From the NCBI RefSeq assembly GCF_029714425.1, contig NZ_CP121668.1, positions 8,143,501-8,207,500 on the forward strand: 64,000 bases of DNA, given 5' to 3'. Position numbers and translations under genes: made by a program. The notes beneath the pieces are model-generated. The model was not told the origin of the DNA. It was given only the letters and a program-made list of their open reading frames with translations, and searched no databases. This stretch comes from Bradyrhizobium sp. CB2312 (lineage in GTDB: Bacteria > Pseudomonadota > Alphaproteobacteria > Rhizobiales > Xanthobacteraceae). Within the stretch, counting starts at the first letter, position 1. Each line of letters starts with the position of its first letter. This document shows, one piece after another, positions 1 to 64,000 of the stretch.

Positions 1-357
1 TTGAATTAAGGGGAGATGCGAGCCTGAGCCTTGCCGCTGCGCTAACAATTGAAGCGCCTCAGATCGTATTCCTAGTGCGGAACGAACATGATGAAAGCGA
101 GTCGCATCAATTCAGACAATAGAATCAGTTTCGATCAATGCCGAACTCAAAGACGCAGCCGACGTTCTTGGCAAATCGGGCGGCGATGTGCGGAGACCCC
201 TGACAGTGCGGTGCATCGTAGGCCTATCTACGCTTTTCCCAACGAGCAACGACCAGAGGCGGCTTCTAAAATAAATTGACATATACAATTATATTATGCT
301 AGTAGCCACCTCAGATCGCTCAGGTTCTTCTGACGATCATAGTTAAATCTCCAAGGA
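1..357. other. Non-coding or unassigned stretch
   Basis: I see no convincing gene here. A 63-codon frame at 88-279 has no recognisable motif and is rich in Arg, Gln and Ser, as random frames in GC-rich DNA often are. An AT-rich patch near 270-300 contains TTGACA but no well-spaced -10 box. The 3' end, just before the terminator at 358, resembles the DNA just before the porin terminator near 2225-2240, so this may be the scar of a lost porin gene. Confidence 0.4.
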
Positions 358-391
358 GAGCCGCCGGGATGCCCCCCGGGGGCTCTTTTTT
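358..391 (+). terminator. Rho-independent terminator, orphan porin type
   Basis: GAGCC-G-CCGGG pairs with CCCGG-G-GGCTC across a six-base loop and is followed by a run of T. The lead-in (ctccaaggag) and stem layout match the hairpin after the porin at 2239-2268, but no gene ends just upstream. It is probably what is left of a deleted porin copy. Confidence 0.8.
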
Positions 392-638
392 GTAGGGAAA
401 CTCGAAAACAAGACGATGGCGACGGCTTTAACCCCAAGGGTATGTTGCTCAAGGGTGACACCGAACATCGTAATGACGATGTAACAAATTAATTAATTGC
501 ATAAATCAATGGCGCTAAATAAGTGTCGCTCGACGGCGAGGGGCGCCTCGAAGTCGTTCCGTCGAGCACCTGCCCACCGAGGAGAGTTGGCCGCGGCGGA
601 TCTCTGAACGGCGAGTTTTCCAGCTTGGAGATTCATTT

Positions 639-2171
639 ATGAAACGAACGATGAAAAGTCTTATCCTCGGCTCCGCGGCAATGTTGGCGGGTACCGGGGC
701 GCAGGCAGCCGATCTTCCGGTGAAGGCCAAAGCGGTCGAGTACGTGAAGATCTGCTCGCTCTATGGTGCCGGTTTCTACTACATTCCAGGCACCGACACC
801 TGTATCAAGCTCGGTGGTTACTTGCGCGCTGAAGTCGCGCTGGGCACCAATAGTCATTATAATTGGACCAGCAGCGGCGTCGGTGCCGCGCATAACCGCC
901 TGAGCAACTATTACACCGCGCGCTCGCGGGAAGATTTCAACATCGATACGCGTACCGCGACCGAGTACGGCGTGGTTCGTACTTTCTTCGATGGCGTGTT
1001 CTCGTGGACGACGGGTGGTTATGCTGGGAGCGGTACTGGCCTCACTGGCGGTGCGACGGCTTACGACGCGGCTCCGTCTGGCACGAACGGCAGCGGTTCG
1101 ATCGCCGGCGGTTCGCTGGGCGTCTACTACGCCTTTATCCAGTTCGCTGGCTTCACACTGGGTAAGGCCGTTTCACAGTTCAGCGCTCCTTGGACCAACT
1201 ATCCGGCCAACAACTTCGATGGTCTCTGGGGCGGCGGGGGCACGGTCACTGGCGTGAACCAGTTCACCTACACCGCCGATTTTGGTCAGGGCGTAACAGC
1301 CGCGATTTCGGCCCAGGATCAGGTCCAGTACTATCAAGCCGGCCTTGTCAACGTGTCGGGCATTACATCGTCGGGCATCGTCGGTGGCGCCTATGGCTTG
1401 AACGACATCGGTGGTTCACGGTCTCCTGACCTCGTAGGTATGGTTCGCGTCGACCAGGCTTGGGGTCTCTTCCAGGCATCGGTAGCGGCGCACGACAATC
1501 ATGCTGGTTATTACGGAGCGGACGAGACCACTGGTCATCCCGGCGACAAATGGGGTTGGGCGCTTCAATTGGCCTTGTCCATCAAGAACATCCCGACTGG
1601 TGCGGGTGACACCATCAACATCCAAGGTGTCTATACGGATGGCGCGACCCGCTACAATGCTCAGGACTTGGCTCCCATCGCGTTCTCGATGTTTGGCGGC
1701 ACCGGTTTGGCTGGCGCATATCAAAGCGTCGGCTTTGCCAGTGCACCTGATGCCGTCTTTGTCGCTGGCTCTGGACTGCAGACAATCAAGACATACGGCT
1801 TCAACGGTGGTTACACCCACAACTGGGATCCGAACTGGAATACGGGCATCTATGGCATGTGGGCTGCGGTCCGCTACACCGATGCGGCGAAGGGCTTCAT
1901 TTGCGGTAGCACCGCCATGGGTGCTCTTCTCGTAACCGGTTCGACGTGTAACCCGGACTTCAACGTCATGTCGGCCGGTGTCATCACGCGCTGGACCCCC
2001 GTCAAAAACCTAACCTTCTCGGCGGATCTCAACTGGAGCCGCCTGGACCAGAAATACTTTGGTGCGGTCGTTTACGCGGGCAGCGCTGCCACTGCCAAGC
2101 CGGCAGCTGTCTACGAGCTGAAGGACCAGAACAGCCTCACGCTGCTTCTCCGTGCTCAGCGCAACTGGTGA
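639..2171 (+). CDS. Outer-membrane porin (porin_2, RopA/Omp2b type)
   Basis: A 510-residue general-diffusion porin of the alphaproteobacterial porin_2 family, which forms trimeric beta-barrels in the outer membrane. Residues 1-23 are a Sec signal peptide ending AQA before ADLPVKAK, the usual mature start in rhizobia. The family block GTDTCIKLGGYLRAE follows near residue 50, and the chain ends in an aromatic residue (NW), as needed for BAM recognition. GGAG lies 8 bases before the ATG at 639; a second ATG at 651 is a weaker choice. The gene stands alone, has its own terminator, and is followed by about 1 kb without genes. Length is typical to slightly long for the family. The family is certain; the solute preference cannot be read from sequence. 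Confidence 0.93.
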   Translation: MKRTMKSLILGSAAMLAGTGAQAADLPVKAKAVEYVKICSLYGAGFYYIPGTDTCIKLGGYLRAEVALGTNSHYNWTSSGVGAAHNRLSNYYTARSREDFNIDTRTATEYGVVRTFFDGVFSWTTGGYAGSGTGLTGGATAYDAAPSGTNGSGSIAGGSLGVYYAFIQFAGFTLGKAVSQFSAPWTNYPANNFDGLWGGGGTVTGVNQFTYTADFGQGVTAAISAQDQVQYYQAGLVNVSGITSSGIVGGAYGLNDIGGSRSPDLVGMVRVDQAWGLFQASVAAHDNHAGYYGADETTGHPGDKWGWALQLALSIKNIPTGAGDTINIQGVYTDGATRYNAQDLAPIAFSMFGGTGLAGAYQSVGFASAPDAVFVAGSGLQTIKTYGFNGGYTHNWDPNWNTGIYGMWAAVRYTDAAKGFICGSTAMGALLVTGSTCNPDFNVMSAGVITRWTPVKNLTFSADLNWSRLDQKYFGAVVYAGSAATAKPAAVYELKDQNSLTLLLRAQRNW

Positions 2172-2238
2172 GTTTTCTGTCCAACCAGCAAAAGGGAGAA
2201 CACGAAGCGGCTCTATTCAGTGAAGTTTGACCTCCAAG

Positions 2239-2268
2239 GAGGCCTCCGGCATGCCCGCCGGGGGCCTC
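2239..2268 (+). terminator. Hairpin terminator of the porin gene
   Basis: GAGGCC-T-CCGGC pairs with GCCGG-G-GGCCTC around a short loop, about 70 bases past the porin stop. It lacks a strong T-run. It is built like the orphan terminator at 358-391, supporting a duplicated porin unit. Confidence 0.7.
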
Positions 2269-3220
2269 TGGTGGGGAGAAAATCTCAACGTCGCGTGAAA
2301 CCTGCGCACCTGCTTAGCGATTGGGCCCGACTGATTTGAAAACCGCCCTCGGCCACCGAGTCTCAAAGCTTGGTCTGATTAGCGCGAGTGGGATGTACGC
2401 TAGATCTCGTTCTGGTCAGGACCCCAGAGGGCAAGGCGCTCAATCATTTTTTGAATGTTGCATGTGAGCAGGTCAGCGACCGCCAATGCGGTTCGGCTAA
2501 TCCGACCAAGAGTTCGCGCTCACATCATTCTGGCCCATATGTGAATGCCTCGTGCGGTTCAGGGCGATGGGATGGGGCACCACGTCCGACGTTAATCCAG
2601 CCCTCATAGGCGCTACGGATGAGCCCGCAGCGCATGTCGGATCGCTCCAGCGAGATGGACTTCCCGCATCATACCTCGCATCTCGACGGTCGCCTCAGCT
2701 CGCCTTTTTTAAGATCTCCTCGAAAGCATAAATCGATGCGGTTCGTCAGAAGAGATGCCCTCGTCCGCGTAACATGGCTCTGGCATAGTGAGCAGCGCGC
2801 CTCGGCCGCATGACACCGAAGGTACAGATCACTCCCTCGCTCTCGTCTCATTGATGTTGGCGGAGGGAGAAAAAGGGCACATACAGAGCGCGGATGCCGG
2901 TGCGGCTTGCCGCAAGGATTACAGCACTTGATCAGGAAGTGCCCTCGTTCAGCCGCGGTCCGAGCGCTTTACTCTCCGGGTTAATCAATCCAAGTCCGTG
3001 ATCACGGTGACATAAGGTGTTCGCACTTGGGGGATGCCGTGCAGAATTTCAGACGTCGGAGGGGGCATATTAACGGAAATCAGCGCTATGGGCTCGGCAG
3101 AATGCTTTGTGAAAAGCAAAGGCATCGGCGCAGGAACCTGCATCCGTCAGGACGAACATCATGGCTGGTCCTCGACGGGAGAGTAGGGGGAACGCCAGAA
3201 GGCACCGGAAGGGAAGGCCA
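2269..3220. other. Gene-free interval upstream of the first ABC importer
   Basis: About 950 bases without a supportable gene. Short open frames at 2388-2609 and 2619-2813 have no recognisable domain and no clear ribosome binding site. A small palindrome, GTGATCAC, lies near 2998. The region probably holds decayed sequence plus the promoter of the importer operon, but I could not identify either. Confidence 0.4.
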
Positions 3221-4339
3221 ATGCCATGCACGAACAATGCGTTTGTGAAGTTTTCCGGGGTCCAGAAGACTTATGACGGCGAAACGCTGGTCGTTAAGAA
3301 TCTCAACTTGGAAATCGCCCGGGGTGAATTTCTGACGATGCTGGGGCCCTCCGGCTCCGGCAAGACCACGACGCTTACGATGCTCGCCGGCTTTGAAGCT
3401 CCCACCCACGGCTCGATTCACTTGGCGGGTCGGCCAATCGATAAAATGCCGCCTCACAAGCGCGATATCGGCATGGTGTTTCAGAATTACGCGTTGTTTC
3501 CGCACTTGACCGTAAAGGACAACCTTGCCTTCCCGCTTAAGGTCCGCAAGCTGGGTAGAGCTGAGATCGAGGCTAGGATCAAGCGAGCGCTCGACATGGT
3601 TCAGCTCGGCGCCTACAGCGCGCGCCGACCCGGCCAGCTTTCGGGTGGCCAGCAGCAGCGCGTCGCGCTCGCCCGCGCGCTCGTCTTCGAGCCCAAGCTC
3701 GTTCTGATGGACGAGCCGCTCGGAGCGCTGGACAAGCAGCTGCGTGAGCAGATGCAGCTCGAGATCAAGCACATTCACGAGGATCTCGGCGTCACGATAG
3801 TTTATGTGACGCACGACCAAGGCGAAGCGTTGACCATGTCGGACCGAATAGCGGTATTCAACGATGGGGTCGTCCAGCAGCTTGCTGCGCCCGACGAGCT
3901 ATATGAGCGGCCGACGAACGCTTTCGTGGCGCAATTCATCGGTGAGAACAACCGCCTCTACGGGAACGTTCTGGGAATCAACGGCACGACATGCAACGTG
4001 GAGATTTCCGGTGCCGGCACTGTGAAGGCGCTGGCGATCAATGTTGAGGCCGTCGGCCGACCGACCGTGCTATCGCTGCGGCCCGAGCGCGTGAGGCTTA
4101 ATCCTACGCCAGGATCGCTGCCGAACATCTTCGATGCCCGGGTGAAGGAGCTGATTTACCTCGGGGACCATGTGCGCACTCGCCTCTCGGTCTGCGGGCA
4201 CGATGATTTCGTGGTCAAGCTGCCGAATTCCGAAGGTATTGCACAGCTCGATGCCGGAGCGGCGATTACCGTAGGCTGGAAAACCGAGGATTGCCGTGCG
4301 CTCGAGTTATTGAAGGGCACGACAGCTGCTGTGCGGTAA
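3221..4339 (+). CDS. Polyamine/opine-type ABC importer ATPase
   Basis: The ATP-hydrolysing subunit of a PotA-like importer, 372 residues. Walker A GPSGSGKT is at residues 42-49, signature LSGGQQQRV near 140, Walker [13 protein letters not shown] near 162 and the H-loop [10 protein letters not shown] near 195. A C-terminal TOBE-type regulatory region follows. The H-loop reads DQGEA where most relatives have DQEEA. The start at 3221 is chosen because it has GGAAGG just upstream and family similarity begins there; an in-frame ATG at 3161 would add 20 Arg-rich residues. It leads an operon with binding protein (4400), permease (5505) and permease (6765). Family call is firm; substrate (polyamine, opine or similar cation) is inferred. 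Confidence 0.93.
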
Positions 4340-4399
4340 CGCTGGCCGGATGTTTCTTTGATGCCGTATCACGTTTTTGAGCCATAGAGGAGACATTGG

Positions 4400-5449
4400 A
4401 TGATGAACAAACTCGTGAAAGTCGCCAGCCTGGGGACAATGGCTTTGCTGGCGCTAGAACCTGCTTTAGCGGCCGATCAGTTCACGGTCGTCTCGTGGGG
4501 GGGAGCCTTTCAGGTGGCACAACGCAAAGCGTTCTTCGAGCCTTTCACGAAGGAGACCGGGATCAAGATTACCGAAGACGAGTACAACGGCGAGATCGCA
4601 AAGGTCCGCGCTATGGTCGAGTCCAAGAGCGTCAGCTGGGATGTGATCAACGAATACTCCCTGTGGACGATTGAATTGTGCAACCAAGGCCTTGTCGAAA
4701 AGATCGACTGGAACAAATTGGGCCTCGACCGGTCGAAATTCCTCGGAGCCGACATGTATGAGTGCGGGGTGCCAGCTGAAGTCCTTGCGACCGGTATCGC
4801 TTATGACAAGGATAAGCTGCCGGATGGCCCAACGACCGTCGCTGACCTGTTTGACTTGCAGAAATTTCCAGGCAAGCGCGGACTCTACAAGGGTTTCGAG
4901 GGCAATCTCGAATTGGCCCTTATGGCCGAGGGGGTAGCCATCAAGGATCTCTACAAGGTTCTCCGTACGCCCGAAGGCGTCGACCGCGCCATCAAGAAGC
5001 TTGACACGATCAAGAAAGACACCATCTGGTGGACGTCTGGTGCCCAGCCGCCGCAGCTTCTAGCCGATGGTCAGGTCGTTATGACAACGGCTTACAACGG
5101 CCGCATAGACGATGCCAACAAGAATTCCGGCAAACACTTTGAGATGATGTGGGATGGCGCCGGCTTAACTGTGAACGTCTGGGCCATTCCAAAGGGAACG
5201 CCGCGGAGAGAGGAGGCATACAAGTTCATCGCCTTCGCAGCGGCGCCCCGTGCTCAGGCTGACCTTACCCGCTATATCACCTACTCGTCCCTCAACCAAG
5301 ACGCGATGGCTCTGGTCGATCCAGCAATCATGCCCCACCTTGCGACTGCGCCTGATCATCTACCCAATTTGGTCATGGTCGATCCGGCCTTTCGGGCTGA
5401 AAAAGGCGCCGAACTGCGCCAGCGCTTCAACAACTGGCTCGCGAAGTAA
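4400..5449 (+). CDS. Polyamine/opine-type periplasmic binding protein
   Basis: The PotD-like solute receptor of the 3.2-7.6 kb importer, 349 residues. Residues 1-24 form a Sec signal peptide ending ALA before ADQFTVVSWGG. The fold signature VVSWGG...FFEPFTKETGIKI is typical of extracellular solute-binding family 1 proteins that bind polyamines or opine-like amino acids. Tandem start codons ATGATG lie at 4400-4405 with GAGGAG just upstream. It follows the ATPase gene by about 60 bases and precedes the permease genes. Nothing is missing relative to the family, so it should be exported and functional. The ligand cannot be named from sequence. Confidence 0.93.
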   Translation: MMNKLVKVASLGTMALLALEPALAADQFTVVSWGGAFQVAQRKAFFEPFTKETGIKITEDEYNGEIAKVRAMVESKSVSWDVINEYSLWTIELCNQGLVEKIDWNKLGLDRSKFLGADMYECGVPAEVLATGIAYDKDKLPDGPTTVADLFDLQKFPGKRGLYKGFEGNLELALMAEGVAIKDLYKVLRTPEGVDRAIKKLDTIKKDTIWWTSGAQPPQLLADGQVVMTTAYNGRIDDANKNSGKHFEMMWDGAGLTVNVWAIPKGTPRREEAYKFIAFAAAPRAQADLTRYITYSSLNQDAMALVDPAIMPHLATAPDHLPNLVMVDPAFRAEKGAELRQRFNNWLAK

Positions 5450-5504
5450 CACGACCACAAAGAACGAGGACGCGTGGAGCTCAACGCGTCCCGCGGCCTT
5501 ATGG

Positions 5505-6761
5505 ATGAGTTCGATGGCAATGATCGCGGCCCCAATCAATGGCCCGTACGAAATTCCGCTGCGGATCACGCTGAAGCGCCTCGAACGTCGGCGCAAGCTG
5601 CAGGCCTTCTTGCTTGTCCTACCGCTGCTGCTCTTCATGGCAATCACTTTCGTCCTGCCAATCGGCCGGATGATTTTCAACGCCGTTCATGACGACACGT
5701 TGCTGATTCGAATGCCAAGAACTGTGGCAGCGCTCAGAGAATGGGACGGCAAAGACCTGCCAGACGAAGCCGTCTATGCGGCGCTTGCCGAAGATCTCAA
5801 AAGGTCCCGGGAACGGATGACCGCTTCCGAGATCGGTACGCGAATCAACTACGAATTGCCTGGCGCAATCAGTCAGCTAACCTTGAGCGCCGCAAAGGCG
5901 AGCACTCTCACATCCGGTCCCTACAAGGCAGCGCTGATCGAGATTAGTCCGCTGTGGGAACGGCACGAGGTCTGGACTCTGCTGAAACGCGAAATCTCCG
6001 GCTACACTGCCTATTACCTGCTTCGTTCGATCGATTACCAGTACGGCCCCGACGGCCACATCGTTGCCTCACCTCCTGATACCGCAGTCTTCCGGGATGT
6101 GTTCGTGCGCACAATCGGCATCAGTATCAGCGTCACGGCGGCGGCTCTCCTTCTCGGCTTTCCAGTAGCTTATCTCCTCGCAACATTGCCGCTCAGGACT
6201 AGCAATCTGCTGATGATCATGGTCCTCCTGCCGCTTTGGACCTCGGTGCTCGTGCGTACAACCGCGTGGGTCATTCTCTTGCAACAGCACGGCGTGGTCA
6301 ATGAAGTGCTCATGGCGCTTCATTTCATATCGAAGCCTGCCGAGCTTATTTTCAATCGAGTTGGCACTGTCATCGCCATGACCCACATTCAGCTCCCCTT
6401 CACACTCCTGCCGATCTATAGCGTGATGAGGACCATTCCGCCTAGCCACGTCCGCGCCGCGCGCTCGCTTGGCGCCGGCCCGTTCTATGCGTTTTGGAAA
6501 ATTTATTTCCCGCAAACACTGCCGGGCATCGCCGCAGGCTGCCTCCTGAGCTTCATCATGTGTTTAGGCTATTACATCACGCCGGCACTCGTCGGGGGAG
6601 CGTCCGACCAGATGATCAGCTATTTCGTCGCGCTGTACACCAACGAAGAGCTAAACTGGGGAATGGCCTCGGCCTTGGGTGCTATTCTGCTAACAGCGAC
6701 ACTGCTGCTCTACTATGTCTTCAATAAGTTAATCGGCATCGACCGGATCAAGATGGGGTAG
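5505..6761 (+). CDS. ABC importer permease, PotB-like, with long periplasmic insert
   Basis: An inner-membrane permease of the BPD_transp_1 family, about 418 residues. A charged amphipathic N-terminus is followed by TM1 (LLLFMAITFVLPIG). Then comes an unusually long soluble stretch of about 130 residues before the next helices, a layout known from the larger PotB-like subunits. The EAA coupling loop reads RAARSLGAGPFYAFWKIYF. The frame is open further upstream to 5250, but that part overlaps the binding-protein gene in another frame. The start is among ATGs at 5505, 5514 and 5520, none with a strong ribosome site. It ends 3 bases before the next permease gene. Confidence 0.88.
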   Translation: MSSMAMIAAPINGPYEIPLRITLKRLERRRKLQAFLLVLPLLLFMAITFVLPIGRMIFNAVHDDTLLIRMPRTVAALREWDGKDLPDEAVYAALAEDLKRSRERMTASEIGTRINYELPGAISQLTLSAAKASTLTSGPYKAALIEISPLWERHEVWTLLKREISGYTAYYLLRSIDYQYGPDGHIVASPPDTAVFRDVFVRTIGISISVTAAALLLGFPVAYLLATLPLRTSNLLMIMVLLPLWTSVLVRTTAWVILLQQHGVVNEVLMALHFISKPAELIFNRVGTVIAMTHIQLPFTLLPIYSVMRTIPPSHVRAARSLGAGPFYAFWKIYFPQTLPGIAAGCLLSFIMCLGYYITPALVGGASDQMISYFVALYTNEELNWGMASALGAILLTATLLLYYVFNKLIGIDRIKMG

Positions 6762-6764
6762 AAC

Positions 6765-7595
6765 ATGCGTGCTTCCGCCTATGTCTCTCCGATCGAAAAG
6801 GGCTGGTGCTACCTGCACCGGCTGATCTGTGGAGCAGTGCTTCTATTTCTGATCGCACCGATCCTTGCCATTGTGCCGCTCTCCTTCAACTCCGTGCCCT
6901 TCTTCACCTATCCGATGCCGTCGCTGTCACTGCGTTGGTATCAGGAGTTCTTTTTCACGAATCGATGGCAGGGCGCGCTACTCAACTCGATTTTCATTGC
7001 GATATCCGTGACGCTGCTATCTTCCGTGCTTGGCACACTGGCTGCGCTGGGCCTCAGCCGAAACAACTTTCCTTGGCGCACAGCGATCACGGGCCTCTTG
7101 ATCGCCCCCATGGTCGTGCCGGTCGTCATCACGGCAGTCGGAGTGTACTTCTTCTTCGCCAATGTGGGGCTGCTGAACACGTATATCGGCCTGGTTCTCG
7201 CTCATACAACGTTGGCTACTCCCTTCGTCGTCATTACCGTGACCGCAACCATGAAGGGTTTCGACCATTCGATCGTTCGGGCTGCATCGAGCTTGGGCGC
7301 GCCGCCGATCACAGCATTTTTCAAAATCACTCTACCGCTGATCATGCCTGGATTCATTTCTGGCGCGCTCTTCGCCTTCCTCACCTCGTTCGACGAGGTA
7401 GTAGTCGCGCTTTTCATCGCAGGCCCCGAGCAGCGTACGCTGCCGAGGGTCATGTTCTCCGGCATGCGAGAGGAAATCAGTCCAACCATCATCGCCGCCG
7501 CCACTGTGTTGATCCTGTTCTCCATCGGCATGTTGACCGCTGTCGAGCTACTCCGCAGGCGATCGGAGCGCCTGCGCGGCATCCGTAACACCTGA
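6765..7595 (+). CDS. ABC importer permease, PotC-like
   Basis: The second membrane subunit of the first importer, 276 residues with about six transmembrane helices (for example LICGAVLLFLIAPILAIVPL near residue 20). The EAA loop AASSLGAPPITAFFKITLP contacts the ATPase. It starts 3 bases after the previous stop, so the two permeases are very likely translated together. It is the last gene of the operon; a dead IS481 lies about 130 bases further on. Full length, no defects seen. Confidence 0.92.
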   Translation: MRASAYVSPIEKGWCYLHRLICGAVLLFLIAPILAIVPLSFNSVPFFTYPMPSLSLRWYQEFFFTNRWQGALLNSIFIAISVTLLSSVLGTLAALGLSRNNFPWRTAITGLLIAPMVVPVVITAVGVYFFFANVGLLNTYIGLVLAHTTLATPFVVITVTATMKGFDHSIVRAASSLGAPPITAFFKITLPLIMPGFISGALFAFLTSFDEVVVALFIAGPEQRTLPRVMFSGMREEISPTIIAAATVLILFSIGMLTAVELLRRRSERLRGIRNT

Positions 7596-7727
7596 CGACT
7601 CATGCCGCGTGTTGAGAACACTCTCCCGGCTTCTGGCAAAATTTCAAGCTTTGTCCAACACGTCGCTAGATGTTTGATCCCAGATTTTGATGGAGGCATC
7701 CTTGTCTACCGAATCAAAGGATGCGCT

Positions 7728-8425
7728 ATGGGCCAGGTTCTTCATGGGAGCGCCACGACGACAGAGGCGATCCGTCCAGCGATACAGTATAGTCGAGTGA
7801 GTCTGAGGACCCTGGCTAAACGCTATGGGATCAACTAGAACACCGTCGCCAAATGGAAGAAGCGGACTTCGCTTGCCGACCTCCCAACCGGCCCCAGGCA
7901 GGCAAATCGACGGTGCTGTCCGTGGAAGAAGAGGCGGTTATCGTAGCCTTCCGGCGCTACATGCTATTGCCGCTCGATGATTGCCTCTATGCGCTGCAGC
8001 CAACGATCCCGCATCTGACACGCTCATCATTGCATCGCTGCCTGCAGCGCCATGGGATCGGCCGACTGCCGGACGTTGAAGGCGACCGACCAGCAAAGAA
8101 GAAGCAAGAGCTATCCGATCGGCTTCTTCCACATCGACATTGCCGAGGTGCGAACCGAACAGGGCAAGCTCCACATGTTTGTGGCGATCGACCGCATTCG
8201 CCTATGTCGAACTACACGAAAGGGCTACCACGGCTGTATCGAGGGACTTCCTGCCGCGCCTGATCGCAGCCGCTCCCTATCAGATCCATACGGTGTTCAC
8301 TGAAGACGACATTCAGTTTACGACCCCCGAGCGCCGGCGGCTCGGCCGTGCCGTTGATCAAAGAGGCCATCGCAAACGGCGAATTCTTCTGGGCCCACGC
8401 ATTCGAGCACGCCTGCGCCAGAAAC
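7728..8425 (+). pseudogene. IS481-family transposase remnant
   Basis: A decayed transposase. The N-terminus MGQVLHGSATTTEAIRPAIQ reads to a stop near 7838 (...LAKRYGIN, stop). The frame continues directly as NTVAKWKKRTSLADLPTG, then STVLSVEEEAVIVAFRR and LDDCLYALQPTIPHLTRSSL. Later pieces are found in changing frames: SYPIGFFHIDIAEVRTEQGK near 8115, AYVELHERATTAVSRDFLPR near 8200, and HTVFTEDDIQFTTP near 8290. Similarity fades near 8420 after FWAHAFEHAC, so the C-terminal third is missing. At least one nonsense change and several frameshifts make it inactive. No inverted repeats were identified. Confidence 0.8.
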
Positions 8426-9141
8426 AAGGGACTTCCGTCACCGCTTTGCGTTGGACGCTAGCTGCCGAGCTCCTGTCTCAGGAAAGCTCTCGGCTGCAGC
8501 ACGAACTACATGGCTTCCTGGCCGGGGTCCAAGCGGCTCGAGCTCGACGCCAATATTGCTTCTTCTTCCGAGGCTAGCATGCCCTGCGGAGTGAGGACGA
8601 ATGCTCGTAGAGATGTACAAGGCCGATGCGTTCTTCTTCCGAAACGTCCGGGCCTCGCGCTGTTTTGTTAGGGCCGAAGCAACACACCAGGTGACTTATA
8701 GTAGGCGGCCTGAACTGATCGAATTTCCGTCAGCTCGCGGGGCGGTAGGTTGCCCCGACCGACAACCGCTGTACGATCCCATGAAGGTTCGTATGGCCTG
8801 CGCGTAGCTATTCGATACAGGAAGCCTCGAGGCCCCCGTCAAAACGAACTCGTGCAATAGCTTTCTATCATGCCGGCATTACGATCGCCTGGATACTACG
8901 CGTCGCTCGCTCACCTCCACCCGCGGTGAGGCGACGAGTCGTTCAAAGCGCGTTAGGGGCGTTTTCGAATGTCGCGTCCCAGTGCAGAATTTCGTCCGTG
9001 CTGGCGCAGCTTTTGGAGAAAGTCGGCTTTCGGCCGCGCTATGCTTTGCTTAGGTCCTTGATGCCTACCGATCTCTCAGAACTCGTCGCGGGGGGTCTGG
9101 GTAGAGTAAACAATTGGGACAGGTAGAGGTAATTTCCAGTC
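8426..9141. other. Unassigned interval after the IS481 remnant
   Basis: About 700 bases with no recognisable gene. Short frames at 8601-8807 and 8926-9126 look non-coding. It probably holds decayed mobile DNA and the promoter of the hydrolase gene at 9142. Confidence 0.4.
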
Positions 9142-10299
9142 ATGACATTCTCAGCGATTCCTCTAACCGGTATCCCATTCCCAAGATCAGAGTATGAGCG
9201 CCGCCAAAAGAAAGTGCTCGAGAACGTGGCGCGCACTAAACTTGACGCGCTATTGGTCACCGGCCATTCTCACCTGCAATATTTGACCGGATACGACCCC
9301 TCTACTGGCGCCTACTTCGCGCCGTTTCCCCTAATTCTTGTGCCTGGACGAGCGCCAATCTTTGTTGTTCGGGCCTATGATGAGGCTGCGGTGCGTGCAA
9401 ACAGCTGCATCGACGAGATCGTTACCTATATTCATCGGCCGGACTTTGCCAAACAAACTGCCAACGTTCTACGACAGTATGGACTACAGGCAAAGAAGAT
9501 AGGCCTTGAGCTTGACGCCTGGGGGCTCGCGCCAGCAGACGTGAGCGCCCTTCAAGCACAACTCCCAGAGATGAAGGTCACAGACGCGACCGATGTGGTC
9601 CGTTTGGCTAAGGCCGTAAAAGGCCAGTTGGAACTTGAGGTCATGCGCAGCGCCATGACTCTGACTGATCTGGCCATAAAGACATTTCAGGGGTCTCTTC
9701 GGGAAGGCATCACTGAAACGGAAATGGCTGACACGCTCAGTGAGACTCTCAACAAGGCTGGCGGCAGACTCGTGATGCCGGTTCTCGCTTTCGGCGAACG
9801 GGCCAAGCTACCACACCCATCCCCGGCGCAGCATCCAATCAGAAACAATCAACCCGCACTGATCGAATGTGGCGGCGCAAAGAGCGGCTATTCCGTCGGC
9901 GTGTGCCGAGGCGCCGTACTTGGTCGGCATCCCGAGACCGAAGCTCTGCATGCCCTGGCGGAAGAGGCCCTCGAGGCTGCAATCGCCGCTATCAGACCGG
10001 GTGTCACTGCAGGTTCGGTGGACGCCGCTGCCCGAACGGTTGTCGAGCGAGCCGGAAGTCCGCAGGCTCTGCGCCATCGGACCGGATACTCAACCTGCCC
10101 CCATTGGTCAGGTCACCGCGGTAACGTGAGCTTGGAGCCGGGGGCGACGCACCTCCTCGAGGCCGGGATGACCTTCCACATGCCAATCCATCTTTTCGGA
10201 GACAGCGGCTACATATTCGGGTGTAGCGAGCACGTCGTAGTGACGGAGAACGGGGCGGAGATACTCAGCCGTACGCCCCGCACACTTTATCGCGCATGA
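9142..10299 (+). CDS. M24-family creatinase-like hydrolase
   Basis: A 385-residue pita-bread-fold hydrolase. Residues 15-150 are a creatinase N-terminal domain (RRQKKVLENVARTKLDALLV, HLQYLTGYDPSTGAYF), and residues 165-385 the M24 catalytic domain. Metallopeptidases of the fold carry two Asp metal ligands in a D-x-G...S-D-x-T-R block. Here that block reads IECGGAKSGYSVGVCRG, with neither Asp in place, and the usual GHG segment reads RTGYST. This points to a metal-independent creatinase- or ectoine-hydrolase-like enzyme rather than a proline peptidase (inference). It lies between two polyamine-type importers, so it may open an imported amidine, lactam or ectoine-like compound. GTAGAGGT lies about 12 bases before the ATG. 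Confidence 0.78.
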   Translation: MTFSAIPLTGIPFPRSEYERRQKKVLENVARTKLDALLVTGHSHLQYLTGYDPSTGAYFAPFPLILVPGRAPIFVVRAYDEAAVRANSCIDEIVTYIHRPDFAKQTANVLRQYGLQAKKIGLELDAWGLAPADVSALQAQLPEMKVTDATDVVRLAKAVKGQLELEVMRSAMTLTDLAIKTFQGSLREGITETEMADTLSETLNKAGGRLVMPVLAFGERAKLPHPSPAQHPIRNNQPALIECGGAKSGYSVGVCRGAVLGRHPETEALHALAEEALEAAIAAIRPGVTAGSVDAAARTVVERAGSPQALRHRTGYSTCPHWSGHRGNVSLEPGATHLLEAGMTFHMPIHLFGDSGYIFGCSEHVVVTENGAEILSRTPRTLYRA

Positions 10300-11063
10300 T
10301 CCGCAAGGGTATGGCGTGCGTAGGTTTTCCGGCTTCTCCGGTTCAAGAAAACCACCACGCCCTGTCGGTGCATCTGGATTTAACTCGCGGGTGGCGACGA
10401 TCGCCCTAGCGGCTTAGACCGAAGGCGCGGAGCTTGTTTCGAGCATGCCAGAAGTAGGAGTTTAAACTCGGTGTTGGCGGTGCGACCGGTACAACCAAGG
10501 ACTAGACCACCGTGTTTTAAGTACGATCGCAACTTGGCGAAGGTCAAAAACGACCGCCATCCCCGCGCAGCGGCAACACCAGATGCCGACTGGCACGATT
10601 CGATTGAGTAATGGATGATCTGCCGGCCATGCGATCGTCTAATCTGAGCGTCGCCGTCCAATCGGAGTTGCCGGGCTTTCCGTTCGAGACGTTTTCGGAG
10701 CGCCCAGACGCCGTCGCAACTTCGGATGATATCTCCGCCGGCGGCCTCGGCCTTCGTCGCGAATGGATCTGCATCTAAAAAGCAGGAGGCGTCCTTCTTT
10801 CGCAGAATTTCCTTGATCCTCGACAAGTTTTCAGCGCTTTTATACGTGAGGAGGCCCTTACGATCATACGATAAGGACGCGAAAGGCGATCTACTCCCGC
10901 AGGAGAGAATGTACTGTCGTGACGAACCGGATGACAAGCGGGCCTCGACGATCGAGGGTGATCGCGACGTATCCTTGAACTCATCTTGCTGTCATGGCTA
11001 GGAGAGCCCCAATGTCCCAGGCCGATCCACGGAAGTTGCAATGACGAGTGGCAGGAGGGTTTC
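10300..11063. other. Leader region without a recognised gene
   Basis: No gene recognised. Reverse-strand frames at 10380-10937 are Arg- and Ser-rich and carry no motif. The right half contains the conserved leader listed at 10777-10870, so this interval likely holds the control region of the second importer. Confidence 0.45.
10777..10870 (+). promoter_or_regulatory. Conserved leader, copy A
   Basis: This block resembles sequence upstream of two other binding-protein genes (29690-29785 and 42661-42755). Shared elements in order are GCAGGAG, a CTTCTTT run, GCAGA.TTTCC, AGTTTTCAGCGCTTTTAT (identical in copies A and B) and CCTTTACGAT-like sequence. In copy A the next gene is a polyamine-type binding protein about 190 bases downstream. 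In the other copies it is a dipeptide-type one. Function is unknown: promoter, operator or structured mRNA leader. Confidence 0.6.
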
Positions 11064-12170
11064 ATGGACAAACACCCAATACGGGCTATCAGTCGCCGCC
11101 GCGCTGCCGGCCTGATCGTTGCCGGAGCCGCAGCGCCCTTTGTAATTCGCCCGGCGAGCGCCCAATTGGTATTGCCCGAGCAGACGACCGTACCGGACAT
11201 TCTGAAAGGCTCGGGAGAGGTTCGCGTCGCTGAATGGGGGGGCACGACGCAGGAGGCAGAGCAGAAGGCATATTTTGAGCCTTTCGAGAAAGCGACAGGC
11301 ATCAAGGTTCGGGTCTTCCCTGCAAGCACGGCAAAAATCAAGCCGATGGTCGAAACCGGCAATGTCGAATGGGACGTGATCCACACCGGCCGCACCACGA
11401 TCGCGAAGCTGATGAAGGCGGGCGATTATTTCGAGAGGATCGACTACTCATTGATCGACGACGGCGTGCCCAAGGAACATCGCCTCGAATATGGTGTGGA
11501 GATGCAGATATGGGCCCAAGTGATGGCCTACAGCACCGACGCTTTCAAAGGCGCCGCACCTGTGAGCTGGGCCGATTTCTGGGACACCGAGAAGTTCCCC
11601 GGCGATCGTGCGATGTTCGGCATCGGGGACGTTCCCCCGGAGATGGAATTCGCTCTGATGGCTGCCGGAGTGCCCGCCGACAAGATCTATCCAATCGATG
11701 TCGATAAGGCCCTGGCAAGCTATGACAAGATAAAGAAGAGCGTCGTTAAATGGTGGCAGACCGGCGCCCAGCCGACGCAGATGCTAACTGATCGCGAGGT
11801 CGTCATGACTACCGTCTGGAACGCTCGCATGATGGCTCTGCAGGAGCAAGGCGTACCAGCGGCGATCTGCTGGAACCAGGGAATGTTGAATTCCGATGCT
11901 TGGGGCATCCTCAAGGGCGCCAAGAACAAGGCAAACGCCATGAAGTTCGTGGCCTATGCGACCATGCCAATTCCGCAGGCGCGCTTCGCGCTCTCCACTC
12001 CCTATGGCGTTACCAATGTCGGCGCTAATAACTACATTCCTCCACTGCGGTTAGCGATGCTGCCGAGCGCACCTGAAAACAAGAAGCAGATGCTCGTCCA
12101 CAATATGGACTGGTGGATCGACAACGGCGACATGGCTCAGGCCAAATTCAACAAGTGGCTGCTGGGCTAG
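11064..12170 (+). CDS. Polyamine/opine-type periplasmic binding protein, Tat-type signal
   Basis: The solute receptor of the second importer, 368 residues. The N-terminus carries SRRRAAGLIVAGAAAPFVI, which fits a twin-arginine (Tat) signal ending PASAQ. The paralogue at 4400 has a Sec signal instead. The domain shows VAEWGGTTQEAEQKAYFEPF and later WWQTGAQPTQML, the same family landmarks as the first receptor. ATG at 11064 has CAGGAGGG seven bases upstream; the frame extends up to 10986 without similarity. It is first in an operon of receptor, ATPase, two permeases and probably the amidohydrolase. Ligand unknown. Confidence 0.92.
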   Translation: MDKHPIRAISRRRAAGLIVAGAAAPFVIRPASAQLVLPEQTTVPDILKGSGEVRVAEWGGTTQEAEQKAYFEPFEKATGIKVRVFPASTAKIKPMVETGNVEWDVIHTGRTTIAKLMKAGDYFERIDYSLIDDGVPKEHRLEYGVEMQIWAQVMAYSTDAFKGAAPVSWADFWDTEKFPGDRAMFGIGDVPPEMEFALMAAGVPADKIYPIDVDKALASYDKIKKSVVKWWQTGAQPTQMLTDREVVMTTVWNARMMALQEQGVPAAICWNQGMLNSDAWGILKGAKNKANAMKFVAYATMPIPQARFALSTPYGVTNVGANNYIPPLRLAMLPSAPENKKQMLVHNMDWWIDNGDMAQAKFNKWLLG

Positions 12171-12217
12171 TGCGCTCTTTGTCATCCGCAACGTAACGGC
12201 GCCTTAAGCAGGATTCT

Positions 12218-13345
12218 ATGGAGCAAACATTAAGTTCCCGCGTCTTCGCTCAAGACGATGATCCTATGCGCGGCGCTTCGGTATCTTTGACCGACTTGAC
12301 GAAGACTTACGCCCGCTCCACGGCTGTGGCCGGGGTGTCGCTTGACATCTGCTCGGGCGAGTTTCTTACGCTATTGGGCCCCAGCGGTTCTGGCAAAACG
12401 ACCACGCTCATGATGATCGCTGGCTTTGAGGTTCCCAGCACTGGGGACATCGCCATTGACGGGGTGTCGGTGGTCGAAAAGGCACCCTACCATCGCAATA
12501 TCGGCATGGTATTCCAAAACTATGCGCTCTTTCCGCACATGACCGTGGCCCAGAACATCGGCTTTCCCCTGAAGCAGCGCGGCGTACCAAAGGCGGAGCG
12601 GGCGAGACTGGTCGGCGAGGCGCTTGAGATGGTGCGCCTGCCGGGCTATGGCGCGCGCTATCCGCGCCAGCTGTCCGGCGGTCAACAGCAGCGCGTGGCA
12701 GTTGCGCGCGCTATCGTCTTCAAGCCGCGCCTGCTCTTGATGGACGAGCCACTGGGCGCGCTCGACAAGCAGCTGCGCGAGACCCTCCAGTTCGAGATGC
12801 GCCGGCTGCATGCCGATCTCGGCATCACATTTATCTACGTCACGCACGACCAGGAAGAAGCGCTGACCATGTCGGATCGCGTCGCGGTCATGAACGAGGG
12901 CAAGATAGCGCAGGTCGGCCGGCCGGAGGATCTGTACGACCGTCCCTGCGATCGCTTCGTCGCAGGTTTCATCGGAGAGTCCAACTTTCTGCCAGCTGTC
13001 GTGTGCGGCCTCGAAGACGGCGTCGTTGTCGCAGAATGCAACGGCGTCCTAGTGCGGGCTGTCTCCTCCGTACGGCCGGCCACCGGCAGCAAGGTTACAT
13101 TGACGACCAGGCCCGAACGCCTGCGCTTCGCGGACACGCCTGACGAGTCGGAGTCCGGCGTTAACCGGATGAGCGTTACCGTGGGCGAGGCCGTTTTCGC
13201 CGGCGAGCGTTGCCGCTTTGTGCTGAAGACCAATGATGGGACCACAATGGTGCTCAAGGAGCCCTCAAGTGCAGCGATCCGGCGCCGAGCGGTTGGTGAG
13301 CGTACAGAGATCGCGTGGTCGGTCGCGGACACGGTTCTTGTGTAA
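12218..13345 (+). CDS. Polyamine/opine-type ABC importer ATPase
   Basis: A PotA-like ATPase of 375 residues. Walker [10 protein letters not shown] is near residue 58, signature LSGGQQQRV near 156, Walker [13 protein letters not shown] near 178, and H-loop VTHDQEEALT with the usual Glu, unlike its paralogue at 3221. A TOBE-like C-terminus follows. The ATG at 12218 gives about 16 residues before conserved sequence; an ATG at 12266 is possible. It starts 47 bases after the receptor gene and ends 8 bases before the first permease, so one transcript is likely. Confidence 0.92.
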   Translation: MEQTLSSRVFAQDDDPMRGASVSLTDLTKTYARSTAVAGVSLDICSGEFLTLLGPSGSGKTTTLMMIAGFEVPSTGDIAIDGVSVVEKAPYHRNIGMVFQNYALFPHMTVAQNIGFPLKQRGVPKAERARLVGEALEMVRLPGYGARYPRQLSGGQQQRVAVARAIVFKPRLLLMDEPLGALDKQLRETLQFEMRRLHADLGITFIYVTHDQEEALTMSDRVAVMNEGKIAQVGRPEDLYDRPCDRFVAGFIGESNFLPAVVCGLEDGVVVAECNGVLVRAVSSVRPATGSKVTLTTRPERLRFADTPDESESGVNRMSVTVGEAVFAGERCRFVLKTNDGTTMVLKEPSSAAIRRRAVGERTEIAWSVADTVLV

Positions 13346-13353
13346 GGCGAGCA

Positions 13354-14256
13354 ATGGCTGAGGTGATCACGGTTCCACCCCCGCCTGTCCTGCTCGGACG
13401 CAGGCAACCGCACCGGCGGCATCGCGCACTCGAGTGGCGCATTCCGTTGCTGCTCGCGACCCCACTGCTGCTGTACATGCTGGCGTTCTACGCTGTGCCG
13501 GTCGTATCGATGCTGCTGCGCAGTCTCAACGATCCTACCTGGTCGTTTGATCACTACACGGCCCTGCCAAGGGATGTGGTCTTCCTCAAGGTTTTCTGGG
13601 TTACGCTCAAAACCTCTCTTGTAGTAACGTTCGCCACGCTGGCGCTCGGCTATCCAGTGGCCCTGGCGCTGTCTCGCGCTCGCTCGAGCGCACCCCTTAT
13701 CCTGGTCGTCATCGTCTTGCCTTTCTGGACCTCCGTCCTCGTGCGCAGTTATGCCTGGATGGTGCTGCTGGGCCGTCACGGCCTGATCAACGAGGCTCTG
13801 CTGGCACTCGAGCTAATCGCGCAACCGATCCGGCTACTTAACACGACGCTTGCAACTGAGATCGCTATGACGCACATCCTGTTGCCCTACATGATTCTGC
13901 CGATCGCCAATGCGCTCCGGCAGATCGACCCGTCGCTGGCGCGCGCAGCCGCGGGACTCGGCGCCACGCCATGGGGCACATTCCGGCAGGTCATCCTGCC
14001 CTTATCAATGCCCGGCGCGGCCGCTGGCGTGGTGCTGGTGTTTGTACTGGCGCTTGGGTTCTATATCACGCCCGCTATGTTGGGCGACTCGCGCGACGTC
14101 ACGCTCTCGATGTTGATCGCTCAGCAGGTCGAACAGTTCAATTGGGGCTATTCGGCGGCGCTGTCCGTTGTCCTACTCGCGACCGCGCTCGGCCTCCTTG
14201 CTGTTGCACAGCGCCTGCCGGGCGTCGGCAACGCCTTTCGGATGAATCTGCGATGA
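13354..14256 (+). CDS. ABC importer permease, PotB-like
   Basis: An inner-membrane permease of about 300 residues. TM1 is in PLLLATPLLLYMLAFYAVP. The EAA loop reads ARAAAGLGATPWGTFRQVIL. It lacks the long periplasmic insert of the counterpart at 5505, so the two importers are not a recent duplication. The start MAEVITV at 13354 follows the ATPase stop by 8 bases; the frame is open to 13315. Its stop overlaps the next start (ATGA at 14253), which indicates translational coupling. Confidence 0.92.
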   Translation: MAEVITVPPPPVLLGRRQPHRRHRALEWRIPLLLATPLLLYMLAFYAVPVVSMLLRSLNDPTWSFDHYTALPRDVVFLKVFWVTLKTSLVVTFATLALGYPVALALSRARSSAPLILVVIVLPFWTSVLVRSYAWMVLLGRHGLINEALLALELIAQPIRLLNTTLATEIAMTHILLPYMILPIANALRQIDPSLARAAAGLGATPWGTFRQVILPLSMPGAAAGVVLVFVLALGFYITPAMLGDSRDVTLSMLIAQQVEQFNWGYSAALSVVLLATALGLLAVAQRLPGVGNAFRMNLR

Positions 14257-15062
14257 GCGCCGCGCTGAACTTGGCGACCCGCCTGCTGCCGACGACGATC
14301 GTAGGGCTAATCCTGCTATTCCTCGCCTTCCCGATCCTCGTGGTGTTCGTATTGTCATTCTCATCGGCGAACTACCTCACCTTCCCACCGCCAGCCTTCA
14401 GCTTTAAATGGTACCGAGCCTACTTCGGCAACACCGACTGGCTGGACTCAACCTGGCTCAGCATCTGGATCGCCGCTTGCGTTGTGCTGTTGTCGACAAC
14501 GCTCGGGACACTGTCTGCGATAGGTATCACACGCCTGCCGCGCGCTCTACAGGTTGTCGCGACCAGTCTCATCCTATCTCCGTTGATCGTGCCAGTGATC
14601 GTAGTGGCGATCGGGATCTATTACACATTCTCTCGCTATGGCCTCGTTGGCACGCCGATTGCGATCGTGCTGGCGCACACCTGCCTCGCCGTACCGTTCG
14701 TGGTGACCAGCGTCGGCGCCAGCCTAGCCGGCATCGACCGCAGACTTGAACAAGCGGCACTTAGTCTGGGCGCCACGCCCGCCGGCACGTTCTGGCAGGT
14801 GACTTTGCCGCTAATCCGGCCGGGCGTTCTCGTCGGCGCGTTGTTCGCGTTTATCACCTCCTTCGACGAGGTGGTCGTTGCACTGTTTCTGTCAGGATCG
14901 GGCGCGGTCACGTTGCCACGGCGCATGTGGGACGATGTGCGCTTGGAGATTAATCCAACGATTGCGGCGGTATCGACGCTCACAATCTTTCTAGCAGCTG
15001 TGCTCCTCGCCACTGCGCATATTCTGCGCAAACGCACCGAGCAGCTGCGAACCTTGAACTAA
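14253..15062 (+). CDS. ABC importer permease, PotC-like
   Basis: The partner permease of the second importer, 269 residues. TM1 is in TTIVGLILLFLAFPILVVFV, followed by FSSANYLTFPPPAFSFKWY, a common PotC landmark. The EAA loop is EQAALSLGATPAGTFWQVTL. The start at 14253 overlaps the preceding TGA. The frame remains open far upstream (13971), but that part lies inside the other permease gene. Full length, no defects. About 520 bases separate it from the amidohydrolase gene. Confidence 0.92.
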   Translation: MSAALNLATRLLPTTIVGLILLFLAFPILVVFVLSFSSANYLTFPPPAFSFKWYRAYFGNTDWLDSTWLSIWIAACVVLLSTTLGTLSAIGITRLPRALQVVATSLILSPLIVPVIVVAIGIYYTFSRYGLVGTPIAIVLAHTCLAVPFVVTSVGASLAGIDRRLEQAALSLGATPAGTFWQVTLPLIRPGVLVGALFAFITSFDEVVVALFLSGSGAVTLPRRMWDDVRLEINPTIAAVSTLTIFLAAVLLATAHILRKRTEQLRTLN

Positions 15063-15586
15063 CCGAATCTTGGTGCCAGCGGGCGACGAAGACTAGAAAG
15101 TCCGCGCTCCTCGCGCGCCTCCGGGCATAAAAAGAATGTAGTCGAAGAAGAACCAAGACTCATTCGAACGTAAGAGCTGACATCACTCGTGGCGACTTTT
15201 AGGCTTACCTACTCGGAGAACGAAAACCTGAAGCTGCACAATACCGCAGCGAAGCCGATCGGCAGTTGCTGACCAACTTGGCATCACCGACGGGCTATCG
15301 CAAATCATTCGCGGCCAGGAAGTCGAAACCGCAAAGGTCCATGTATGAGGTGTGTCGAAACATGGCCAGGTTAGCGCACTACAGACCCAAACAGAGGATC
15401 CGCAGCCTGATACCAAGGCGGGTTGCATGCGGGGCGCGCATTTGCGTTTGAGCCGGGCCACTTCGCTGCGAGACAGTAGCGGACGCTGACATTGCGCGAT
15501 CGCGCTGATCCTGCGGCACGCATGTACCCGATCCAGCCGGCTCAAGTGGAGATGGTGGTCGTCCTTCCATAACGACGGAATAATGA
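15063..15586. other. Unassigned interval between permease and amidohydrolase
   Basis: About 520 bases. One stretch near 15265-15350 reads DQLGITDGLSQIIRGQEVET in a forward frame and looks protein-like, but I cannot assign it. A long reverse frame (15183-15833) overlaps the amidohydrolase and is judged a shadow. Confidence 0.35.
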
Positions 15587-16450
15587 ATGAACAACTCATC
15601 AACCAATTGCAATGGGTCAATCCTCCAGCAAGCCGGGGCCGCTGTCGATTGCCATGTCCACGTATTCGACTCAAGTCGAGACGTCGCATCGCCGCGCTTT
15701 CCTCACCCCGAAGAGCCGGCCTCGGTTGCTCAACTCGAGCTTGTCGGTACGTCTTGCAACATTCAACGCTACGTGCTGACCCAGCCGAGCTTTCTCGGGT
15801 TCGACAATAGCCATCTGTTGAAAGAGCTGGCACTTCGGCCGCAGAACTTGCGCGGCGTTGTTTGGCTCGACGCCGATACAGATCCTGCAGCGCTTCCGGG
15901 GCTGGCTGCTTCCGGAGTGGCCGGTCTGCGCTTCCCGATGTTTTATTCTCGTGAGATGCCTGACTGGGATGCCTACGCCGATCTGGTGTCCGCCGCCGCC
16001 TCCTGCGGCATTCATGTTGAACTCGGTCTGCACGGGAGCGAGCTCATCAAAGCTCTACATTTTGTACTTAAGCGAAGTGCGAAAGTTGTTCTCGCTCATC
16101 TCGGCATGTTCGATTCCGAGGCTGGACCAGAGAGTGATCCCAGCTTCGGAGCGTTGCTGGATGCCGCCGCAACCCGTCAAGTCTGGGTCAAACTCTCGGC
16201 GCCCTATCGCACGACCGCCTTACACGCGGCCCGCGCATGTGAATGCCTCATCTCAACTCTCGGCCCGGAACGTCTGGTCTGGGGATCCGACTGGCCGCAT
16301 ATTGGTGCCCCTCTCGACCGCCGCGCCGCCTATGCCGAAACCATGCATTGGCTTCATCGCTGTGTTCCCGAGGCTGATCTCAGACGTAAAATTCTCGAAA
16401 CATCGCCGGCCACACTCTATCACTTCGCTCTACCTGCGGGAGCCGAATAG
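15587..16450 (+). CDS. Metal-dependent amidohydrolase (amidohydro_2, PDC-lactonase-like)
   Basis: A TIM-barrel hydrolase of 287 residues in the amidohydrolase_2 group, which includes 2-pyrone-4,6-dicarboxylate lactonase and other lactonases or decarboxylases. DCHVHVFD at residues 21-28 supplies the HxH metal site, VVLAHLG near 168 a further His, and RLVWGSDWPHIG near 230 the catalytic Asp. These key residues are all present. The first 17 residues are not conserved and the ribosome site is weak; an ATG at 15583 is out of frame. It lies downstream of the second importer on the same strand, so it probably works on the imported solute or a product of it (inference). Confidence 0.85.
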   Translation: MNNSSTNCNGSILQQAGAAVDCHVHVFDSSRDVASPRFPHPEEPASVAQLELVGTSCNIQRYVLTQPSFLGFDNSHLLKELALRPQNLRGVVWLDADTDPAALPGLAASGVAGLRFPMFYSREMPDWDAYADLVSAAASCGIHVELGLHGSELIKALHFVLKRSAKVVLAHLGMFDSEAGPESDPSFGALLDAAATRQVWVKLSAPYRTTALHAARACECLISTLGPERLVWGSDWPHIGAPLDRRAAYAETMHWLHRCVPEADLRRKILETSPATLYHFALPAGAE

Positions 16451-16836
16451 CTAGCTTTCCATATGTTCGCCGCCGCCGAATAGACCCATTGCGCTACGCG
16501 CGACGCGGCCCGGACGCGCTTGGCGGCAATCTGTTGCGCAAGTTCTCCTCCTTTGCGCAAAGCTATATACTCGTCGCTACTGCTGCAGAAATTTGCAAAG
16601 AGCACCCTATTCTTGAGGGCGCGTGCCGGCGTGTATGAGGAGTTCATCGCCAAGACGTTTGTCTTGGCGCGAACGCGTCGTGGTTGGATTGTCGTCCGTG
16701 TGGAATCGTAATCTGGCAGACCGGCTTTTTTGCGATTGCAGGGTGTTGATGCTTCGGGGATCGGAACCTTGCAATTTCATTTTCAGGATTCCGTCGAATC
16801 GCCAGTCATGATTCCCTCCTCGCATCGGAGGGGGCG
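16451..16836. other. Interval before the split IS5 element
   Basis: No gene recognised. The left end of the IS5-family element probably lies inside this interval, perhaps near 16738, but I could not match it to an inverted repeat beyond 19572. Confidence 0.35.
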
Positions 16837-17700
16837 ATGCGGCCGAAGAAGCAGAAGGCGATGGGATCGGGCGATCTGTTCCGGGCCAGACTGGACCAGA
16901 TCATCAATATGAAGCACGAGCTGGTTCAGCTCGCCGGCAGGGTCGACTGGGACTGGATCGACGGGGAGATCGCGCCGCTCTACAGCGAGAACGGCCGGCC
17001 GGGCATCGCGACCCGCTTCGTGATTGGGCTGCTGCTGCTCAAGCAGATTTACGGCCTGTCCGACGAGGGGGTGTGCGAGCGCTGGGTCCACGACCCGTAT
17101 TTCCAGTACTTCACCGGCGAAGAGTTCTTCCAGCATTCATTGCCGCACGAGCGCTCGGATTTGAGCCACTGGCGCAAGCGGCTCGGCGACAAGCTGGAGC
17201 TGCTGCTGGCCGAGAGCCTGCGGGTGGCGCACGAAGCCGGTGCGTTACGCAGCCAGGACCTCAAGCGTGTCACGGTCGATACCACCGTGCAGCTGAAGGC
17301 GATCACCTTCCCGACCGATGCCAAGCTGCTGCACGCAGCGATCAAGGGGCTCAACCACATGGCGAGAAAGCACGGGGTCAAGCTGCGTCAGTCCTATCTG
17401 CGCGTCGCCAAGACCGCGGCAATGATGGCGGGACGCTACGCCCATGCCAAGCAATTCAGGCGGCATCAGCGGGAGTTGCGCATCCTGCGCAGCCGGCTGG
17501 GCCGGATCATCCGCGATATCGGCCGCAAGATCGAAGGTCGAGCTGTGCTCGAGAACGCCTTCGTCCTCCCGCTCAGCCGGGACTTCGCAGATCCGCTCGC
17601 AACAGCAGCGTCAGCGGGGCTGGAAGCTTTATTCCTTCCACGCCCGGGAGGTGGAGTGCATCGGCAAGGGCAAGGCTGCCGCGCCTTACGAGTTAATGGC
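16837..17700 (+). pseudogene. IS5-family transposase, N-terminal part, split by IS110
   Basis: The N-terminal two thirds of a DDE transposase: MRPKKQKAMGSGDLFRARLD, VDWDWIDGEIAPLYSENGRP, then HERSDLSHWRKRLGDKLELL and VTVDTTVQLKAITFPTDAK with the first catalytic Asp. A frameshift near 17580 moves the frame, so SQIRSQQQRQRGWKLYSFHA is read one frame over. Sequence then breaks near 17700 after GKAAAPYEL, where the IS110 element begins. The C-terminal part resumes near 19071. The transposase is therefore dead twice over. Confidence 0.85.
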
Positions 17701-19070
17701 ATGGACCACGCCCGCTCTCAGCGGCAACGTGCAGCCCGGCGGGGGGCAGCAGCAGGAGCGCAAGCCATGTCGAATACGAACCTTGTCACAATCGGCATCA
17801 ATCTCGGGAAGAACACATTCCACGTCGTCGGTCTCGATGCCACAGGCGCAATTACGCTACGCAAGAAGCGGTCGAGAAATCAGCTTGACCAGTCGCTGGG
17901 CAATATTCCGCGTTGTCTGATCGGAATGGAGGCGTGTGCAGGCGCACATCCTCTGGGGCGCAGGCTCGAGAAATTAGGCCATTAAGTACGGCTCTTGCCG
18001 GCGCAGTACGTCAAACCATACCTCAAGGGTCACAAAAATGACTTTCGGGATGCTGAAGCGATCGCCGAGGCCGCTCAGCGGCCGACAATGCGGTTCGTTC
18101 CAGTGAAGTCAGCCGAACAACTTGATTTACAGGCACTACACAGAGTTCGCAGTCGATTGGTGACGCAGAGAACGGCGGTCATCAATCAAATCCGGGGCTT
18201 TTTGCTTGAGCGAGGGCTACCAGTGCGGCAGGGAGCGGCAGCACTCCGACTGGCACTTCCTCAGATTCTCTCAGCGCCAAACGACAACTTATCGCCTCGC
18301 GTGATCCAGCTCATTCAGGACTTGGCCGAGGACTGGCGCTATCTCGACCGACGGGTCGCGTCAATGACGAAAGAAATCGACGAACTCGCTGATCAAGATC
18401 CACACTGTCGCCGCCTAATGAGTGCGCCCGGCGTCGGGCCGATCATCTCAAGCGCGATGGTCGCCGCCATCGGAACCGGTGATGCCTTCCATAAAGGCCG
18501 AGACTTTGCAGCATGGCTTGGTCTGGTACCAAAGCAAATCTCGACCGGCGATCGAACCATTCTCGGGCGCATATCGAGGCGCGGTAATCGGTACCTGCGA
18601 ACGCTGTTTATTCAAGGTGCCAGAGCCGTACTTCTGCAGCGTCAGAGTTGGCCTCGGCATGGCTTCGCAGCCTGGTTAGAGGCAGCGTCGAAGCGGCTCC
18701 ACTCCAATGTCTTGGTTGTTGCCCTGGCCGCAAAACTTGCGCGCATGGCCTGGAGCATGCTCGCAAAGGGCCGTGACTAAGACGCCAACCTCCTGGGCCG
18801 CACCGCATAAGAAACAGGGCCGGAAAGGAAAATCCAAGGTCGGGATCAGAAGGCACAATAACCCGCCGAGGTTTGCGAGACGGAAAGGACGAATGGAGAA
18901 ACGGTTCCACCGACACTCCTGAAGCCTGGTTCGACTCCATGGCCCTTCTTGAGGCCGGCGAGTTATTGAGGACAGAAGTGAGCGGATATCCATGATGGCT
19001 CGGGGCAACAGCCCCAAATTGAAACCGGATAGATTGGCGCAAACCGCTTCATCCCTTTGTCGATTCCTCT
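17700..19070 (+). mobile_element. IS110-family element nested in an IS5 element
   Basis: The element sits between the two halves of an IS5-family transposase (break near 17700 and 19070). It carries one transposase frame (17767-18780) and a roughly 290-base non-coding 3' flank, as expected for IS110/IS1111 elements. Exact ends are uncertain because the family lacks classic inverted repeats and target duplications. Confidence 0.75.
17767..18780 (+). pseudogene. IS110-family DEDD transposase, broken
   Basis: About 338 codons including one internal stop. The N-terminus is MSNTNLVTIGINLGKNTFHV. The first catalytic Asp of the DEDD site (IGIDLGKN in relatives) is Asn here. A TAA at 17983-17985 replaces a sense codon in LEKLGH-stop-VRLLPAQYVK. 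The rest is open: GHKNDFRDAEAIAEAAQRPT, then the C-terminal transposase_20 part with LMSAPGVGPIISSAMVAAIG and AAWLGLVPKQISTGDRTILG. With both catalytic and nonsense changes it cannot be active by itself. Confidence 0.85.
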
Positions 19071-19572
19071 TGCAACGCGGGCGTGGTCCAAAGCCTCCAT
19101 CGTCACCAACAACCGCCGTGCTCCCGGCGGCCTGTTCGTGCTGCACGCCAGGGCGCTACCCGATAACCCATATGATGGTCACACCTTGCGGGACGTCATC
19201 GACCGCACCGAGACACTCACCGGCTGCGCGATCGAGCGGGCCGACGTCGACAACGGATACCGCGGCCACGACGCACAAAATCCCCGCCGCATCTTCATCT
19301 CCGGCCAGAAGCGCGGCGTCTTTGGGGTCATCAAGCGCGAGCTGCGCCGCCGCTCCGCCATCGAACCCATCATCGGACACCTGAAGACCGATGGTCACCT
19401 CGGCCGCTGCTACCTCAAAGGCCGCGCCGGCGATGCGGCCAACGTCATCCTCTCGGCCGTCGGCCACAACTTCCGCCGCATCCCCGCCTGGCTGAGAGCT
19501 TTTTGGCGCCTGATCCTGACCACCCTCATCGCAGCCACCCGCGACCGCTCACCGCTGAAATCGAGTGCTTAA
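19071..19572 (+). pseudogene. IS5-family transposase, C-terminal part
   Basis: This piece completes the transposase at 16837. It reads KASIVTNNRRAPGGLFVLHA, NPYDGHTLRDVIDRTETLTG, the YVDKGYRGHDA-equivalent ADVDNGYRGHDAQNPRR, and RRRSAIEPIIGHLKTDGHLG with the last catalytic Glu region. It ends in a normal C-terminus near 19572. Its junction with the IS110 element near 19071 lacks a few residues relative to relatives. Confidence 0.83.
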
Positions 19573-20817
19573 CGGACGACTGGATTGTCTACCCTCTGCG
19601 GGACCGGAGTAGCGGATAATACATTTGAATCCCCTTGAAGCGAAATCCACAATATCTCCATTGCTTGCAAATGGGAGATCGCCTTGGTGCCCGATGCCGC
19701 TACCACCGCGCTCCTCGCGCCGTCCTCGATGAGGTTTACCAGAATCTATCGCGGGAGGCCACCGCGCGTCGCCTCGAGGATTTTGGAAGCCGCCAGCAGA
19801 GGTGAGATTACGCCCAAGGGCCTCAAGCAAATCGGTTGCAGCCCTTTCCGAAACGCCGACGATATGGCGGTAGGCCCGAAGGAATTGATGTTCAGATGAA
19901 CTTCCAGGTCGCAGTCCTGATTTTGGTAAGCTATGCGCGGATGGGTTCGGCTCGATGGCGGAGCTTAAGCGCGACATGGCCATATTCGCAACGAGCACGC
20001 GAGTTGATGGGCGCACCAGGAGATTGGCCGCGTGCACCGAATCTCGACCTTTTCTCAACCGTTCGTTGAGCGAAGAAACAGTGGCTGGCGTATCCCGAGA
20101 AGGGACGAGCGGTCCTCCAATTCATCGAAACGCGGCCGTGGGGAAATCCGATGGGAGAAGTGGCGGCCGCCGGGCGGCGAAGCCATGATACCTCAATTGC
20201 CTCCTCTTGAAGTGGGCTCCCCTAAAGGGCCGTGATCGTGCGCATCGCTAGTCTTCAAATTGGCATCGCCGAGCTGCCCATGGCGATCGTACCGGCGTCC
20301 ACGGCGCACAAGAGAAGACGATTGAAGCGTTATTGTCTGGTGTTGATCGGCAGCCCCCGGAAGATCGAACGACAAGGTTTGGCATCTGGCCAATCTTTTC
20401 ATCCGAGGCTTACCCAAAAAAATGGTATAATGAGACGATGATGCATTGGCAGTAAGTAACCAAAACTGGGCCACAACGGTGACGGTCGAGAACGTGCAGT
20501 AGGCGTATACAAGCTATCCCGGGCCGCAGTAGTGCGGGCGATGGCGTCGGCTGTGGACGCGACAGAAGCCGTTTGGGGGCTGCTGATCCGCTTCGACGGC
20601 CCATATGGCCCGGCGTCGACGTCGGAAACAGGATCGTTATATTGCAGGATTTTCTGCAGTGTTGGGTCGATCTTCGTGCTCTTTAGGCATAAGCTCGCCT
20701 TAGATTTGCTTTGAGCGCTGTTGGACGGCGATAATCACCGTAGGTTGCTCCCAAGCTCCGAGCAGCTGGAGCGTGAAAGAATGTCGTGGGCGCACATGCG
20801 GCGACGGAGCTAATGCT
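19573..20817. other. Decayed, unassigned DNA
   Basis: About 1.2 kb without a recognisable gene. Reverse-strand frames around 19600-19900 give protein-like pieces (NLIEDGARSAVVAASGTKAI in one frame, LLEALGRNLTSAGGF in another) that I could not assign. Probably eroded coding DNA. Confidence 0.35.
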
Positions 20818-21290
20818 TTGGCTTACTGCTCCGGCGGCTGTTCCAAACAATTCCGGTGCTGTTCATCGTTACCGGTGATCTTCGGCATGCTGCAGACGAT
20901 TCCCGGCCATTCGGCGCGCGCTTTCGTTGGCCCCGGCGAGTTGTTGGACGAGCAGCAGCTCAATGTCATTCGCAAGGAACATAGTTTCCATCGCCGGTCG
21001 TTCTTCAACAGGCGCTCAGGCTCGGCAAGATCGTGCAAGGTGACATCGGCCGCTCGATACAGACCAATCGTCGAGTGGCCGGCGATCTGGCGGAGCGGCC
21101 CAGGTCACTCTCGGCTTTGGAATGATGGGTGCGCTGCTCGCGCTTGTGCTCTCGCTGCCAGTGGGCATCGCGTCCGCGATTTGTCGCGGACGATTTGCTG
21201 ATCATGTTGCCACAGTACTCTCCGTCGGCGCCCTTGCCATCCCAGGCTTCTGGCTCGGAATTATCACGATCCCGCTGTTCGATGTGCAAC
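20818..21290 (+). pseudogene. Dipeptide-type ABC permease (DppB-like) remnant
   Basis: Pieces in shifting frames match the N-terminal half of a DppB-type permease. TIPVLFIVTGD lies near 20850, ALRLGKIVQGDIGRSIQTNR near 21015, and then GALLALVLSLPVGIASAICR and DHVATVLSVGALAIPGFWLG near 21125-21265. Several frameshifts and stops interrupt it. The C-terminal half is missing; sequence passes into a CoA-transferase remnant near 21290. The pairing of such a transporter with acyl-CoA genes also occurs in the intact block after 42.7 kb. Confidence 0.72.
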
Positions 21291-21790
21291 TACGATGGCT
21301 GATATTCACCTTGTTGAGCGAGACGCGCCGCTAGAGCGGTACGGCATCAACCGCTTCTCGTCGAATGGTCCAGTTGGCATCTACCCTTGCAAGGAAGGCT
21401 CGGTTGGCATCGGTTGGCATTACTGCGACAACGCCGGATCATTGGAAATTGCTGTGCGTCGCCTAAAGATGGAGAGAGAAAGGGCCGAGGAAAAGCTCGC
21501 GACGAGAGAGCTGCGGTTTAAACGGCTCGATGAAGTCGAGCAGGCAATGATTCGTGCTCTGAGCGCGGGAACAGCTCTGCTGTGGGCCGAACTTGGCCGC
21601 CGGGTGCGGATCGTCGTCCTGTCGGACGCCGCCGGAATTCTGAGCCATCCGATCCTTGCGGCGCGAGAGTCGCAACCCTTTCCACGCGCGGCGGCCAGTT
21701 AAGGGTGCCTCGCACGCCCTCCGGTCTCAGCAAAACGCCGACGAGCAGAACACTCAACGCAGTGGACGGCGAGGAAATCGCTCTACCGCC
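21291..21790 (+). pseudogene. CaiB/BaiF CoA-transferase remnant, C-terminal part
   Basis: A frame from 21295 reads ERDAPLERYGINRFSSNGPV then GIYPCKEGSVGIGWHYCDNA. This is like the C-terminal half of class III CoA-transferases, where GIYPCKDGYV is common. The later part IVVLSDAAGILSHPILAARE also fits. The end LRVPRTPSGLSKTPTS is in another frame (near 21705-21750). The N-terminal half, including the catalytic Asp, is missing. Confidence 0.6.
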
Positions 21791-23080
21791 GTCGTCCGCT
21801 CCTTCACCAGAAGGCCGAGCCGCTCAGAATGACTTGTCATTATCCGGCCTCACTGTTGTTGATTTCACCATGAAGTGGGCCGGACCGCTGGCGAGCCGGT
21901 TGCTCGCTGACCTTGGCGCGGAGGTTCTGAAAGTTGAGGCCGGCCGCTATCGCGATTGGTGGCGAGAGATGAATTGGACGCCGGAATATATCGCGAAGCA
22001 ATATGAAGACTCCAAGCACTACTGCGCGCTCAATCGCGGCAAGCGTCGCATCAGCCTCGATCTCAAGAACGCTGCAGGTAAGAAGCTAGCGCTCGCGCTT
22101 GTCGTCAGGGGCGATGCTGTCATCGAGAAGCAGGCTGCCGGCGTGATGGACAAGTTAGGCCTCGGTACGGCGATCTCGTCACGGTAAATCCCAACGTCGT
22201 CATGACTTCAGATGTCGGCGTTCGGAATCGGCAAAGCCTGGTCAGACACGCGTGCATACGGTTCAACATTGGAACAAGGATCCGGACTGCCCCATTGCAT
22301 AGGCAATTCCGGTACACCGCCGTCGATGGCGCACCTAGCCTGCGGCGATCCGGTCGGCGGGCTCTACGGCTGTGGGGCGCTCCTTACGGCGCTTGTCCAC
22401 AAACGCCATGCCGGCGAGGGATAATACGTCAATCTCGGCTTGGTCGATTTCATGCTGCAGTTCACCACGCCGGCCTTACTGCGATATCAAGCCGCTCCCA
22501 ACGCTCCGCTGCGGGCGGGGGAACAGGCATCCGCACTTTGCGCCGCACGGCATCTACCTGTGCGCGGGGGAGGACCGTTGGCTTGCCATCTCTGTTGACA
22601 GCACGGAGGCGTTCGCTAGCCTAGCGCGCGTGATCGGGCGCAGCGAATCGATCGGCGATGCCGCATTCGACTCGGCTGCATCGCGAAAGCACCATCATGA
22701 TGATATCGATGCTGCTATCTCAGCCTCGACGAAAATGCAGGAGCCGCATGAAGCGGATGCGAGACTCCAAAGGGTTGATGTTGCGGCGGCGCCCGCCTTG
22801 CACACCGAGGACATCGTTCAAAGTCCACACCTCATCGCAGCCGGGCTTCTTCATCGATCCGCGGTATTTCAGGACCGCAGCGCCAAGCAGGTGTTGCTAT
22901 CACGCAAGAAGGCAATCGTCCCGAGGCTCACACCCCGGCGCCACTACTCGGTGAGCACAGCTGGCTGGTTCTTGAGCGGTATCTCGGGATCGAGCGCGCG
23001 GCCTATGAAACGTTGGTGAATGACGGCGTTATCACGTTCGCTCCAACGTCCCTTCGAAGCATGCTGCAGCAACCAGACGA
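21791..23080 (+). pseudogene. CaiB/BaiF CoA-transferase remnant, nearly full length
   Basis: A class III CoA-transferase broken by frameshifts. LSGLTVVDFTMKWAGPLASR and LLADLGAEVLKVEAGRYRDW open the fold, followed by YCALNRGKRRISLDLKNAAG (to about 22185). A frame from 22212 gives GKAWSDTRAYGSTLEQGSGL and MAHLACGDPVGGLYGCGALL, another gives GIYLCAGEDRWLAISVDSTE near 22550, and the C-terminus LGEHSWLVLERYLGIERAAY lies near 22945-23010. At least three frame changes are needed to join these. Confidence 0.78.
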
Positions 23081-23704
23081 TAAACGTTCACCTAAGTTCG
23101 CGAAGAGCGGAGTCCTCGTTTGAGCTCGACGGAACGCAACTGATTTGATAAGTGCAGTGCGCGTCGGCACCTGTTGCTCACAACACCCGCGGCATCCTGG
23201 AGGTCGAGCTGCGTCTCGTGCTTCAGCAACATCAGCTGGATCCTTTGCCCGCTTGATCGCCTCTGCATCTCATCGATCTCTTTTGTGTTCAGAGAGATCC
23301 GCGCGTACTTCGGCGGTTCAGGCTCACCTCTTGGGCCAGTGCTTTGAGGTGTGGCCTAGAACAGTGCACTCCATGGTGGGCTCCATCATGCCCTCTCGGG
23401 TAATCTTCGCAGGAGGACGGCGCTTTCACACTAACCGGCCAAGCTGCGGCTATTCTCGCCCGAGCACTGGAATCGCGAGATTGTCTCGGTTCTCTCCTTA
23501 TAGTCCGGCGCACTTGACGTAAAAGGAAGCGAGCTGTTCCATACATATCGCTTATGACGCAGCGTCGAAATCTGCCGCGGCGCCCCTCCATTTGCATATT
23601 TTCTGCAATTGCGGAGGATTTCCGCTGTCTTTAGATGTCGATGCGCTCTTATGCTCAGCTAGCTCCTGCGATCTGATCAATCTGTCGTAACACGAATAAG
23701 TCGA
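23081..23704. other. Interval upstream of bioB
   Basis: About 620 bases with no recognised gene on either strand. It presumably holds the bioB promoter. I looked for a BioR-type palindrome (TTATCTATAA-like) and did not find one close to the start. Confidence 0.4.
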
Positions 23705-24700
23705 ATGATGCCTGCTGTGAAGACTGAAGGGAACGGGAGCGGCAGCAGGGCGCCGGTCCGTAGCGACTGGGAGCGCTCCGAGGCCAAAGCGCTCTATGGC
23801 CTGCCATTTGCCGACCTGATGTTTCAGGCGCAGAGCATTCATCGCGCGAACTTCGATCCAAACTACATCGAGACTGCAAGCCTGCTCAGCATCAAGACGG
23901 GCGGCTGTCCAGAAGACTGCGGCTACTGCTCGCAGAGCGCGCATTACGACACCGGCTTGAAAGCAACCCGCCTGATGGATCGCGACGATGTGATAGCCAC
24001 TGCGCAAAGCGCCAAAGATGCTGGCGCGAGTCGCTTTTGCATGGCCGCGGCTTGGCGGAGTCCAAAGGACCGCGATCTTGATCAGGTTTGCGACATGATT
24101 GCCGCAGTCAAGCGGCTCGGCATGGAAACCTGTGTCACGCTCGGTATGTTGACGCCTAAACAGGCCGCGCGGCTCTCCAAGGCTGGGCTCGACTTCTATA
24201 ATCACAACATCGACACCTCTCCAGAGTTCTACGGCAGGATCATCACCACCCGCACCCTGCAGGATCGCATCGACACGCTTGCGCATGTCCGCGAGGCGGG
24301 CATCAAGGTCTGCTGTGGCGGCATTATCGGTATGGGAGAGCGTGCCGAGGACCGCCTGGGCATGCTGGTGCTTCTTGCCAATCTTCCCAACCATCCGGAA
24401 AGCGTGCCGATCAACCTGTGGAACAAAGTTAACGGCGTGCCGGTCAATGACACTGCGGAACGTCCCGATCCGATCGCTCTGGTGCGGTTAGTTGCTACCG
24501 CACGGATCATGATGCCGAAGACCGTAGTGCGCTTGTCTGCCGGACGGCAGTATATGACCGATGAACTCCAAGCGCTGTGCTTCCTGGCCGGCGCGAATTC
24601 GCTCTTCATTGGCGATGTGCTATTGACGACCAACAATCCGGAGCGTGATCGCGACGCGCACTTGCTGCACCGGCTAGGCATTACCTCAGGGCTTGGGTGA
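23705..24700 (+). CDS. bioB: Biotin synthase
   Basis: A radical-SAM enzyme that inserts sulfur into dethiobiotin, 331 residues and intact. The 4Fe-4S motif is [20 protein letters not shown] near residues 61-80 (C-x3-C-x2-C). Further family blocks are [40 protein letters not shown] and [20 protein letters not shown], and the ligands for the 2Fe-2S cluster are in place. Tandem ATGs lie at 23705 and 23708. It heads a bioB-(panD)-bioF-bioD-bioA order in which every other gene is broken. It could still convert dethiobiotin supplied from elsewhere, but cannot support full biotin synthesis here. Confidence 0.96.
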
Positions 24701-24728
24701 TGAAGCGCCTAGGATCCTGCGGACCCAC

Positions 24729-24932
24729 AGCTTGGCTCGGACGCAAATCGCGCTCATGAACGGCAATGTCCATCGCACTTCCATAACCGACCCCAATCTG
24801 AACTGTGAGATCTCCATGTTTGGCGGCAAAATCATCATCGTGGGATATGCCTTATTCGAAGAGGAATATGCCAAGCCGTTCATTCCGCGCGTCGTACTTG
24901 TCGACTGGGAGACTCAAATATCGCGGGCGTGA
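24729..24932 (+). pseudogene. panD: Aspartate 1-decarboxylase (panD) with internal deletion
   Basis: The frame reads MNGNVHRTSITDPNLNCEIS from the ATG at 24756, like the PanD N-terminus ([21 protein letters not shown] in E. coli). It then jumps to GGKIIIVGYALFEEEYAKPF and PRVVLVDWETQI, like the PanD C-terminus (GDIVIIASF...). About 60 middle residues are missing, including the catalytic Tyr. At the self-processing Gly-Ser site only Ser remains. The gene cannot make an active enzyme. The match rests on short blocks at both ends, but their order and spacing from each terminus fit PanD well. Confidence 0.62.
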
Positions 24933-25006
24933 AATTCTGAGGACCGAAGCTGACGCTTCGCAATTAATGAAGCTTTGCGTGATTGGGGTCCGTTCCGGGA
25001 GAAATA

Positions 25007-26165
25007 ATGAAGACAAGTCATGCGGCCAAAGGCGGCGACTATGTCGCGGCTTTGCGTGCTCTGAAAGAAGCTGACCGGCTGCGCGGCCTCAAGCCGCGCG
25101 CGGGGATTGATTTTGTCTCGAACGATTATCTGGCGCTCGCGACTGCGCCGCGTATCAAGAACGCTATCTCAGCCGCGCTTGAGGCAGGCACCCCCATCGG
25201 AGCCGGCGGGTCGCGGCTTTTGCGCGGCAATTGTGAGGAGCACGAAAAGCTCGAAGCTCAAGCGGCTCGGTTCTTCGGAGCGGAGACGGCCCTCTTCTTT
25301 GGCGGCGGTTATGTTGCAAATTTCGCCGTCTTAACAACCGCTGCCACAGCGGGATGACTTGCTCGTCCTCGATGCCCTCGTGCACGCAAGTGTACATGAA
25401 GGTGCGCGAGCCGGTCGGGCCGAGTTTCGGATCAGCGAACATAATGATCGTCAGTCGGTCGAGAGCACGATTTGCGAATGGCGCGCGAACGGCGGCATTG
25501 GGCGCGTTTGGATCGTGGTCGAAAGCCTGTACAGCATGGATGGCGATTTCGCGCCACTCAAGGATCTGGTGGCTATCGGCTGACCGTTACGACGCGTTGT
25601 TCCTGATGATTGACGAGGCTCATGCCACAGGCGTTTACGGCGAGTACGGACGAGGACTCACGGCGCCCTACGAGAAGCGCGAATGTCCTAGTGGTTCACA
25701 CCTGCGGCAAGGCGCTGGGCGCTGCTGGCGCACTCGTTACGACCACACGAGTGCTACGCGACTTCTTGGTAAATCGCTGCCGTCCATTCATCTTCGCCAC
25801 TGGCTGTCGCCGTGCGAGAGGCACTCTTGATTCTACGAGAGGAACCTGAGCGGCAACAGCAACTGGCCAGCCTTGTCGCGTTTGCGCATCGGGAGATCCG
25901 CGTACGCGGTCTGCGGACTCCTTCGGGCTCGCAGATCATCCCCTACGTCGTTGGAGAGAATGCCCGTGCAATGGGCCTGGCATCCGCGTTGCAGGCTCGC
26001 GGCTTCGATATCCGCGGGATCCGGCCGCCAACGGTGCCAGCGGGCACGTCCCGCCTCCGGATTTCAGTCACGCTCAATGTCGGGGAGGACGAGGTCCGTT
26101 CAATGCTAGATGCTCTGAAAAAGGAGACGACGAACTGGTCTCAGTCAGCCGGTGCATCGTGGTGA
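25007..26165 (+). pseudogene. bioF: 8-amino-7-oxononanoate synthase (bioF), frameshifted
   Basis: A PLP enzyme of the biotin path, broken into at least four frames. The first part runs MKTSHAAKGGDYVAALRALK...GIDFVSNDYLALATAPRIKN...GAGGSRLLRGNCEEHEKLEA up to about 25340. Then come LLVLDALVHASVHEGARAGR and WIVVESLYSMDGDFAPLKDL (to 25583), LMIDEAHATGVYGEYGRGLT near 25610, NVLVVHTCGKALGAAGALVT near 25685 with the PLP-Lys segment, and a last open piece from 25812 to 26165. Nearly all of the protein is present, so the loss looks recent. Confidence 0.9.
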
Positions 26166-26715
26166 CCGGCACAAATACCGCAGTTGGAAGAACGGTCTTT
26201 TCTGCCGGTTTCGCCAAGCTCCTCGGCGCGAACTATTGGAACCGGTTCAGGCTGGCTCCGACCGAGAGACAGATATCCAGCTCGTCGCACGGTTGGGACG
26301 TCTCCCATCTTTCACCTAACGGAGTTCGGATCGACGCAGATTCGCTCCAGCTCCCGAATACTCGGAAACGGCCGCTCGTGATCGAAGGCGCAGGGAGCTA
26401 ATGGTGCCGCGGACGCAAAGTATTCTTTACATTGACGCTATTCGAGGGATGGCGGCTTCCGATTGTGCCTTGTGCGAGCACGACTCGGCGCAGTGATTTA
26501 CTCTCGACTTTCGATGGAAGCTCTGCGAAGGCGCCAGTTCAGAAATCGTGGAATGGCATTCATTGGCGAACGAAATGTCGACATTGAGAGGGCCATTTGC
26601 GAGATTGGAGCCGTACGTCGGTTGGGACGTTCGCCTTGGCTTTCTCCTCGCACCGCAGACGCGCTGCAGGCGCTTTCAGCGAATCGACGAAGTCGCCGAT
26701 CTGGCATCCGTTTAC
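26159..26715 (+). pseudogene. bioD: Dethiobiotin synthetase (bioD), broken and partly deleted
   Basis: The start region reads CIVVTGTNTAVGRTVFSAGF, overlapping the end of bioF. In the P-loop, TGTDTGVGKT of relatives has become TGTNTAVGRT, so the catalytic Lys is lost. Later pieces are NGVRIDADSLQLPNTRKRPL near 26330, the EGAG block followed by a stop near 26400, and FIGERNVDIERAICEIGAVR near 26560, in different frames. About 25 residues before GVRID are deleted. Confidence 0.82.
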
Positions 26716-27934
26716 GCAGCACGCGCTTCAGGACGATATGACGAAGATTGTGCGTGGCGATGGTGCTTACCTGTACACTGCGGATGGAGCTAGTATCATT
26801 GATGCGATCTCATCGTGGTGGGTCGTGACGAATGGTCATTGCCACCCACGAATTTTGAACGCAATTCAAGATCAGCCAAGCAGACCCAACCAGATCATCT
26901 TTGCCGGGTACACTCATGATCCGGTCGACGAAGTCGCGACGCAACTTCTGAAACTTACGCCCGATGGGCTTGAGCATGTCTTTTTCTCCGAAAGTGGTTC
27001 CACGTCCGTGGAAGTTGCTCTAAAAATGGCGCTCGGCTAGTGGCATAATGTCGGCAAGCGTCGAACGCGCATTGTCGTAATGGAACATTCCTATCCCGGC
27101 GACACGATTGGGGCGATGTCGGTCCGTTCCCGCGGCGTGTTCAACGTGGCGTGCGGGCCCCTGCTCTTCGACGTTGGCACAATTCCGTTCCCGACGAAGG
27201 GTCAAGAGCAGGCAAGTCGATGCGCTCGACTCCATTTGCTGAAAAGAAAGGCCAGCCGCCTTTATAGTTGAGCCGCTGATATTGGGGGCGGGCGGAATGC
27301 TGATGTACCCAGCCTGGGTGCTAAGACAAATGAAGCAGATCTGCGAGGCCTCGGACGTTCTGTTGATTGCCGACGAGGTCATGACGGGATGGGGCGCACC
27401 GTTACACCGTTCGCCCGCGAGCAAGCCAATGTCACGCCCGATACCGCCTGCTATTCCAAAGGTCTCACGGGTGGGGCGCTCCCTCGTGCGGTGACACTCT
27501 GCCGTGCGGATATTTTCGGCGCGCATTACTGGAAAGATCGTACGCGTACGTTCTTTCATTCGAGTTCATATATCGCCAATCCAGTAGCCTGCGCCGCCGC
27601 AACGGCGAACCTGGATCTCTGGCGGGACCAAGACACTCGTGAGCGTGTAGGGTTGGTCGCCGCAATGCAAGAACAGGCACTGGAGCCATTCCGCACCGAC
27701 TCGCGCTTTGAAATGTTCGTCGGACCGAGACCATCACAGCGCTCGATCCGAAAACGGCCGATCCGGGTCATCTAGCGGGCATCGGCCCCGAAGCTTGGAG
27801 CCGTCTTCAAGGACCGAACTCTGCTGCTGCGGCCGCTTGGCAATACGATTTACGTGATGCCGCCGTATTGTGTCACGGCGGCAGACCTGGCTGGAATCTA
27901 CGCCGCGATTAATGACGCTGCCGACACTGTGTAG
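26684..27934 (+). pseudogene. bioA: Adenosylmethionine-8-amino-7-oxononanoate transaminase (bioA), frameshifted
   Basis: The frame starts TKSPIWHPFTQHALQDDMTK, where relatives have an ATG just before; here it is TCG. It continues VRGDGAYLYTADGASIIDAI, SSWWVVTNGHCHPRILNAIQ and HVFFSESGSTSVEVALKMAL to a stop at 27040. Downstream pieces are HSYPGDTIGAMSVRSRGVFN near 27085, LLIADEVMTGWG near 27365, ACYSKGLTGGALPRAVTLCR near 27450 with the PLP Lys, and YVMPPYCVTAADLAGIYAAI near 27855-27910. Multiple frameshifts and a lost start make it inactive. Confidence 0.9.
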
Positions 27935-28382
27935 CCGATCTTGTATCGGCTAGCTGTCTGAGGTTTCAGAATCGACTTGCCGGATGAACTCCTGCGCTAA
28001 AACGTGAAATTAGTCCGAAATGCGCAAATCTCGACAAAAGCGGGCCGATTTTCCTCCCTTGGATAGAGGTACCTTCCGTTGCTGGCGAGTGCTAGGAGGG
28101 CGCAACGGGTCAGCCGAAGTGAGCAGACGCGGCAACAAACGTGGCCGGATGACAAATTGCGACGCGATGGTTGACTAAGCGAGTCTCAGCATCACGAATG
28201 TGTCCCATGAAAATGCAACGCCACAGCTTCGGCCTTAGACGCGGCAAGGCCTTCTCATGGGAGCAACACGCGAACTCCTGTCTTCTATTATCTGGAAGGC
28301 GAGAGCAGGTGAGCAAGGAATGACTTAGGATGCATCGGTAGCGCCGCGCGCGTTCATGATGCAGGCATTTGGAGAGCACAGG
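27935..28382. other. Gene-free interval between bioA remnant and SDR
   Basis: About 450 bases without a recognised gene. No bioZ or fabH-like gene follows bioA. Confidence 0.4.
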
Positions 28383-29261
28383 ATGGGATTGTTGGACGGC
28401 AAGGTAGCGATCATCACCGGGGCAGGCGGCGGTCTGGGCGAGGCTTATGCGACGCTGTTCGCCAAAGAGGGCGCGGCCGTCGTCGTCAATGACCTCGGCA
28501 GCTCGGTCGACGGTTCGGGCGCTAGCGGCGCGGCTGAAAAGGTAGCGGCTAAGATCATAGCGGCCGGCGGACGGGCCGTGGCCAATAGCGATGACGTATC
28601 CACAGTGGCCGGAGGTGAGAATATCCTCAGAACCACGATCGAGGCATTCGGCCAAGTTGACATCCTGATCTGCAATGCAGGAATCCTGCGGGACCGGACA
28701 TTTGCCAAGACCTCGGAGGAGGATTGGGATCTCGTCGTCAAGGTTCATCTGAAGGGGGCCTACTGTTGCTCGCTACCCGTTTGGAACTGGCTCAAAGATA
28801 ACCGTCGACCAGGCGTGATCATTATGACGTCCTCAACGTCAGGGCTTTTCGGGAATTTCGGCCAAGCAAACTACGGAGCGGCCAAGGCGGGTATCTATGG
28901 CCTGATAAGAGTTCTCTCCATCGAGGGTCGCAAATATGGCATCCGCGTTATGGGCGTGGCGCCGAACGCGGTCACTCGCATGTGGGCGGACGTTCCAGGC
29001 ATCCGAGAGGGCGAACCCGATCCCATCTTGCGTCCCGAGAATGTCGCTCCTGGCGTGCTCTTCATGGCGTCCGACTTGGCGGCGAACCATTCGGGCAAGG
29101 TCCTCGCCGTATCGGGAGAAGAGATCGCTGAAATTAAGATGCTGATGCCTGAGGGCTTCCATCCTAAAGGACCGTACACAGCGCAGGACGTGGCGGCTCG
29201 TGCGTCTTCGGTATTCTTTCCGGCAGATATGAAGCGGATCCCATCGAAGGCCTCGGGGTAG
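28383..29261 (+). CDS. Short-chain dehydrogenase (MFE-2-like hydroxyacyl-CoA type)
   Basis: A NAD(P)-dependent oxidoreductase of 292 residues resembling the dehydrogenase domain of peroxisomal multifunctional enzyme 2. The cofactor loop is VAIITGAGGGLGEAYATLFA at residues 8-27. The NNAG-like block is ILICNAGILRDRTFAK, the Ser site is IIMTSSTSGLFGNFGQANYG, and the active Tyr-Lys pair is in NYGAAKAGIYG. The C-terminal tail beyond 250 (KMLMPEGFHPKGPYTAQDVA) is typical of this subgroup. The start at 28383 has GGAGAG about 10 bases upstream; an earlier ATG at 28356 adds 9 unconserved residues. A likely role is oxidation of a 3-hydroxyacyl-CoA. Confidence 0.88.
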   Translation: MGLLDGKVAIITGAGGGLGEAYATLFAKEGAAVVVNDLGSSVDGSGASGAAEKVAAKIIAAGGRAVANSDDVSTVAGGENILRTTIEAFGQVDILICNAGILRDRTFAKTSEEDWDLVVKVHLKGAYCCSLPVWNWLKDNRRPGVIIMTSSTSGLFGNFGQANYGAAKAGIYGLIRVLSIEGRKYGIRVMGVAPNAVTRMWADVPGIREGEPDPILRPENVAPGVLFMASDLAANHSGKVLAVSGEEIAEIKMLMPEGFHPKGPYTAQDVAARASSVFFPADMKRIPSKASG

Positions 29262-29577
29262 GAAAAAATGAGCGCTGGCCGAGTCGGTCAAGGAGGGTCC
29301 GATGGAGCAATTGCGCGTTTGGTTGAACCGAAGGGGGGATTCCGGGACGGGCCGGTTTGTGATCCAAGATGCTGGCTGGGGTGGAGGCCCGCATCAAATG
29401 GGCCGCCCTTTCTCCCCTGGATTCGCGTGAGCGCAACGACCTACGGCCGCGATGCAACTAAGCCGCGACTTTCTCCACATCAGACGCTTGGAGCAACCCT
29501 GGCGTCCGCAACGAGGCGTTCGAGGCCTTTCCGCCGCGGACCCTCGCCATGATGCGATCACCTCATCTGGCCGTCGC
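29262..29577. other. Unassigned interval after the SDR
   Basis: A frame beginning near 29268-29302 (MEQLRVWLNRRGDSGTGRF in one reading) runs about 80 codons but has no family I recognise. It may be the start of a lost acyl-CoA gene. Confidence 0.3.
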
Positions 29578-29799
29578 CGGTCGAGGTGGTTGCGATCTCC
29601 TTCCAGAGCGCGTGGATGTCGCAGCGCCGATACGCCGTCTCGACTGCGCATGGTACCCGCCGGCGGATTAGCGACCGGGTTCGGCGATTAAGCCGCAGTA
29701 GCTCCTCGTTCTTACAGAAATTCCTTAAGCTCAGCGAATTTTCAACGCGTTAATTGGGTGCTCTTTACAAATTACGACCAATTGGGGAGAGGAAAAGGC
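29578..29799 (+). promoter_or_regulatory. Conserved leader, copy C, before a dead binding-protein gene
   Basis: This is a close copy of 42560-42778. Shared words in order are GGTTGCGA.TCTCCTTC, TCGACTGCGC.TGGTA, TTAAGCCGCAG, CAGA..TTCC, TTTTCA.CGC.TTAAT/TTTAT and GGGGAGAGGAAAAGGCATG. The short CCTGGG-TGT-CCCAGG dyad of copy B has decayed here. It leads into the truncated binding-protein gene at 29800. Confidence 0.68.
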
Positions 29800-30130
29800 A
29801 TGATTGTCGTGCGTGTTCTTGCGGCCGCGTGTGGTCTGCTCGCGCTCAATGCAATGGTCTCTGCAGAAACCAAGGATACGCTTGTCGCTGCGCTTGGGGC
29901 GGAAGCCACAATGCTTGATCCAAAAAGGTACTCCGCCGGCGTCGATCACTACTTCATCGGGCAAATGTTTGAGCAGCTGATCCGCTTCGATCCGGACCTG
30001 AAGATGGTCAACTGGCTGGCCGAATCCTGAGCGATCGAGGGAATGTCGGACAACCCGATCATCGGCGGGCATTTCCGACAGGCGCCTTGGCGCGAGATCT
30101 TTGGATCCCTGAGCCGCTCGTAGGGGAATT
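29800..30130 (+). pseudogene. Dipeptide-type binding protein, N-terminal remnant
   Basis: A near-copy of the first 77 residues of the intact gene at 42779: MIVVRVLAAACGLLALNAMV, TLVAALGAEATMLDPKRYSA, then LIRFDPDLKMVNWLAES and a stop (TGA for the Trp codon of the intact copy). A few more recognisable residues follow (AIEGMSDNPII), then a stretch matching the LRDPKISR region out of order. Over 400 residues are missing. Confidence 0.88.
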
Positions 30131-30194
30131 CGAACTCACCCGAGGTCAATGATTGCCGTTGCGGAACTTGCCCCCTTTACGGATGGTGCAGGCG

Positions 30195-30900
30195 GGCGTT
30201 CCCATCACTCGATCCTGTTCGCGCTATCCAAACTTCCTCGTCGACCTGTCCTACAGCATCATCGATCTAAGGATCCCGCCCGTGAGTGCAATCTCGGCAC
30301 CAACTCTTGTTACTGCCGTGGGGGACACGACCCGCGGACGTTTCTGATCCGTTTCCGGCTGAAGGGCAGGTCGTGGATTCCGATTCTGATCCTGTTGCTG
30401 ATCATTGCCGCAGCTATCGGGGCGGAGACAACACCCAACGCCCTGAACCTGGCGTTTCGGCCGCCGTGCTGACAAGCTCGCGGCAGCTACGGATATTTGC
30501 TCTCACCGACAATCTCGGTCGAGACGTCTTCTCGTACATCATCGCCGGCTCGCGGGTATCCGCTATCGTCGCCCTCTAGCGATCGTATCATCGCGGGATA
30601 CTTCGGATACTTCGGCAGCATCATTTGATGCAGTGATCATCCGCATTGCCGAAATCATGATGGCGATCCCCCGGTCCCGCGCTAATAGCGCTGACCTTTT
30701 CCGCAGCAATGGATCCCGGTCTTTCCGCGGTCGTCATCGTTATCATGCTCACCTATTAAACCTGGCAGCGCCGCATCATCTGCAGCGAGATCCTGTCGTT
30801 GCGCGAGCGGGATTACGTGGCATTCGCCAAAGTCGCCCGCTCACGATCGTCTTCCGGCACCTCCTGCCAAACAGCTTCAACTCACTTCGGGTTCTGACGA
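30195..30900 (+). pseudogene. Remnant of dipeptide-type permeases (DppB end and DppC)
   Basis: Near 30235 the last residues of a DppB-like permease are visible (NFLVDLSYSIIDLRI). The start of a DppC-like permease follows near 30282: VSAISAPTLVTAV, FLIRFRLKGRSWIPILILLL, then LTDNLGRDVFSYIIAGSRVS near 30505 and SEILSLRERDYVAFAKVA near 30785. These match the intact genes at 44371 and 45282 piece by piece with frameshifts and stops. Most of DppB is deleted. Confidence 0.85.
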
Positions 30901-30904
30901 GGCG

Positions 30905-31316
30905 GCCGATCGGCCGGGCGGTGAACTTCGGCGGCAAGAGCCTCGGCAGGATGTCAAGGCACGAGACTAAGGCGCTCCTTCGGGATCCGTACGCCTCCCT
31001 TAAGCCGTGCTTAACGGTGCGCAGATCATACGGAGCCGACTACGAGCGCGACCACGCGAGGTTGAACGCACGATTGACCGAGCTTCTGGAGGCCGTCGAG
31101 CTGTCGCCATCCGCCGCTGACCTCTGCCTGCACGAATTCTCCGGCGGACAGCGGCAGCGTAACGTCATTGCGCGTGCTCTCAATCCGCTCATCATCTTCA
31201 CGATGGACCGCTCGCGGCGCTCGACGTGTCGGTCCTCGGCGCAGCTAGCGAAGACCAGATCCCACCCTCACCAAATCCACATGCGACGTATTCATAGAGT
31301 CGTGCTGCAATATTAG
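30905..31316 (+). pseudogene. Dipeptide-type ABC ATPase (DppF-like) remnant
   Basis: An open stretch reads FGGKSLGRMSRHETKALLRD, then PYASLKPCLTVRRSYGADYE, ELLEAVELSPSAADLCLHEF and SGGQRQRNVIARALNPLIIF. It matches the middle of the intact gene at 47167 from its FDGKSLEEMSRKEIK block on. The Walker A half is missing, about 10 residues are gone around the Q-loop, and the Walker B Asp-Glu has become MDRSRR. The neighbouring DppD gene is wholly deleted. Confidence 0.88.
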
Positions 31317-32142
31317 TCTGGCGGATGCGACCCGGTACTGATCTGGTTTCCGCGGCCGAGTGACAATGAATCCCGTACTCGCCGACCTGTCGTGCTCAGC
31401 GCGTCGTCGCGACCGATACACGTGCCGTGATCAATACATGACAAAGATCGACTGACGCGGCCGTCAGTCTTGCTTCGGCCGCGAACTATCTTAGTTCGCA
31501 TTCCTGTTTGACCCGTTCGACGTTCGGGCGCTGCCGCCATTACGACCTTGGTGTGATCCAGAACGGGTTCGCGACGTTTGGACGCACTGGGCTAGACCTT
31601 GCAACGGAAGAGCCATGCGCGCCTTCGAATATGGCGAGGGAGCGTACGACTGCAGGACTATACGGCTCGAATGGCGTTCGCTCTGCGTGAGCAAAAAAAT
31701 ATAGGCTGCACGCAGAACTGTCAGCAGTTTCGAGCTTAAGGGCGAAAGGCCGATCGCTCAATCTCGCGAGAAGCTCTTGCCGCGCGGTCATGAATTCCAC
31801 GGCGCTAGACTAGGGGAGATCGGTTTCAAAGCCGGTGCTTGCGATTGTCAGCTCCGCCTGCAAGTTTGGGTAGCTTGAGCTGTTCTTCGAGGAGTTATAA
31901 CCCGTATCGGGTACTCGCTAGAAGACGCCGAACTTCAATTCGCACGAGCGTATCATATCGGTCGATCAAGCCCGGAGTTAATGTCGTGCTCGTGACAAAG
32001 AAAGCGGGCGCGCGGCCGAATCGAAATCAGAATTGCGGCGAAGCATTGGAGAAATGTGGCTTAGGGGCAATGCAAGTTAGCGTAATCCGATAGTGGGCTG
32101 TATGCAGGTAGCCGTTGGGGCAATCGACCACATGGAGGGATC
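31317..32142. other. Unassigned, probably eroded DNA
   Basis: About 820 bases without a recognised gene. It contains a 20-base perfect dyad at 31450-31469 (listed separately). Short frames on both strands show no known motif. Confidence 0.35.
31450..31469. repeat. Perfect inverted repeat
   Basis: GACTGACG and CGTCAGTC flank a 4-base loop (CGGC). No T-run follows, so it is not a standard terminator. It may be an operator or the scar of a mobile element. Confidence 0.5.
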
Positions 32143-32613
32143 ATGAACGGTTCGGAAAGTCTGGCGAGAATGCTGGTTGCGGGCAAGGTGGACGTGTTTT
32201 TCACCAATCCCGGTACTTCGGATATGCACTCCGTATCCGCGCTCGATCGCTTCGAGAGCGTGACCGGTCTGTTCGACGGCCTCGTGACCGGTGCCGCCGA
32301 CGGCGACCACCGCATAAAGGGAGCGCCTGCGTCGATGCGACAATGGGATTGCCAATCTTCATACCACCAGGAAGGGCAAGTCCGGTATCGGGTTAGGTGC
32401 ACACGTCGCCCGACGCGCGATCAGTGGCGCGCGACGGCGCCGCCGCGATAGAGGCGGGGCGGCATCGCCACGGCAGATCGTGATCCTGCGAGCGGACACC
32501 GCCTCGAGTGATGTCGACGGCGTCGCTGAAGTCGGCGCGATCTCGCACCAGCCGAGATATCGGCGTCGGCTCGTCGACGGCGTGGCAAAGAATCTCAAAC
32601 GTTGGGAGTGCAC
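32143..32613 (+). pseudogene. Thiamine-diphosphate enzyme (acetolactate-synthase-like), truncated
   Basis: The frame opens MNGSESLARMLVAGKVDVFF then TNPGTSDMHSVSALDRFESV and GLFDGLVTGAADGDHRIKG. This is the N-terminal pyrimidine-binding region of the acetolactate synthase superfamily, with the catalytic-Glu equivalent lost or shifted. After about residue 65 the sequence scrambles. A piece like the later part of the family, IVILRADTASSDVDGVAE, lies near 32480. Most of the usual 520 or so residues are missing. Confidence 0.68.
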
Positions 32614-33435
32614 ATGTTAGGACGGGTCCAAGGAAAGGTCGCGCTGGTGACGGGCGGCGCGTCGGGCATTGGGGCTGCGATCGTGGAACTGCTGTCGCAG
32701 GAGGGCGCGACGGTCGTCGCGACCGACATCAACGAGATGAACGGACCTGAAATCGTCACGCGCCTGAAGAAGGCCGGTCGCGAAGTGAGCTTTCTCGTGC
32801 AGGACGTCACAAGTGAGGAGCGCTGGATCGAAGTCGTAGCCGAGATCGGCAAGCGCCATGGTCGGCTCGACGTGATGGTGTCCAATGCGGGGATCGGCAT
32901 CGGCGTGCCCTCGATTGTCCACATGTCGCTGCAGGATTGGCGCCGGCAGACCGCGATTAATATGGACGGCGTCTTCCTGTCGGTGAAGCATTCTTTGCCG
33001 CTGATGCGCAAGCATGGCGGCGGCTCGATCATCATGATGTCGTCGATCGCTGGCCTGCGTGGTTCGGCAAATCTCGCCGGCTACTCCGCGACGAAAGGCG
33101 GTGTGCGGCTGTTCGCCAAGTCGATCGCAATGGAGTGCGCGCAAGTTGGCGATGGCATCCGCGTCAATTCTGTGCACCCCGGTATCATCGATACGCCTAT
33201 CTGGGGCAAGATCCCGACCGGCGCTCCTGGCACCGGCCAGAACGCGCCGATCGGTCCGGAGGAGCGTGCAAGAGTCGTGGCGCCGCTTGGTCGTGCCGGG
33301 CAGGCAATCGATATCGCGCAAGGCGTGCTGTATCTAGCCTCGGATGCGTCACGGTATACGACCGGCACCGAACTCGTCATCGACGGCGGCATCAACGCCG
33401 GCGGTGTGGTGCGAGCGCAAGCCGCGGCTTGCTAG
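32614..33435 (+). CDS. Short-chain dehydrogenase/reductase
   Basis: A classical SDR of 273 residues. The cofactor site is ALVTGGASGIGAAIVELLSQ near residue 10, with an acidic residue after beta-2 (VVATDINEMNGP) that favours NAD. The NAG block is VMVSNAGIGIGVPS, the Ser site is IIMMSSIAGLRGSANLAGYS, and the active-site pair is GYSATKGG. An end like TGTELVIDGGINAGG is standard. The ATG at 32614 has GGGAG 8 bases upstream; a TTG at 32602 is less likely. It lies just upstream of the E1 genes, so it may reduce or oxidise a hydroxyketone such as acetoin (inference). Confidence 0.9.
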   Translation: MLGRVQGKVALVTGGASGIGAAIVELLSQEGATVVATDINEMNGPEIVTRLKKAGREVSFLVQDVTSEERWIEVVAEIGKRHGRLDVMVSNAGIGIGVPSIVHMSLQDWRRQTAINMDGVFLSVKHSLPLMRKHGGGSIIMMSSIAGLRGSANLAGYSATKGGVRLFAKSIAMECAQVGDGIRVNSVHPGIIDTPIWGKIPTGAPGTGQNAPIGPEERARVVAPLGRAGQAIDIAQGVLYLASDASRYTTGTELVIDGGINAGGVVRAQAAAC

Positions 33436-33489
33436 TGACCTGCCACTGCGTATTTCCTCCAGAAGGAGTTAGAGTCGGGCCCGAAGAAG

Positions 33490-33572
33490 GACGGACGAAT
33501 GAATGAGCAAGGTTCACGAAAGAGCAGATTATCGCGGTATTGAAGGCGCATGAGGCTGGGGGCGAAGACCGA
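33490..33572 (+). pseudogene. IS3-family OrfA fragment
   Basis: With small frame corrections the DNA reads KSRFT-EQIIAVLKAHEAGAKT, the start of OrfA in rhizobial IS3-group elements (KKSRFTEEQIIAVLKEHEAG). It stops abruptly near 33572. It lies between the SDR and the E1 alpha gene and may have carried a promoter there. Confidence 0.6.
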
Positions 33573-33646
33573 ATTGAATCAAGAGGACCTGCGGTATGCC
33601 GTCCCGGGCGGCATCTTTTACTTCGATATTGGAGCAACTTTGGATC

Positions 33647-34663
33647 ATGCAGTTGAACGGTGATCAGAAACTAGAGGCCTATCGGCTGATGCTGCGCATC
33701 CGTCGATTTGAAGAAGAGGGTATGCGCCAGTTCAAAGCTGGGAAGATCCCAGGTTCCTTCCACGCGAGCGTGGGTCAGGAGGCCGCTATCGTCGGGGCAT
33801 GTCTCCCGCTTCGGGACGATGACGCCGTGACTGGAACTCATCGTTCGCACGGTCATCCGATCGGGAAGGGCGCCCATCTGGACGCGCTCATGGCTGAATT
33901 GATGGGAAAGGAGGGCGGCATTTGCAAGGGGCGCGGAGGTTCGATGCACCTTGCAGACAGATCGGTCGGGATCATCAGCGAATCGGCCATCGTGGGAGGG
34001 GGCATTCCTCTCGCCACAGGCTGCGCGTTCAGCGCCAAGGTGCGAGGCGTCGATCAGGTTACTCTTTGCTTTTTCGGCGATGGAGCGGTTAACGAGGGCA
34101 CCTTCCATGAGAGTCTCAACATGGCATCGCTCTGGAAGCTACCGGTCATCTATCTTTGCGAGAACAACGGCTATGCAGTTTCTACCTCGGTAGCGCAAAG
34201 CCACGGGCAGCCGGACATCGCGCTGCGGGCGGCGGGCTACGGCATGCCAGGCGTTAAGGTTGACGGGCAGGACGTGAGCGCCGTCTACGAAGCCGCAGCG
34301 CAGGCCGTCACGCGAGCACGCGTGGGCGATGGGCCAACTCTCATAGTGGCTGAGACCTATCGGTTCGATGAGCACAGCTTCGGCATGGTGATTTCGGGGC
34401 CGCCGTACCGGCCGACCGAAGAAGTCGAGCGATACAAGCGCGAGCGAGATCCGATTGTACTCTATCGCAGCGAGTTGCTGAAACAGGGTGTCGACGACAA
34501 TATCTTAACAGCGATCGAAGAAGATGTCATCGACGCCGTAAAGCAGGCTGTAGAATTTGCCTTGTCCAGTCCAACGCCTTGTCCGGACACTTTGGCCGAC
34601 TACATGTTTAGTTCGCCGCTTCCGGACCATTACAGCTCCGTCAATGGGCTGGAGAGGAATTAG
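33647..34663 (+). CDS. 2-oxoacid/acetoin dehydrogenase E1 component, alpha subunit
   Basis: A thiamine-diphosphate E1 alpha of 338 residues in the pyruvate/acetoin dehydrogenase family. The ThDP motif begins GDGAVNEGTFHESLNMASLW near residue 144 and ends LCENNGYAVST (GDG...NN). The phosphorylation-loop-like region HRSHGHPIGKG and GRGGSMHLAD are also present. The start MQLNGDQK at 33647 is where similarity begins; the frame extends to 33596. The stop is 5 bases before the beta gene. The locus keeps alpha and beta intact but E2 is truncated and no E3 is present, so partners would have to come from elsewhere. Confidence 0.9.
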   Translation: MQLNGDQKLEAYRLMLRIRRFEEEGMRQFKAGKIPGSFHASVGQEAAIVGACLPLRDDDAVTGTHRSHGHPIGKGAHLDALMAELMGKEGGICKGRGGSMHLADRSVGIISESAIVGGGIPLATGCAFSAKVRGVDQVTLCFFGDGAVNEGTFHESLNMASLWKLPVIYLCENNGYAVSTSVAQSHGQPDIALRAAGYGMPGVKVDGQDVSAVYEAAAQAVTRARVGDGPTLIVAETYRFDEHSFGMVISGPPYRPTEEVERYKRERDPIVLYRSELLKQGVDDNILTAIEEDVIDAVKQAVEFALSSPTPCPDTLADYMFSSPLPDHYSSVNGLERN

Positions 34664-34668
34664 TCGAC

Positions 34669-35670
34669 ATGCAAACCGACGCCCAGAAACTTGCCGTGGC
34701 GCCCAGCACCTATGTTCTGATGAGCTATCTTGAAGCCATCCTACAGGCGCAGATAGAGGAAATGGAGCTCGATGAGCGCGTCATCCTCATGGGAGAGGAC
34801 ATTTCGGTGTATGGCGGCGGCAAACTCGTCGAACTATTCGGGACAAATCGAATTTGGAACACACCGATCTCAGAAGGCAGTTTTACCGGCGTCGCGGTCG
34901 GCGCCGCCATCAACGGGTTGCGTCCGATCGTAGACCTAACAATTGCGAGTTTCGTTTATCTGGCCTCGGACCAGATCATCAATCAGGCCTCAAAGTTACG
35001 ATACATGACAGGAGGTCAGATCGACGTTCCAATCGTGGTTCGCGCCTGTATGTACTCGATGAAGTCGCTGGCAGCCCAGCATGCTGACCGACCTTATACG
35101 TTCTTCATGAACGTGCCGGGCCTTAAGATCATCAGCCCGACCAGCCCCGCAGATATCAAGGGGCTTTTGAAATCGGCCATTCGCGACGGCGATCCTGTAC
35201 TCGTCTTCGAAGACGCCCGCCTATGGCCGCTCAAGGGAAATGTGCCCACAGATCCGAAACACATAATCCCGATTGGCAAGGCGGATATGAAACGCGAGGG
35301 AACAGACGTAACGCTCATCGCCGTTGCCGGCGCCATTCGGCCGACGATGCAAGCTGTCGACGCGCTCGCCAAGCAAGGCATTTCGGTCGAAGTCATTGAC
35401 CCACGTACGTTGAAGCCGCTCGACCATGAGGCGTTCAAGAAATCGGTCGCGAAGACCGGAAGGCTTGTAATCGTTGAGGACGCGCACCCTGTCTGCAACG
35501 TCGGAAGTGAAATCGCAGCTGTGATGGTGGAAGAGGCTTTCGATTTATTGAAGCGACCCATCCTGCGCCTGAGCGCTCCGGACATTCACGTGCCCTTCAG
35601 TCCGTCCCTTGAGAACGACTTCTACCCGACGACGGAGCGCATTGTGGCTGCCGTACGGCGGCTGCTCTGA
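34669..35670 (+). CDS. 2-oxoacid/acetoin dehydrogenase E1 component, beta subunit
   Basis: E1 beta of 333 residues. Family landmarks are ERVILMGEDISVYGGGKLVE, NTPISEGSFTGVAVGAAING with the catalytic Glu, SKLRYMTGGQIDVPIVVRAC, and the C-terminal transketolase block VEVIDPRTLKPLDHEAFKKS. It forms the alpha2-beta2 decarboxylase with the preceding gene. It is intact. It starts 5 bases after the alpha stop and ends 35 bases before the E2 remnant. Confidence 0.92.
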   Translation: MQTDAQKLAVAPSTYVLMSYLEAILQAQIEEMELDERVILMGEDISVYGGGKLVELFGTNRIWNTPISEGSFTGVAVGAAINGLRPIVDLTIASFVYLASDQIINQASKLRYMTGGQIDVPIVVRACMYSMKSLAAQHADRPYTFFMNVPGLKIISPTSPADIKGLLKSAIRDGDPVLVFEDARLWPLKGNVPTDPKHIIPIGKADMKREGTDVTLIAVAGAIRPTMQAVDALAKQGISVEVIDPRTLKPLDHEAFKKSVAKTGRLVIVEDAHPVCNVGSEIAAVMVEEAFDLLKRPILRLSAPDIHVPFSPSLENDFYPTTERIVAAVRRLL

Positions 35671-35705
35671 GATCCTCGAAGACTCTGAATAGAATGGAAG
35701 TAAAG

Positions 35706-36160
35706 ATGCCGACAGACATCATTTTACCCTCCAGTGGAATGGGTATTGAGGAAGCTACGATCGTTCGATGGTTGAAAAACATCGGAGATAAGGTCAGGGA
35801 GGGCGAAATCATCGTCGAAGTTGAGACCGCCAAGGCCGCTGTAGATATCGAAGCGCCGGTGACCGGCATATTGACGACGATCGTCGCGCCGGAAGGTGTG
35901 ACGATCGAGATCAACGCGGTCATTGGACACCCCTTCACCGAGAATCCACTGACGCCGTTGCGGAAAGCCATCTCCGCCCGGATGACACATGCAAACCAGA
36001 CAATTCCTCACTTTCGTCTAGTTTCTAACATCGACGTTGATGCTCTCTTGCATTGGCGCACAGCGACAAATGCTGGGAATCCGACGAAAACACTATGGTC
36101 TCATCAAGGCGCTTGCTGGCGCAAGGCCCGTCACCGGCGATAGCCGACACGCGGCAGCGG
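35706..36160 (+). pseudogene. Dihydrolipoyl acyltransferase (E2), truncated
   Basis: An intact lipoyl domain (MPTDIILPSSGMGIEEATIV, with lipoyl-Lys in VEVETAKAAVDIEAPVTG) is followed directly by the first part of the catalytic domain (LTPLRKAISARMTHANQTIP, HFRLVSNIDVDALLHW). The E3-binding domain and linkers between them are absent. After about residue 120 the frame shifts; GLIKALAGA is visible near 36095 in another frame. The remaining roughly 180 residues with the catalytic His are gone. The start at 35706 has GGAAG 6 bases upstream; 35694 is an alternative. Confidence 0.78.
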
Positions 36161-36181
36161 GGAAGAAGCAAGGAGGTCTTC

Positions 36182-37006
36182 ATGCATAAGGTGGTGGTGA
36201 ATGGCGCGGCGATCCCGGTAATCGGGCTTGGGACCTGGACGCTCAAGGGCGAGGTGTGCTCGGAATTGGTCGCGAACTCGCTTTCGCTCGGCTATCGCCA
36301 TCTCGACACCGCATCGACCTACGACAACGAGAGCGCAGTGGGCGAGGGACTGCGATTCTCCGGCGTGCCGCGCGACGACGTCTTCGTCACAACCAAAGTT
36401 TGGGATATCGCTCCCGGAGACCTGGAGCGATCGGCCGAGGAGAGCCTGAAGCGCCTTGGTCTCGAGACGGTCGACCTGCTGCTGATCCACTGGCCGAACT
36501 CGGAAATTCCGTTGGCGGGATCCATCAAGGCGCTGAACGCGGTTCGCGATTCCGGCATGACGCGGCACATTGGCGTGTCGAACTTCCCCACCGCGATACT
36601 CGCGGAGGCGGTTCGCCTGTCGGATGCCCCCCTTGCCGCTAACCAAGTAGAGTATCATCCATTTCTTGACCAGACCAGGGTCCATGCGGCCTGCCGAGCG
36701 GCCGGCATGGCCATGGTTGCGTATGCTCCGCTCGGTCGCGGCGAAGCGTTGTTCGAACAAGCGGCGATCACGGATGCCGCCAAGCGGCACGGCAAAACCC
36801 CGCCACAGATCGTTCTTCGATGGCACGTGCAGCAGGAAGGCGTGGTCGCCATTCCGCGCACCGAGCGCAATGAGAGGCTGGCTGAAAACCTCGATTTGTT
36901 CGATTTCGAGCTTTCCGGAGAGGAGATGTCCGCGATCTCGGGGCTCCGGCCGCGCAACCTACGCATCTACGATCCCGATTACTCGCCGCAATGGGACGAA
37001 GGATGA
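36182..37006 (+). CDS. Aldo/keto reductase
   Basis: A NADPH-dependent carbonyl reductase of 274 residues, with an AKR5-like bacterial layout. The catalytic tetrad is visible: Asp and Tyr in HLDTASTYDNESAVGEGL, Lys in VFVTTKVWDI, His in DLLLIHWPNSE. The cofactor-binding end contains VVAIPRTERNERLAENLDLF. AGGAGG lies 7 bases before the ATG at 36182, which settles the start; the frame is open to 36053 across the E2 remnant. It could reduce a 2-oxo or diketo compound linked to the E1 locus, but many substrates are possible. Confidence 0.92.
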   Translation: MHKVVVNGAAIPVIGLGTWTLKGEVCSELVANSLSLGYRHLDTASTYDNESAVGEGLRFSGVPRDDVFVTTKVWDIAPGDLERSAEESLKRLGLETVDLLLIHWPNSEIPLAGSIKALNAVRDSGMTRHIGVSNFPTAILAEAVRLSDAPLAANQVEYHPFLDQTRVHAACRAAGMAMVAYAPLGRGEALFEQAAITDAAKRHGKTPPQIVLRWHVQQEGVVAIPRTERNERLAENLDLFDFELSGEEMSAISGLRPRNLRIYDPDYSPQWDEG

Positions 37007-37089
37007 GCCTACTTAGTGTTCTGTCCCGCAAATTCGTAGCATATTTTTGGGTCTGTTTCAGGTATCCCGAGCGAAGAAGATAGCCGATG

Positions 37090-37545
37090 TGCACCGGACC
37101 CCGTAAGGCGATCCTAACGATTTCCAGCGAAGAAAGCGCGCAGACTGACGGCCATTGATCGCCCTTGCTCCCTGGGGCCGACGCTGCGAGCCAAGATCGT
37201 GCTGACCTGCGAACGTGGGGCGAGCAACATAGTCGTGGCGACGTGGCTTGGTGCCTTCCACCATACGATCAGCAGATGGCGCAATCGCTTCAATCGCATG
37301 GAGGATCGCTACGACGAGATGAGTGCCGGCAGGCCACGCACGGTCGGGCGAGGCCGTGGCCGAGCTGATCACTAAGACACTCGCTCGCAAGCCCAAAGTC
37401 GCGCCCCATTGGAGCATCCGCGTCATTTCAAACGAGATGGGAATTGCCAAAAGCACGGCTTATCGCCTGTTCCAACTCTTCGGCCTCGAACGAGCACTTG
37501 GTCCACGTAAGCCTAAAGGCAAGCCCTTTGATCGCTTCATCGAGT
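37090..37545 (+). pseudogene. IS630-type transposase remnant, N-terminal part
   Basis: In shifting frames the DNA reads TCERGASNIVVATWLGAFHH then RWRNRFNRMEDRYDEMSAGR, and LITKTLARKPKVAPHWSIRV then GIAKSTAYRLFQLFGLERAL. These are the helix-turn-helix repeats of IS630-like transposases. It breaks off near 37545 before any catalytic residue, where an opposite-strand IS630 fragment takes over. Confidence 0.7.
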
Positions 37546-37920
37546 ACCATCGCTGGACCGTGCCCGACAGGCGCAGGCCTGCGACGAAGAAGTTATCTTC
37601 CATTGGACCGCACGGGATGCAGGCCCCGCAGCCGCGGAGCTCGCGCCGCGTCATGTTGGTCGACGCACATGTCTCGTGAACGAATATGTGCTTGTCAGGA
37701 TGACGCCAATCTCGTCCTCGAGATCCCATTCTTCTCGTTTATCCGGGACGTGCGGCCGCTCTTGCTCGGTGGTGTATACAGTCTTTTTTGAGCATGATCT
37801 TGCGACGCTGGAGAAAGCGCGACAACGCGGAGACGCTGAAAGTGTATTCGTCGGCGGCGATTCCGCCTTCAGCTCCTCCGATGTGATCTTCCCCCAACAA
37901 GTGGACGGGTTTTAAGCGCC
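37500..37920 (-). pseudogene. IS630-type transposase remnant, reverse strand
   Basis: On the minus strand the DNA reads TTEQERPHVPDKREEWDLED, then FVHETCASTNMTRRELRGCG (the DET catalytic block, here HET) and GPMEDNFFVAGLRLSGTVQR. These fit the central part of the IS630 subgroup with VFLDETWASTNMTRRYGR. It is frameshifted and truncated at both ends, with the catalytic Asp changed to His. Confidence 0.68.
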
Positions 37921-37984
37921 TTTTAGCTCCATTTCGATCGGAGGATATATCCGATGGCGGAATGGAGCCGGGTTCGGTTGTACA

Positions 37985-38572
37985 ATAAGACTCAAGAACG
38001 CCCACAAAACCGTTCTTCGCGAGGTTCTTTATCGATTTCATCCCTGGTTTGGTCGCCGAGTTTGCTTTCATGGAACGGTCGGGAAGGCTGATGATGTCGC
38101 TTTCCGCTGCTCTCTGGATGGATCGCAAGCGGATCGATGGTTGGAGGTTCCAGCATGGATGTTCGATCGGGCAGCATGCCCTGACGCCGAGCTTTTGGCA
38201 GCTCAGCCGTTTGTCAGCATCGATGCACTTGCGGCGCTCTCTGCGCTTGTCGATCTGGCGTTGAAGGGTCGAACGCCATCAGCTGCCCTGCTTTCTGGCG
38301 CATCCAGAGCCTCTCACGACCAGAATCGGGGAGCGACTCATGTCACGCCAGACGGCAATGCCAGGGAGCGGATACCGACACAATCGACAACCGCGGCCGC
38401 AGCCGCAGATGGATCTGTTCGGGAGTGGCCTGTCAAACGGCGCCATCGGCGCGCCCGCGTGGCTGGAGTTGCCGGCGGAAGCCCGGGAGGCCCTCACGGG
38501 CCTAATGACGCAGTTGATCCTCGACCATGCTGCGAGGACAGCAACGCTGCCCGCGAAGGAGGTCGATCATGA
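37985..38572 (+). CDS. Putative recombinase-associated protein, start unclear
   Basis: An open frame reads VLREVLYRFHPWFGRRVCFH, DVAFRCSLDGSQADRWLEVP, AWMFDRAACPDAELLAAQPF and VSIDALAALSALVDLALKGR, then a low-complexity Ala/Arg tail. The first 110 residues look like real protein resembling small proteins encoded before large serine recombinases in rhizobial elements (DUF5372-like layout; weak recollection). No ATG or good ribosome site lies in frame at the proper place, so the start may be lost. It overlaps the next small gene in another frame. Confidence 0.42.
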   Translation: MRLKNAHKTVLREVLYRFHPWFGRRVCFHGTVGKADDVAFRCSLDGSQADRWLEVPAWMFDRAACPDAELLAAQPFVSIDALAALSALVDLALKGRTPSAALLSGASRASHDQNRGATHVTPDGNARERIPTQSTTAAAAADGSVREWPVKRRHRRARVAGVAGGSPGGPHGPNDAVDPRPCCEDSNAAREGGRS

Positions 38573-38579
38573 TCTCTGA
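38340..38579 (+). CDS. Small protein encoded ahead of serine recombinase
   Basis: A 79-residue frame, MSRQTAMPGSGYRHNRQPRP then PQMDLFGSGLSNGAIGAPAW, LELPAEAREALTGLMTQLIL and DHAARTATLPAKEVDHDL. The MDLFG...PAWLELPAEAREALT block resembles small proteins commonly found just before large serine recombinases in rhizobia. It overlaps the start of the recombinase by 11 bases, which suggests coupled translation. Function is unknown; an accessory role in recombination is a guess. Confidence 0.6.
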   Translation: MSRQTAMPGSGYRHNRQPRPQPQMDLFGSGLSNGAIGAPAWLELPAEAREALTGLMTQLILDHAARTATLPAKEVDHDL

Positions 38580-40636
38580 CAAGGTCAGGCCTCACCATCT
38601 GGAGCGCAAGGCGATTCTTTACGTCCGTCAATCCTCGGCCCATCAGGTGTTGCACAATCGCGAGAGCAGCGCGCTGCAATACGCCATGCGGGACCGGCTG
38701 ACGGCGCTCGGGTGGTCAGAGGTTGAAGTGATCGATGATGATCTCGGTCGTTCAGGCGCCGGCAGCATACAACGCGCTGGTTTTGCACGGATGGTAGCGG
38801 AGGTTTGCCTTGGCAAGGTTGGTGCGGTTTGCGCCCGCGAGGTCTCGCGCTTCGCCCGCAACAGCCGGGATTGGCAGCAACTCATCGAGATGTGCCGCGT
38901 GGTCGACACCGTTCTGGTCGATCAAGAGACCATCTATGCGCCAAGACACGGCACGACCGCCTGCTGCTCGGGCTCAAGGGCAGCCTCAACGAGTACGAGC
39001 TGGATCTGTTGCGCCAGCGCTCGCTCTCGGCCCGCTACGAGAAGGCGCGCCGGGGCGAGTTGGTTGTGACAGCCCCCGTCGGCTTCGTGAAGGCCGGCGA
39101 CCGTTATGAGAAAGACCCGGATCGGCGTGTCCAGGAGGCGATCAAGCTGGTGTTCGACAAGGTCGAGGAACTGGGCAGCGCGCGCCAGGCGCTCTGCTGG
39201 CTCCACGAGTACAATCTCGATCTGCCGGTGAAGCAGACCAATGGCGACACGGCCTGGCGGCGACCAAACTACTCTGCCATCCACCGGATCATTGAGAACC
39301 CGGTCTACGGCGGCGCCTATGCCTATGGTAAGACGGCTGTGGCGGCGGGATACAGCACCGCGGGCGTGAGCGTGAAGATCCGCCGCAAGGCGCGGAACGC
39401 ATGGCTGACGCTGAAGCCCAACACTCACGAAGGGTATGTGAGCTGGGAGAAGTACGAGGCGATTCGCACCATGGTCAGCAGCAATGTTCCCACCGGTCGG
39501 CATCACGGCGCGCCCAAGCATGGTGACGCGCTGCTGGCCGGTCGGATCCGCTGCAAGCGCTGCGGTCGCAAGCTCACACTCCGGTACTCCGGCATGGAAA
39601 GCCGTATCCCGCGCTACAGCTGCAGCCGCGCCTGGATGGACAATGGCGGGCCCCACTGCATCGCCTTTGGCGGACTGCGCGTCGATGATGCAATCGAGGA
39701 AGCACTGCTAGGCGTTGTCGGTCCGGGCGCTTCGTCGCTGCAACCACTGCCGCCAACGAGGCCAGCGAACGGCGCGATCAGGTGCGCGATGCTCTCAGTC
39801 GCGACCTCGAAGCGGCGCGCTATGCCGCCGACCGGGCCTTCCGGCAATACGATGCCGCTGATCCCGCGAACCGGCTGGTGGCGGGCGAGCTTGAAGCGCG
39901 CTGGAACAGGGCACTTGCTCACGCGGCGGAGGTTGAGGGCAAGATCGCCATGCATGAGGCGGCGACACCCACCCCCATTGCTGATCCAGCGTCGCTCGGC
40001 GTTCTGGCTTCGGACCTCAAAACGGTCTGGGATGCGCCGACGACAGATGCGCGCCTCAAGAAGCGGATTGTGCGCACCCTTATCCATGAGGTCGTGGCCG
40101 ATATCGACGATGCGGCCTCCGAGATCATCCTCATCGTCCACTGGGTCGGCGGCGTTCACAGCGAGATACGCCTGCCCAAGCGCCGGCGCGGGCAGCGTAA
40201 CGGCACCTCCGCCAACATCATCGAAGCTGTGCGCCGACTGGTGCTGATCGCGAGCGACGATCTGATCGCCGGCCTCCTCAATCGCAATGGCCTCAAGACC
40301 GGTAACGGCAATCGCTGGACCCGCGAGCGCGTCACCTCGATGCGCTCGAACTACCGCATCCGGGTGTTCAAGCCCGCCGAGGACGGGATCGAGCCCTGGC
40401 GCAACCTCAGCAACGCGGCAAAGCTCCTAAAGATTGCGCCCAAGACGCTCCGGCTCGCCGCCGAAGCAGGCGAGATCGAGTCCATCCATCCTCTGCCGGA
40501 TGGTCCTTGGATCTTCGCCCGCACCTCGCTGATAACAACTGCTGCTCAATCTATCGCCGAACGAGGGCGACAGAACCCAAAATACCCCGCGGGATCGCAT
40601 CCCGCTCAACAAAATCTCTTCTCTTCAATCACATAG
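38569..40636 (+). pseudogene. Large serine recombinase with two frameshifts
   Basis: A site-specific recombinase of about 680 codons. The resolvase domain begins MISDKVRPHHLERKAILYVR with QSSAHQVLHNRESSALQYAM, where the catalytic Ser sits in YVRQSS, and continues [21 protein letters not shown] missing base near 38952 (after IYAPRHG) shifts the frame. [20 protein letters not shown], the recombinase domain and the zinc ribbon ([20 protein letters not shown]) follow. A second shift near 39730 separates GVVGPGA from [20 protein letters not shown]. The C-terminus is then open to 40636 with a coiled-coil and an HTH-like region. It is almost complete in sequence but cannot be made as one chain. Confidence 0.88.
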
Positions 40637-40806
40637 CCAGATGGGTGTTCTGATGCGCAGTTGTAGAAGCCTTCGATGAAGGCGAAGATATCACGCCGGG
40701 CCTCGGTGCGGGTCTGATACTGCCGATGATGAACGAGCTCGGCTTTGAGCGTGTGGAAGAAGCTCTCCATCTGAGCATTGTCGTAGCATTCGGCTTTGCG
40801 GCTCAT
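40606..40806 (-). pseudogene. IS3-family OrfB C-terminal fragment
   Basis: The minus strand reads [40 protein letters not shown] and [19 protein letters not shown]. This is the end of an IS3-group integrase-like transposase, with the last catalytic Glu in the MESFF block. Only about 66 residues remain. Confidence 0.85.
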
Positions 40807-40879
40807 CGATGCGATGAAGCGACGGCAAGGGCCGCGCGATATTCGTGTGAAGCGTACCGGGCGGATTCAAGCGATCGTC

Positions 40880-41235
40880 GCAACACTACTCGCTAATGGC
40901 AGCAACTTGTTGAGCGCGTTTTCCAGCCCAGAGTCCTTCTCGGTCGAGCATTGAGGGCCGCTGCCAGGGCCGCCATTTCGTGAGCGCTGTGGGGTCTGTG
41001 CCTTTCGGGAAGTACATGATGTAGGAGGCCATTGGTGTTCTCGTTGGTGCCGCGCTGCCATAGTTTTGCAGTTCGCAGAAGTGGTTGGACATCCGCATCG
41101 GTCTTGAGACGATCACGTTGGGCCATTTCGGCTCAGTGATCCCAAGTCAGCGAACGACGCTGTTCGCGGGCAAGGTGATGGTGCTGCGCGTAATCGCCTC
41201 GCGCGCGGCTTCGCCCCCGTGTCCACGCGCGCATG
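40880..41235 (-). pseudogene. IS30-family transposase remnant
   Basis: Minus-strand pieces in two frames read RRSLTWDH-stop-AEMAQRDRLK, WQRGTNENTNGLLHHVLPER and FPKGTDPTALT, then ALNARPRRTLGWKT. These match the C-terminal catalytic region of IS30 transposases (SLTWDQG, WQRGTNENTNGL, LNSRPR.TLGW). It has a nonsense codon and frameshifts and is fused to an IS5-like fragment near 41235. Confidence 0.78.
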
Positions 41236-41690
41236 GCCGTTCTTCGTGCGCCGAGCTTGACATGTCCCGGTAGCCGGGAAGATGCAATGGCCGAACTTCG
41301 CCGCGATGTCGCCTTCCAGCAGCCGGTCGCGGTTCTCCGAGAACTCCGAATGATCCCAGGCTGCGTCGTCAACGCCAATTCCGACGAACCAACGGAACAG
41401 CAGGTCCTATTCCAGCCGCTCCATTAGAAGCCGCTCGGAGCGCATCGAATAAAAACGCCTGCAATAGCATCGCCCGCAGCAGCTTCTCCGGCTGGATCGA
41501 CGACCGCCCAATCGGCGAACAGAACGTGGCAAACTCGCGCTCCGGCGGCGCCAGCGCCTCGTTTACAATCGTCCGGATCGCTCGTAGCGGATGATCTCGC
41601 CGCACCGGCGCCTCCACATCGACGTAGCTGAACAGCTGGCTTGTTCGATTGTCGCCGCCGCGCACGCACCATCTCCGAATCTCGTCGGAG
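41236..41690 (-). pseudogene. IS5-family transposase N-terminal fragment
   Basis: The minus strand reads GGDNRTSQLFSYVDVEAPVR then RDHPLRAIRTIVNEALAPPE, GRSSIQPEKLLRAMLLQAF, and after a frameshift LFRWFVGIG and RDRLLEGDIAAKFGH. This is the IS5-group segment with FSYVDLEARVRRDHPLR, different from the element at 16837. The catalytic half is missing. Confidence 0.8.
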
Positions 41691-41829
41691 CCAATGAAAC
41701 ATGGTCGCTGGTCCGCGGCGAGCGCTTTTTTCAACAGCCTGTCTCTCATGTTTGCTGTCAAGGGACTCGATAAAGCGGAGCCGCTTCCGGCTGAGCGCCC
41801 GGACGCTGCACTTCGAAGGTGCCCACGGT

Positions 41830-42475
41830 AGGAGGTCAGGGCCAAAGACGACGGTTGATCAAGCTCTCATGCACGGGTTGGGTATCGCATGACCGTGGTT
41901 TCGTCTGGGGCTGCCCTGGTCTAGAGGGCGAGAGTCGGCAATCGCCGACCTCGGCAACCACCGTCACGGCAACGATGAAGGCGATGCCGCGCACGGAATG
42001 TACGGCCTCAACGAGTGGCGTCATCGAACATTGTGGCGCCAGCTGTTCGATCCGCTTGGTCAAGCCCTCCACACGGGCCTCAGCATCGGTCACGGCATGA
42101 ATGTAGTCCTGCAGAACGATTGGCTAGCCGGGTCATCGAAGCGCACCGTGGTGAGCCAGGGACGATAAGCCAGGGTCCAGCCTTTCTTGCCGGCATAGAT
42201 ACGCCCATATCGCAGCAGGAAGCCTAGTAGATGTTTCCGCGCCTTGCCGACTACACGCATCGCCGTGACGCGGGCTCTCACCAAAGTCGCGCATTGCCTC
42301 ACGCGCAGCATCCGAAACCCGCACCGCCGTCAGCTCGCCGCTCCGGTGCAACGTGGCCGGCATCGCCGCGTCGCGCCGGTCCGCCCTTGACGATCCCCAG
42401 CCTTCATCGGGATCAGCAAGGGGACCACCACGATGCAGTTGTGCCCCAGTCCCGTCACTTCTCGATTCAGGCATA
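41830..42475 (-). pseudogene. IS110-family transposase remnant
   Basis: From right to left on the minus strand: RRDAAMPATLHRSGELTAVR, AMRVVGKARKHLLGFLLRYG and RIYAGKKGWTLAYRPWLTTV, then VTDAEARVEGLTKRIEQLAP and SVRGIAFIVAVTVVAEVGDC. These match the middle of IS110/IS902-like transposases in at least three frames. N-terminal catalytic residues and the true C-terminus are missing. It differs from the nested element at 17.7 kb. Confidence 0.8.
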
Positions 42476-42559
42476 GCAAAAACTTACCTGCCGGTCACCA
42501 TTGCCAAGCTTCTTCGCCAGCTTGGCGATTTGATCAGCGCGGCTCGCTGTTACGCGATC

Positions 42560-42778
42560 ACCTCAGGGTGGTTGCGAATCTCCTTCGCGCGCGGCCTGGG
42601 TGTCCCAGGGTTCGACTGCGCGTGGTATCAGCGAAGTGGAATTGTGACGGAGGCTCGGCCTTTAAGCCGCAGGAGTGTCCTCTTCTTTGCAGATTTTCCC
42701 TAATGCAGGGCCAGTTTTCAGCGCTTTTATTCCTGAGCAGCCCTTTACGATTGTTCGGCAAATCGGGGAGGAAAAAGC
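42560..42778 (+). promoter_or_regulatory. Conserved leader, copy B, with dyad, before the intact importer
   Basis: This leader precedes the intact dipeptide-type operon and is shared with 29578-29799 (whole length) and 10777-10870 (right part). It contains a 15-base dyad, CCTGGG-TGT-CCCAGG, at 42595-42609 that could bind a dimeric regulator. It also holds the core AGTTTTCAGCGCTTTTAT at 42713-42730 and ends in GGGGAGG 7 bases before the ATG. The spacing of the dyad to the gene (about 170 bases) fits an operator near a promoter, but I cannot place -35 and -10 boxes with confidence. Confidence 0.62.
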
Positions 42779-44338
42779 ATGATCGTCTTGCGTGTTCTTG
42801 CGGTCGCGTGTGGCCTACTCGCGCTCAATGCAACGGTTTCGGCACAAACCAAGGACACGCTTGTCGCGGCGCTTGGGGCAGAAGCTACGATGCTTGATCC
42901 CACAAGGTCCTCCGCCGGCGTTGACTACTATTTCACCGCGCAGATGTTCGAGCAACTGGTCCGCTTCGATCCCGACCTGAAGATGGTAAACTGGCTCGCC
43001 GAGTCCTGGTCCATCGAGGGTACGCCAGACAAGCCGATCATCGACGTGCATCTCCGTAAAGGAGTGAAGTTCCATAACGGCGATCCATTAACCTCGGCCG
43101 ATTTCGAATTCTCCTACGAGCGGCTCAGGGATCCAAAGATCTCGCGCTTATCTTACACACAGGCGAATGTCGAAAAGTTCGAGATCCTTGATGACCATCA
43201 CTTCACGCTGCATTTCAAGGCGCCGGACGGTAACTACATCCCCAACGCGCTGCAGCTCTGGGCAATCCCTAAAAAGTATTTCGAGGCGGTGGGCGAGGAA
43301 GGCTTTGCCAAGGCACCAGTCGGCACCGGCCCGTGGAAGTTTGTATCACGTTCGATTAAGGAAGAGCTGAAGCTCGAGGCGTTCGAGGGTTACTGGAATA
43401 AGGATGCGCGGCCGAAGGTCAAGAACCTGGTCGTGAAGATCATTCCGGAAGACCTCACGCGCGTTGCGGCGTTCAAGTCGGGGGCTGTTGACTGGATCGA
43501 CGCGGTTCCTGCGTCGGCCGTCGATGAGATCAAGAAGATGCCGGGCGTGAAAACCTTCTCGGCGAATTCGTCAAACAATCTCTACATCGATTTTCCCGCC
43601 TATAAGCCGGATTTACCCTTCAGCAAGCTGAAGGTGCGGCAGGCGGTGGCGCACGCAGTTGACGTCGACGCCATCATCAAGGGCGTGCTGTTCGGGCAGG
43701 GCGAGCGCTATACCGAGGTCGGCAAGGGCGAGGCCGGCTACGATCCGGACCTGAAGCCATACTCCTACGACGTGAAGAAGGCGAAGCAACTGCTAGCCGA
43801 AGCGGGCTATCCGAATGGCTTCGAGATGCCGTGCTACAACCTGATCACGCCGCGCGAGCCGAACGTGAAGGAAATGGGCGAGGCCGTGTTTGCCTATCTC
43901 AGCACCGTCGGCATTCGCTGTAAGGTGCAAGGGCTTGAGTATTCGGCCTGGATCAATCTTGGTCGCCGAGGCCGCAATGGGCCGCCCGAGATGGACGGTA
44001 TCTTGATGTGGATGTGGGGCCATGGCCTCCCGGGTGATCCGGCTGAGCCATGGTCAGGGATGCTACACAGCTTCGTCCCCGGTAAGGGCTTCGGTAGCTA
44101 TTCATATACAAACGACCCCAAAGCCGACGAAATGGTCGAGGAACTGAAGAATACCATGAACCCGGAGAAGCGGGTGGAGCTGATCAAGCAGATCGCCAGA
44201 TACAAACATGAGAACGTACTCGGCGGCGTGACCACGTATCGTCCGGTCATTACGCTGGCCTGGCGCGACAACATCGATTTCCGGCCGTGGCCGTCCGGAT
44301 CGTGGCGCGCGTTCCAAGAAGTCAGCTTCACGAAATAG
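42779..44338 (+). CDS. Dipeptide/oligopeptide-type ABC substrate-binding protein
   Basis: A periplasmic receptor of the SBP_bac_5 family, 519 residues. Residues 1-22 are a Sec signal ending VSA before QTKDTL. Landmarks are EATMLDPTRSSAGVDYYFTA, FEQLVRFDPDLKMVNWLAES, LRKGVKFHNGDPLTSADFEF, and APVGTGPWKFVSRS. GGGGAGG lies 7 bases before the ATG. It heads a five-gene operon (receptor, two permeases, two ATPases). A near copy of its first 77 residues survives at 29800. Receptors of this family bind peptides but also other acids, sugars and metals; its place before acyl-CoA genes suggests a carboxylic acid or acyl conjugate (inference). Confidence 0.94.
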   Translation: MIVLRVLAVACGLLALNATVSAQTKDTLVAALGAEATMLDPTRSSAGVDYYFTAQMFEQLVRFDPDLKMVNWLAESWSIEGTPDKPIIDVHLRKGVKFHNGDPLTSADFEFSYERLRDPKISRLSYTQANVEKFEILDDHHFTLHFKAPDGNYIPNALQLWAIPKKYFEAVGEEGFAKAPVGTGPWKFVSRSIKEELKLEAFEGYWNKDARPKVKNLVVKIIPEDLTRVAAFKSGAVDWIDAVPASAVDEIKKMPGVKTFSANSSNNLYIDFPAYKPDLPFSKLKVRQAVAHAVDVDAIIKGVLFGQGERYTEVGKGEAGYDPDLKPYSYDVKKAKQLLAEAGYPNGFEMPCYNLITPREPNVKEMGEAVFAYLSTVGIRCKVQGLEYSAWINLGRRGRNGPPEMDGILMWMWGHGLPGDPAEPWSGMLHSFVPGKGFGSYSYTNDPKADEMVEELKNTMNPEKRVELIKQIARYKHENVLGGVTTYRPVITLAWRDNIDFRPWPSGSWRAFQEVSFTK

Positions 44339-44370
44339 CCCGAGCTCTCCCCGGGAAAGGTCAGGCAGTT

Positions 44371-45285
44371 GTGAAAGCGGTTTTTGCCAAGGGGTTGCTC
44401 AACGCCCTGCTCAGCGTTCTCGGTGCGAGTGTAATCATTTTCGTGATTTCACGCCTTTCGGGAGATCCGGTCGCACTGATGCTACCGATGGACGCCCCGC
44501 AGTCGGCGATCATTGCGCTACGACAAGATCTCGGGCTCGATCGCCCGATTTGGGAGCAGTTCCTGCTGTTCCTATGGAAGGCGCTCCAGGGCGATTTTGG
44601 TCAGTCCTATCGTTGGCAGATGCCGGCGCTGGCACTCGTGTTTGAACGGTTGCCGGCGACCATTTTCCTGGCCACTGCGGCGTTTGCCTTTAGTCTCGCA
44701 CTCGCGATTCCGCTTGGCGTGTTGTCGGCAGTCCGTCGGGGCTCGTGGGTCGACCAAATCGGACGGATCATCGCCATGCTGGGCCAGGCTGTGCCCTCGT
44801 TCTGGGTTGGGCTTATCCTGATCCTGGTGTTCGCGGTCACACTGCACTGGCTTCCTGCCTTCGGTGCTGACGGTATTCAGCATGTTATCCTCCCAGCTAT
44901 CGCGCTTGGTTGGTATCCTGTCGCAGCGCAGACGCGCATTATTCGTTCCGGCATGCTCGAGGTGCTCGACAGCGACTACATTCGCATGGGGCGTTCCGTC
45001 GGCACGCCGGAGCGCCTGCTGATCTGGAAATACGCTTTCCGCAATGCGTTGCTGCCGCTGGTCACCATCATGGGGGCCTACTTCGCTTCGATGCTGAGCG
45101 GCGCTTTCGTGGTCGAGACGGTATTCGCTTGGCCCGGACTCGGACGAACGGTCGTCGAAGCGGTGTTCGCGCGCGATTATCCAGTGGTGCAGGCGGGCGT
45201 GCTCGTCACGTCGATCTCGTTCGTGCTCTCGAACTTCCTCGTCGACTTGTCCTACGGCCTCATCGATCCGAGGATCCGCTTGTGA
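44371..45285 (+). CDS. ABC permease, DppB-like
   Basis: An inner-membrane permease of 304 residues with six helices. The N-terminus is VKAVFAKGLLNALLSVLGAS, and DYIRMGRSVGTPERLLIWKY carries the EAA-type coupling loop. The end VDLSYGLIDPRIRL is the classical DppB C-terminus. The GTG at 44371 is chosen as start because similarity begins there and AAAGG lies about 10 bases upstream; the frame is open to 44287 inside the receptor gene. Its stop overlaps the GTG of the next permease, so translation is coupled. Confidence 0.92.
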   Translation: MKAVFAKGLLNALLSVLGASVIIFVISRLSGDPVALMLPMDAPQSAIIALRQDLGLDRPIWEQFLLFLWKALQGDFGQSYRWQMPALALVFERLPATIFLATAAFAFSLALAIPLGVLSAVRRGSWVDQIGRIIAMLGQAVPSFWVGLILILVFAVTLHWLPAFGADGIQHVILPAIALGWYPVAAQTRIIRSGMLEVLDSDYIRMGRSVGTPERLLIWKYAFRNALLPLVTIMGAYFASMLSGAFVVETVFAWPGLGRTVVEAVFARDYPVVQAGVLVTSISFVLSNFLVDLSYGLIDPRIRL

Positions 45286-46184
45286 GTGTAGCCTCGGCAC
45301 CAACGCCGGTTAGCGTCGTGGCGGATACGGCGCCGCCGCCATTTCTGGTCCGTTTCCGTCTCAAGGGCGCGCCCTGGATTCCAATTCTGATCCTGTCGCT
45401 GATCGTTGTCGCAGCCATTGGCGGAGAGAGCATCGCCCCCCATGATCCCAATGGACTGAACCTAGCCGCCGCGTTTCGGCCGCCGTTCTGGCAATCCGGC
45501 GGCAGCTACGGATATCTGCTCGGCACCGACAATCTCGGGCGAGACATCTTCTCACGCATCATCGCGGGCGCGCGGGTATCCGCGATTGTCGCTCTCTATG
45601 CGATAGTGTTTTCCGGCGCGATCGGCACGATGCTCGGGATCATCGCGGGGTATTTCGGCGGCATCGTTGACGCAGTGATCATCCGCATTGCCGAAATCAT
45701 GATGGCGATCCCCGGTCTTGCGCTGGCACTGATCTTCTCCGCAACGATGGATCCCGGTCTTTCCACGGTCGTCATTGTGATCGTGCTCACCTACTGGACC
45801 TGGTATTGCCGCATTATCCGCAGCGAGATCCTCTCATTGCGCGAGCGGGACTACGTGTCTTTCGCCCAGGTCGCCGGCTGCGGCCCGCTCATCATTTTCT
45901 TTCGGCACCTCTTGCCTAACATCTTCAACACACTTCTGGTCCTGATGACGCTGCAGGTTGGCCAGGTGATCATCTTCGAGGCGTCGCTGTCATTCCTCGG
46001 CCTGGGCATCCAAGCGCCCGGCACGTCGTGGGGCCTGATGCTCGCCGATGCGCGGCAGTACATCACCTATGCCTGGTGGGGGATCACGATGCCGGGCATA
46101 GCCATCATGCTGACCTGTCTTTCCTCGAATCTCGTCGGCGACTGGCTGCGCGATCTGCTCGACCCGAAACGGAGACAACTGTGA
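45282..46184 (+). CDS. ABC permease, DppC-like
   Basis: A permease of about 300 residues. The N-terminus VSVASAPTPVSVVADTAPPP precedes TM1 (PWIPILILSLIVVAAIGGES). The conserved block LLGTDNLGRDIFSRIIAGAR and the coupling region SLRERDYVSFAQVAGCGPLI are present. The GTG start at 45282 overlaps the previous stop (GTGA), and its own stop overlaps the next GTG at 46181. A decayed copy lies at 30282-30900. Full length. Confidence 0.93.
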   Translation: MSVASAPTPVSVVADTAPPPFLVRFRLKGAPWIPILILSLIVVAAIGGESIAPHDPNGLNLAAAFRPPFWQSGGSYGYLLGTDNLGRDIFSRIIAGARVSAIVALYAIVFSGAIGTMLGIIAGYFGGIVDAVIIRIAEIMMAIPGLALALIFSATMDPGLSTVVIVIVLTYWTWYCRIIRSEILSLRERDYVSFAQVAGCGPLIIFFRHLLPNIFNTLLVLMTLQVGQVIIFEASLSFLGLGIQAPGTSWGLMLADARQYITYAWWGITMPGIAIMLTCLSSNLVGDWLRDLLDPKRRQL

Positions 46185-47161
46185 CCGCGGCGCCACTTCT
46201 GCAAGTCGAGAATCTCCAAATGCACCTGCATCTGCGCCGCGGCGTGGTGAAGGCGGTGGATGGCCTTTCATTTCAGGTGAACGAAGGCGAGACGCTTGGC
46301 ATCGTCGGCGAGTCCGGCTCAGGCAAGACAATGACTTGCCTGTCGATCCTGCGCCTCCTACCAATCCATGGTGACGGCAGGCTGGACGGCAGTGTGAAAC
46401 TCGACGGTGAGGACCTGCTGCAGCTCAGCGAAAAAGAGATGGCGAGCCGCGTGCGCGGTCTGAAGGTTGCGATGATCTCGCAAGATCCGATGACCTCGCT
46501 CAACCCGGTTTTCACGGTCGGCGACCAGGTCTCTGGGCCGTTTCTCTACCACAAGCTGGTCAGGACCGTTCGCGAGGCGATGGGTGCCGCCGCCGCCGGG
46601 CTTCGGCGGGTGCGCATTCCCTCACCGGAGCGGCGGCTGAGGAACTATCCGCACCAGTTTTCCGGCGGCATGCGCCAGCGTGTTGTAACCGCCATGGCGA
46701 TCGCCTGCTCGCCACGCCTGTTGATCGCCGACGAGCCGACCACCGCGCTCGACGTCACAATTCAGGTGCAGATAATGAGCCTGCTGCGCAGTATTCAACG
46801 GGACTCGAGGCTCGGCATCATCCTGATCACCCACGATCTGTCGATCGTCGCCGGCCTCTGCCACCGCATTGCGGTGATGTATGCAGGCCGCATCATCGAA
46901 ACCGGCAAGGTGAACGACATCTATCGCAACCCGCAGCATCCGTATACTCAGGCACTGCTGGAGGCGATCCCGCATCTCGGCCAGAAACGCAAACGTCTCG
47001 CCGCGATTCCCGGCCAGCCGCCAAATCTGATGAACCTGCCAACGGGTTGCCGCTTCGCGCCGCGCTGCCCGAAGCGGATGGCGGTCTGCGACGACTATCC
47101 GCCAGCGACGGAGCTGGGGGACGGCCATGCCGTAAATTGCTGGCTCGCGGCGAAGCAGTAA
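46181..47161 (+). CDS. ABC importer ATPase, DppD-like
   Basis: The first ATPase of the dipeptide-type importer, 326 residues. Walker A is [10 protein letters not shown] near residue 43, the Q-loop lies in [15 protein letters not shown], the signature is FSGGMRQRV, Walker B is [14 protein letters not shown], and the H-loop LITHDLSIV. The C-terminal oligo_HPY region contains [15 protein letters not shown], where Cys residues are typical of the family. GTG start overlaps the preceding TGA. It ends 5 bases before the next ATPase. No copy remains in the decayed locus at 29.8-31.3 kb. Confidence 0.93.
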
Positions 47162-47166
47162 CGATC

Positions 47167-48141
47167 ATGGGTCTCGAACTTCACGATCTCTCAAAGCACT
47201 TTACGGTCCGCAGCGATCGTGGCGAGGCTACGGTGCGCGCGGTCGAGCGCGTGAATCTGGACATTCCCGAGGGCCAGACGGTCGCTCTCGTCGGAGAGTC
47301 CGGCTGCGGCAAAACCACGATCGCCAAACTCGTCCTCAAGCTCGAAAGGGCGACGTCGGGCGCCGTGACTTTCGACGGCAAGAGCCTCGAGGAGATGTCG
47401 CGGAAGGAGATCAAGGACTATCGCCGGCATGTGCAGGCGGTGTTCCAGGATCCTTATGCGTCGCTCAATCCGCGCCTGACGGTGCGGCGGATCATCACCG
47501 AGCCGATCACTGCGCACTACAAGCGTGACCGCGCGACGCTGAACGCGCGGGTGATCGAGCTTCTGGAGATCGTCGGGCTACCGCCGTCCGCCGCCGATCT
47601 CTACCCGCACGAATTCTCCGGCGGCCAGCGGCAACGCATCGCCATCGCGCGGGCGCTTGCGCTCGATCCGCGCATCGTCATCCTCGATGAACCGACCTCG
47701 GCCCTCGACGTGTCAATCCGCGCGCAGGTGCTGAACCTGCTGATGGACATCCAGGAGAAGTTCGGCCTCACTTACCTGTTGATCGCACACGATCTCGCGC
47801 TGGTCGAGCACCTCTCCACGCGCGTCGCGGTGATCTATCTCGGCAGCGTGGTGGAGACCGGTGAAAGCGCGCAGATCTTCGCGGCGCCAAGACACCCCTA
47901 CACGCAGGCGCTGCTGAACGCGGTGCCGCGGCCAGATCCAAACTACGTGCCCCATGCGGCGGAAGTTTTCGATGATACCGGCAGCGCACTTGAACTGCCG
48001 AGCGGCTGCAAATTCCATCCGCGCTGCCCGTACGCAATGGCGGTGTGCAAGACCGAAAACCCGCCGCTCACGAAACTCGCCGATGGCCGCCAAGCTGCGT
48101 GCCACCTCCTCACCGGCCCGCATTCGGATCCGACCGATTAG
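47167..48141 (+). CDS. ABC importer ATPase, DppF-like
   Basis: The second ATPase, 324 residues. Walker A GESGCGKTT lies near residue 45, the Q-loop in AVFQDPYASLNPRLTVRR, the signature in [17 protein letters not shown], Walker B in RIVILDEPTSALDVS, the H-loop in LIAHDLALVEH, and the C-terminal GCKFHPRCPYAMAVCKTE. The ATG at 47167 is 5 bases past the previous stop; the frame is open to 47047 inside it. It forms a heterodimer with the DppD-like subunit. A damaged copy of its middle lies at 30905. Confidence 0.93.
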   Translation: MGLELHDLSKHFTVRSDRGEATVRAVERVNLDIPEGQTVALVGESGCGKTTIAKLVLKLERATSGAVTFDGKSLEEMSRKEIKDYRRHVQAVFQDPYASLNPRLTVRRIITEPITAHYKRDRATLNARVIELLEIVGLPPSAADLYPHEFSGGQRQRIAIARALALDPRIVILDEPTSALDVSIRAQVLNLLMDIQEKFGLTYLLIAHDLALVEHLSTRVAVIYLGSVVETGESAQIFAAPRHPYTQALLNAVPRPDPNYVPHAAEVFDDTGSALELPSGCKFHPRCPYAMAVCKTENPPLTKLADGRQAACHLLTGPHSDPTD

Positions 48142-48165
48142 AGAACAACGAAAAGAAACAGGACA

Positions 48166-48312
48166 ATGGATAACACGCTCTTGGGTGTGACAATTATTGA
48201 AAATCCCGACGGCGTAGCGCGGCGCTGGAACGGCCGACTACGTGGGCCTGAAGCTGAAGCACACGCTATCGACGCCGCTCAACTTGCCAATTACTGGGCT
48301 TGGACTCCATGA
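48166..48312 (+). CDS. 48-residue small ORF coupled to the carboxylase gene
   Basis: An ATG at 48166 with ACAGGA 3-5 bases upstream opens 48 codons: MDNTLLGVTIIENPDGVARR, WNGRLRGPEAEAHAIDAAQL and ANYWAWTP. Its TGA overlaps the ATG of the carboxylase gene (ATGA at 48309), a classic coupling arrangement. No domain is recognised. It could be a leader peptide, a small partner, or the surviving end of a larger deleted gene. It lies only 25 bases past the importer operon, so it may link importer and enzyme on one transcript. Confidence 0.5.
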   Translation: MDNTLLGVTIIENPDGVARRWNGRLRGPEAEAHAIDAAQLANYWAWTP

Positions 48313-51300
48313 AGAAGCTTCTTATCGCCAATCGTGCCGAAATCGCGATCCGCATCGCCAGATCCGCTGCCGACCTTGGGATCGAAACCCTTGCTGTGTT
48401 CGCTGAGGACGATAGCGGGTCCCTCCACGTGAAAGTGGCGGATCGCTCTGCTGGTCTCGGAAGAAAGGGGGCGGCAGCCTATCTCGATTGGGAGCGCATG
48501 CTCGACGTGGCGCTCCAGAACGGCTGTGATTCCGTTCACCCCGGATATGGCTTCCTCAGCGAGAATCCGGCCTTCGCGGCTGCATGCGAAAAAGCAGGGG
48601 TGACCTTCGTCGGACCAACGGCTGCGACGCTTTCGTTGTTCGGCGACAAGGCTGCCGCGCGCCGCGCAGCAGAAGCCTGCGATGCGCCCCTCTTGCCCGG
48701 CGTGAACCGCCCCGTCACCTTTCTTGAGGCTCGAGAATTTTTCGAGTCTCTCGGGCCGGGGCGCGCTGTCATGCTCAAAGCCATCGCTGGCGGCGGCGGG
48801 CGCGGGATGCGGCCGGTGATGTCGGTGGAAGATCTCTCCAGCGCCTTCGAACGTTGCAGTTCTGAGGCCCTCAAAGCCTTCGGATCCGGCGATCTCTACA
48901 TCGAGGAGTTCTTCCCCCGCGCGCGTCATATCGAGGTGCAGATTATTGGCGATGGCCAAGGCGGCGTCGCGCATTTGTGGGATCGCGAATGCAGCCTTCA
49001 GCGCCAGCGTCAGAAGGTGATGGAGATCGCACCCGCATTCAAACTGCGCCCAGAGGTCCGCGAGCAAATTCTTGCTGCATCCGTGCGGATAGCGAAGCAC
49101 GCGACATATCGGGGGCTTTGTACAATGGAGTTCCTGGTCGAGGCGCGGCCTGGATCCAAGAAGTTCGTCTTTATCGAGGCGAACCCTCGAATCCAGGTCG
49201 AACACACCGTTACGGAGGAGATTTTAGCACTCGACTTAGTCGCCGCGCAGCTGAAGATCGCCGCTGGCGCGACGTTGGCTGACCTGCAGTTGATGCAGGA
49301 GAATGTGCCCAGCCCGCGTGGGTTCGCCATTCAGGCGCGCGTCAACATGGAGCGCATGACGCCCGATGGAACGAGCGTCCCAACGGGTGGCGTGATCGAT
49401 GTATACGAGCCGCCGAGCGGGCCCGGCGTTCGTGTCGACGGGTTCGGCTACGCTGGATATGAGACAAGCATCCGATATGACAGCTTGCTGGCCAAGGTGG
49501 TGGCGCATGGCCCAGATCTCAACACCGCCATCGCGCGGTCCCTGCGCGCGCTGAGCGAGTTCCGGATTGAGGGAGTCACAGTCAATCTTTCCTTCCTCCA
49601 GGCGCTCCTGAAGAGCTCCGCTCTCAGCGGCCACCATCTACATACCCGCTACATCGATGAGCACATCAAGGCCCTCATCGCGGAAGCCGGCGAGAGGCCA
49701 CGGTACTTCTCGGATGTGAGCGAACGGTCGCCTCTTGCCGGACCCGACCTCGATTTGGATGACCCACTGGCGGTCCTCAACCTTCGGCCCGGTCAAACAT
49801 TGAAGTCTCCGCCGCGTAAAGCGCGGAAAGCAACGCCGGCGGGTCCGCCCGGCTGCGAGGCGGTCGCGGCATCGATGCAGGGAACTGTTGTCACGGTGCA
49901 CGTGCAGGTTGGGGATCAGGTCCGGAAAGGTCAGGCAGTCGCCGTAATCGAGGCGCTGAAGATGGAGCACGCGATTGTGGCAAGCGCGTCGGGCATCGTA
50001 CGCGAAGTCGCCGTGATGCATGGCAGCGTTATCCATGAGGGCGCTCCGTTGTTGTTTTTAGAGCCGGCAGAGGTCACGGGTGGCGAACTGGTCGCCGAAA
50101 CGTTGGTGGATCTTGACTCCATTGGCCCCCACCTCGCGAAAGTTCAACAGTTCCACGCGCTGACGCGCGATGACGCGCGAGCAGAGGCGACGGCGAAGCG
50201 AAGGCTAGCCGGGAAGCGTACCGCGCGGGAGAACATCGAGGATCTCTGCGACCAGGGCACGTTCCTCGAGTATGGCCCTCTGGTAACGCCGGCACGCCGA
50301 CACAACGAGTCGCGAGATGAATTGGAGGCACGAGTCCGAAAGGCCCCGGCCGATGGCCTGGTCATGGGAATCGGTCGAGTGAACGGGGCTCTCTTCGGAC
50401 CCGAACGATCACGCTGCGTCGCCATCTCTTACGACTACACGGTATTCGCCGGCACTCAGGGCGGGAAAGGCCACGAGAAAACAGACCGCATGCTCGAAGT
50501 CGCCGAGCAGCAGCGGCTTCCTTTGGTGTTCTTCACTGAAGGCGGCGGCGGTCGAACCATGGGCTATCCCGGCGATCCGCCGGCGCCGCCAGCGTACACG
50601 GGCGGGCTCAAGTTTGGCACATGGCGCCATCTTGGAAAGCTCTCGGGCTTGGTCCCGCTCGTGGGCATCACGTCGGGGCGCTGCTTCGCCGGAAATGCGC
50701 TCCTCCTCGCGCTGTGCGACGTGATCATTGCGACCCGAGACTCGACAATCGGCATCGGCGGACCGGCCATGATCGAAGGCGGCGGGCTTGGGCGGTATGC
50801 ACCGGAAGAGGTTGGTCCCGTCGACGTCCAAGAGCCCAATGGGGTAATCGACATTGTTGTCGAAGACGAGGCCGAGGCCGTTGAGGTCGCCAAACGTTAC
50901 CTGTCGTACTTCCAAGGACTTGTGACCGATTGGACCGCCCCAGACCAACGCGCCCTTCGTCATATGATTCCGCAGAACCGGAGATCTCCGTACGACATCC
51001 GGAAGATCATCGCCACGATAGCCGACGAGGGTTCGATGCTCGAGCTTCGTCGGCGATTTGGTCTCGCCGTGGTGACGGCGTTCATACGGGTACAAGGCCG
51101 CACGGTTGGCGTCATCGCCAGCAACAGCAGTTCGCCGACCGGCGGGGCTGTGGACTCCGATGCCGCCGATAAGACGGCTCGGTTTATGCAACTGTGTGAC
51201 GCGTTCGACATCCCGATCCTCTCGATGTTGGATGTGCCCGGTAACATGGTTGGACCGGAGGCGGAAAAGACTGCCACGGTTCGGCATTGCGGGCGGCTTT

Positions 51301-51707
51301 ATGTGACCGGCGCGAACGTCACCGTGCCCATGTTTGGGGTCGTCTTGCGCAAAGCGTACGGCCTTGGTGCGCTCGCGATGACGGGCGGGGGCTTCCATGT
51401 GCCGTCGTTCGTGGTGTCTTGGCCTACGGGGGAGTTCGCTGGGATGGGCCTCGAGGGCCAAATCAAGTTGGAGCGGCGCGGGGAACTGGCGGCCATCGAG
51501 AACATCGCCGAGCGCAAGGCTCGCTTCCAGGAACTTCTGGCGCAGGCCTATGACTGGGCATCCGCCGTGAACGGCGCAACCGTGTTCGAGTTCGATGACG
51601 TAATCGATCCGGCCGACACCCGGCGCTGGATCATCATGGGGCTTGAGGCGACTCCCCTCCCAGCGCCGCGGGAAGGCAAGAAGCGCGCCTTCGTAGACAC
51701 GTGGTGA
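48309..51707 (+). CDS. Single-chain acyl-CoA carboxylase (biotin carboxylase + BCCP + carboxyltransferase)
   Basis: One chain of 1132 residues holds all functions of a biotin-dependent acyl-CoA carboxylase. Residues 1-450 are biotin carboxylase (MKKLLIANRAEIAIRIARSA; ATP-grasp loop AIAGGGGRGMRPV near 160; EANPRIQVEHTVTEEI). A biotinyl domain near 515-590 has EALKMEH with biotin-Lys at 551. Residues 600-1125 are carboxyltransferase (VFFTEGGGGRTMGYPGDPPA; DVPGNMVGPEAEKTATVRHC). This order and size match the single-chain long-chain acyl-CoA carboxylases known from Mycobacterium and Rhodopseudomonas. EALKM replaces the more usual EAMKM. The ATG at 48309 overlaps the 48-codon ORF. It likely carboxylates a medium or long acyl-CoA made from the imported substrate. 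Confidence 0.92.
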   Translation: MKKLLIANRAEIAIRIARSAADLGIETLAVFAEDDSGSLHVKVADRSAGLGRKGAAAYLDWERMLDVALQNGCDSVHPGYGFLSENPAFAAACEKAGVTFVGPTAATLSLFGDKAAARRAAEACDAPLLPGVNRPVTFLEAREFFESLGPGRAVMLKAIAGGGGRGMRPVMSVEDLSSAFERCSSEALKAFGSGDLYIEEFFPRARHIEVQIIGDGQGGVAHLWDRECSLQRQRQKVMEIAPAFKLRPEVREQILAASVRIAKHATYRGLCTMEFLVEARPGSKKFVFIEANPRIQVEHTVTEEILALDLVAAQLKIAAGATLADLQLMQENVPSPRGFAIQARVNMERMTPDGTSVPTGGVIDVYEPPSGPGVRVDGFGYAGYETSIRYDSLLAKVVAHGPDLNTAIARSLRALSEFRIEGVTVNLSFLQALLKSSALSGHHLHTRYIDEHIKALIAEAGERPRYFSDVSERSPLAGPDLDLDDPLAVLNLRPGQTLKSPPRKARKATPAGPPGCEAVAASMQGTVVTVHVQVGDQVRKGQAVAVIEALKMEHAIVASASGIVREVAVMHGSVIHEGAPLLFLEPAEVTGGELVAETLVDLDSIGPHLAKVQQFHALTRDDARAEATAKRRLAGKRTARENIEDLCDQGTFLEYGPLVTPARRHNESRDELEARVRKAPADGLVMGIGRVNGALFGPERSRCVAISYDYTVFAGTQGGKGHEKTDRMLEVAEQQRLPLVFFTEGGGGRTMGYPGDPPAPPAYTGGLKFGTWRHLGKLSGLVPLVGITSGRCFAGNALLLALCDVIIATRDSTIGIGGPAMIEGGGLGRYAPEEVGPVDVQEPNGVIDIVVEDEAEAVEVAKRYLSYFQGLVTDWTAPDQRALRHMIPQNRRSPYDIRKIIATIADEGSMLELRRRFGLAVVTAFIRVQGRTVGVIASNSSSPTGGAVDSDAADKTARFMQLCDAFDIPILSMLDVPGNMVGPEAEKTATVRHCGRLYVTGANVTVPMFGVVLRKAYGLGALAMTGGGFHVPSFVVSWPTGEFAGMGLEGQIKLERRGELAAIENIAERKARFQELLAQAYDWASAVNGATVFEFDDVIDPADTRRWIIMGLEATPLPAPREGKKRAFVDTW

Positions 51708-52331
51708 TGACGTGGTGCTGCCACCCTTACCGCGCTTAGCGACGCGATCGTCTCCGCAGCGCTCATGCGTCAGTGCCAGGGCCTCTAGTTGACTGTACAC
51801 CATCAAGCTCGGAGCGTTGGCGTTGACTGCAAGGCTGGGCGCAGCACCTCCGACGCAACCCGCACCATGCAGAGAACTGCCTACTTTGCGACGGTGAACA
51901 CAGTCTTCTGGGCTACAACTCGAGGCTCCGTGACCGCGGGAGGCTTTCCGTCAAAGCCGCCTGTCCGTTCGGCGCGACGAATGGTTTATCCAGCATCACA
52001 GCTCGATGCTGTTCGGTGTCTGGAAACTGTCGAGCGATGCGACGAATAGCGTCAAGCATTCAACGCGAGGATCTCGAGGTGTTCAGCGCTCGCAAGTAGC
52101 CGGGGCAGATATCGAGCGAACAGCCCGGTCAGCTTTCACCGACACCAAAACGCAGCTGCCATGCTGCTGCTTACCAGATGGCTCGATCCTTGCACTTCGA
52201 TGCGCCGCCGAAAACGGGCATAGCCCACCTTCGGTTGGCAGAATTTCGCGTCTTCTGGATCGGCTTTTGCTGCCATCTGTCGTCGTCTCTTGCATATGTT
52301 TTGCCTAGGAGAACAGCGGCAAGAGTGTTTG
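51708..52331. other. Gene-free interval
   Basis: About 620 bases. Frames at 51789-52049 and 52006-52308 have no recognised motif or ribosome site. Nothing supportable seen. Confidence 0.4.
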
Positions 52332-53060
52332 ATGACCACAGTTCTGATCACAGGCGCGAACCGAGGCATCGGCCTTGCGCTCGCGCGCCAATACGCCGCG
52401 GAACGTGCCGATGTGATTGGCTGCTGCCGCGAGCCAGCAAGAGCAAAGGAGTTAAAGGAGGTCGCGCCGACGTCTGGCGGTCACGTGCAGATCATGCAAC
52501 TGGACGTGTCCGACGAGGCCTCGATCGCGTCGCTGAAGGGCGCGCTCAGCAATCAGCCGATTGATATTCTCATCAACAACGCGGGAATCGTCGGCCCAGA
52601 GACTCAGTCAGCCGACTGCATCGACGTCGAGGGCTGGATTAAGACGCTGCGCGTCAACGCCCTTGCGCCGATACTCATAGGCCAGGCGCTGCGCGACAAC
52701 TTGAGGCGCGGCTTCGGGAAGAAGCTGGTGGCGATCAGCAGCGATGCCGGTTCCATCAGCATCGACTGTTACGCTGGGAGCCCTTCCGGCCGTAATAGAT
52801 ACGCCTACCGGGCTTCGAAGGCGGCGCTCAACAACGGCATGCGTGGGCTCGCGCGCGACTGGGCGGACGACGGCGTGCTGGTCGCGATACTAAATCCCGG
52901 CTTTGTGCGGACCGACATGACAGGTAGACGCGCCGCTGGCTCTTCCGCATCCATCTCCCCCGAAGAGAGCGCGCGCGGCATCATCCGACGGATCGCCGAG
53001 CTGGCGCCGAACACCAGCGGTGCCTTCCAGGATTATCGGGGCGAGCCAATACCGTGGTAA
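52332..53060 (+). CDS. CsgA-like short-chain dehydrogenase
   Basis: An SDR of 242 residues resembling the C-factor (CsgA) group. The cofactor site is TTVLITGANRGIGLALARQY, NNAG lies in IDILINNAGIVGPE, and the active pair is in YAYRASKAALNNGMRGLA. Ser is in LVAISSDAGSIS. The end FVRTDMTGRRAAGSSASISP then GAFQDYRGEPIPW is typical. The start MTTVLITG is set by similarity; the frame is open for 14 more codons. No strong ribosome site. Substrate unknown; it stands between the carboxylase and the beta-oxidation genes. Confidence 0.9.
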   Translation: MTTVLITGANRGIGLALARQYAAERADVIGCCREPARAKELKEVAPTSGGHVQIMQLDVSDEASIASLKGALSNQPIDILINNAGIVGPETQSADCIDVEGWIKTLRVNALAPILIGQALRDNLRRGFGKKLVAISSDAGSISIDCYAGSPSGRNRYAYRASKAALNNGMRGLARDWADDGVLVAILNPGFVRTDMTGRRAAGSSASISPEESARGIIRRIAELAPNTSGAFQDYRGEPIPW

Positions 53061-53862
53061 CCCCTTTCGCTTTAGCCTGAGCGCTCAGCGCAAGGACCCG
53101 CCCAAGGGGCGTCGAGACGGTTGGGAATAGCCGCCCATTGCGCATAATCTGCGCCGTTCGACCGAGATGCCGCGCAAGTGGGTGAGCAAAGTATGCGTAC
53201 CAACACCGATCACTCGCAAGCCGATGCAGCACCTCTGGTCCGGCGCTGCTTGACACGGAAGCACGGTGGGCTGGTCCTCAAATACGCTTTTCTTCGGAAC
53301 GGCGCGCCATGAAGTATAGGAACCGGTGAGCCAGTCGCTACGCTACTGCGCCACGCGGGCGCGCATCCGATATCGCGCACCCAGCTGCTGCAATCGGTCA
53401 AGAAGAGCATCGCGGTCTGGTCGCCGATGGGCGCCGCAATGATGAGAGCGCCGCGAGGCACTCCAAGGCGTTTTTAAGGTCCGAGCTAGACAGGACCCTA
53501 GTCTCCGCCGCCAAGGACAAGAACGCGCCCGAAAGGTTTCGGAGTAGCAATGAGCGGGCCGGACCGGCCGCGCTTCATGCTCACAACCGCCAGTGCAGAA
53601 CAGCCTTATGGGAAAGCGTTGGGAGTTCAAAGCCGGCGCGGTGATCGCCGATGAGCTATCACAGCAGCGGGTGTATTCTAGCCGGCTGGCGGCCGGGCTC
53701 GACAGGAAGATTGGGGCCCTCACGAAGCAAGCGCAGCTTCCTCCGTGAGGGCCCGGCGCCGATCAGGAAACCCGGGACTGGAGGACGTCCGACTGTTCCC
53801 TTCTAGGCCACCGCACGTGAAATCTCGCAAGGGAGACGGGCCGGCCTCCGCTGAAGGGGACC
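53061..53862. other. Unassigned interval between convergent genes
   Basis: About 800 bases between the SDR and the thiolase, which point at each other. Overlapping reverse frames (53210-53461, 53343-53723) show no family I recognise. It may contain eroded coding DNA. No clear terminator was found. Confidence 0.35.
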
Positions 53863-55059
53863 TCAGAAGATCTCGAAGAGACCGGCGGCGCCCATGCCGC
53901 CGCCGACGCACATGGTAACGACGCCGTACTTCGCGCCGCGGCGCTTGCCCTCGTACATCAGGTGCGCCGCGCAGCGGGCACCCGTCATCCCATACGGGTG
54001 TCCGATGGAAATCGAGCCGCCCGAGACATTCAGCTTCTCGTTTGGGATCCCCAACTTGTCGCGGCAGTAGAGTACCTGGCTCGCGAACGCCTCGTTCAGC
54101 TCCCAGATGTCGATGTCCTCGATCTTAAGTCCGTTGCGCTCAAGCAGCTTCGTTATTGCGAAGACCGGGCCGATGCCCATCTCCTCCGGCCGGCACCCGG
54201 CCACCGCCATGCCGCGATAGGCTCCTAGCGCCTCCAATCCGCGCCTCTCGGCCTGCTTGCCCTCGATCAGGAGTACGGCGGCAGCGCCGTCCGCGAGCTG
54301 GCTGGCGTTTCCGGCGGTGACGTACTTGCCTTCCTTGACATAGCGGCCGCCCTTGAACACTGGACCCAACTTTTTGAGATCCTCCAGCGTGGTCTGCGCC
54401 CGGTTGCACTCATCTGCGGCGATCGTGACCTCCTTGACGGCCGTCTCCTTGTTGAGCACGACTTTCATCATCGTGGTCACCGGCGTGATTTCGTGTGCAA
54501 AGCGTCCTTCGGACTGTGCCTGGGCGGTCCGCCGCTGGGATTGCAGGGCGTACTCGTCCTGTGCCTCGCGGGATACGCCATAGCGCTCGCCCACGAGCTC
54601 AGCAGTTTCGATCATCGAAGTCCACAGCTCCGGCACATGCTCGTTGAGCCACGGATCGAGAGCCATGAAGCGGTTCACCTTATCGTTCTGCACCAAGCTG
54701 ATCGACTCGATGCCGGCGCCGATCGCGATCGGCGCACCGTCATTGATGATGTACTTGGCAGCGACGGCGACGGCCATAAGGCCAGAGCTGCACTGCCGGT
54801 CGATGGTCATGCCCGAGACGGTGTTCGGAAGGCCGGCGCGCAGGGCAGCTTGGCGGGCGATGTTGTCGCCCGTCGTGCCCTGCTGCATCGCAGCCCCCAT
54901 CGCGACGTCGTCAATCTCGCCCGGATCGACGCCGGCCTGGGCGACGACGGCCTTAATGGCTTCGCCGCCGAGCGTCGCGCCATGGGTGTTGTTGAAGGCG
55001 CCGCGATAGGCCTTGCCGATGGGGGTCCGCTTGGCGGCGACGATGACGGCTTCACGCAT
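53863..55059 (-). CDS. Acetyl-CoA acyltransferase (thiolase)
   Basis: A FadA-type thiolase of 398 residues that cleaves 3-oxoacyl-CoA. The nucleophilic Cys90 is in TIDRQCSSGLMAVA. The second-half landmarks are NVSGGSISIGHPYGMTGARC with the catalytic His, and VVTMCVGGGMGAAGLFEIF with the acid/base Cys. The start is the ATG at 55057-55059 with AGGA about 10 bases upstream on the minus strand. It lies downstream of the bifunctional gene at 57302 with a 158-base gap, and together they form a complete beta-oxidation pair. A decayed relative of its C-terminus lies at the right window edge. Confidence 0.95.
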   Translation of the reverse strand: MREAVIVAAKRTPIGKAYRGAFNNTHGATLGGEAIKAVVAQAGVDPGEIDDVAMGAAMQQGTTGDNIARQAALRAGLPNTVSGMTIDRQCSSGLMAVAVAAKYIINDGAPIAIGAGIESISLVQNDKVNRFMALDPWLNEHVPELWTSMIETAELVGERYGVSREAQDEYALQSQRRTAQAQSEGRFAHEITPVTTMMKVVLNKETAVKEVTIAADECNRAQTTLEDLKKLGPVFKGGRYVKEGKYVTAGNASQLADGAAAVLLIEGKQAERRGLEALGAYRGMAVAGCRPEEMGIGPVFAITKLLERNGLKIEDIDIWELNEAFASQVLYCRDKLGIPNEKLNVSGGSISIGHPYGMTGARCAAHLMYEGKRRGAKYGVVTMCVGGGMGAAGLFEIF

Positions 55060-55217
55060 GTTGGGATGGTCCTTTCATTATCTTACTTGGTGGGAGAGAT
55101 AGGCCACATCGCGGCCCGGGCGCAAACTGAGGGGAGAAGACGTGGAGCGTGAGGATGACCAAAGTCTTCCGCACGCTGCTGCTTTGCTTGCCAAGGTCCG
55201 TCATAAGGGAAGGGAGA

Positions 55218-57302
55218 CTACGCCGGTTGACTAAAATCGGCGAATTTCCTACCCTCCGCGACCAGGGTTTCCAGCAGGGCGGCCGGTTTGAATTCGTCGC
55301 CCATGGTAACCTGGAGCTCCCTCATCTTGGTGAGGACCCCATCAAGGCCAATCTGGTCGGCGTAGTACATCGGCCCGCCGCGATAGATTGGCCAACCGAA
55401 GCCATAGAGCCAGACTACGTCGATATCCCCCGGTCGCGCAGCGATTCCTTGTTCGAGAATCCGTGCACCCTCATTGATGATCGGGTACATCATGCGTTCG
55501 AGGATCTCCTCGTCGCTAACGGCGCGACGCTTTCGCCCAAGGCGGGCCAAAGTCTGCTCGATCAGTGTTTCGACCGCGGGATCTGGTATCGGCGTCCGCG
55601 AGCCGGCTTCATATCTGTACCACCCCTTGCCGGTCTTCTGGCCAAAGCGACCGGCTTCGCAGAGGGCATCCGCGATCTCCGACTTGATCCCGCGATCTTT
55701 GCGCGAAAGCCAACCAATATCGTTGCCGGCCAAATCGCTCATCACGAACGGCCCCATGGGCATTCCAAATTTCGTCAGGACTGCATCGACTTGTTGCGGC
55801 AGCGCGCCCTCAAATAACAGCTTGCCTGCCTGCTTGCCGCTCTGATCATACATGCGATTGGCAACGAACCCATCGCAAAGGCCGACGACCACCGGCACCT
55901 TGGCGATCTGGCGCGAAGTCGCGACCGCTGTTATCAGCGCGTCTGGCGCGGTTCGCGGGCCCCGCACGATCTCGCAGAGCTTCATGATATTGGCCGGCGA
56001 GAAGAAATGCATGCCGAGCACGTCGTGGGGACGATTGGTCGACTTCGCGATCTCGTCGATGTTGAGGTACGAAGTGTTGGAGGCGAGCACCGCGCCGGGC
56101 TTGGCGAACTGGTCGAGCTTGCCGAACACTCCCTTTTTCACCGCCATGGTTTCGAACACTGCCTCGATCACCAGGTCGGCGTTTCCGACGTTCTCGATGC
56201 CCACTACGCCGTTGATCAGCGCCATGCGCTTGGCGGGCGCATCAGCCGGGATGCCGCCGCGCGCCGCGGTCGCTTCCCAGTTCTTCTGCATGATGCCCAT
56301 GCCGCGCTTGAGCTGCTCTTCGCCGGGCTCGATCAGGGTGACGGGAATGCCGGCATTGGCAAAGGACATCGCGATGCCGCCGCCCATAGTGCCGGCGCCG
56401 AGAATGGCGACACGCTCCACCGGTCGCGACTTGGTGCCTTCAGGCACGCCCGCGATCTTGTGGGCCTTGCGCTCGGCAAAGAACGCGTAGCGCTGTGCCT
56501 TGGACTGATCGCTGGTGAGGAGCTTGAGGAAGCCCTCGCGTTCCTTCTTCAGACCTTCGTCGAACGGCAGGTCGATGGCATAGCCGACAGCGTCGGCGGC
56601 CGCGAACGGCGCTTCCAGGCCACGCGACTTCTTGGTCATGGCGGCGACCGCATTGGTGAAGATCGAGCGGTCGGCCTTGGCCGCCGCGATCTTGGACTCG
56701 TCATCGCGCAGGCGCCGCAGCGGGCGCTTCTCGGCGAGCACCTTGCGGGCGAACGCCTCGCCGCCTGCGGCCGGCCCTTCGATGATCTCCTCGATCAGCC
56801 CGTTCTTGAGCGCCTCGGCTGCAGGAATCGGATCGCCGCCGACGATCATCTTGACCGCAAGCTCCGGCCCGACTGCGCGCGGCAGACGCTGCGTGCCGCC
56901 GGCGCCGGGCAGCAACCCGAGCTTAACCTCGGGCAGGCCAAGCTTCGCTTCTTTAGTCGCGACGCGGAAATGACAGGCGAGCGCGAGCTCGAGGCCGCCG
57001 CCGAGCGCGGTGCCGTGAATCGCGGCGATGATGGGCATGGGCGAATTCTCGATCTCGGAGAGCACGTCGTTGAGCGCTGGCGGCTTCGAGGGCTTCCCGA
57101 ACTCGGTGATATCTGCACCGGCAATGAAGGTGCGGCCCGCACAGGTCAGCACGATTGCCTTGATCGCGGGATCGACGATCGCATCCTTGATGCATTCCAA
57201 GATTCCGCCGCGCACCGCGGCGCTGAGCGCATTCACGGGAGGGCTGTTGACGGTGAGAACGGCGATCATGTCATGACGCTCGAGTTTGATAACTTTATCC
57301 AA
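55218..57302 (-). CDS. FadB/FadJ-type enoyl-CoA hydratase / 3-hydroxyacyl-CoA dehydrogenase
   Basis: A bifunctional beta-oxidation enzyme of 694 residues. The crotonase domain (1-190) has [37 protein letters not shown] and [20 protein letters not shown] with the two catalytic acids. The dehydrogenase domain begins [20 protein letters not shown] near 298, with [20 protein letters not shown] and [20 protein letters not shown] containing the active His. C-terminal domains follow. The reading starts at a TTG (57302) with AAAGGTG about 8 bases upstream; the next ATG (57269) would cut conserved sequence. Complete and probably active. Confidence 0.95.
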
Positions 57303-57522
57303 GCTGCACCTTTTTGGTTTTTGTGTCTTCCATCGGCTTCCTGACTGATGAGACTCTCGGAGCGAGGCGAGCTGTCAGGTGATGACCGATACTCCGATAG
57401 ACGCGCCGTCATGGTTATGTGCTTGGGCCATCAGTGGCGCCTCGTCTCCGGGTACCTGCTACTCTCTACCCGTAAGAAGTCCTAAGGCTGCCGCGGGCCG
57501 CACTTCAATCGCGTGCCGCTGA

Positions 57523-58716
57523 TTACGTCTGGTCCACGACGGTCGCCGCGTGGGCGATACGCTCTTCACGCAGCTGACTGCGGCGCACCTTGCCAGCTTC
57601 GTCACGCAGAGGCTCGGCGACGAACTCAATCGTGCGCGGAAGCTTATAGGTTACCAGCCGCTCGGCCAGATGCACTAGCAGCGCGTCCGCAGTCAAACTG
57701 GGGTGAGCTTGAACGATGGCGTGGATTGACGAGCCCATGTCCTCGTGCGCCAGGCCAATTACGGCGCTCGACATAACCTGCGAGTGCTCGTCGATCGCCG
57801 CTTCCACCTCGGCCGGATAAACGTTAGACTCGCCCACCAGGATCATGTCAGTGCGCCGGTGAGCGAGGTATAAATAGCCATCGGCGTCGAAATAGCCGAT
57901 GTCGCCAAGACTTTCCCAACCGCCCGGTAGGACGCGGGCTGTAGCACCGCGGTAGGAGTAGGAGGGCGGCGAGCCGTCCGGACGGCGCATATAGATCTCG
58001 CCCACTTCGCCTGGTGGCAGCACGTTTCCGCTGGCGTCGAAGGCCTTCATTTCACCTCTGTACACGCGCCCGACGGAGCCGCGGTGACCGAGCCATTCGC
58101 CTCCGGTGATGGTGGTGCTGGCCTGCTCCTCCGAGCCGCCATAGAGCTCCATGATCACCTCGGGCCCCAGCCAGTTAATGAAGGCCTCCTTGAGCCACGG
58201 CGGACAGGGCGCACCGAAATGCCAGAGCGTTTTCATCGATGAGACGTCGTAGCGGGCTCGCTCCTCCTCCGGCAGCCGCCAGATGCGGCTCATCATGGTG
58301 GGCACCAAGTAAGACCAGCTCGCCCTACGCCGCTCGATCTCCGCGAGCACGCGCTCGGCATCGAAGCGCAGCATCAACACAACATGAAGGTCGCTAGTTA
58401 AAGCGTCCATGGCGCACCCGAAGGGACCATTGTGATAGAGCGGTCCGGGAATCAGCGCCGTATCGCCGGGGCAAAAGCGCCAGGCCCAGCAGGCCTCAAT
58501 GAAATCGACGCCGTTTGGCAGGCCGATGGTGACCAGATCGCCCAGTTTGACACCCAGTTCCTCCAAGGCGCGCGCAATGCGGTTGGCCCTCGCCTCCAAC
58601 TGGCCCCAGGTGAGAGTGATCTCGCCACAACTAACCGCCGGGGCGTCCGGCGTCGCCTGGGCGCGGCGGGAAAGCTTCTCGCCCAAAGGGATGATCGCTT
58701 CAGCCATCTCTGTCAC
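57523..58716 (-). CDS. Acyl-CoA ligase with in-frame deletion of the ATP-binding segment
   Basis: An AMP-forming ligase of only 397 residues; relatives have about 500. The N-terminus is normal (WGQLEARANRIARALEELGV, GLPNGVDFIEACWA). Directly after residue 78 the sequence jumps to WRFCPGDTALIPGPLYHNGP, omitting about 110 residues that include the P-loop motif (TSGSTGxPK). The later motifs remain: MELYGGSEEQ, SLGDIGYFDADGYLYLAHRR, MILVGESNVYPAEVEAAIDE and the C-terminal Lys in EAGKVRRSQL. The frame is uninterrupted, so a shortened protein could be made, but it should not adenylate its acid. Start is GTG 58716 or ATG 58707; AAGGAAGG lies upstream. Confidence 0.85.
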   Translation of the reverse strand: MTEMAEAIIPLGEKLSRRAQATPDAPAVSCGEITLTWGQLEARANRIARALEELGVKLGDLVTIGLPNGVDFIEACWAWRFCPGDTALIPGPLYHNGPFGCAMDALTSDLHVVLMLRFDAERVLAEIERRRASWSYLVPTMMSRIWRLPEEERARYDVSSMKTLWHFGAPCPPWLKEAFINWLGPEVIMELYGGSEEQASTTITGGEWLGHRGSVGRVYRGEMKAFDASGNVLPPGEVGEIYMRRPDGSPPSYSYRGATARVLPGGWESLGDIGYFDADGYLYLAHRRTDMILVGESNVYPAEVEAAIDEHSQVMSSAVIGLAHEDMGSSIHAIVQAHPSLTADALLVHLAERLVTYKLPRTIEFVAEPLRDEAGKVRRSQLREERIAHAATVVDQT

Positions 58717-58940
58717 AGACCTTCCTTTTCAGTCGACCTTTTCACTCCGCGCCGGCTGGTTGCATGAGCAATCCGCCCACACCCAGCACAAGCAAACGCT
58801 GTAGGATTAATTGATCCTGCAGAAGAAAATCGCTTACATCTTCGGTGCGACACATAAATAAGTCGATTATTGCCAGCATGCGCAGCGAAACCTCGCCATG
58901 CGTCAGCCGCGTATTGCGCTTGCGCCGCTAATCACTGTGG

Positions 58941-60013
58941 TCACCCCGTACGGTCTTTAGGTGCCCGGCCGAGTTGCCCGAAGCTTACGCTAGCCATCAC
59001 GTGAACAGATGGCACGCGACCATGCCGTCCCCCTCGGCAAGCAGCTTCGGCGTCCTCTCTTTGCATACCGGCATCGTGTGCGGACAGCGCGGATGAAAGC
59101 GCAACCCGGCGGTGGGCGCTGTGCGCTTGGCACCTCGCCTTGGATAGTCTGATGGCCGCGCCTGGCCTCAAGAGGGGATTTGGGATTGGAATAGCGCCCA
59201 TTAGCACCCTAGTGTAGGGATGCTTCGGATTCGAATAGAGCTCCTCGCGCGCAGAGATCTCGACGATTGTGCCGAGATACATCACGGCGTTGCGCTGGCT
59301 CACATGCCGCACCGCCGCGGGATCGTGAGCGACGAAGATCATGGATATCCCGAGCTCTTCCTGCAATTCTTGAAACAGATTGACCACCTGGGCTTGAATC
59401 GACACGTCGAGCACCGAGACCGGCTCATCGCAGATCAACAGAGCCGGCTCTACTGCGAGGCGCGGGCGATGCTGACGCGCTGTCGCTGACCTCCCGAGAA
59501 CTGGTGCGGATAGCGGTCGATCATATCGTGCCGCAGCCCGACCCATCGCGAGCAACTCCATTACCCGCGCCGCCCGTCTCTCCGCCTTGTTGCCGCGCAG
59601 TTTGTGTATCTCCAGCGGCTCGCCGATAATGTCGCCGACCCGCATGTGCGGGTCGAGCGATCCGAATGGATCCTGATAAACCATCTGGATGCGCCGGCGA
59701 ACCGGCCGCATCTGCTTCCGATTATAGTTGGTGATGTCGATGCCTTGGAACGCAATCTTTCCAGACGTGATCGGCAGCATCCGCAGTATCGCAAGGCCTG
59801 TTGTCGACTTGCCGCACCCGCTCTCTCCGACCAGCCCCAGCGTTTCACGTTCATGCACCTGAACGACACACCGTCGACCGCCTTGACGGTACTGACCTCA
59901 CGCTCCAGCAGCCCGCCATACACGGGAAAGTGGACCTTGAGGTGCTGAACGTCGAGCACCACAGTGGATTTTGCCGCGCCGCGCGGCTGCTCACGGGTCA
60001 ACACATCAGACAT
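58941..60013 (-). pseudogene. Dipeptide-type ABC ATPase (DppF-like), frameshifted
   Basis: The start MSDVLTREQPRGAAKSTVVL and LERE VSTVKAVDGVSFR run from 60013. A frameshift near 59860 leads into HERETLGLVGESGCGKSTTG with Walker A. The region that should read [13 protein letters not shown] is garbled by two compensating shifts ([19 protein letters not shown]), so the ABC signature is lost. Walker B (ALLICDEPVSVLDVS) and FVAHDPAAVRHVS follow. The C-terminal CRFHPRCP region is also out of frame. Dead. Confidence 0.88.
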
Positions 60014-60592
60014 GGGGCGCCGCCCAGCACGCGTGCAAATGCTTGTCGTTGGCCTTCATCAGTTCCGGCATGTCGCGTCGGCAGCGGTCCAGCGCCTCGC
60101 TGCAGCGTGGATTGAATGAACAGCCGAGCGGCAGCTGCGAGAGGTTTGGCGGCTGTCCCTTGACCGGGACCAGGGCCGTCCGGCTGGCTGGTCGAGAACG
60201 CGGGATTGAGGCCATAAGACCGCGGGTGTAGGGATGCATCGGCCTAGCGCAGAGATCGAGCGCGCTTGCCGTCTCGATGATCCTGCCGCCATCATCACAC
60301 ACACACGGTCGGCGTAACGTGCGACCACGCCGAGATCGTGCGTAATCAAAATCAGCGCCGTCCCGATCTCATGCGCTAGTTCCTTCAACAGTCCGAGGAC
60401 CTGCGCCTGGACGGTCACGTCAAACGCGGTCGTCAGTTCGTCGGCGATGATCAGCTTTGGCTGGCAGGCGAGCGCCATGGCGATCATGATGCGTCGGCGC
60501 ATTCCGCCCGAGAACCGGTGCGGATAAGCCGAAAGCCGGCTGCGGGCGTCCGGCATCTGCACGCGATCGAGGCATACGACGTTTGCTCGCAC
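60006..60592 (-). pseudogene. Dipeptide-type ABC ATPase (DppD-like), C-terminal half
   Basis: The minus strand reads [20 protein letters not shown] and [20 protein letters not shown] (Walker B DEP changed to DEL), then [21 protein letters not shown] frameshift near 60300 leads to [20 protein letters not shown] and [20 protein letters not shown]. The N-terminal half with Walker A is absent. At about 60590 the sequence switches to a permease gene in the opposite orientation. Confidence 0.87.
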
Positions 60593-61185
60593 TAATTCCG
60601 ACGCTAATCTTCGCCTCCCTCATAGTTTTTGTCACGATCCGCCTGATTCCCGGCAACATCGTCGACCTGATGCTGTCGCAGAACGACCCGAGTGCAGCCA
60701 AGCAAAGCCGGGAGCAGCTGGAGGCTGCGCTTGGGCTCAATACGCCCATTTACATCCAGTATTTCAAGTGGATCGGCGCGCTCTTGTTCAAAGGAAGCTT
60801 CGGCAACTCGCTCTGGACCAACACTCCGGTGATGGACGAAATCCTCTATCGTCTGCCGATTACTTTCGAACTCGGTCTGCTTTCGCTCATTGTATCGCTC
60901 ATGTTCGGTATTCCGATTGGCGTCTATGCGGCGCTGAAGCAGGATACAATCGGCGACTACGTCCTTCGGACGTTCTCCATACTTGCGCTCGCAATACCGG
61001 GCTTTTGGGTCGGCACGCTGGTGATGGTTTTCCCGTCGATCTGGTGGGGATGGTCGCCGTCGGTGAAGTTTATTCGCTTCTCGGAAGCCCCTTTGGGCAA
61101 TTTCCTGCAGCTGCTTATTCCGGCGCTGATCCTTGGTAATGCGTTTTCGGCCATTACTATGCGGCTGCCCCCCACGCTGATGCTA
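60592..61185 (+). pseudogene. DppB-like permease, N-terminal two thirds, inverted and IS-interrupted
   Basis: The frame [60 protein letters not shown] and FSILALAIPGFWVGTLVMVF is a DppB-type permease missing its first few residues. It reads to LPPTLML at 61185, where an IS630 element begins. Removing the IS630 and IS5 elements rejoins the frame at 63206 as EVTRQDYIRI, the expected continuation (MLEVLRQDYVR in relatives). Similarity stops near 63235. The matching C-terminal part is on the other strand at 63488-63735. Confidence 0.85.
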
Positions 61186-62306
61186 GTCAGGTGAATCTCA
61201 AGTTCGCCACATAAAGTCTGCTGGGCTTTGTGGCAGAAGCGTTTGACGGAAGCCAAAATCTGGTCTGCGGACTTGGTCCATTTGAAGGGCTTCGGGTTGT
61301 TGTTGTGCAGGTCGATGAAGGTACGGATGTCGGCCTCGAGCTGCCTGACGGAGGTGTGAACACCTCGCTGGATCTGCTTTCGGGTGAGCTCAGCGAACCA
61401 GCGTTCGACCTGATTGATCCATGACGCGGAAGTCGGCGTGAAGTGGACATGATAATGCGGCCGACGGGCGAGCCACGCTTTGATCTTGGGTGTTTTGTGA
61501 GTGGCGTAGTTGTCCATGACGATATGGACATCGATCCCTTCAGGGACTTGAGCGTCGATCTCTTTGAGGAACTTCAAGAACTCGACTGCCCGGTGGCGCT
61601 TGTAGCATTTGCCGATGACGAATCCAGAGGCGACATCGAGCGCGGCAAACAGCGAGGTCGTACCATGCCGCACATAGCTGTGCGTGCGCCGTTCCGGTAC
61701 GCCCGGCATCATCGGCAGGACCGGCTGCTCGCGATCCAGGGCCTGGATCTGGCTTTTCTCATCGACACTGAGGACAAGGGCTCGGTTCGGTGGGGAAAGG
61801 TAAAGGCCGACGATATCGCGGACCTTGTCGACGAACAGCGGATCGCTCGACAGCTTGAATGTCTGGCTGCGGTGCGGCTGCAGGCCGAACGCCGTCCACA
61901 TTCGGCGGATCGTGGTGTGAGAAAAGCCAGTTTCCGCAGCCATTGAGCGGATCGACCAGTGCGTCGCGTCGGGTGGCGTTGTCCGCAATGTCCGCTCAAT
62001 TACCTCAGCAACCTGATCGTCGTCGATGGTTCGAGGGCGGCCAGGGCGGGCTTCGTCAAGCAGGCCATCACAGCGATCCTTCAAGAATCGGCGGCGCCAC
62101 TTGCCAACGGTGTGTTCGTGAAGGCCGAGTTCGGCAGCTACAGACTTGCTTGGCAATCCATCCGCGCATCGCAGGACCGCGCGGCACCGCTCAGATAGCG
62201 ACCGGGCAACACGATGACGACGAACTTGCCTCTCCAAGTACGCCCGCTCCGGCGGACTAAGCACCAACGGCGCGATCGGCCGGCCTCGCACACGTGCATT
62301 CGCCAC
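60957..62306 (-). CDS. IS630-family transposase
   Basis: A DDE transposase: HTH part GLPSKSVAAELGLHEHTVGK and PPDATHWSIRSMAAETGFSH. The catalytic Asp is in LVLSVDEKSQIQALDREQPV, the second in HIVMDNYATHKTPKIKAWLA, and Glu in INQVERWFAELTRKQIQRGV. The likely start is GTG at 62306 with GAGGAG 8 bases upstream; the frame is open to 62336. The element contains no stop for this frame, so the gene reads out past the IS end at 61186 into dppB DNA and stops at 60957, adding about 76 foreign residues. It looks intact and may be active. Confidence 0.88.
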   Translation of the reverse strand: MANARVRGRPIAPLVLSPPERAYLERQVRRHRVARSLSERCRAVLRCADGLPSKSVAAELGLHEHTVGKWRRRFLKDRCDGLLDEARPGRPRTIDDDQVAEVIERTLRTTPPDATHWSIRSMAAETGFSHTTIRRMWTAFGLQPHRSQTFKLSSDPLFVDKVRDIVGLYLSPPNRALVLSVDEKSQIQALDREQPVLPMMPGVPERRTHSYVRHGTTSLFAALDVASGFVIGKCYKRHRAVEFLKFLKEIDAQVPEGIDVHIVMDNYATHKTPKIKAWLARRPHYHVHFTPTSASWINQVERWFAELTRKQIQRGVHTSVRQLEADIRTFIDLHNNNPKPFKWTKSADQILASVKRFCHKAQQTLCGELEIHLTSISVGGSRIVMAENALPRISAGISSCRKLPKGASEKRINFTDGDHPHQIDGKTITSVPTQKPGIASASMENVRRT

Positions 62307-62366
62307 TAGCGCTCTCCTCGAGATTCGAGCAATCAACTGATGCGACGAATTTGCGTTCCAGATGAC
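61186..62366 (-). mobile_element. IS630-family insertion sequence, complete
   Basis: About 1181 bases flanked on both sides by TA (61184-61185 and 62367-62368), the IS630/Tc1 target. Its ends are imperfect inverted repeats starting GTCA, with about 20 of 29 positions matching. It carries one transposase gene on the minus strand and is inserted in the dppB-like frame next to an IS5 element. Confidence 0.88.
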
Positions 62367-62368
62367 TA

Positions 62369-63205
62369 AGGCTCGGACTCAATTGATCCAATAGGCAACG
62401 ATGGCGGCGAGATGGATGGCAGCCAAGAAGTTCCTGGCTAGTTTGTCGTAGCGAGTTGCGACACGCCTGAAATCCTTGAGGCGGCAGAAACAGCGCTCGA
62501 TGACGTTGCGCCCCTTGTAGGCGCGTTTGCTGAAGCTGTGGAGAGTGACCCTGTTGGATTTGTTTGGAATGACGGGCTTGGCACCACGATCGACGATTTC
62601 GGCTCGAAAGCCGTCGCCGTCGTACCCTTTGTCGCCAATGAGGGCAGACATGGGTGGCGCGAGTTCCAAAAGGGCTGGCGCTGCGGCAATATCAGCGTCC
62701 TGGCCTGGAGTGAGATGAAATGCGCAAGGTCTGCAGTCAGGGTCGCTCAGCGCGTGGATTTTCGTGGTCCGCCCGCCGCGCGAGCGGCCGATCGCTTGCT
62801 CATGCTCCCCCCTTTTCCGCCGCTCGCCGAGCGATGCGCTTTGATCGTGGTGGAGTCGATGGACAAAGTCACGCCGTCTTTGCCGCAGCGGGCGAGCGCT
62901 TCAAAGATCGCCCGCCAATGTCCGCGCTTGGCCCAGCGATTGAAACGATTGTAGATCGTCGTGTAGGGACCATAGTCGGGCGGGCAATCGCGCCAGCGTG
63001 CGCCGCACTGAAGCATGTGAATGATACCGCTGATGACGCGTCGATCGTCGTCGCGCACCGGTCCGGTCTGGTTCGTTGGCAGATGCGGCTCTATCAGAGC
63101 CCATTGCTTGTCGTTGAGCCAGAACAGTCCTTTGCGCATCGAAGTCCCCCGCGTGGAATCAACCCGCTGCGAGGGAATCAGAGTTCGCTAACTAGGTACA
63201 GACCC
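62369..63205 (-). mobile_element. IS5-family (IS427-like) insertion sequence
   Basis: About 837 bases flanked by TA at 62367-62368 and 63206-63207. The ends are weak inverted repeats (GG.TC.G.AC..A.TT pattern). It carries a two-frame transposase. The left TA is shared with the right flank of the IS630 element, so the two sit back to back. Confidence 0.75.
62379..63139 (-). CDS. IS5-family transposase made by frameshift (two overlapping frames)
   Basis: The first frame (63139 to 62747) reads MRKGLFWLNDKQWALIEPHL, MLQCGARWRDCPPDYGPYTT and DGVTLSIDSTTIKAHRSASG. The second continues from AIGRSRGGRTTKIHAL near 62790 through MSALIGDKGYDGDGFRAEIV to RNVIERCFCRLKDFRRVATR, ending at 62379. The switch coincides with a run of four A and six G on the minus strand (62807-62816), a plausible slippery site; IS427-group elements use such programmed frameshifts. 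All three catalytic acids are present, so it may be active. Confidence 0.82.
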
Positions 63206-63324
63206 TAGAAGTGACGCGGCAGGACTATATCCGCATCTGCCGATTTGCTGGCTTCAGCCTGCTGAGTCTCCTGCTCACGTCCGGTGCGGCATGGTCCCAG
63301 ACGAAGGTTGAGATGCCGAAATAC

Positions 63325-63488
63325 AGATCCGCAAAAATGCCGGCAAATAGAAAAATGACGCAGATCAACGCGCCGGCAGCACCGAGCGGCTTCTCACGGA
63401 CCAGGCGACATAAGAATTCGAAGGCGGCATTCGAACGTTTGACTGAGGCCTGAGGGATCGCGAGCGCGGTCTCGTTGATCTCGAACAT
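63325..63488 (-). pseudogene. DppC-like permease, N-terminal remnant
   Basis: From the ATG at 63486-63488 the minus strand reads MFEINETALAIPQASVKRSN then LVREKPLGAAGALICVIFLF and AGIFADL, the N-terminus and first helix of a DppC-type permease. Similarity stops near 63325. The start overlaps the stop of the DppB-like C-terminal piece (TGATG), which preserves the original operon junction. Confidence 0.8.
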
Positions 63489-63735
63489 CAGCGATCCCTC
63501 ACTTTCGGGTCAAGAAAGCCGTAGCTCAGGTCGACCAGCAAGTTGATGAACACAATCGCAGAGCCGAAGATTAGGAAGACGCCGGTGATCGTCGGGTAGT
63601 CGCGCGAGCTCACGGCTTCCAGCAGCAGCAAGCCCATGCCAGGAATGACGAAGATCTGCTCAAGTATAACGGCGCCGCCAATCAACGCACCGGCTTGCAG
63701 ACCGACCAGTGTGATGACGGGGATCAGAGGTCTAA
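63488..63735 (-). pseudogene. DppB-like permease, C-terminal remnant
   Basis: The minus strand reads LIPVITLVGLQAGALIGGAV, ILEQIFVIPGMGLLLLEAVS, SRDYPTITGVFLIFGSAIVF and INLLVDLSYGFLDPKVRDR, the last third of a DppB-type permease. It complements the plus-strand piece at 60592-61185 plus 63206-63235, with about 20 residues lost between them. An inversion must separate the two parts. Confidence 0.85.
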
Positions 63736-63837
63736 CATAAAAAGCATAGATGAAACCTGCACAGTTTGAACGCCCGAAGGTTACCGCAATTTTCAAGCCC
63801 CAACGGGCGGCGCTATTAAAACGTCCGCCGACTCATC

Positions 63838-64000
63838 AGGGCTCCGGAACATCTCGAACAGGCCCGTCGCACTCATGGCACCGCCAAGGCATTGGCGGCG
63901 GCCCTAGTTTGCGCCGCGGCGCTTGCCCTATATGAGGAGGCGGTGCAGCGGCCGCCAGTCAATGCCGTTGCGATGACCATTGAGATCGGGGGCGCCGGGG
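63838..64000 (-). pseudogene. Thiolase C-terminal remnant at the window edge
   Basis: Aligned base by base, this stretch follows the thiolase 3' end at 53868-54030: catctcgaacaggcc against gatctcgaagagacc, then a shared run gcgccgcggcgcttgccct. On the minus strand it encodes the final conserved region of a thiolase with substitutions and small deletions. It continues past the window, so its full state cannot be judged. Confidence 0.72.

Follow-up and report, generated by a model that had tools for sequence, protein, structure and literature searches.

Why should receptor genes of different families carry the same block of DNA in front of them? The question arises in Bradyrhizobium sp. CB2312, where a stretch of 64,000 nucleotides (the window; positions 8,143,501 to 8,207,500 of contig NZ_CP121668.1) holds three such blocks, A, B and C, which a first-pass annotation had described as a shared leader. 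These blocks lie where it placed them and are homologous beyond chance: in BLAST searches of the 9.78-Mb genome, A recovered C at E=3.2e-10, and C recovered B at E=9.9e-14 and A at E=1.8e-10. The search with C also returned a fourth copy, D, 3.8 kb past the window end (G000:C1:8211277-8211401, G000 being the source genome; E=6.6e-33). The annotation had swapped labels in calling the core identical in A and B and degenerate in C; A (the 10.8-kb copy) and C (the 42.7-kb copy) share an identical AGTTTTCAGCGCTTTTAT, and it is B (the 29.7-kb copy) that is degenerate, reading AATTTTCAACGCGTTAAT with a 4-nt gap directly after this right box. As it had also proposed, the SBP_bac_5 operons behind B and C are paralogous and A precedes a receptor of another family, SBP_bac_8 (by Pfam for A and C, by similarity to C for B). 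The receptor gene behind B is broken, with residues 1-94 matching C and residues 104-123 matching it inverted, and B is, as judged from its sequence, a decayed copy before a broken SBP_bac_5 operon.

Two models of the element were used, a first one (R1) and a later one (R2) trained on sites that included the bioB site found with R1. All eight R2 matches at E<=10 in the 9.78-Mb source genome fell within 72 kb (8139340-8211359); five of them belonged to the training set, and those at window positions 20611 and 52226 and at contig position 8139340 did not (Table 1).

Table 1. Sites of the element and neighbouring genes in the window (window coordinates; promoter and operator assignments are predictions).
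Feature	Position	Strand	Support
Site A, putative promoter/operator before SBP_bac_8 operon	10768..10873	+	R1 76.7 bits, R2 65.5 bits; BLAST E 3.2e-10 to C
Site A, -10 candidate TACGAT	10859-10864	+	
SBP_bac_8 (polyamine-type) receptor gene after site A	11064..12170	+	Pfam 1.6e-32
Further site	20611..20701	+	R2 26.3 bits, genome E 4.5e-5; outside R2 training
CoA-transferase-like fragments, 3' of site 20611..20701	from 21582		by eye
Further site before bioB	23561..23653	+	R2 38.6 bits, genome E 6.8e-9; found with R1, then in R2 training
bioB (biotin synthase)	23705..24700	+	Radical_SAM 4.7e-23 and BATS 6.2e-23; name by eye
Site B, apparently decayed copy	29681..29775	+	R1 55.4 bits, R2 39 bits; 4-nt gap after right box
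SBP_bac_5 receptor remnant after site B (residues 1-94)	29800..30081	+	80% identical to C by tblastn; codon 77 is an in-frame stop
Site C, putative promoter/operator of SBP_bac_5 operon	42655..42761	+	R1 95.2 bits, R2 75.9 bits
Site C, -10 candidate TACGAT	42746-42751	+	
SBP_bac_5 (dipeptide-type) receptor gene after site C	42779..44338	+	Pfam 4.6e-78
Weak further site, possibly chance	52226..52283	+	R2 14.9 bits, genome E 0.16; outside R2 training
Short-chain dehydrogenase-like gene after site 52226..52283	52332..53060	+	ORF; family by eye

The sites have a common architecture. The left box is a palindrome, TTGCAG-N5-CTGCAA, centred at about -64, and the right box, GATTTTCGCGG, covers about -45 to -35; a third element, GGCGTCGAAATCG, is often present at about -94, and the -35 hexamer is weak or absent. 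A -10 hexamer of the sigma70 type stands at a fixed distance from these boxes: of 70 sites (from 78, with short or duplicate stretches left out), 49 carried TANNNT at an offset of 29-36 nt from the right box, against a mean of 2.2 and a maximum of 5 in control windows. When the count was repeated beyond the modelled columns (59 of 62 sites kept), 15 of the 26 sites whose model match stops before the -10 still carried it (control mean 0.3, maximum 1). Because the -10 box lies near its 3' end, the block is mostly upstream of the transcript. The element is read as a promoter with a likely regulator docking site and not as an RNA leader.

The sites are also placed as promoters would be. A same-strand gene start follows within 400 bp in 41 of 62 sites, compared with 14% of random positions, and only 8 of 62 sites lie inside a called gene, compared with 59% of random positions. 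The remaining 21 of 62 have no called same-strand gene start within 400 bp, some of them sitting where a stretch ends or a broken gene follows. These figures rule out a mobile repeat inserted irrespective of genes, which the annotation had named as the outcome that would overturn its proposal. The downstream genes are unrelated, comprising SBP_bac_5 and SBP_bac_8 receptors, bioB, an aldehyde dehydrogenase, and TPP and FMN enzymes, and the suggestion of a control element common to unlike genes looks well founded.

The annotation had suggested searching rhizobial genomes, and the element proved to have many sites in Bradyrhizobium. Of the 265 genomes searched in this genus, at least 70 matched R2 at E<=0.01 (55 of 265 at E<=0.1 with R1), and several clustered sites per genome were common. 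Among 232 genomes from the rest of the order, 12 gave weak matches at E<=0.01 (best E 2.2e-4), which we took as background. Some of the 70 motif-positive genomes may therefore be background as well, and since single weak matches within the genus are unsafe, co-occurrence was also computed at E<=1e-5. A plasmid collection searched with C and its gene yielded short matches inside receptor genes only. Among the matches listed, 69 of the 70 motif-positive genomes carry nodA, sites are found in 69 of 139 nodA-positive genomes, and nodA of the source genome lies about 200 kb from the sites.

Symbiosis islands contain many metabolic genes of unassigned control. We consider it quite probable that the blocks serve as promoters for a single regulon in such an island, most likely dependent on an activator. 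We infer that a dimeric or oligomeric transcription factor would bind the left and right boxes, and that a factor at that position would most likely activate uptake and catabolic operons of the island. The presence of about eight such sites in the symbiosis region points to what may be a coordinated set of genes for nutrient uptake and breakdown. Such a shared promoter box would predict which operons switch together and would give a candidate regulator; if the reading is true, unrelated catabolic operons can be wired to one circuit inside the island. In B. japonicum USDA 110, a survey of promoters across the whole genome reported RpoD-like and RpoN-like motifs only, with 67% of mapped starts having neither motif upstream (PMC4842269). 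Among the titles and abstract openings listed from the open-licence PMC literature, searched in part with narrow terms, neither the element nor its regulator is named, and our best reading of that material is that the regulon is apparently undescribed in print.

The best candidate for the regulator, which we regard as plausible but somewhat short of probable, is an island-borne Lrp/AsnC protein. Among the matches listed, and with kinship between genomes ignored, it was present at E<=1e-40 in 68 of 70 motif-positive genomes and 49 of 195 others, and in 65 of 70 once nine weakly matching genomes were left out. With sites at E<=1e-5 the counts were 55 of 56 and 62 of 209, and within nodA-positive genomes alone 55 of 56 and 59 of 83 (p=2e-5, kinship again ignored). 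By eye, Lrp is the sole regulator among the ORF families common to at least 4 of the 18 sampled genomes; the Pfam tally of ORFs near sites covered 140 of 179 representatives and the first 25 of 49 and 45 families, so that other regulators may hide. The source genome has at least two copies, at 8096378-8096851 and 8435615-8436088. The element's palindromic boxes recur at spacings of about 21 and 29 bp and resemble the E. coli Lrp consensus, given as AGAATwwwATTCT (PMC5554404), and the genomes holding the element have matching candidate regulator genes. Other observations sit less easily with this assignment. Among the matches listed, 46 of the 70 nodA-positive genomes that lack a site have Lrp too. 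In 23 genomes assembled into one or two contigs (listed Lrp genes in 20, MarR in 17, nodA in 23, GntR in 21), the nearest listed Lrp gene lay a median of 40 kb from a site, hardly different from the 45 kb of MarR. The promoters of the candidate itself are arranged differently from the element, and 37 of them scored poorly with R2 (best 9.9 bits). A site profile built from 52 of the 62 sites after removal of near-identical rows (45 for the version without SBP_bac_5 leaders) had its best position at -130 to -20, in the sense direction, in 23 of 43 Lrp promoters, a figure that weighs neither way given its low scores and a random control that held real sites.

The R2 scores, which barely register the Lrp promoters, favour a variant in which the promoter family is the same and the regulator is not Lrp/AsnC, for example a LysR-type activator or some protein encoded elsewhere than in the stretches sampled; its chances are substantial, if a little below even. 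LysR-type promoters combine a palindrome near -65 with an activation site near -40. The positions of our boxes relative to the -10 fit that layout, as does the weak -35, and genes that look LysR-like by eye lie near the source genome's own cluster (L114 8120493-8121557 and L018 2749-3600, both minus strand). Against this stand the 68 of 70 co-occurrence of Lrp and a search with the two LysR-like genes as queries, which found no other ORF in the site regions of 18 sampled genomes and hence no recurring LysR gene, at a reach that could miss a distant LysR.

Two other regulators, a BioR-like GntR protein encoded divergently from bioB and a MarR protein of the island, are improbable binders of the element. 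In several genomes about 50-70 nt separate the start of the GntR gene from the bioB site, and 7 of 21 genomes, compared with 6 of 20 for Lrp, have the gene no more than 10 kb from a site (listed sites and genes). Yet 9 of the 70 motif-positive genomes lack it at E<=1e-60, among them G103 with eight sites and G143 with six. MarR lies 6.6 kb from a site in the source genome and 2.8 kb in G159, and at >=66% identity it occurs in 40 of 70 motif-positive and 16 of 195 other genomes; at that identity it was not found in the other 30 motif-positive genomes, one of which (G001) has a broken remnant, and both MarR promoters inspected bear a different palindrome, ATTAATTAAT. With all these gene counts taken among the matches listed, we reject both on balance as the common regulator.

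More doubtful still is that the leaders are alike merely as relics of operon duplication, B, C and D preceding paralogous genes and A being a stray copy. B is decaying, and identity among SBP_bac_5 leaders (0.68-0.81) equals that at fourfold-degenerate sites (0.67-0.87; 10 pairs from five of six copies, L019 with its broken frame left out), so that conservation alone is no proof of selection. For the whole set, the relic is refuted by the same boxes and -10 before non-homologous genes.

That the element is a known symbiotic box, namely a nod box, tts box or RpoN -24/-12 promoter, is very unlikely despite its association with nodA. RpoN/NifA promoters carry TGGCACG-N4-TTGC at -24/-12; the 62 sites had a mean of 3.66 mismatches to it, slightly fewer than shuffles (3.86). 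The other two consensuses were matched no better than in shuffles, with 8.58 against 8.32 mismatches for the nod box and 4.23 against 3.91 for the shorter form of the tts box. These comparisons used ATCN9GATN7ATCN6ATCGATN6AAT and GTCAGN5CGN2AGN10TA as printed in PMC4990936; a longer tts form is given in PMC5748692. The element resembles the nod box of NodD, a LysR-family protein, as a long conserved promoter element before dispersed island operons, and the tts box of TtsI as the box of an island-wide regulon. It differs from the former in that the targets read serve uptake and catabolism and in its restriction to about half of the nodA-positive genomes listed, and from the latter in that no secretion genes were seen among the targets read by eye.

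A structured RNA leader, riboswitch or attenuator, which the annotation had offered as an option, is the least credible reading: short hairpins are predicted in A and C, but no stable or covarying structure emerged (consensus fold -0.56 kcal/mol; folding z-scores -0.73, 0.35, 0.66 and -0.40 for A, B, C and D), no Rfam family matched in the window at gathering scores, and the -10 lies near the block's 3' end.

Returning to promoters of one regulon, we tentatively propose a further island-wide regulon besides nod, tts and NifA/RpoN, in which an amino-acid-sensing Lrp/AsnC-type regulator would turn on biotin synthesis along with the uptake and degradation of nitrogen compounds from the plant; unrelated operons would have acquired the promoter module time and again as they entered the island. 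The annotation's view that the element moved or was co-opted holds in part. In two other Bradyrhizobium genomes the element is missing upstream of related receptor genes (74-75% identity); gene and promoter can therefore come apart. A, for its part, is apparently not a simple transplanted B/C copy, because by eye it shares extra bases 3' of the -10 with other sites that do not precede SBP_bac_5 genes.

The three blocks that the first-pass annotation had described, copies A, B and C (near 10.8, 29.7 and 42.7 kb of the window), are present and homologous: with C as query against the whole genome (9.78 Mb, a single contig), B matches at E=9.9e-14 and A at E=1.8e-10, and a fourth copy, D, appears 3.8 kb past the window end. 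The annotation was right that A precedes a receptor of another family (SBP_bac_8 after A, SBP_bac_5 after C). It had, however, paired A with B by an identical 18-mer core and called C degenerate; the identical pair is A and C, and the degenerate copy is B, whose operon is decayed, with a truncated receptor gene, one inverted piece and in-frame stops. The surroundings are rich in transposase-like and catabolic genes by eye, and the position of nodA in this genome leads us to assign the region to a symbiosis island.

Judged from sequence, the element is a predicted promoter, and the blocks form a real, apparently undescribed promoter family. Of the 70 sites retained, 45 have the hexamer TANNNT, the candidate -10, at offset 32 (18 sites) or 33 (27 sites) from the right box, and 49 have it within offsets 29-36; control windows average 2.2 and never exceed 5. 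Where the model match ended before the -10 columns, the hexamer occurs in 15/26 sites (control mean 0.3, maximum 1). Enrichment just upstream of genes was borne out when checked: by rough gene calls, a gene begins on the same strand no more than 400 bp from 41/62 sites, compared with 14% of 5000 random placements, and 8/62 sites lie inside a called gene, compared with 59%. The suggestion of a structured RNA leader found no support in a consensus fold, folding of the copies or an Rfam search. The predicted untranslated stretch is about 20 nt at site C and about 190 nt at site A; with a -10 candidate inside the block, the block would lie mostly upstream of the transcript. The -35 place reads GTCTTT, distant from TTGACA. 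Boxes just upstream of a weak -35 are usual in activator-dependent promoters, and we infer that this family is one. In a subclass of sites, an extra stretch after the -10, resembling CATACGAcAaGgACGCG, may be a further control element.

Features of the element and its surroundings (box positions counted by hand with the -10 fixed; G000:C1, contig of this genome, on which the window spans 8143501-8207500; L-numbers, extracted stretches of this or other genomes)
Feature	Position	Remark
Right box GATTTTCGCGG	about -45 to -35	aligned sites
Palindrome TTGCAG-N5-CTGCAA	centre about -64	aligned sites
Third element GGCGTCGAAATCG	about -94	aligned sites
Site C, candidate -10	window 42746-42751	gene start 42779
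Decayed operon of B	window 29800-33000	
Copy D	G000:C1:8211277-8211401	
nodA	8389058	own genome
Untrained site	window 20611	E 4.5e-5
Untrained site	window 52226	E 0.16
Untrained site	8139340	E 0.035; minus strand; genome coordinate
CATACGAcAaGgACGCG-like subclass	window 10768-10900; L015:11762; L074:10150; L032; L034	
Lrp/AsnC promoter block	L093-L112, L116-L132, L063, L066, L068, L078, L113, L115	
Island MarR	L018 8976-9458; L070 11824-12516	
LuxR-type regulator	L067 17621-19086	genome G231
Biotin genes	window 23705-27040, 48300-51707	
Carnitine/betaine-like set	L018 12312-18756	G000:C1 8135812-8142256
TPP dehydrogenase/aldo-keto reductase sets	window 33596-37006; L017 5707-9648	

BLAST with C matched 5/146 genus genomes, a sequence-only model built on 11 copies (R1) 55/265 at E<=0.1, and the refined model (R2, trained on 39 matches) 70/265 at E<=0.01. 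All eight R2 matches at E<=10 in the own genome fall within 8139340-8211359; five were in the training set and three outside it. Elsewhere in the order, R2 gave only weak matches in 12/232 genomes (best E 2.2e-4; genomes outside the genus were counted by their place in the table). The element is absent upstream of receptor genes 74-75% identical in two Bradyrhizobium stretches (L138, L139), the latter's upstream region holding one 5-bit scrap, far off.

The genes read behind 62 sampled sites include SBP_bac_5 and several SBP_bac_8 receptors, bioB, aldehyde dehydrogenase, a TPP enzyme, FMN-dependent dehydrogenase, a UPF0261 protein (Tm-1-like) and a protein with weak, sub-threshold Pfam similarity to racemases; others were read by eye, among them a recurring CmcJ-like family, whose only scanned member had no Pfam match. 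As these genes are not homologous, the shared element cannot be put down to descent of the operons from one ancestor. Across ten pairs of SBP_bac_5 copies, leaders are 68-81% identical and the preceding 200 bases 38-69%, which makes the leader boundary fairly sharp. Fourfold sites of the gene are 67-87% identical, so conservation of the leader does not exceed that of silent sites; what argues for function is the constant position of the -10, together with the lack of kinship among the downstream genes.

Most probably the element serves as operator for a regulon of uptake and catabolic genes in the island. Regulon boxes are a known kind of thing, this one apparently new; among the open-licence PMC papers listed, titles and abstract beginnings named neither the element nor its regulator. 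When 646 ORFs of 18 sampled genomes were clustered and families in at least four genomes read by eye, the sole regulator was a 158-aa Lrp/AsnC protein. At E<=1e-40 it occurs in 117/265 genomes, including 68 of the 70 motif-positive ones (those with an R2 match). nodA is present in 69 of these 70; among nodA-positive genomes, Lrp occurs in 68/69 motif-positive versus 46/70 motif-negative, and in 55/56 with sites at E<=1e-5 versus 59/83 without (p=2e-5, kinship of genomes ignored). Where the assembly has one or two contigs, the median distance from a site to the closest Lrp among those listed is 40 kb. By eye, one own copy adjoins an SBP_bac_8-like transport operon, the other gabD-/gabT-like genes. 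R2 scarcely scores the Lrp promoters (37 promoters), which have their own arrangement, a conserved stretch roughly 110 bases long (TTGTTGAAAT..TCAGGATAcTg..TTTgCGtCGcAtTT..GaTTTcCTGCA..GCGcGaAATtCA; 43 aligned); we therefore put the chance that this protein regulates the sites somewhat below even.

For GntR, 7/21 genomes of one or two contigs have the gene within 10 kb of a site; the median distance is 109 kb (nodA, 179 kb), and it is missing from 9/70 motif-positive genomes. MarR lies nearer (median 45 kb in such genomes); it is common to 2/18 sampled genomes and, among the matches listed, missing at >=66% identity from 30/70 motif-positive ones. In the two inspected promoters of the island MarR there are ATTAATTAAT palindromes that may be the operator of MarR itself. 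LuxR, found in 1/18, is represented in one genome by a gene with an autoinducer-binding domain less than 2.5 kb from a site, and its neighbour may encode an autoinducer synthase.

Several gene sets were also read by eye. The biotin genes comprise bioB with bioF- and bioA-like fragments, and a large biotin-carboxylase-like protein (1135 aa) lies in the same region. In a set resembling carnitine or betaine breakdown genes, a BKACE protein stands with a dehydrogenase and a thioesterase (the Pfam tally lists both BKACE and 4HBT), and the weak minus-strand site is directed at one operon of this set. A TPP-dependent dehydrogenase pair with an aldo-keto reductase occurs twice, downstream of SBP_bac_5 copies B and D.
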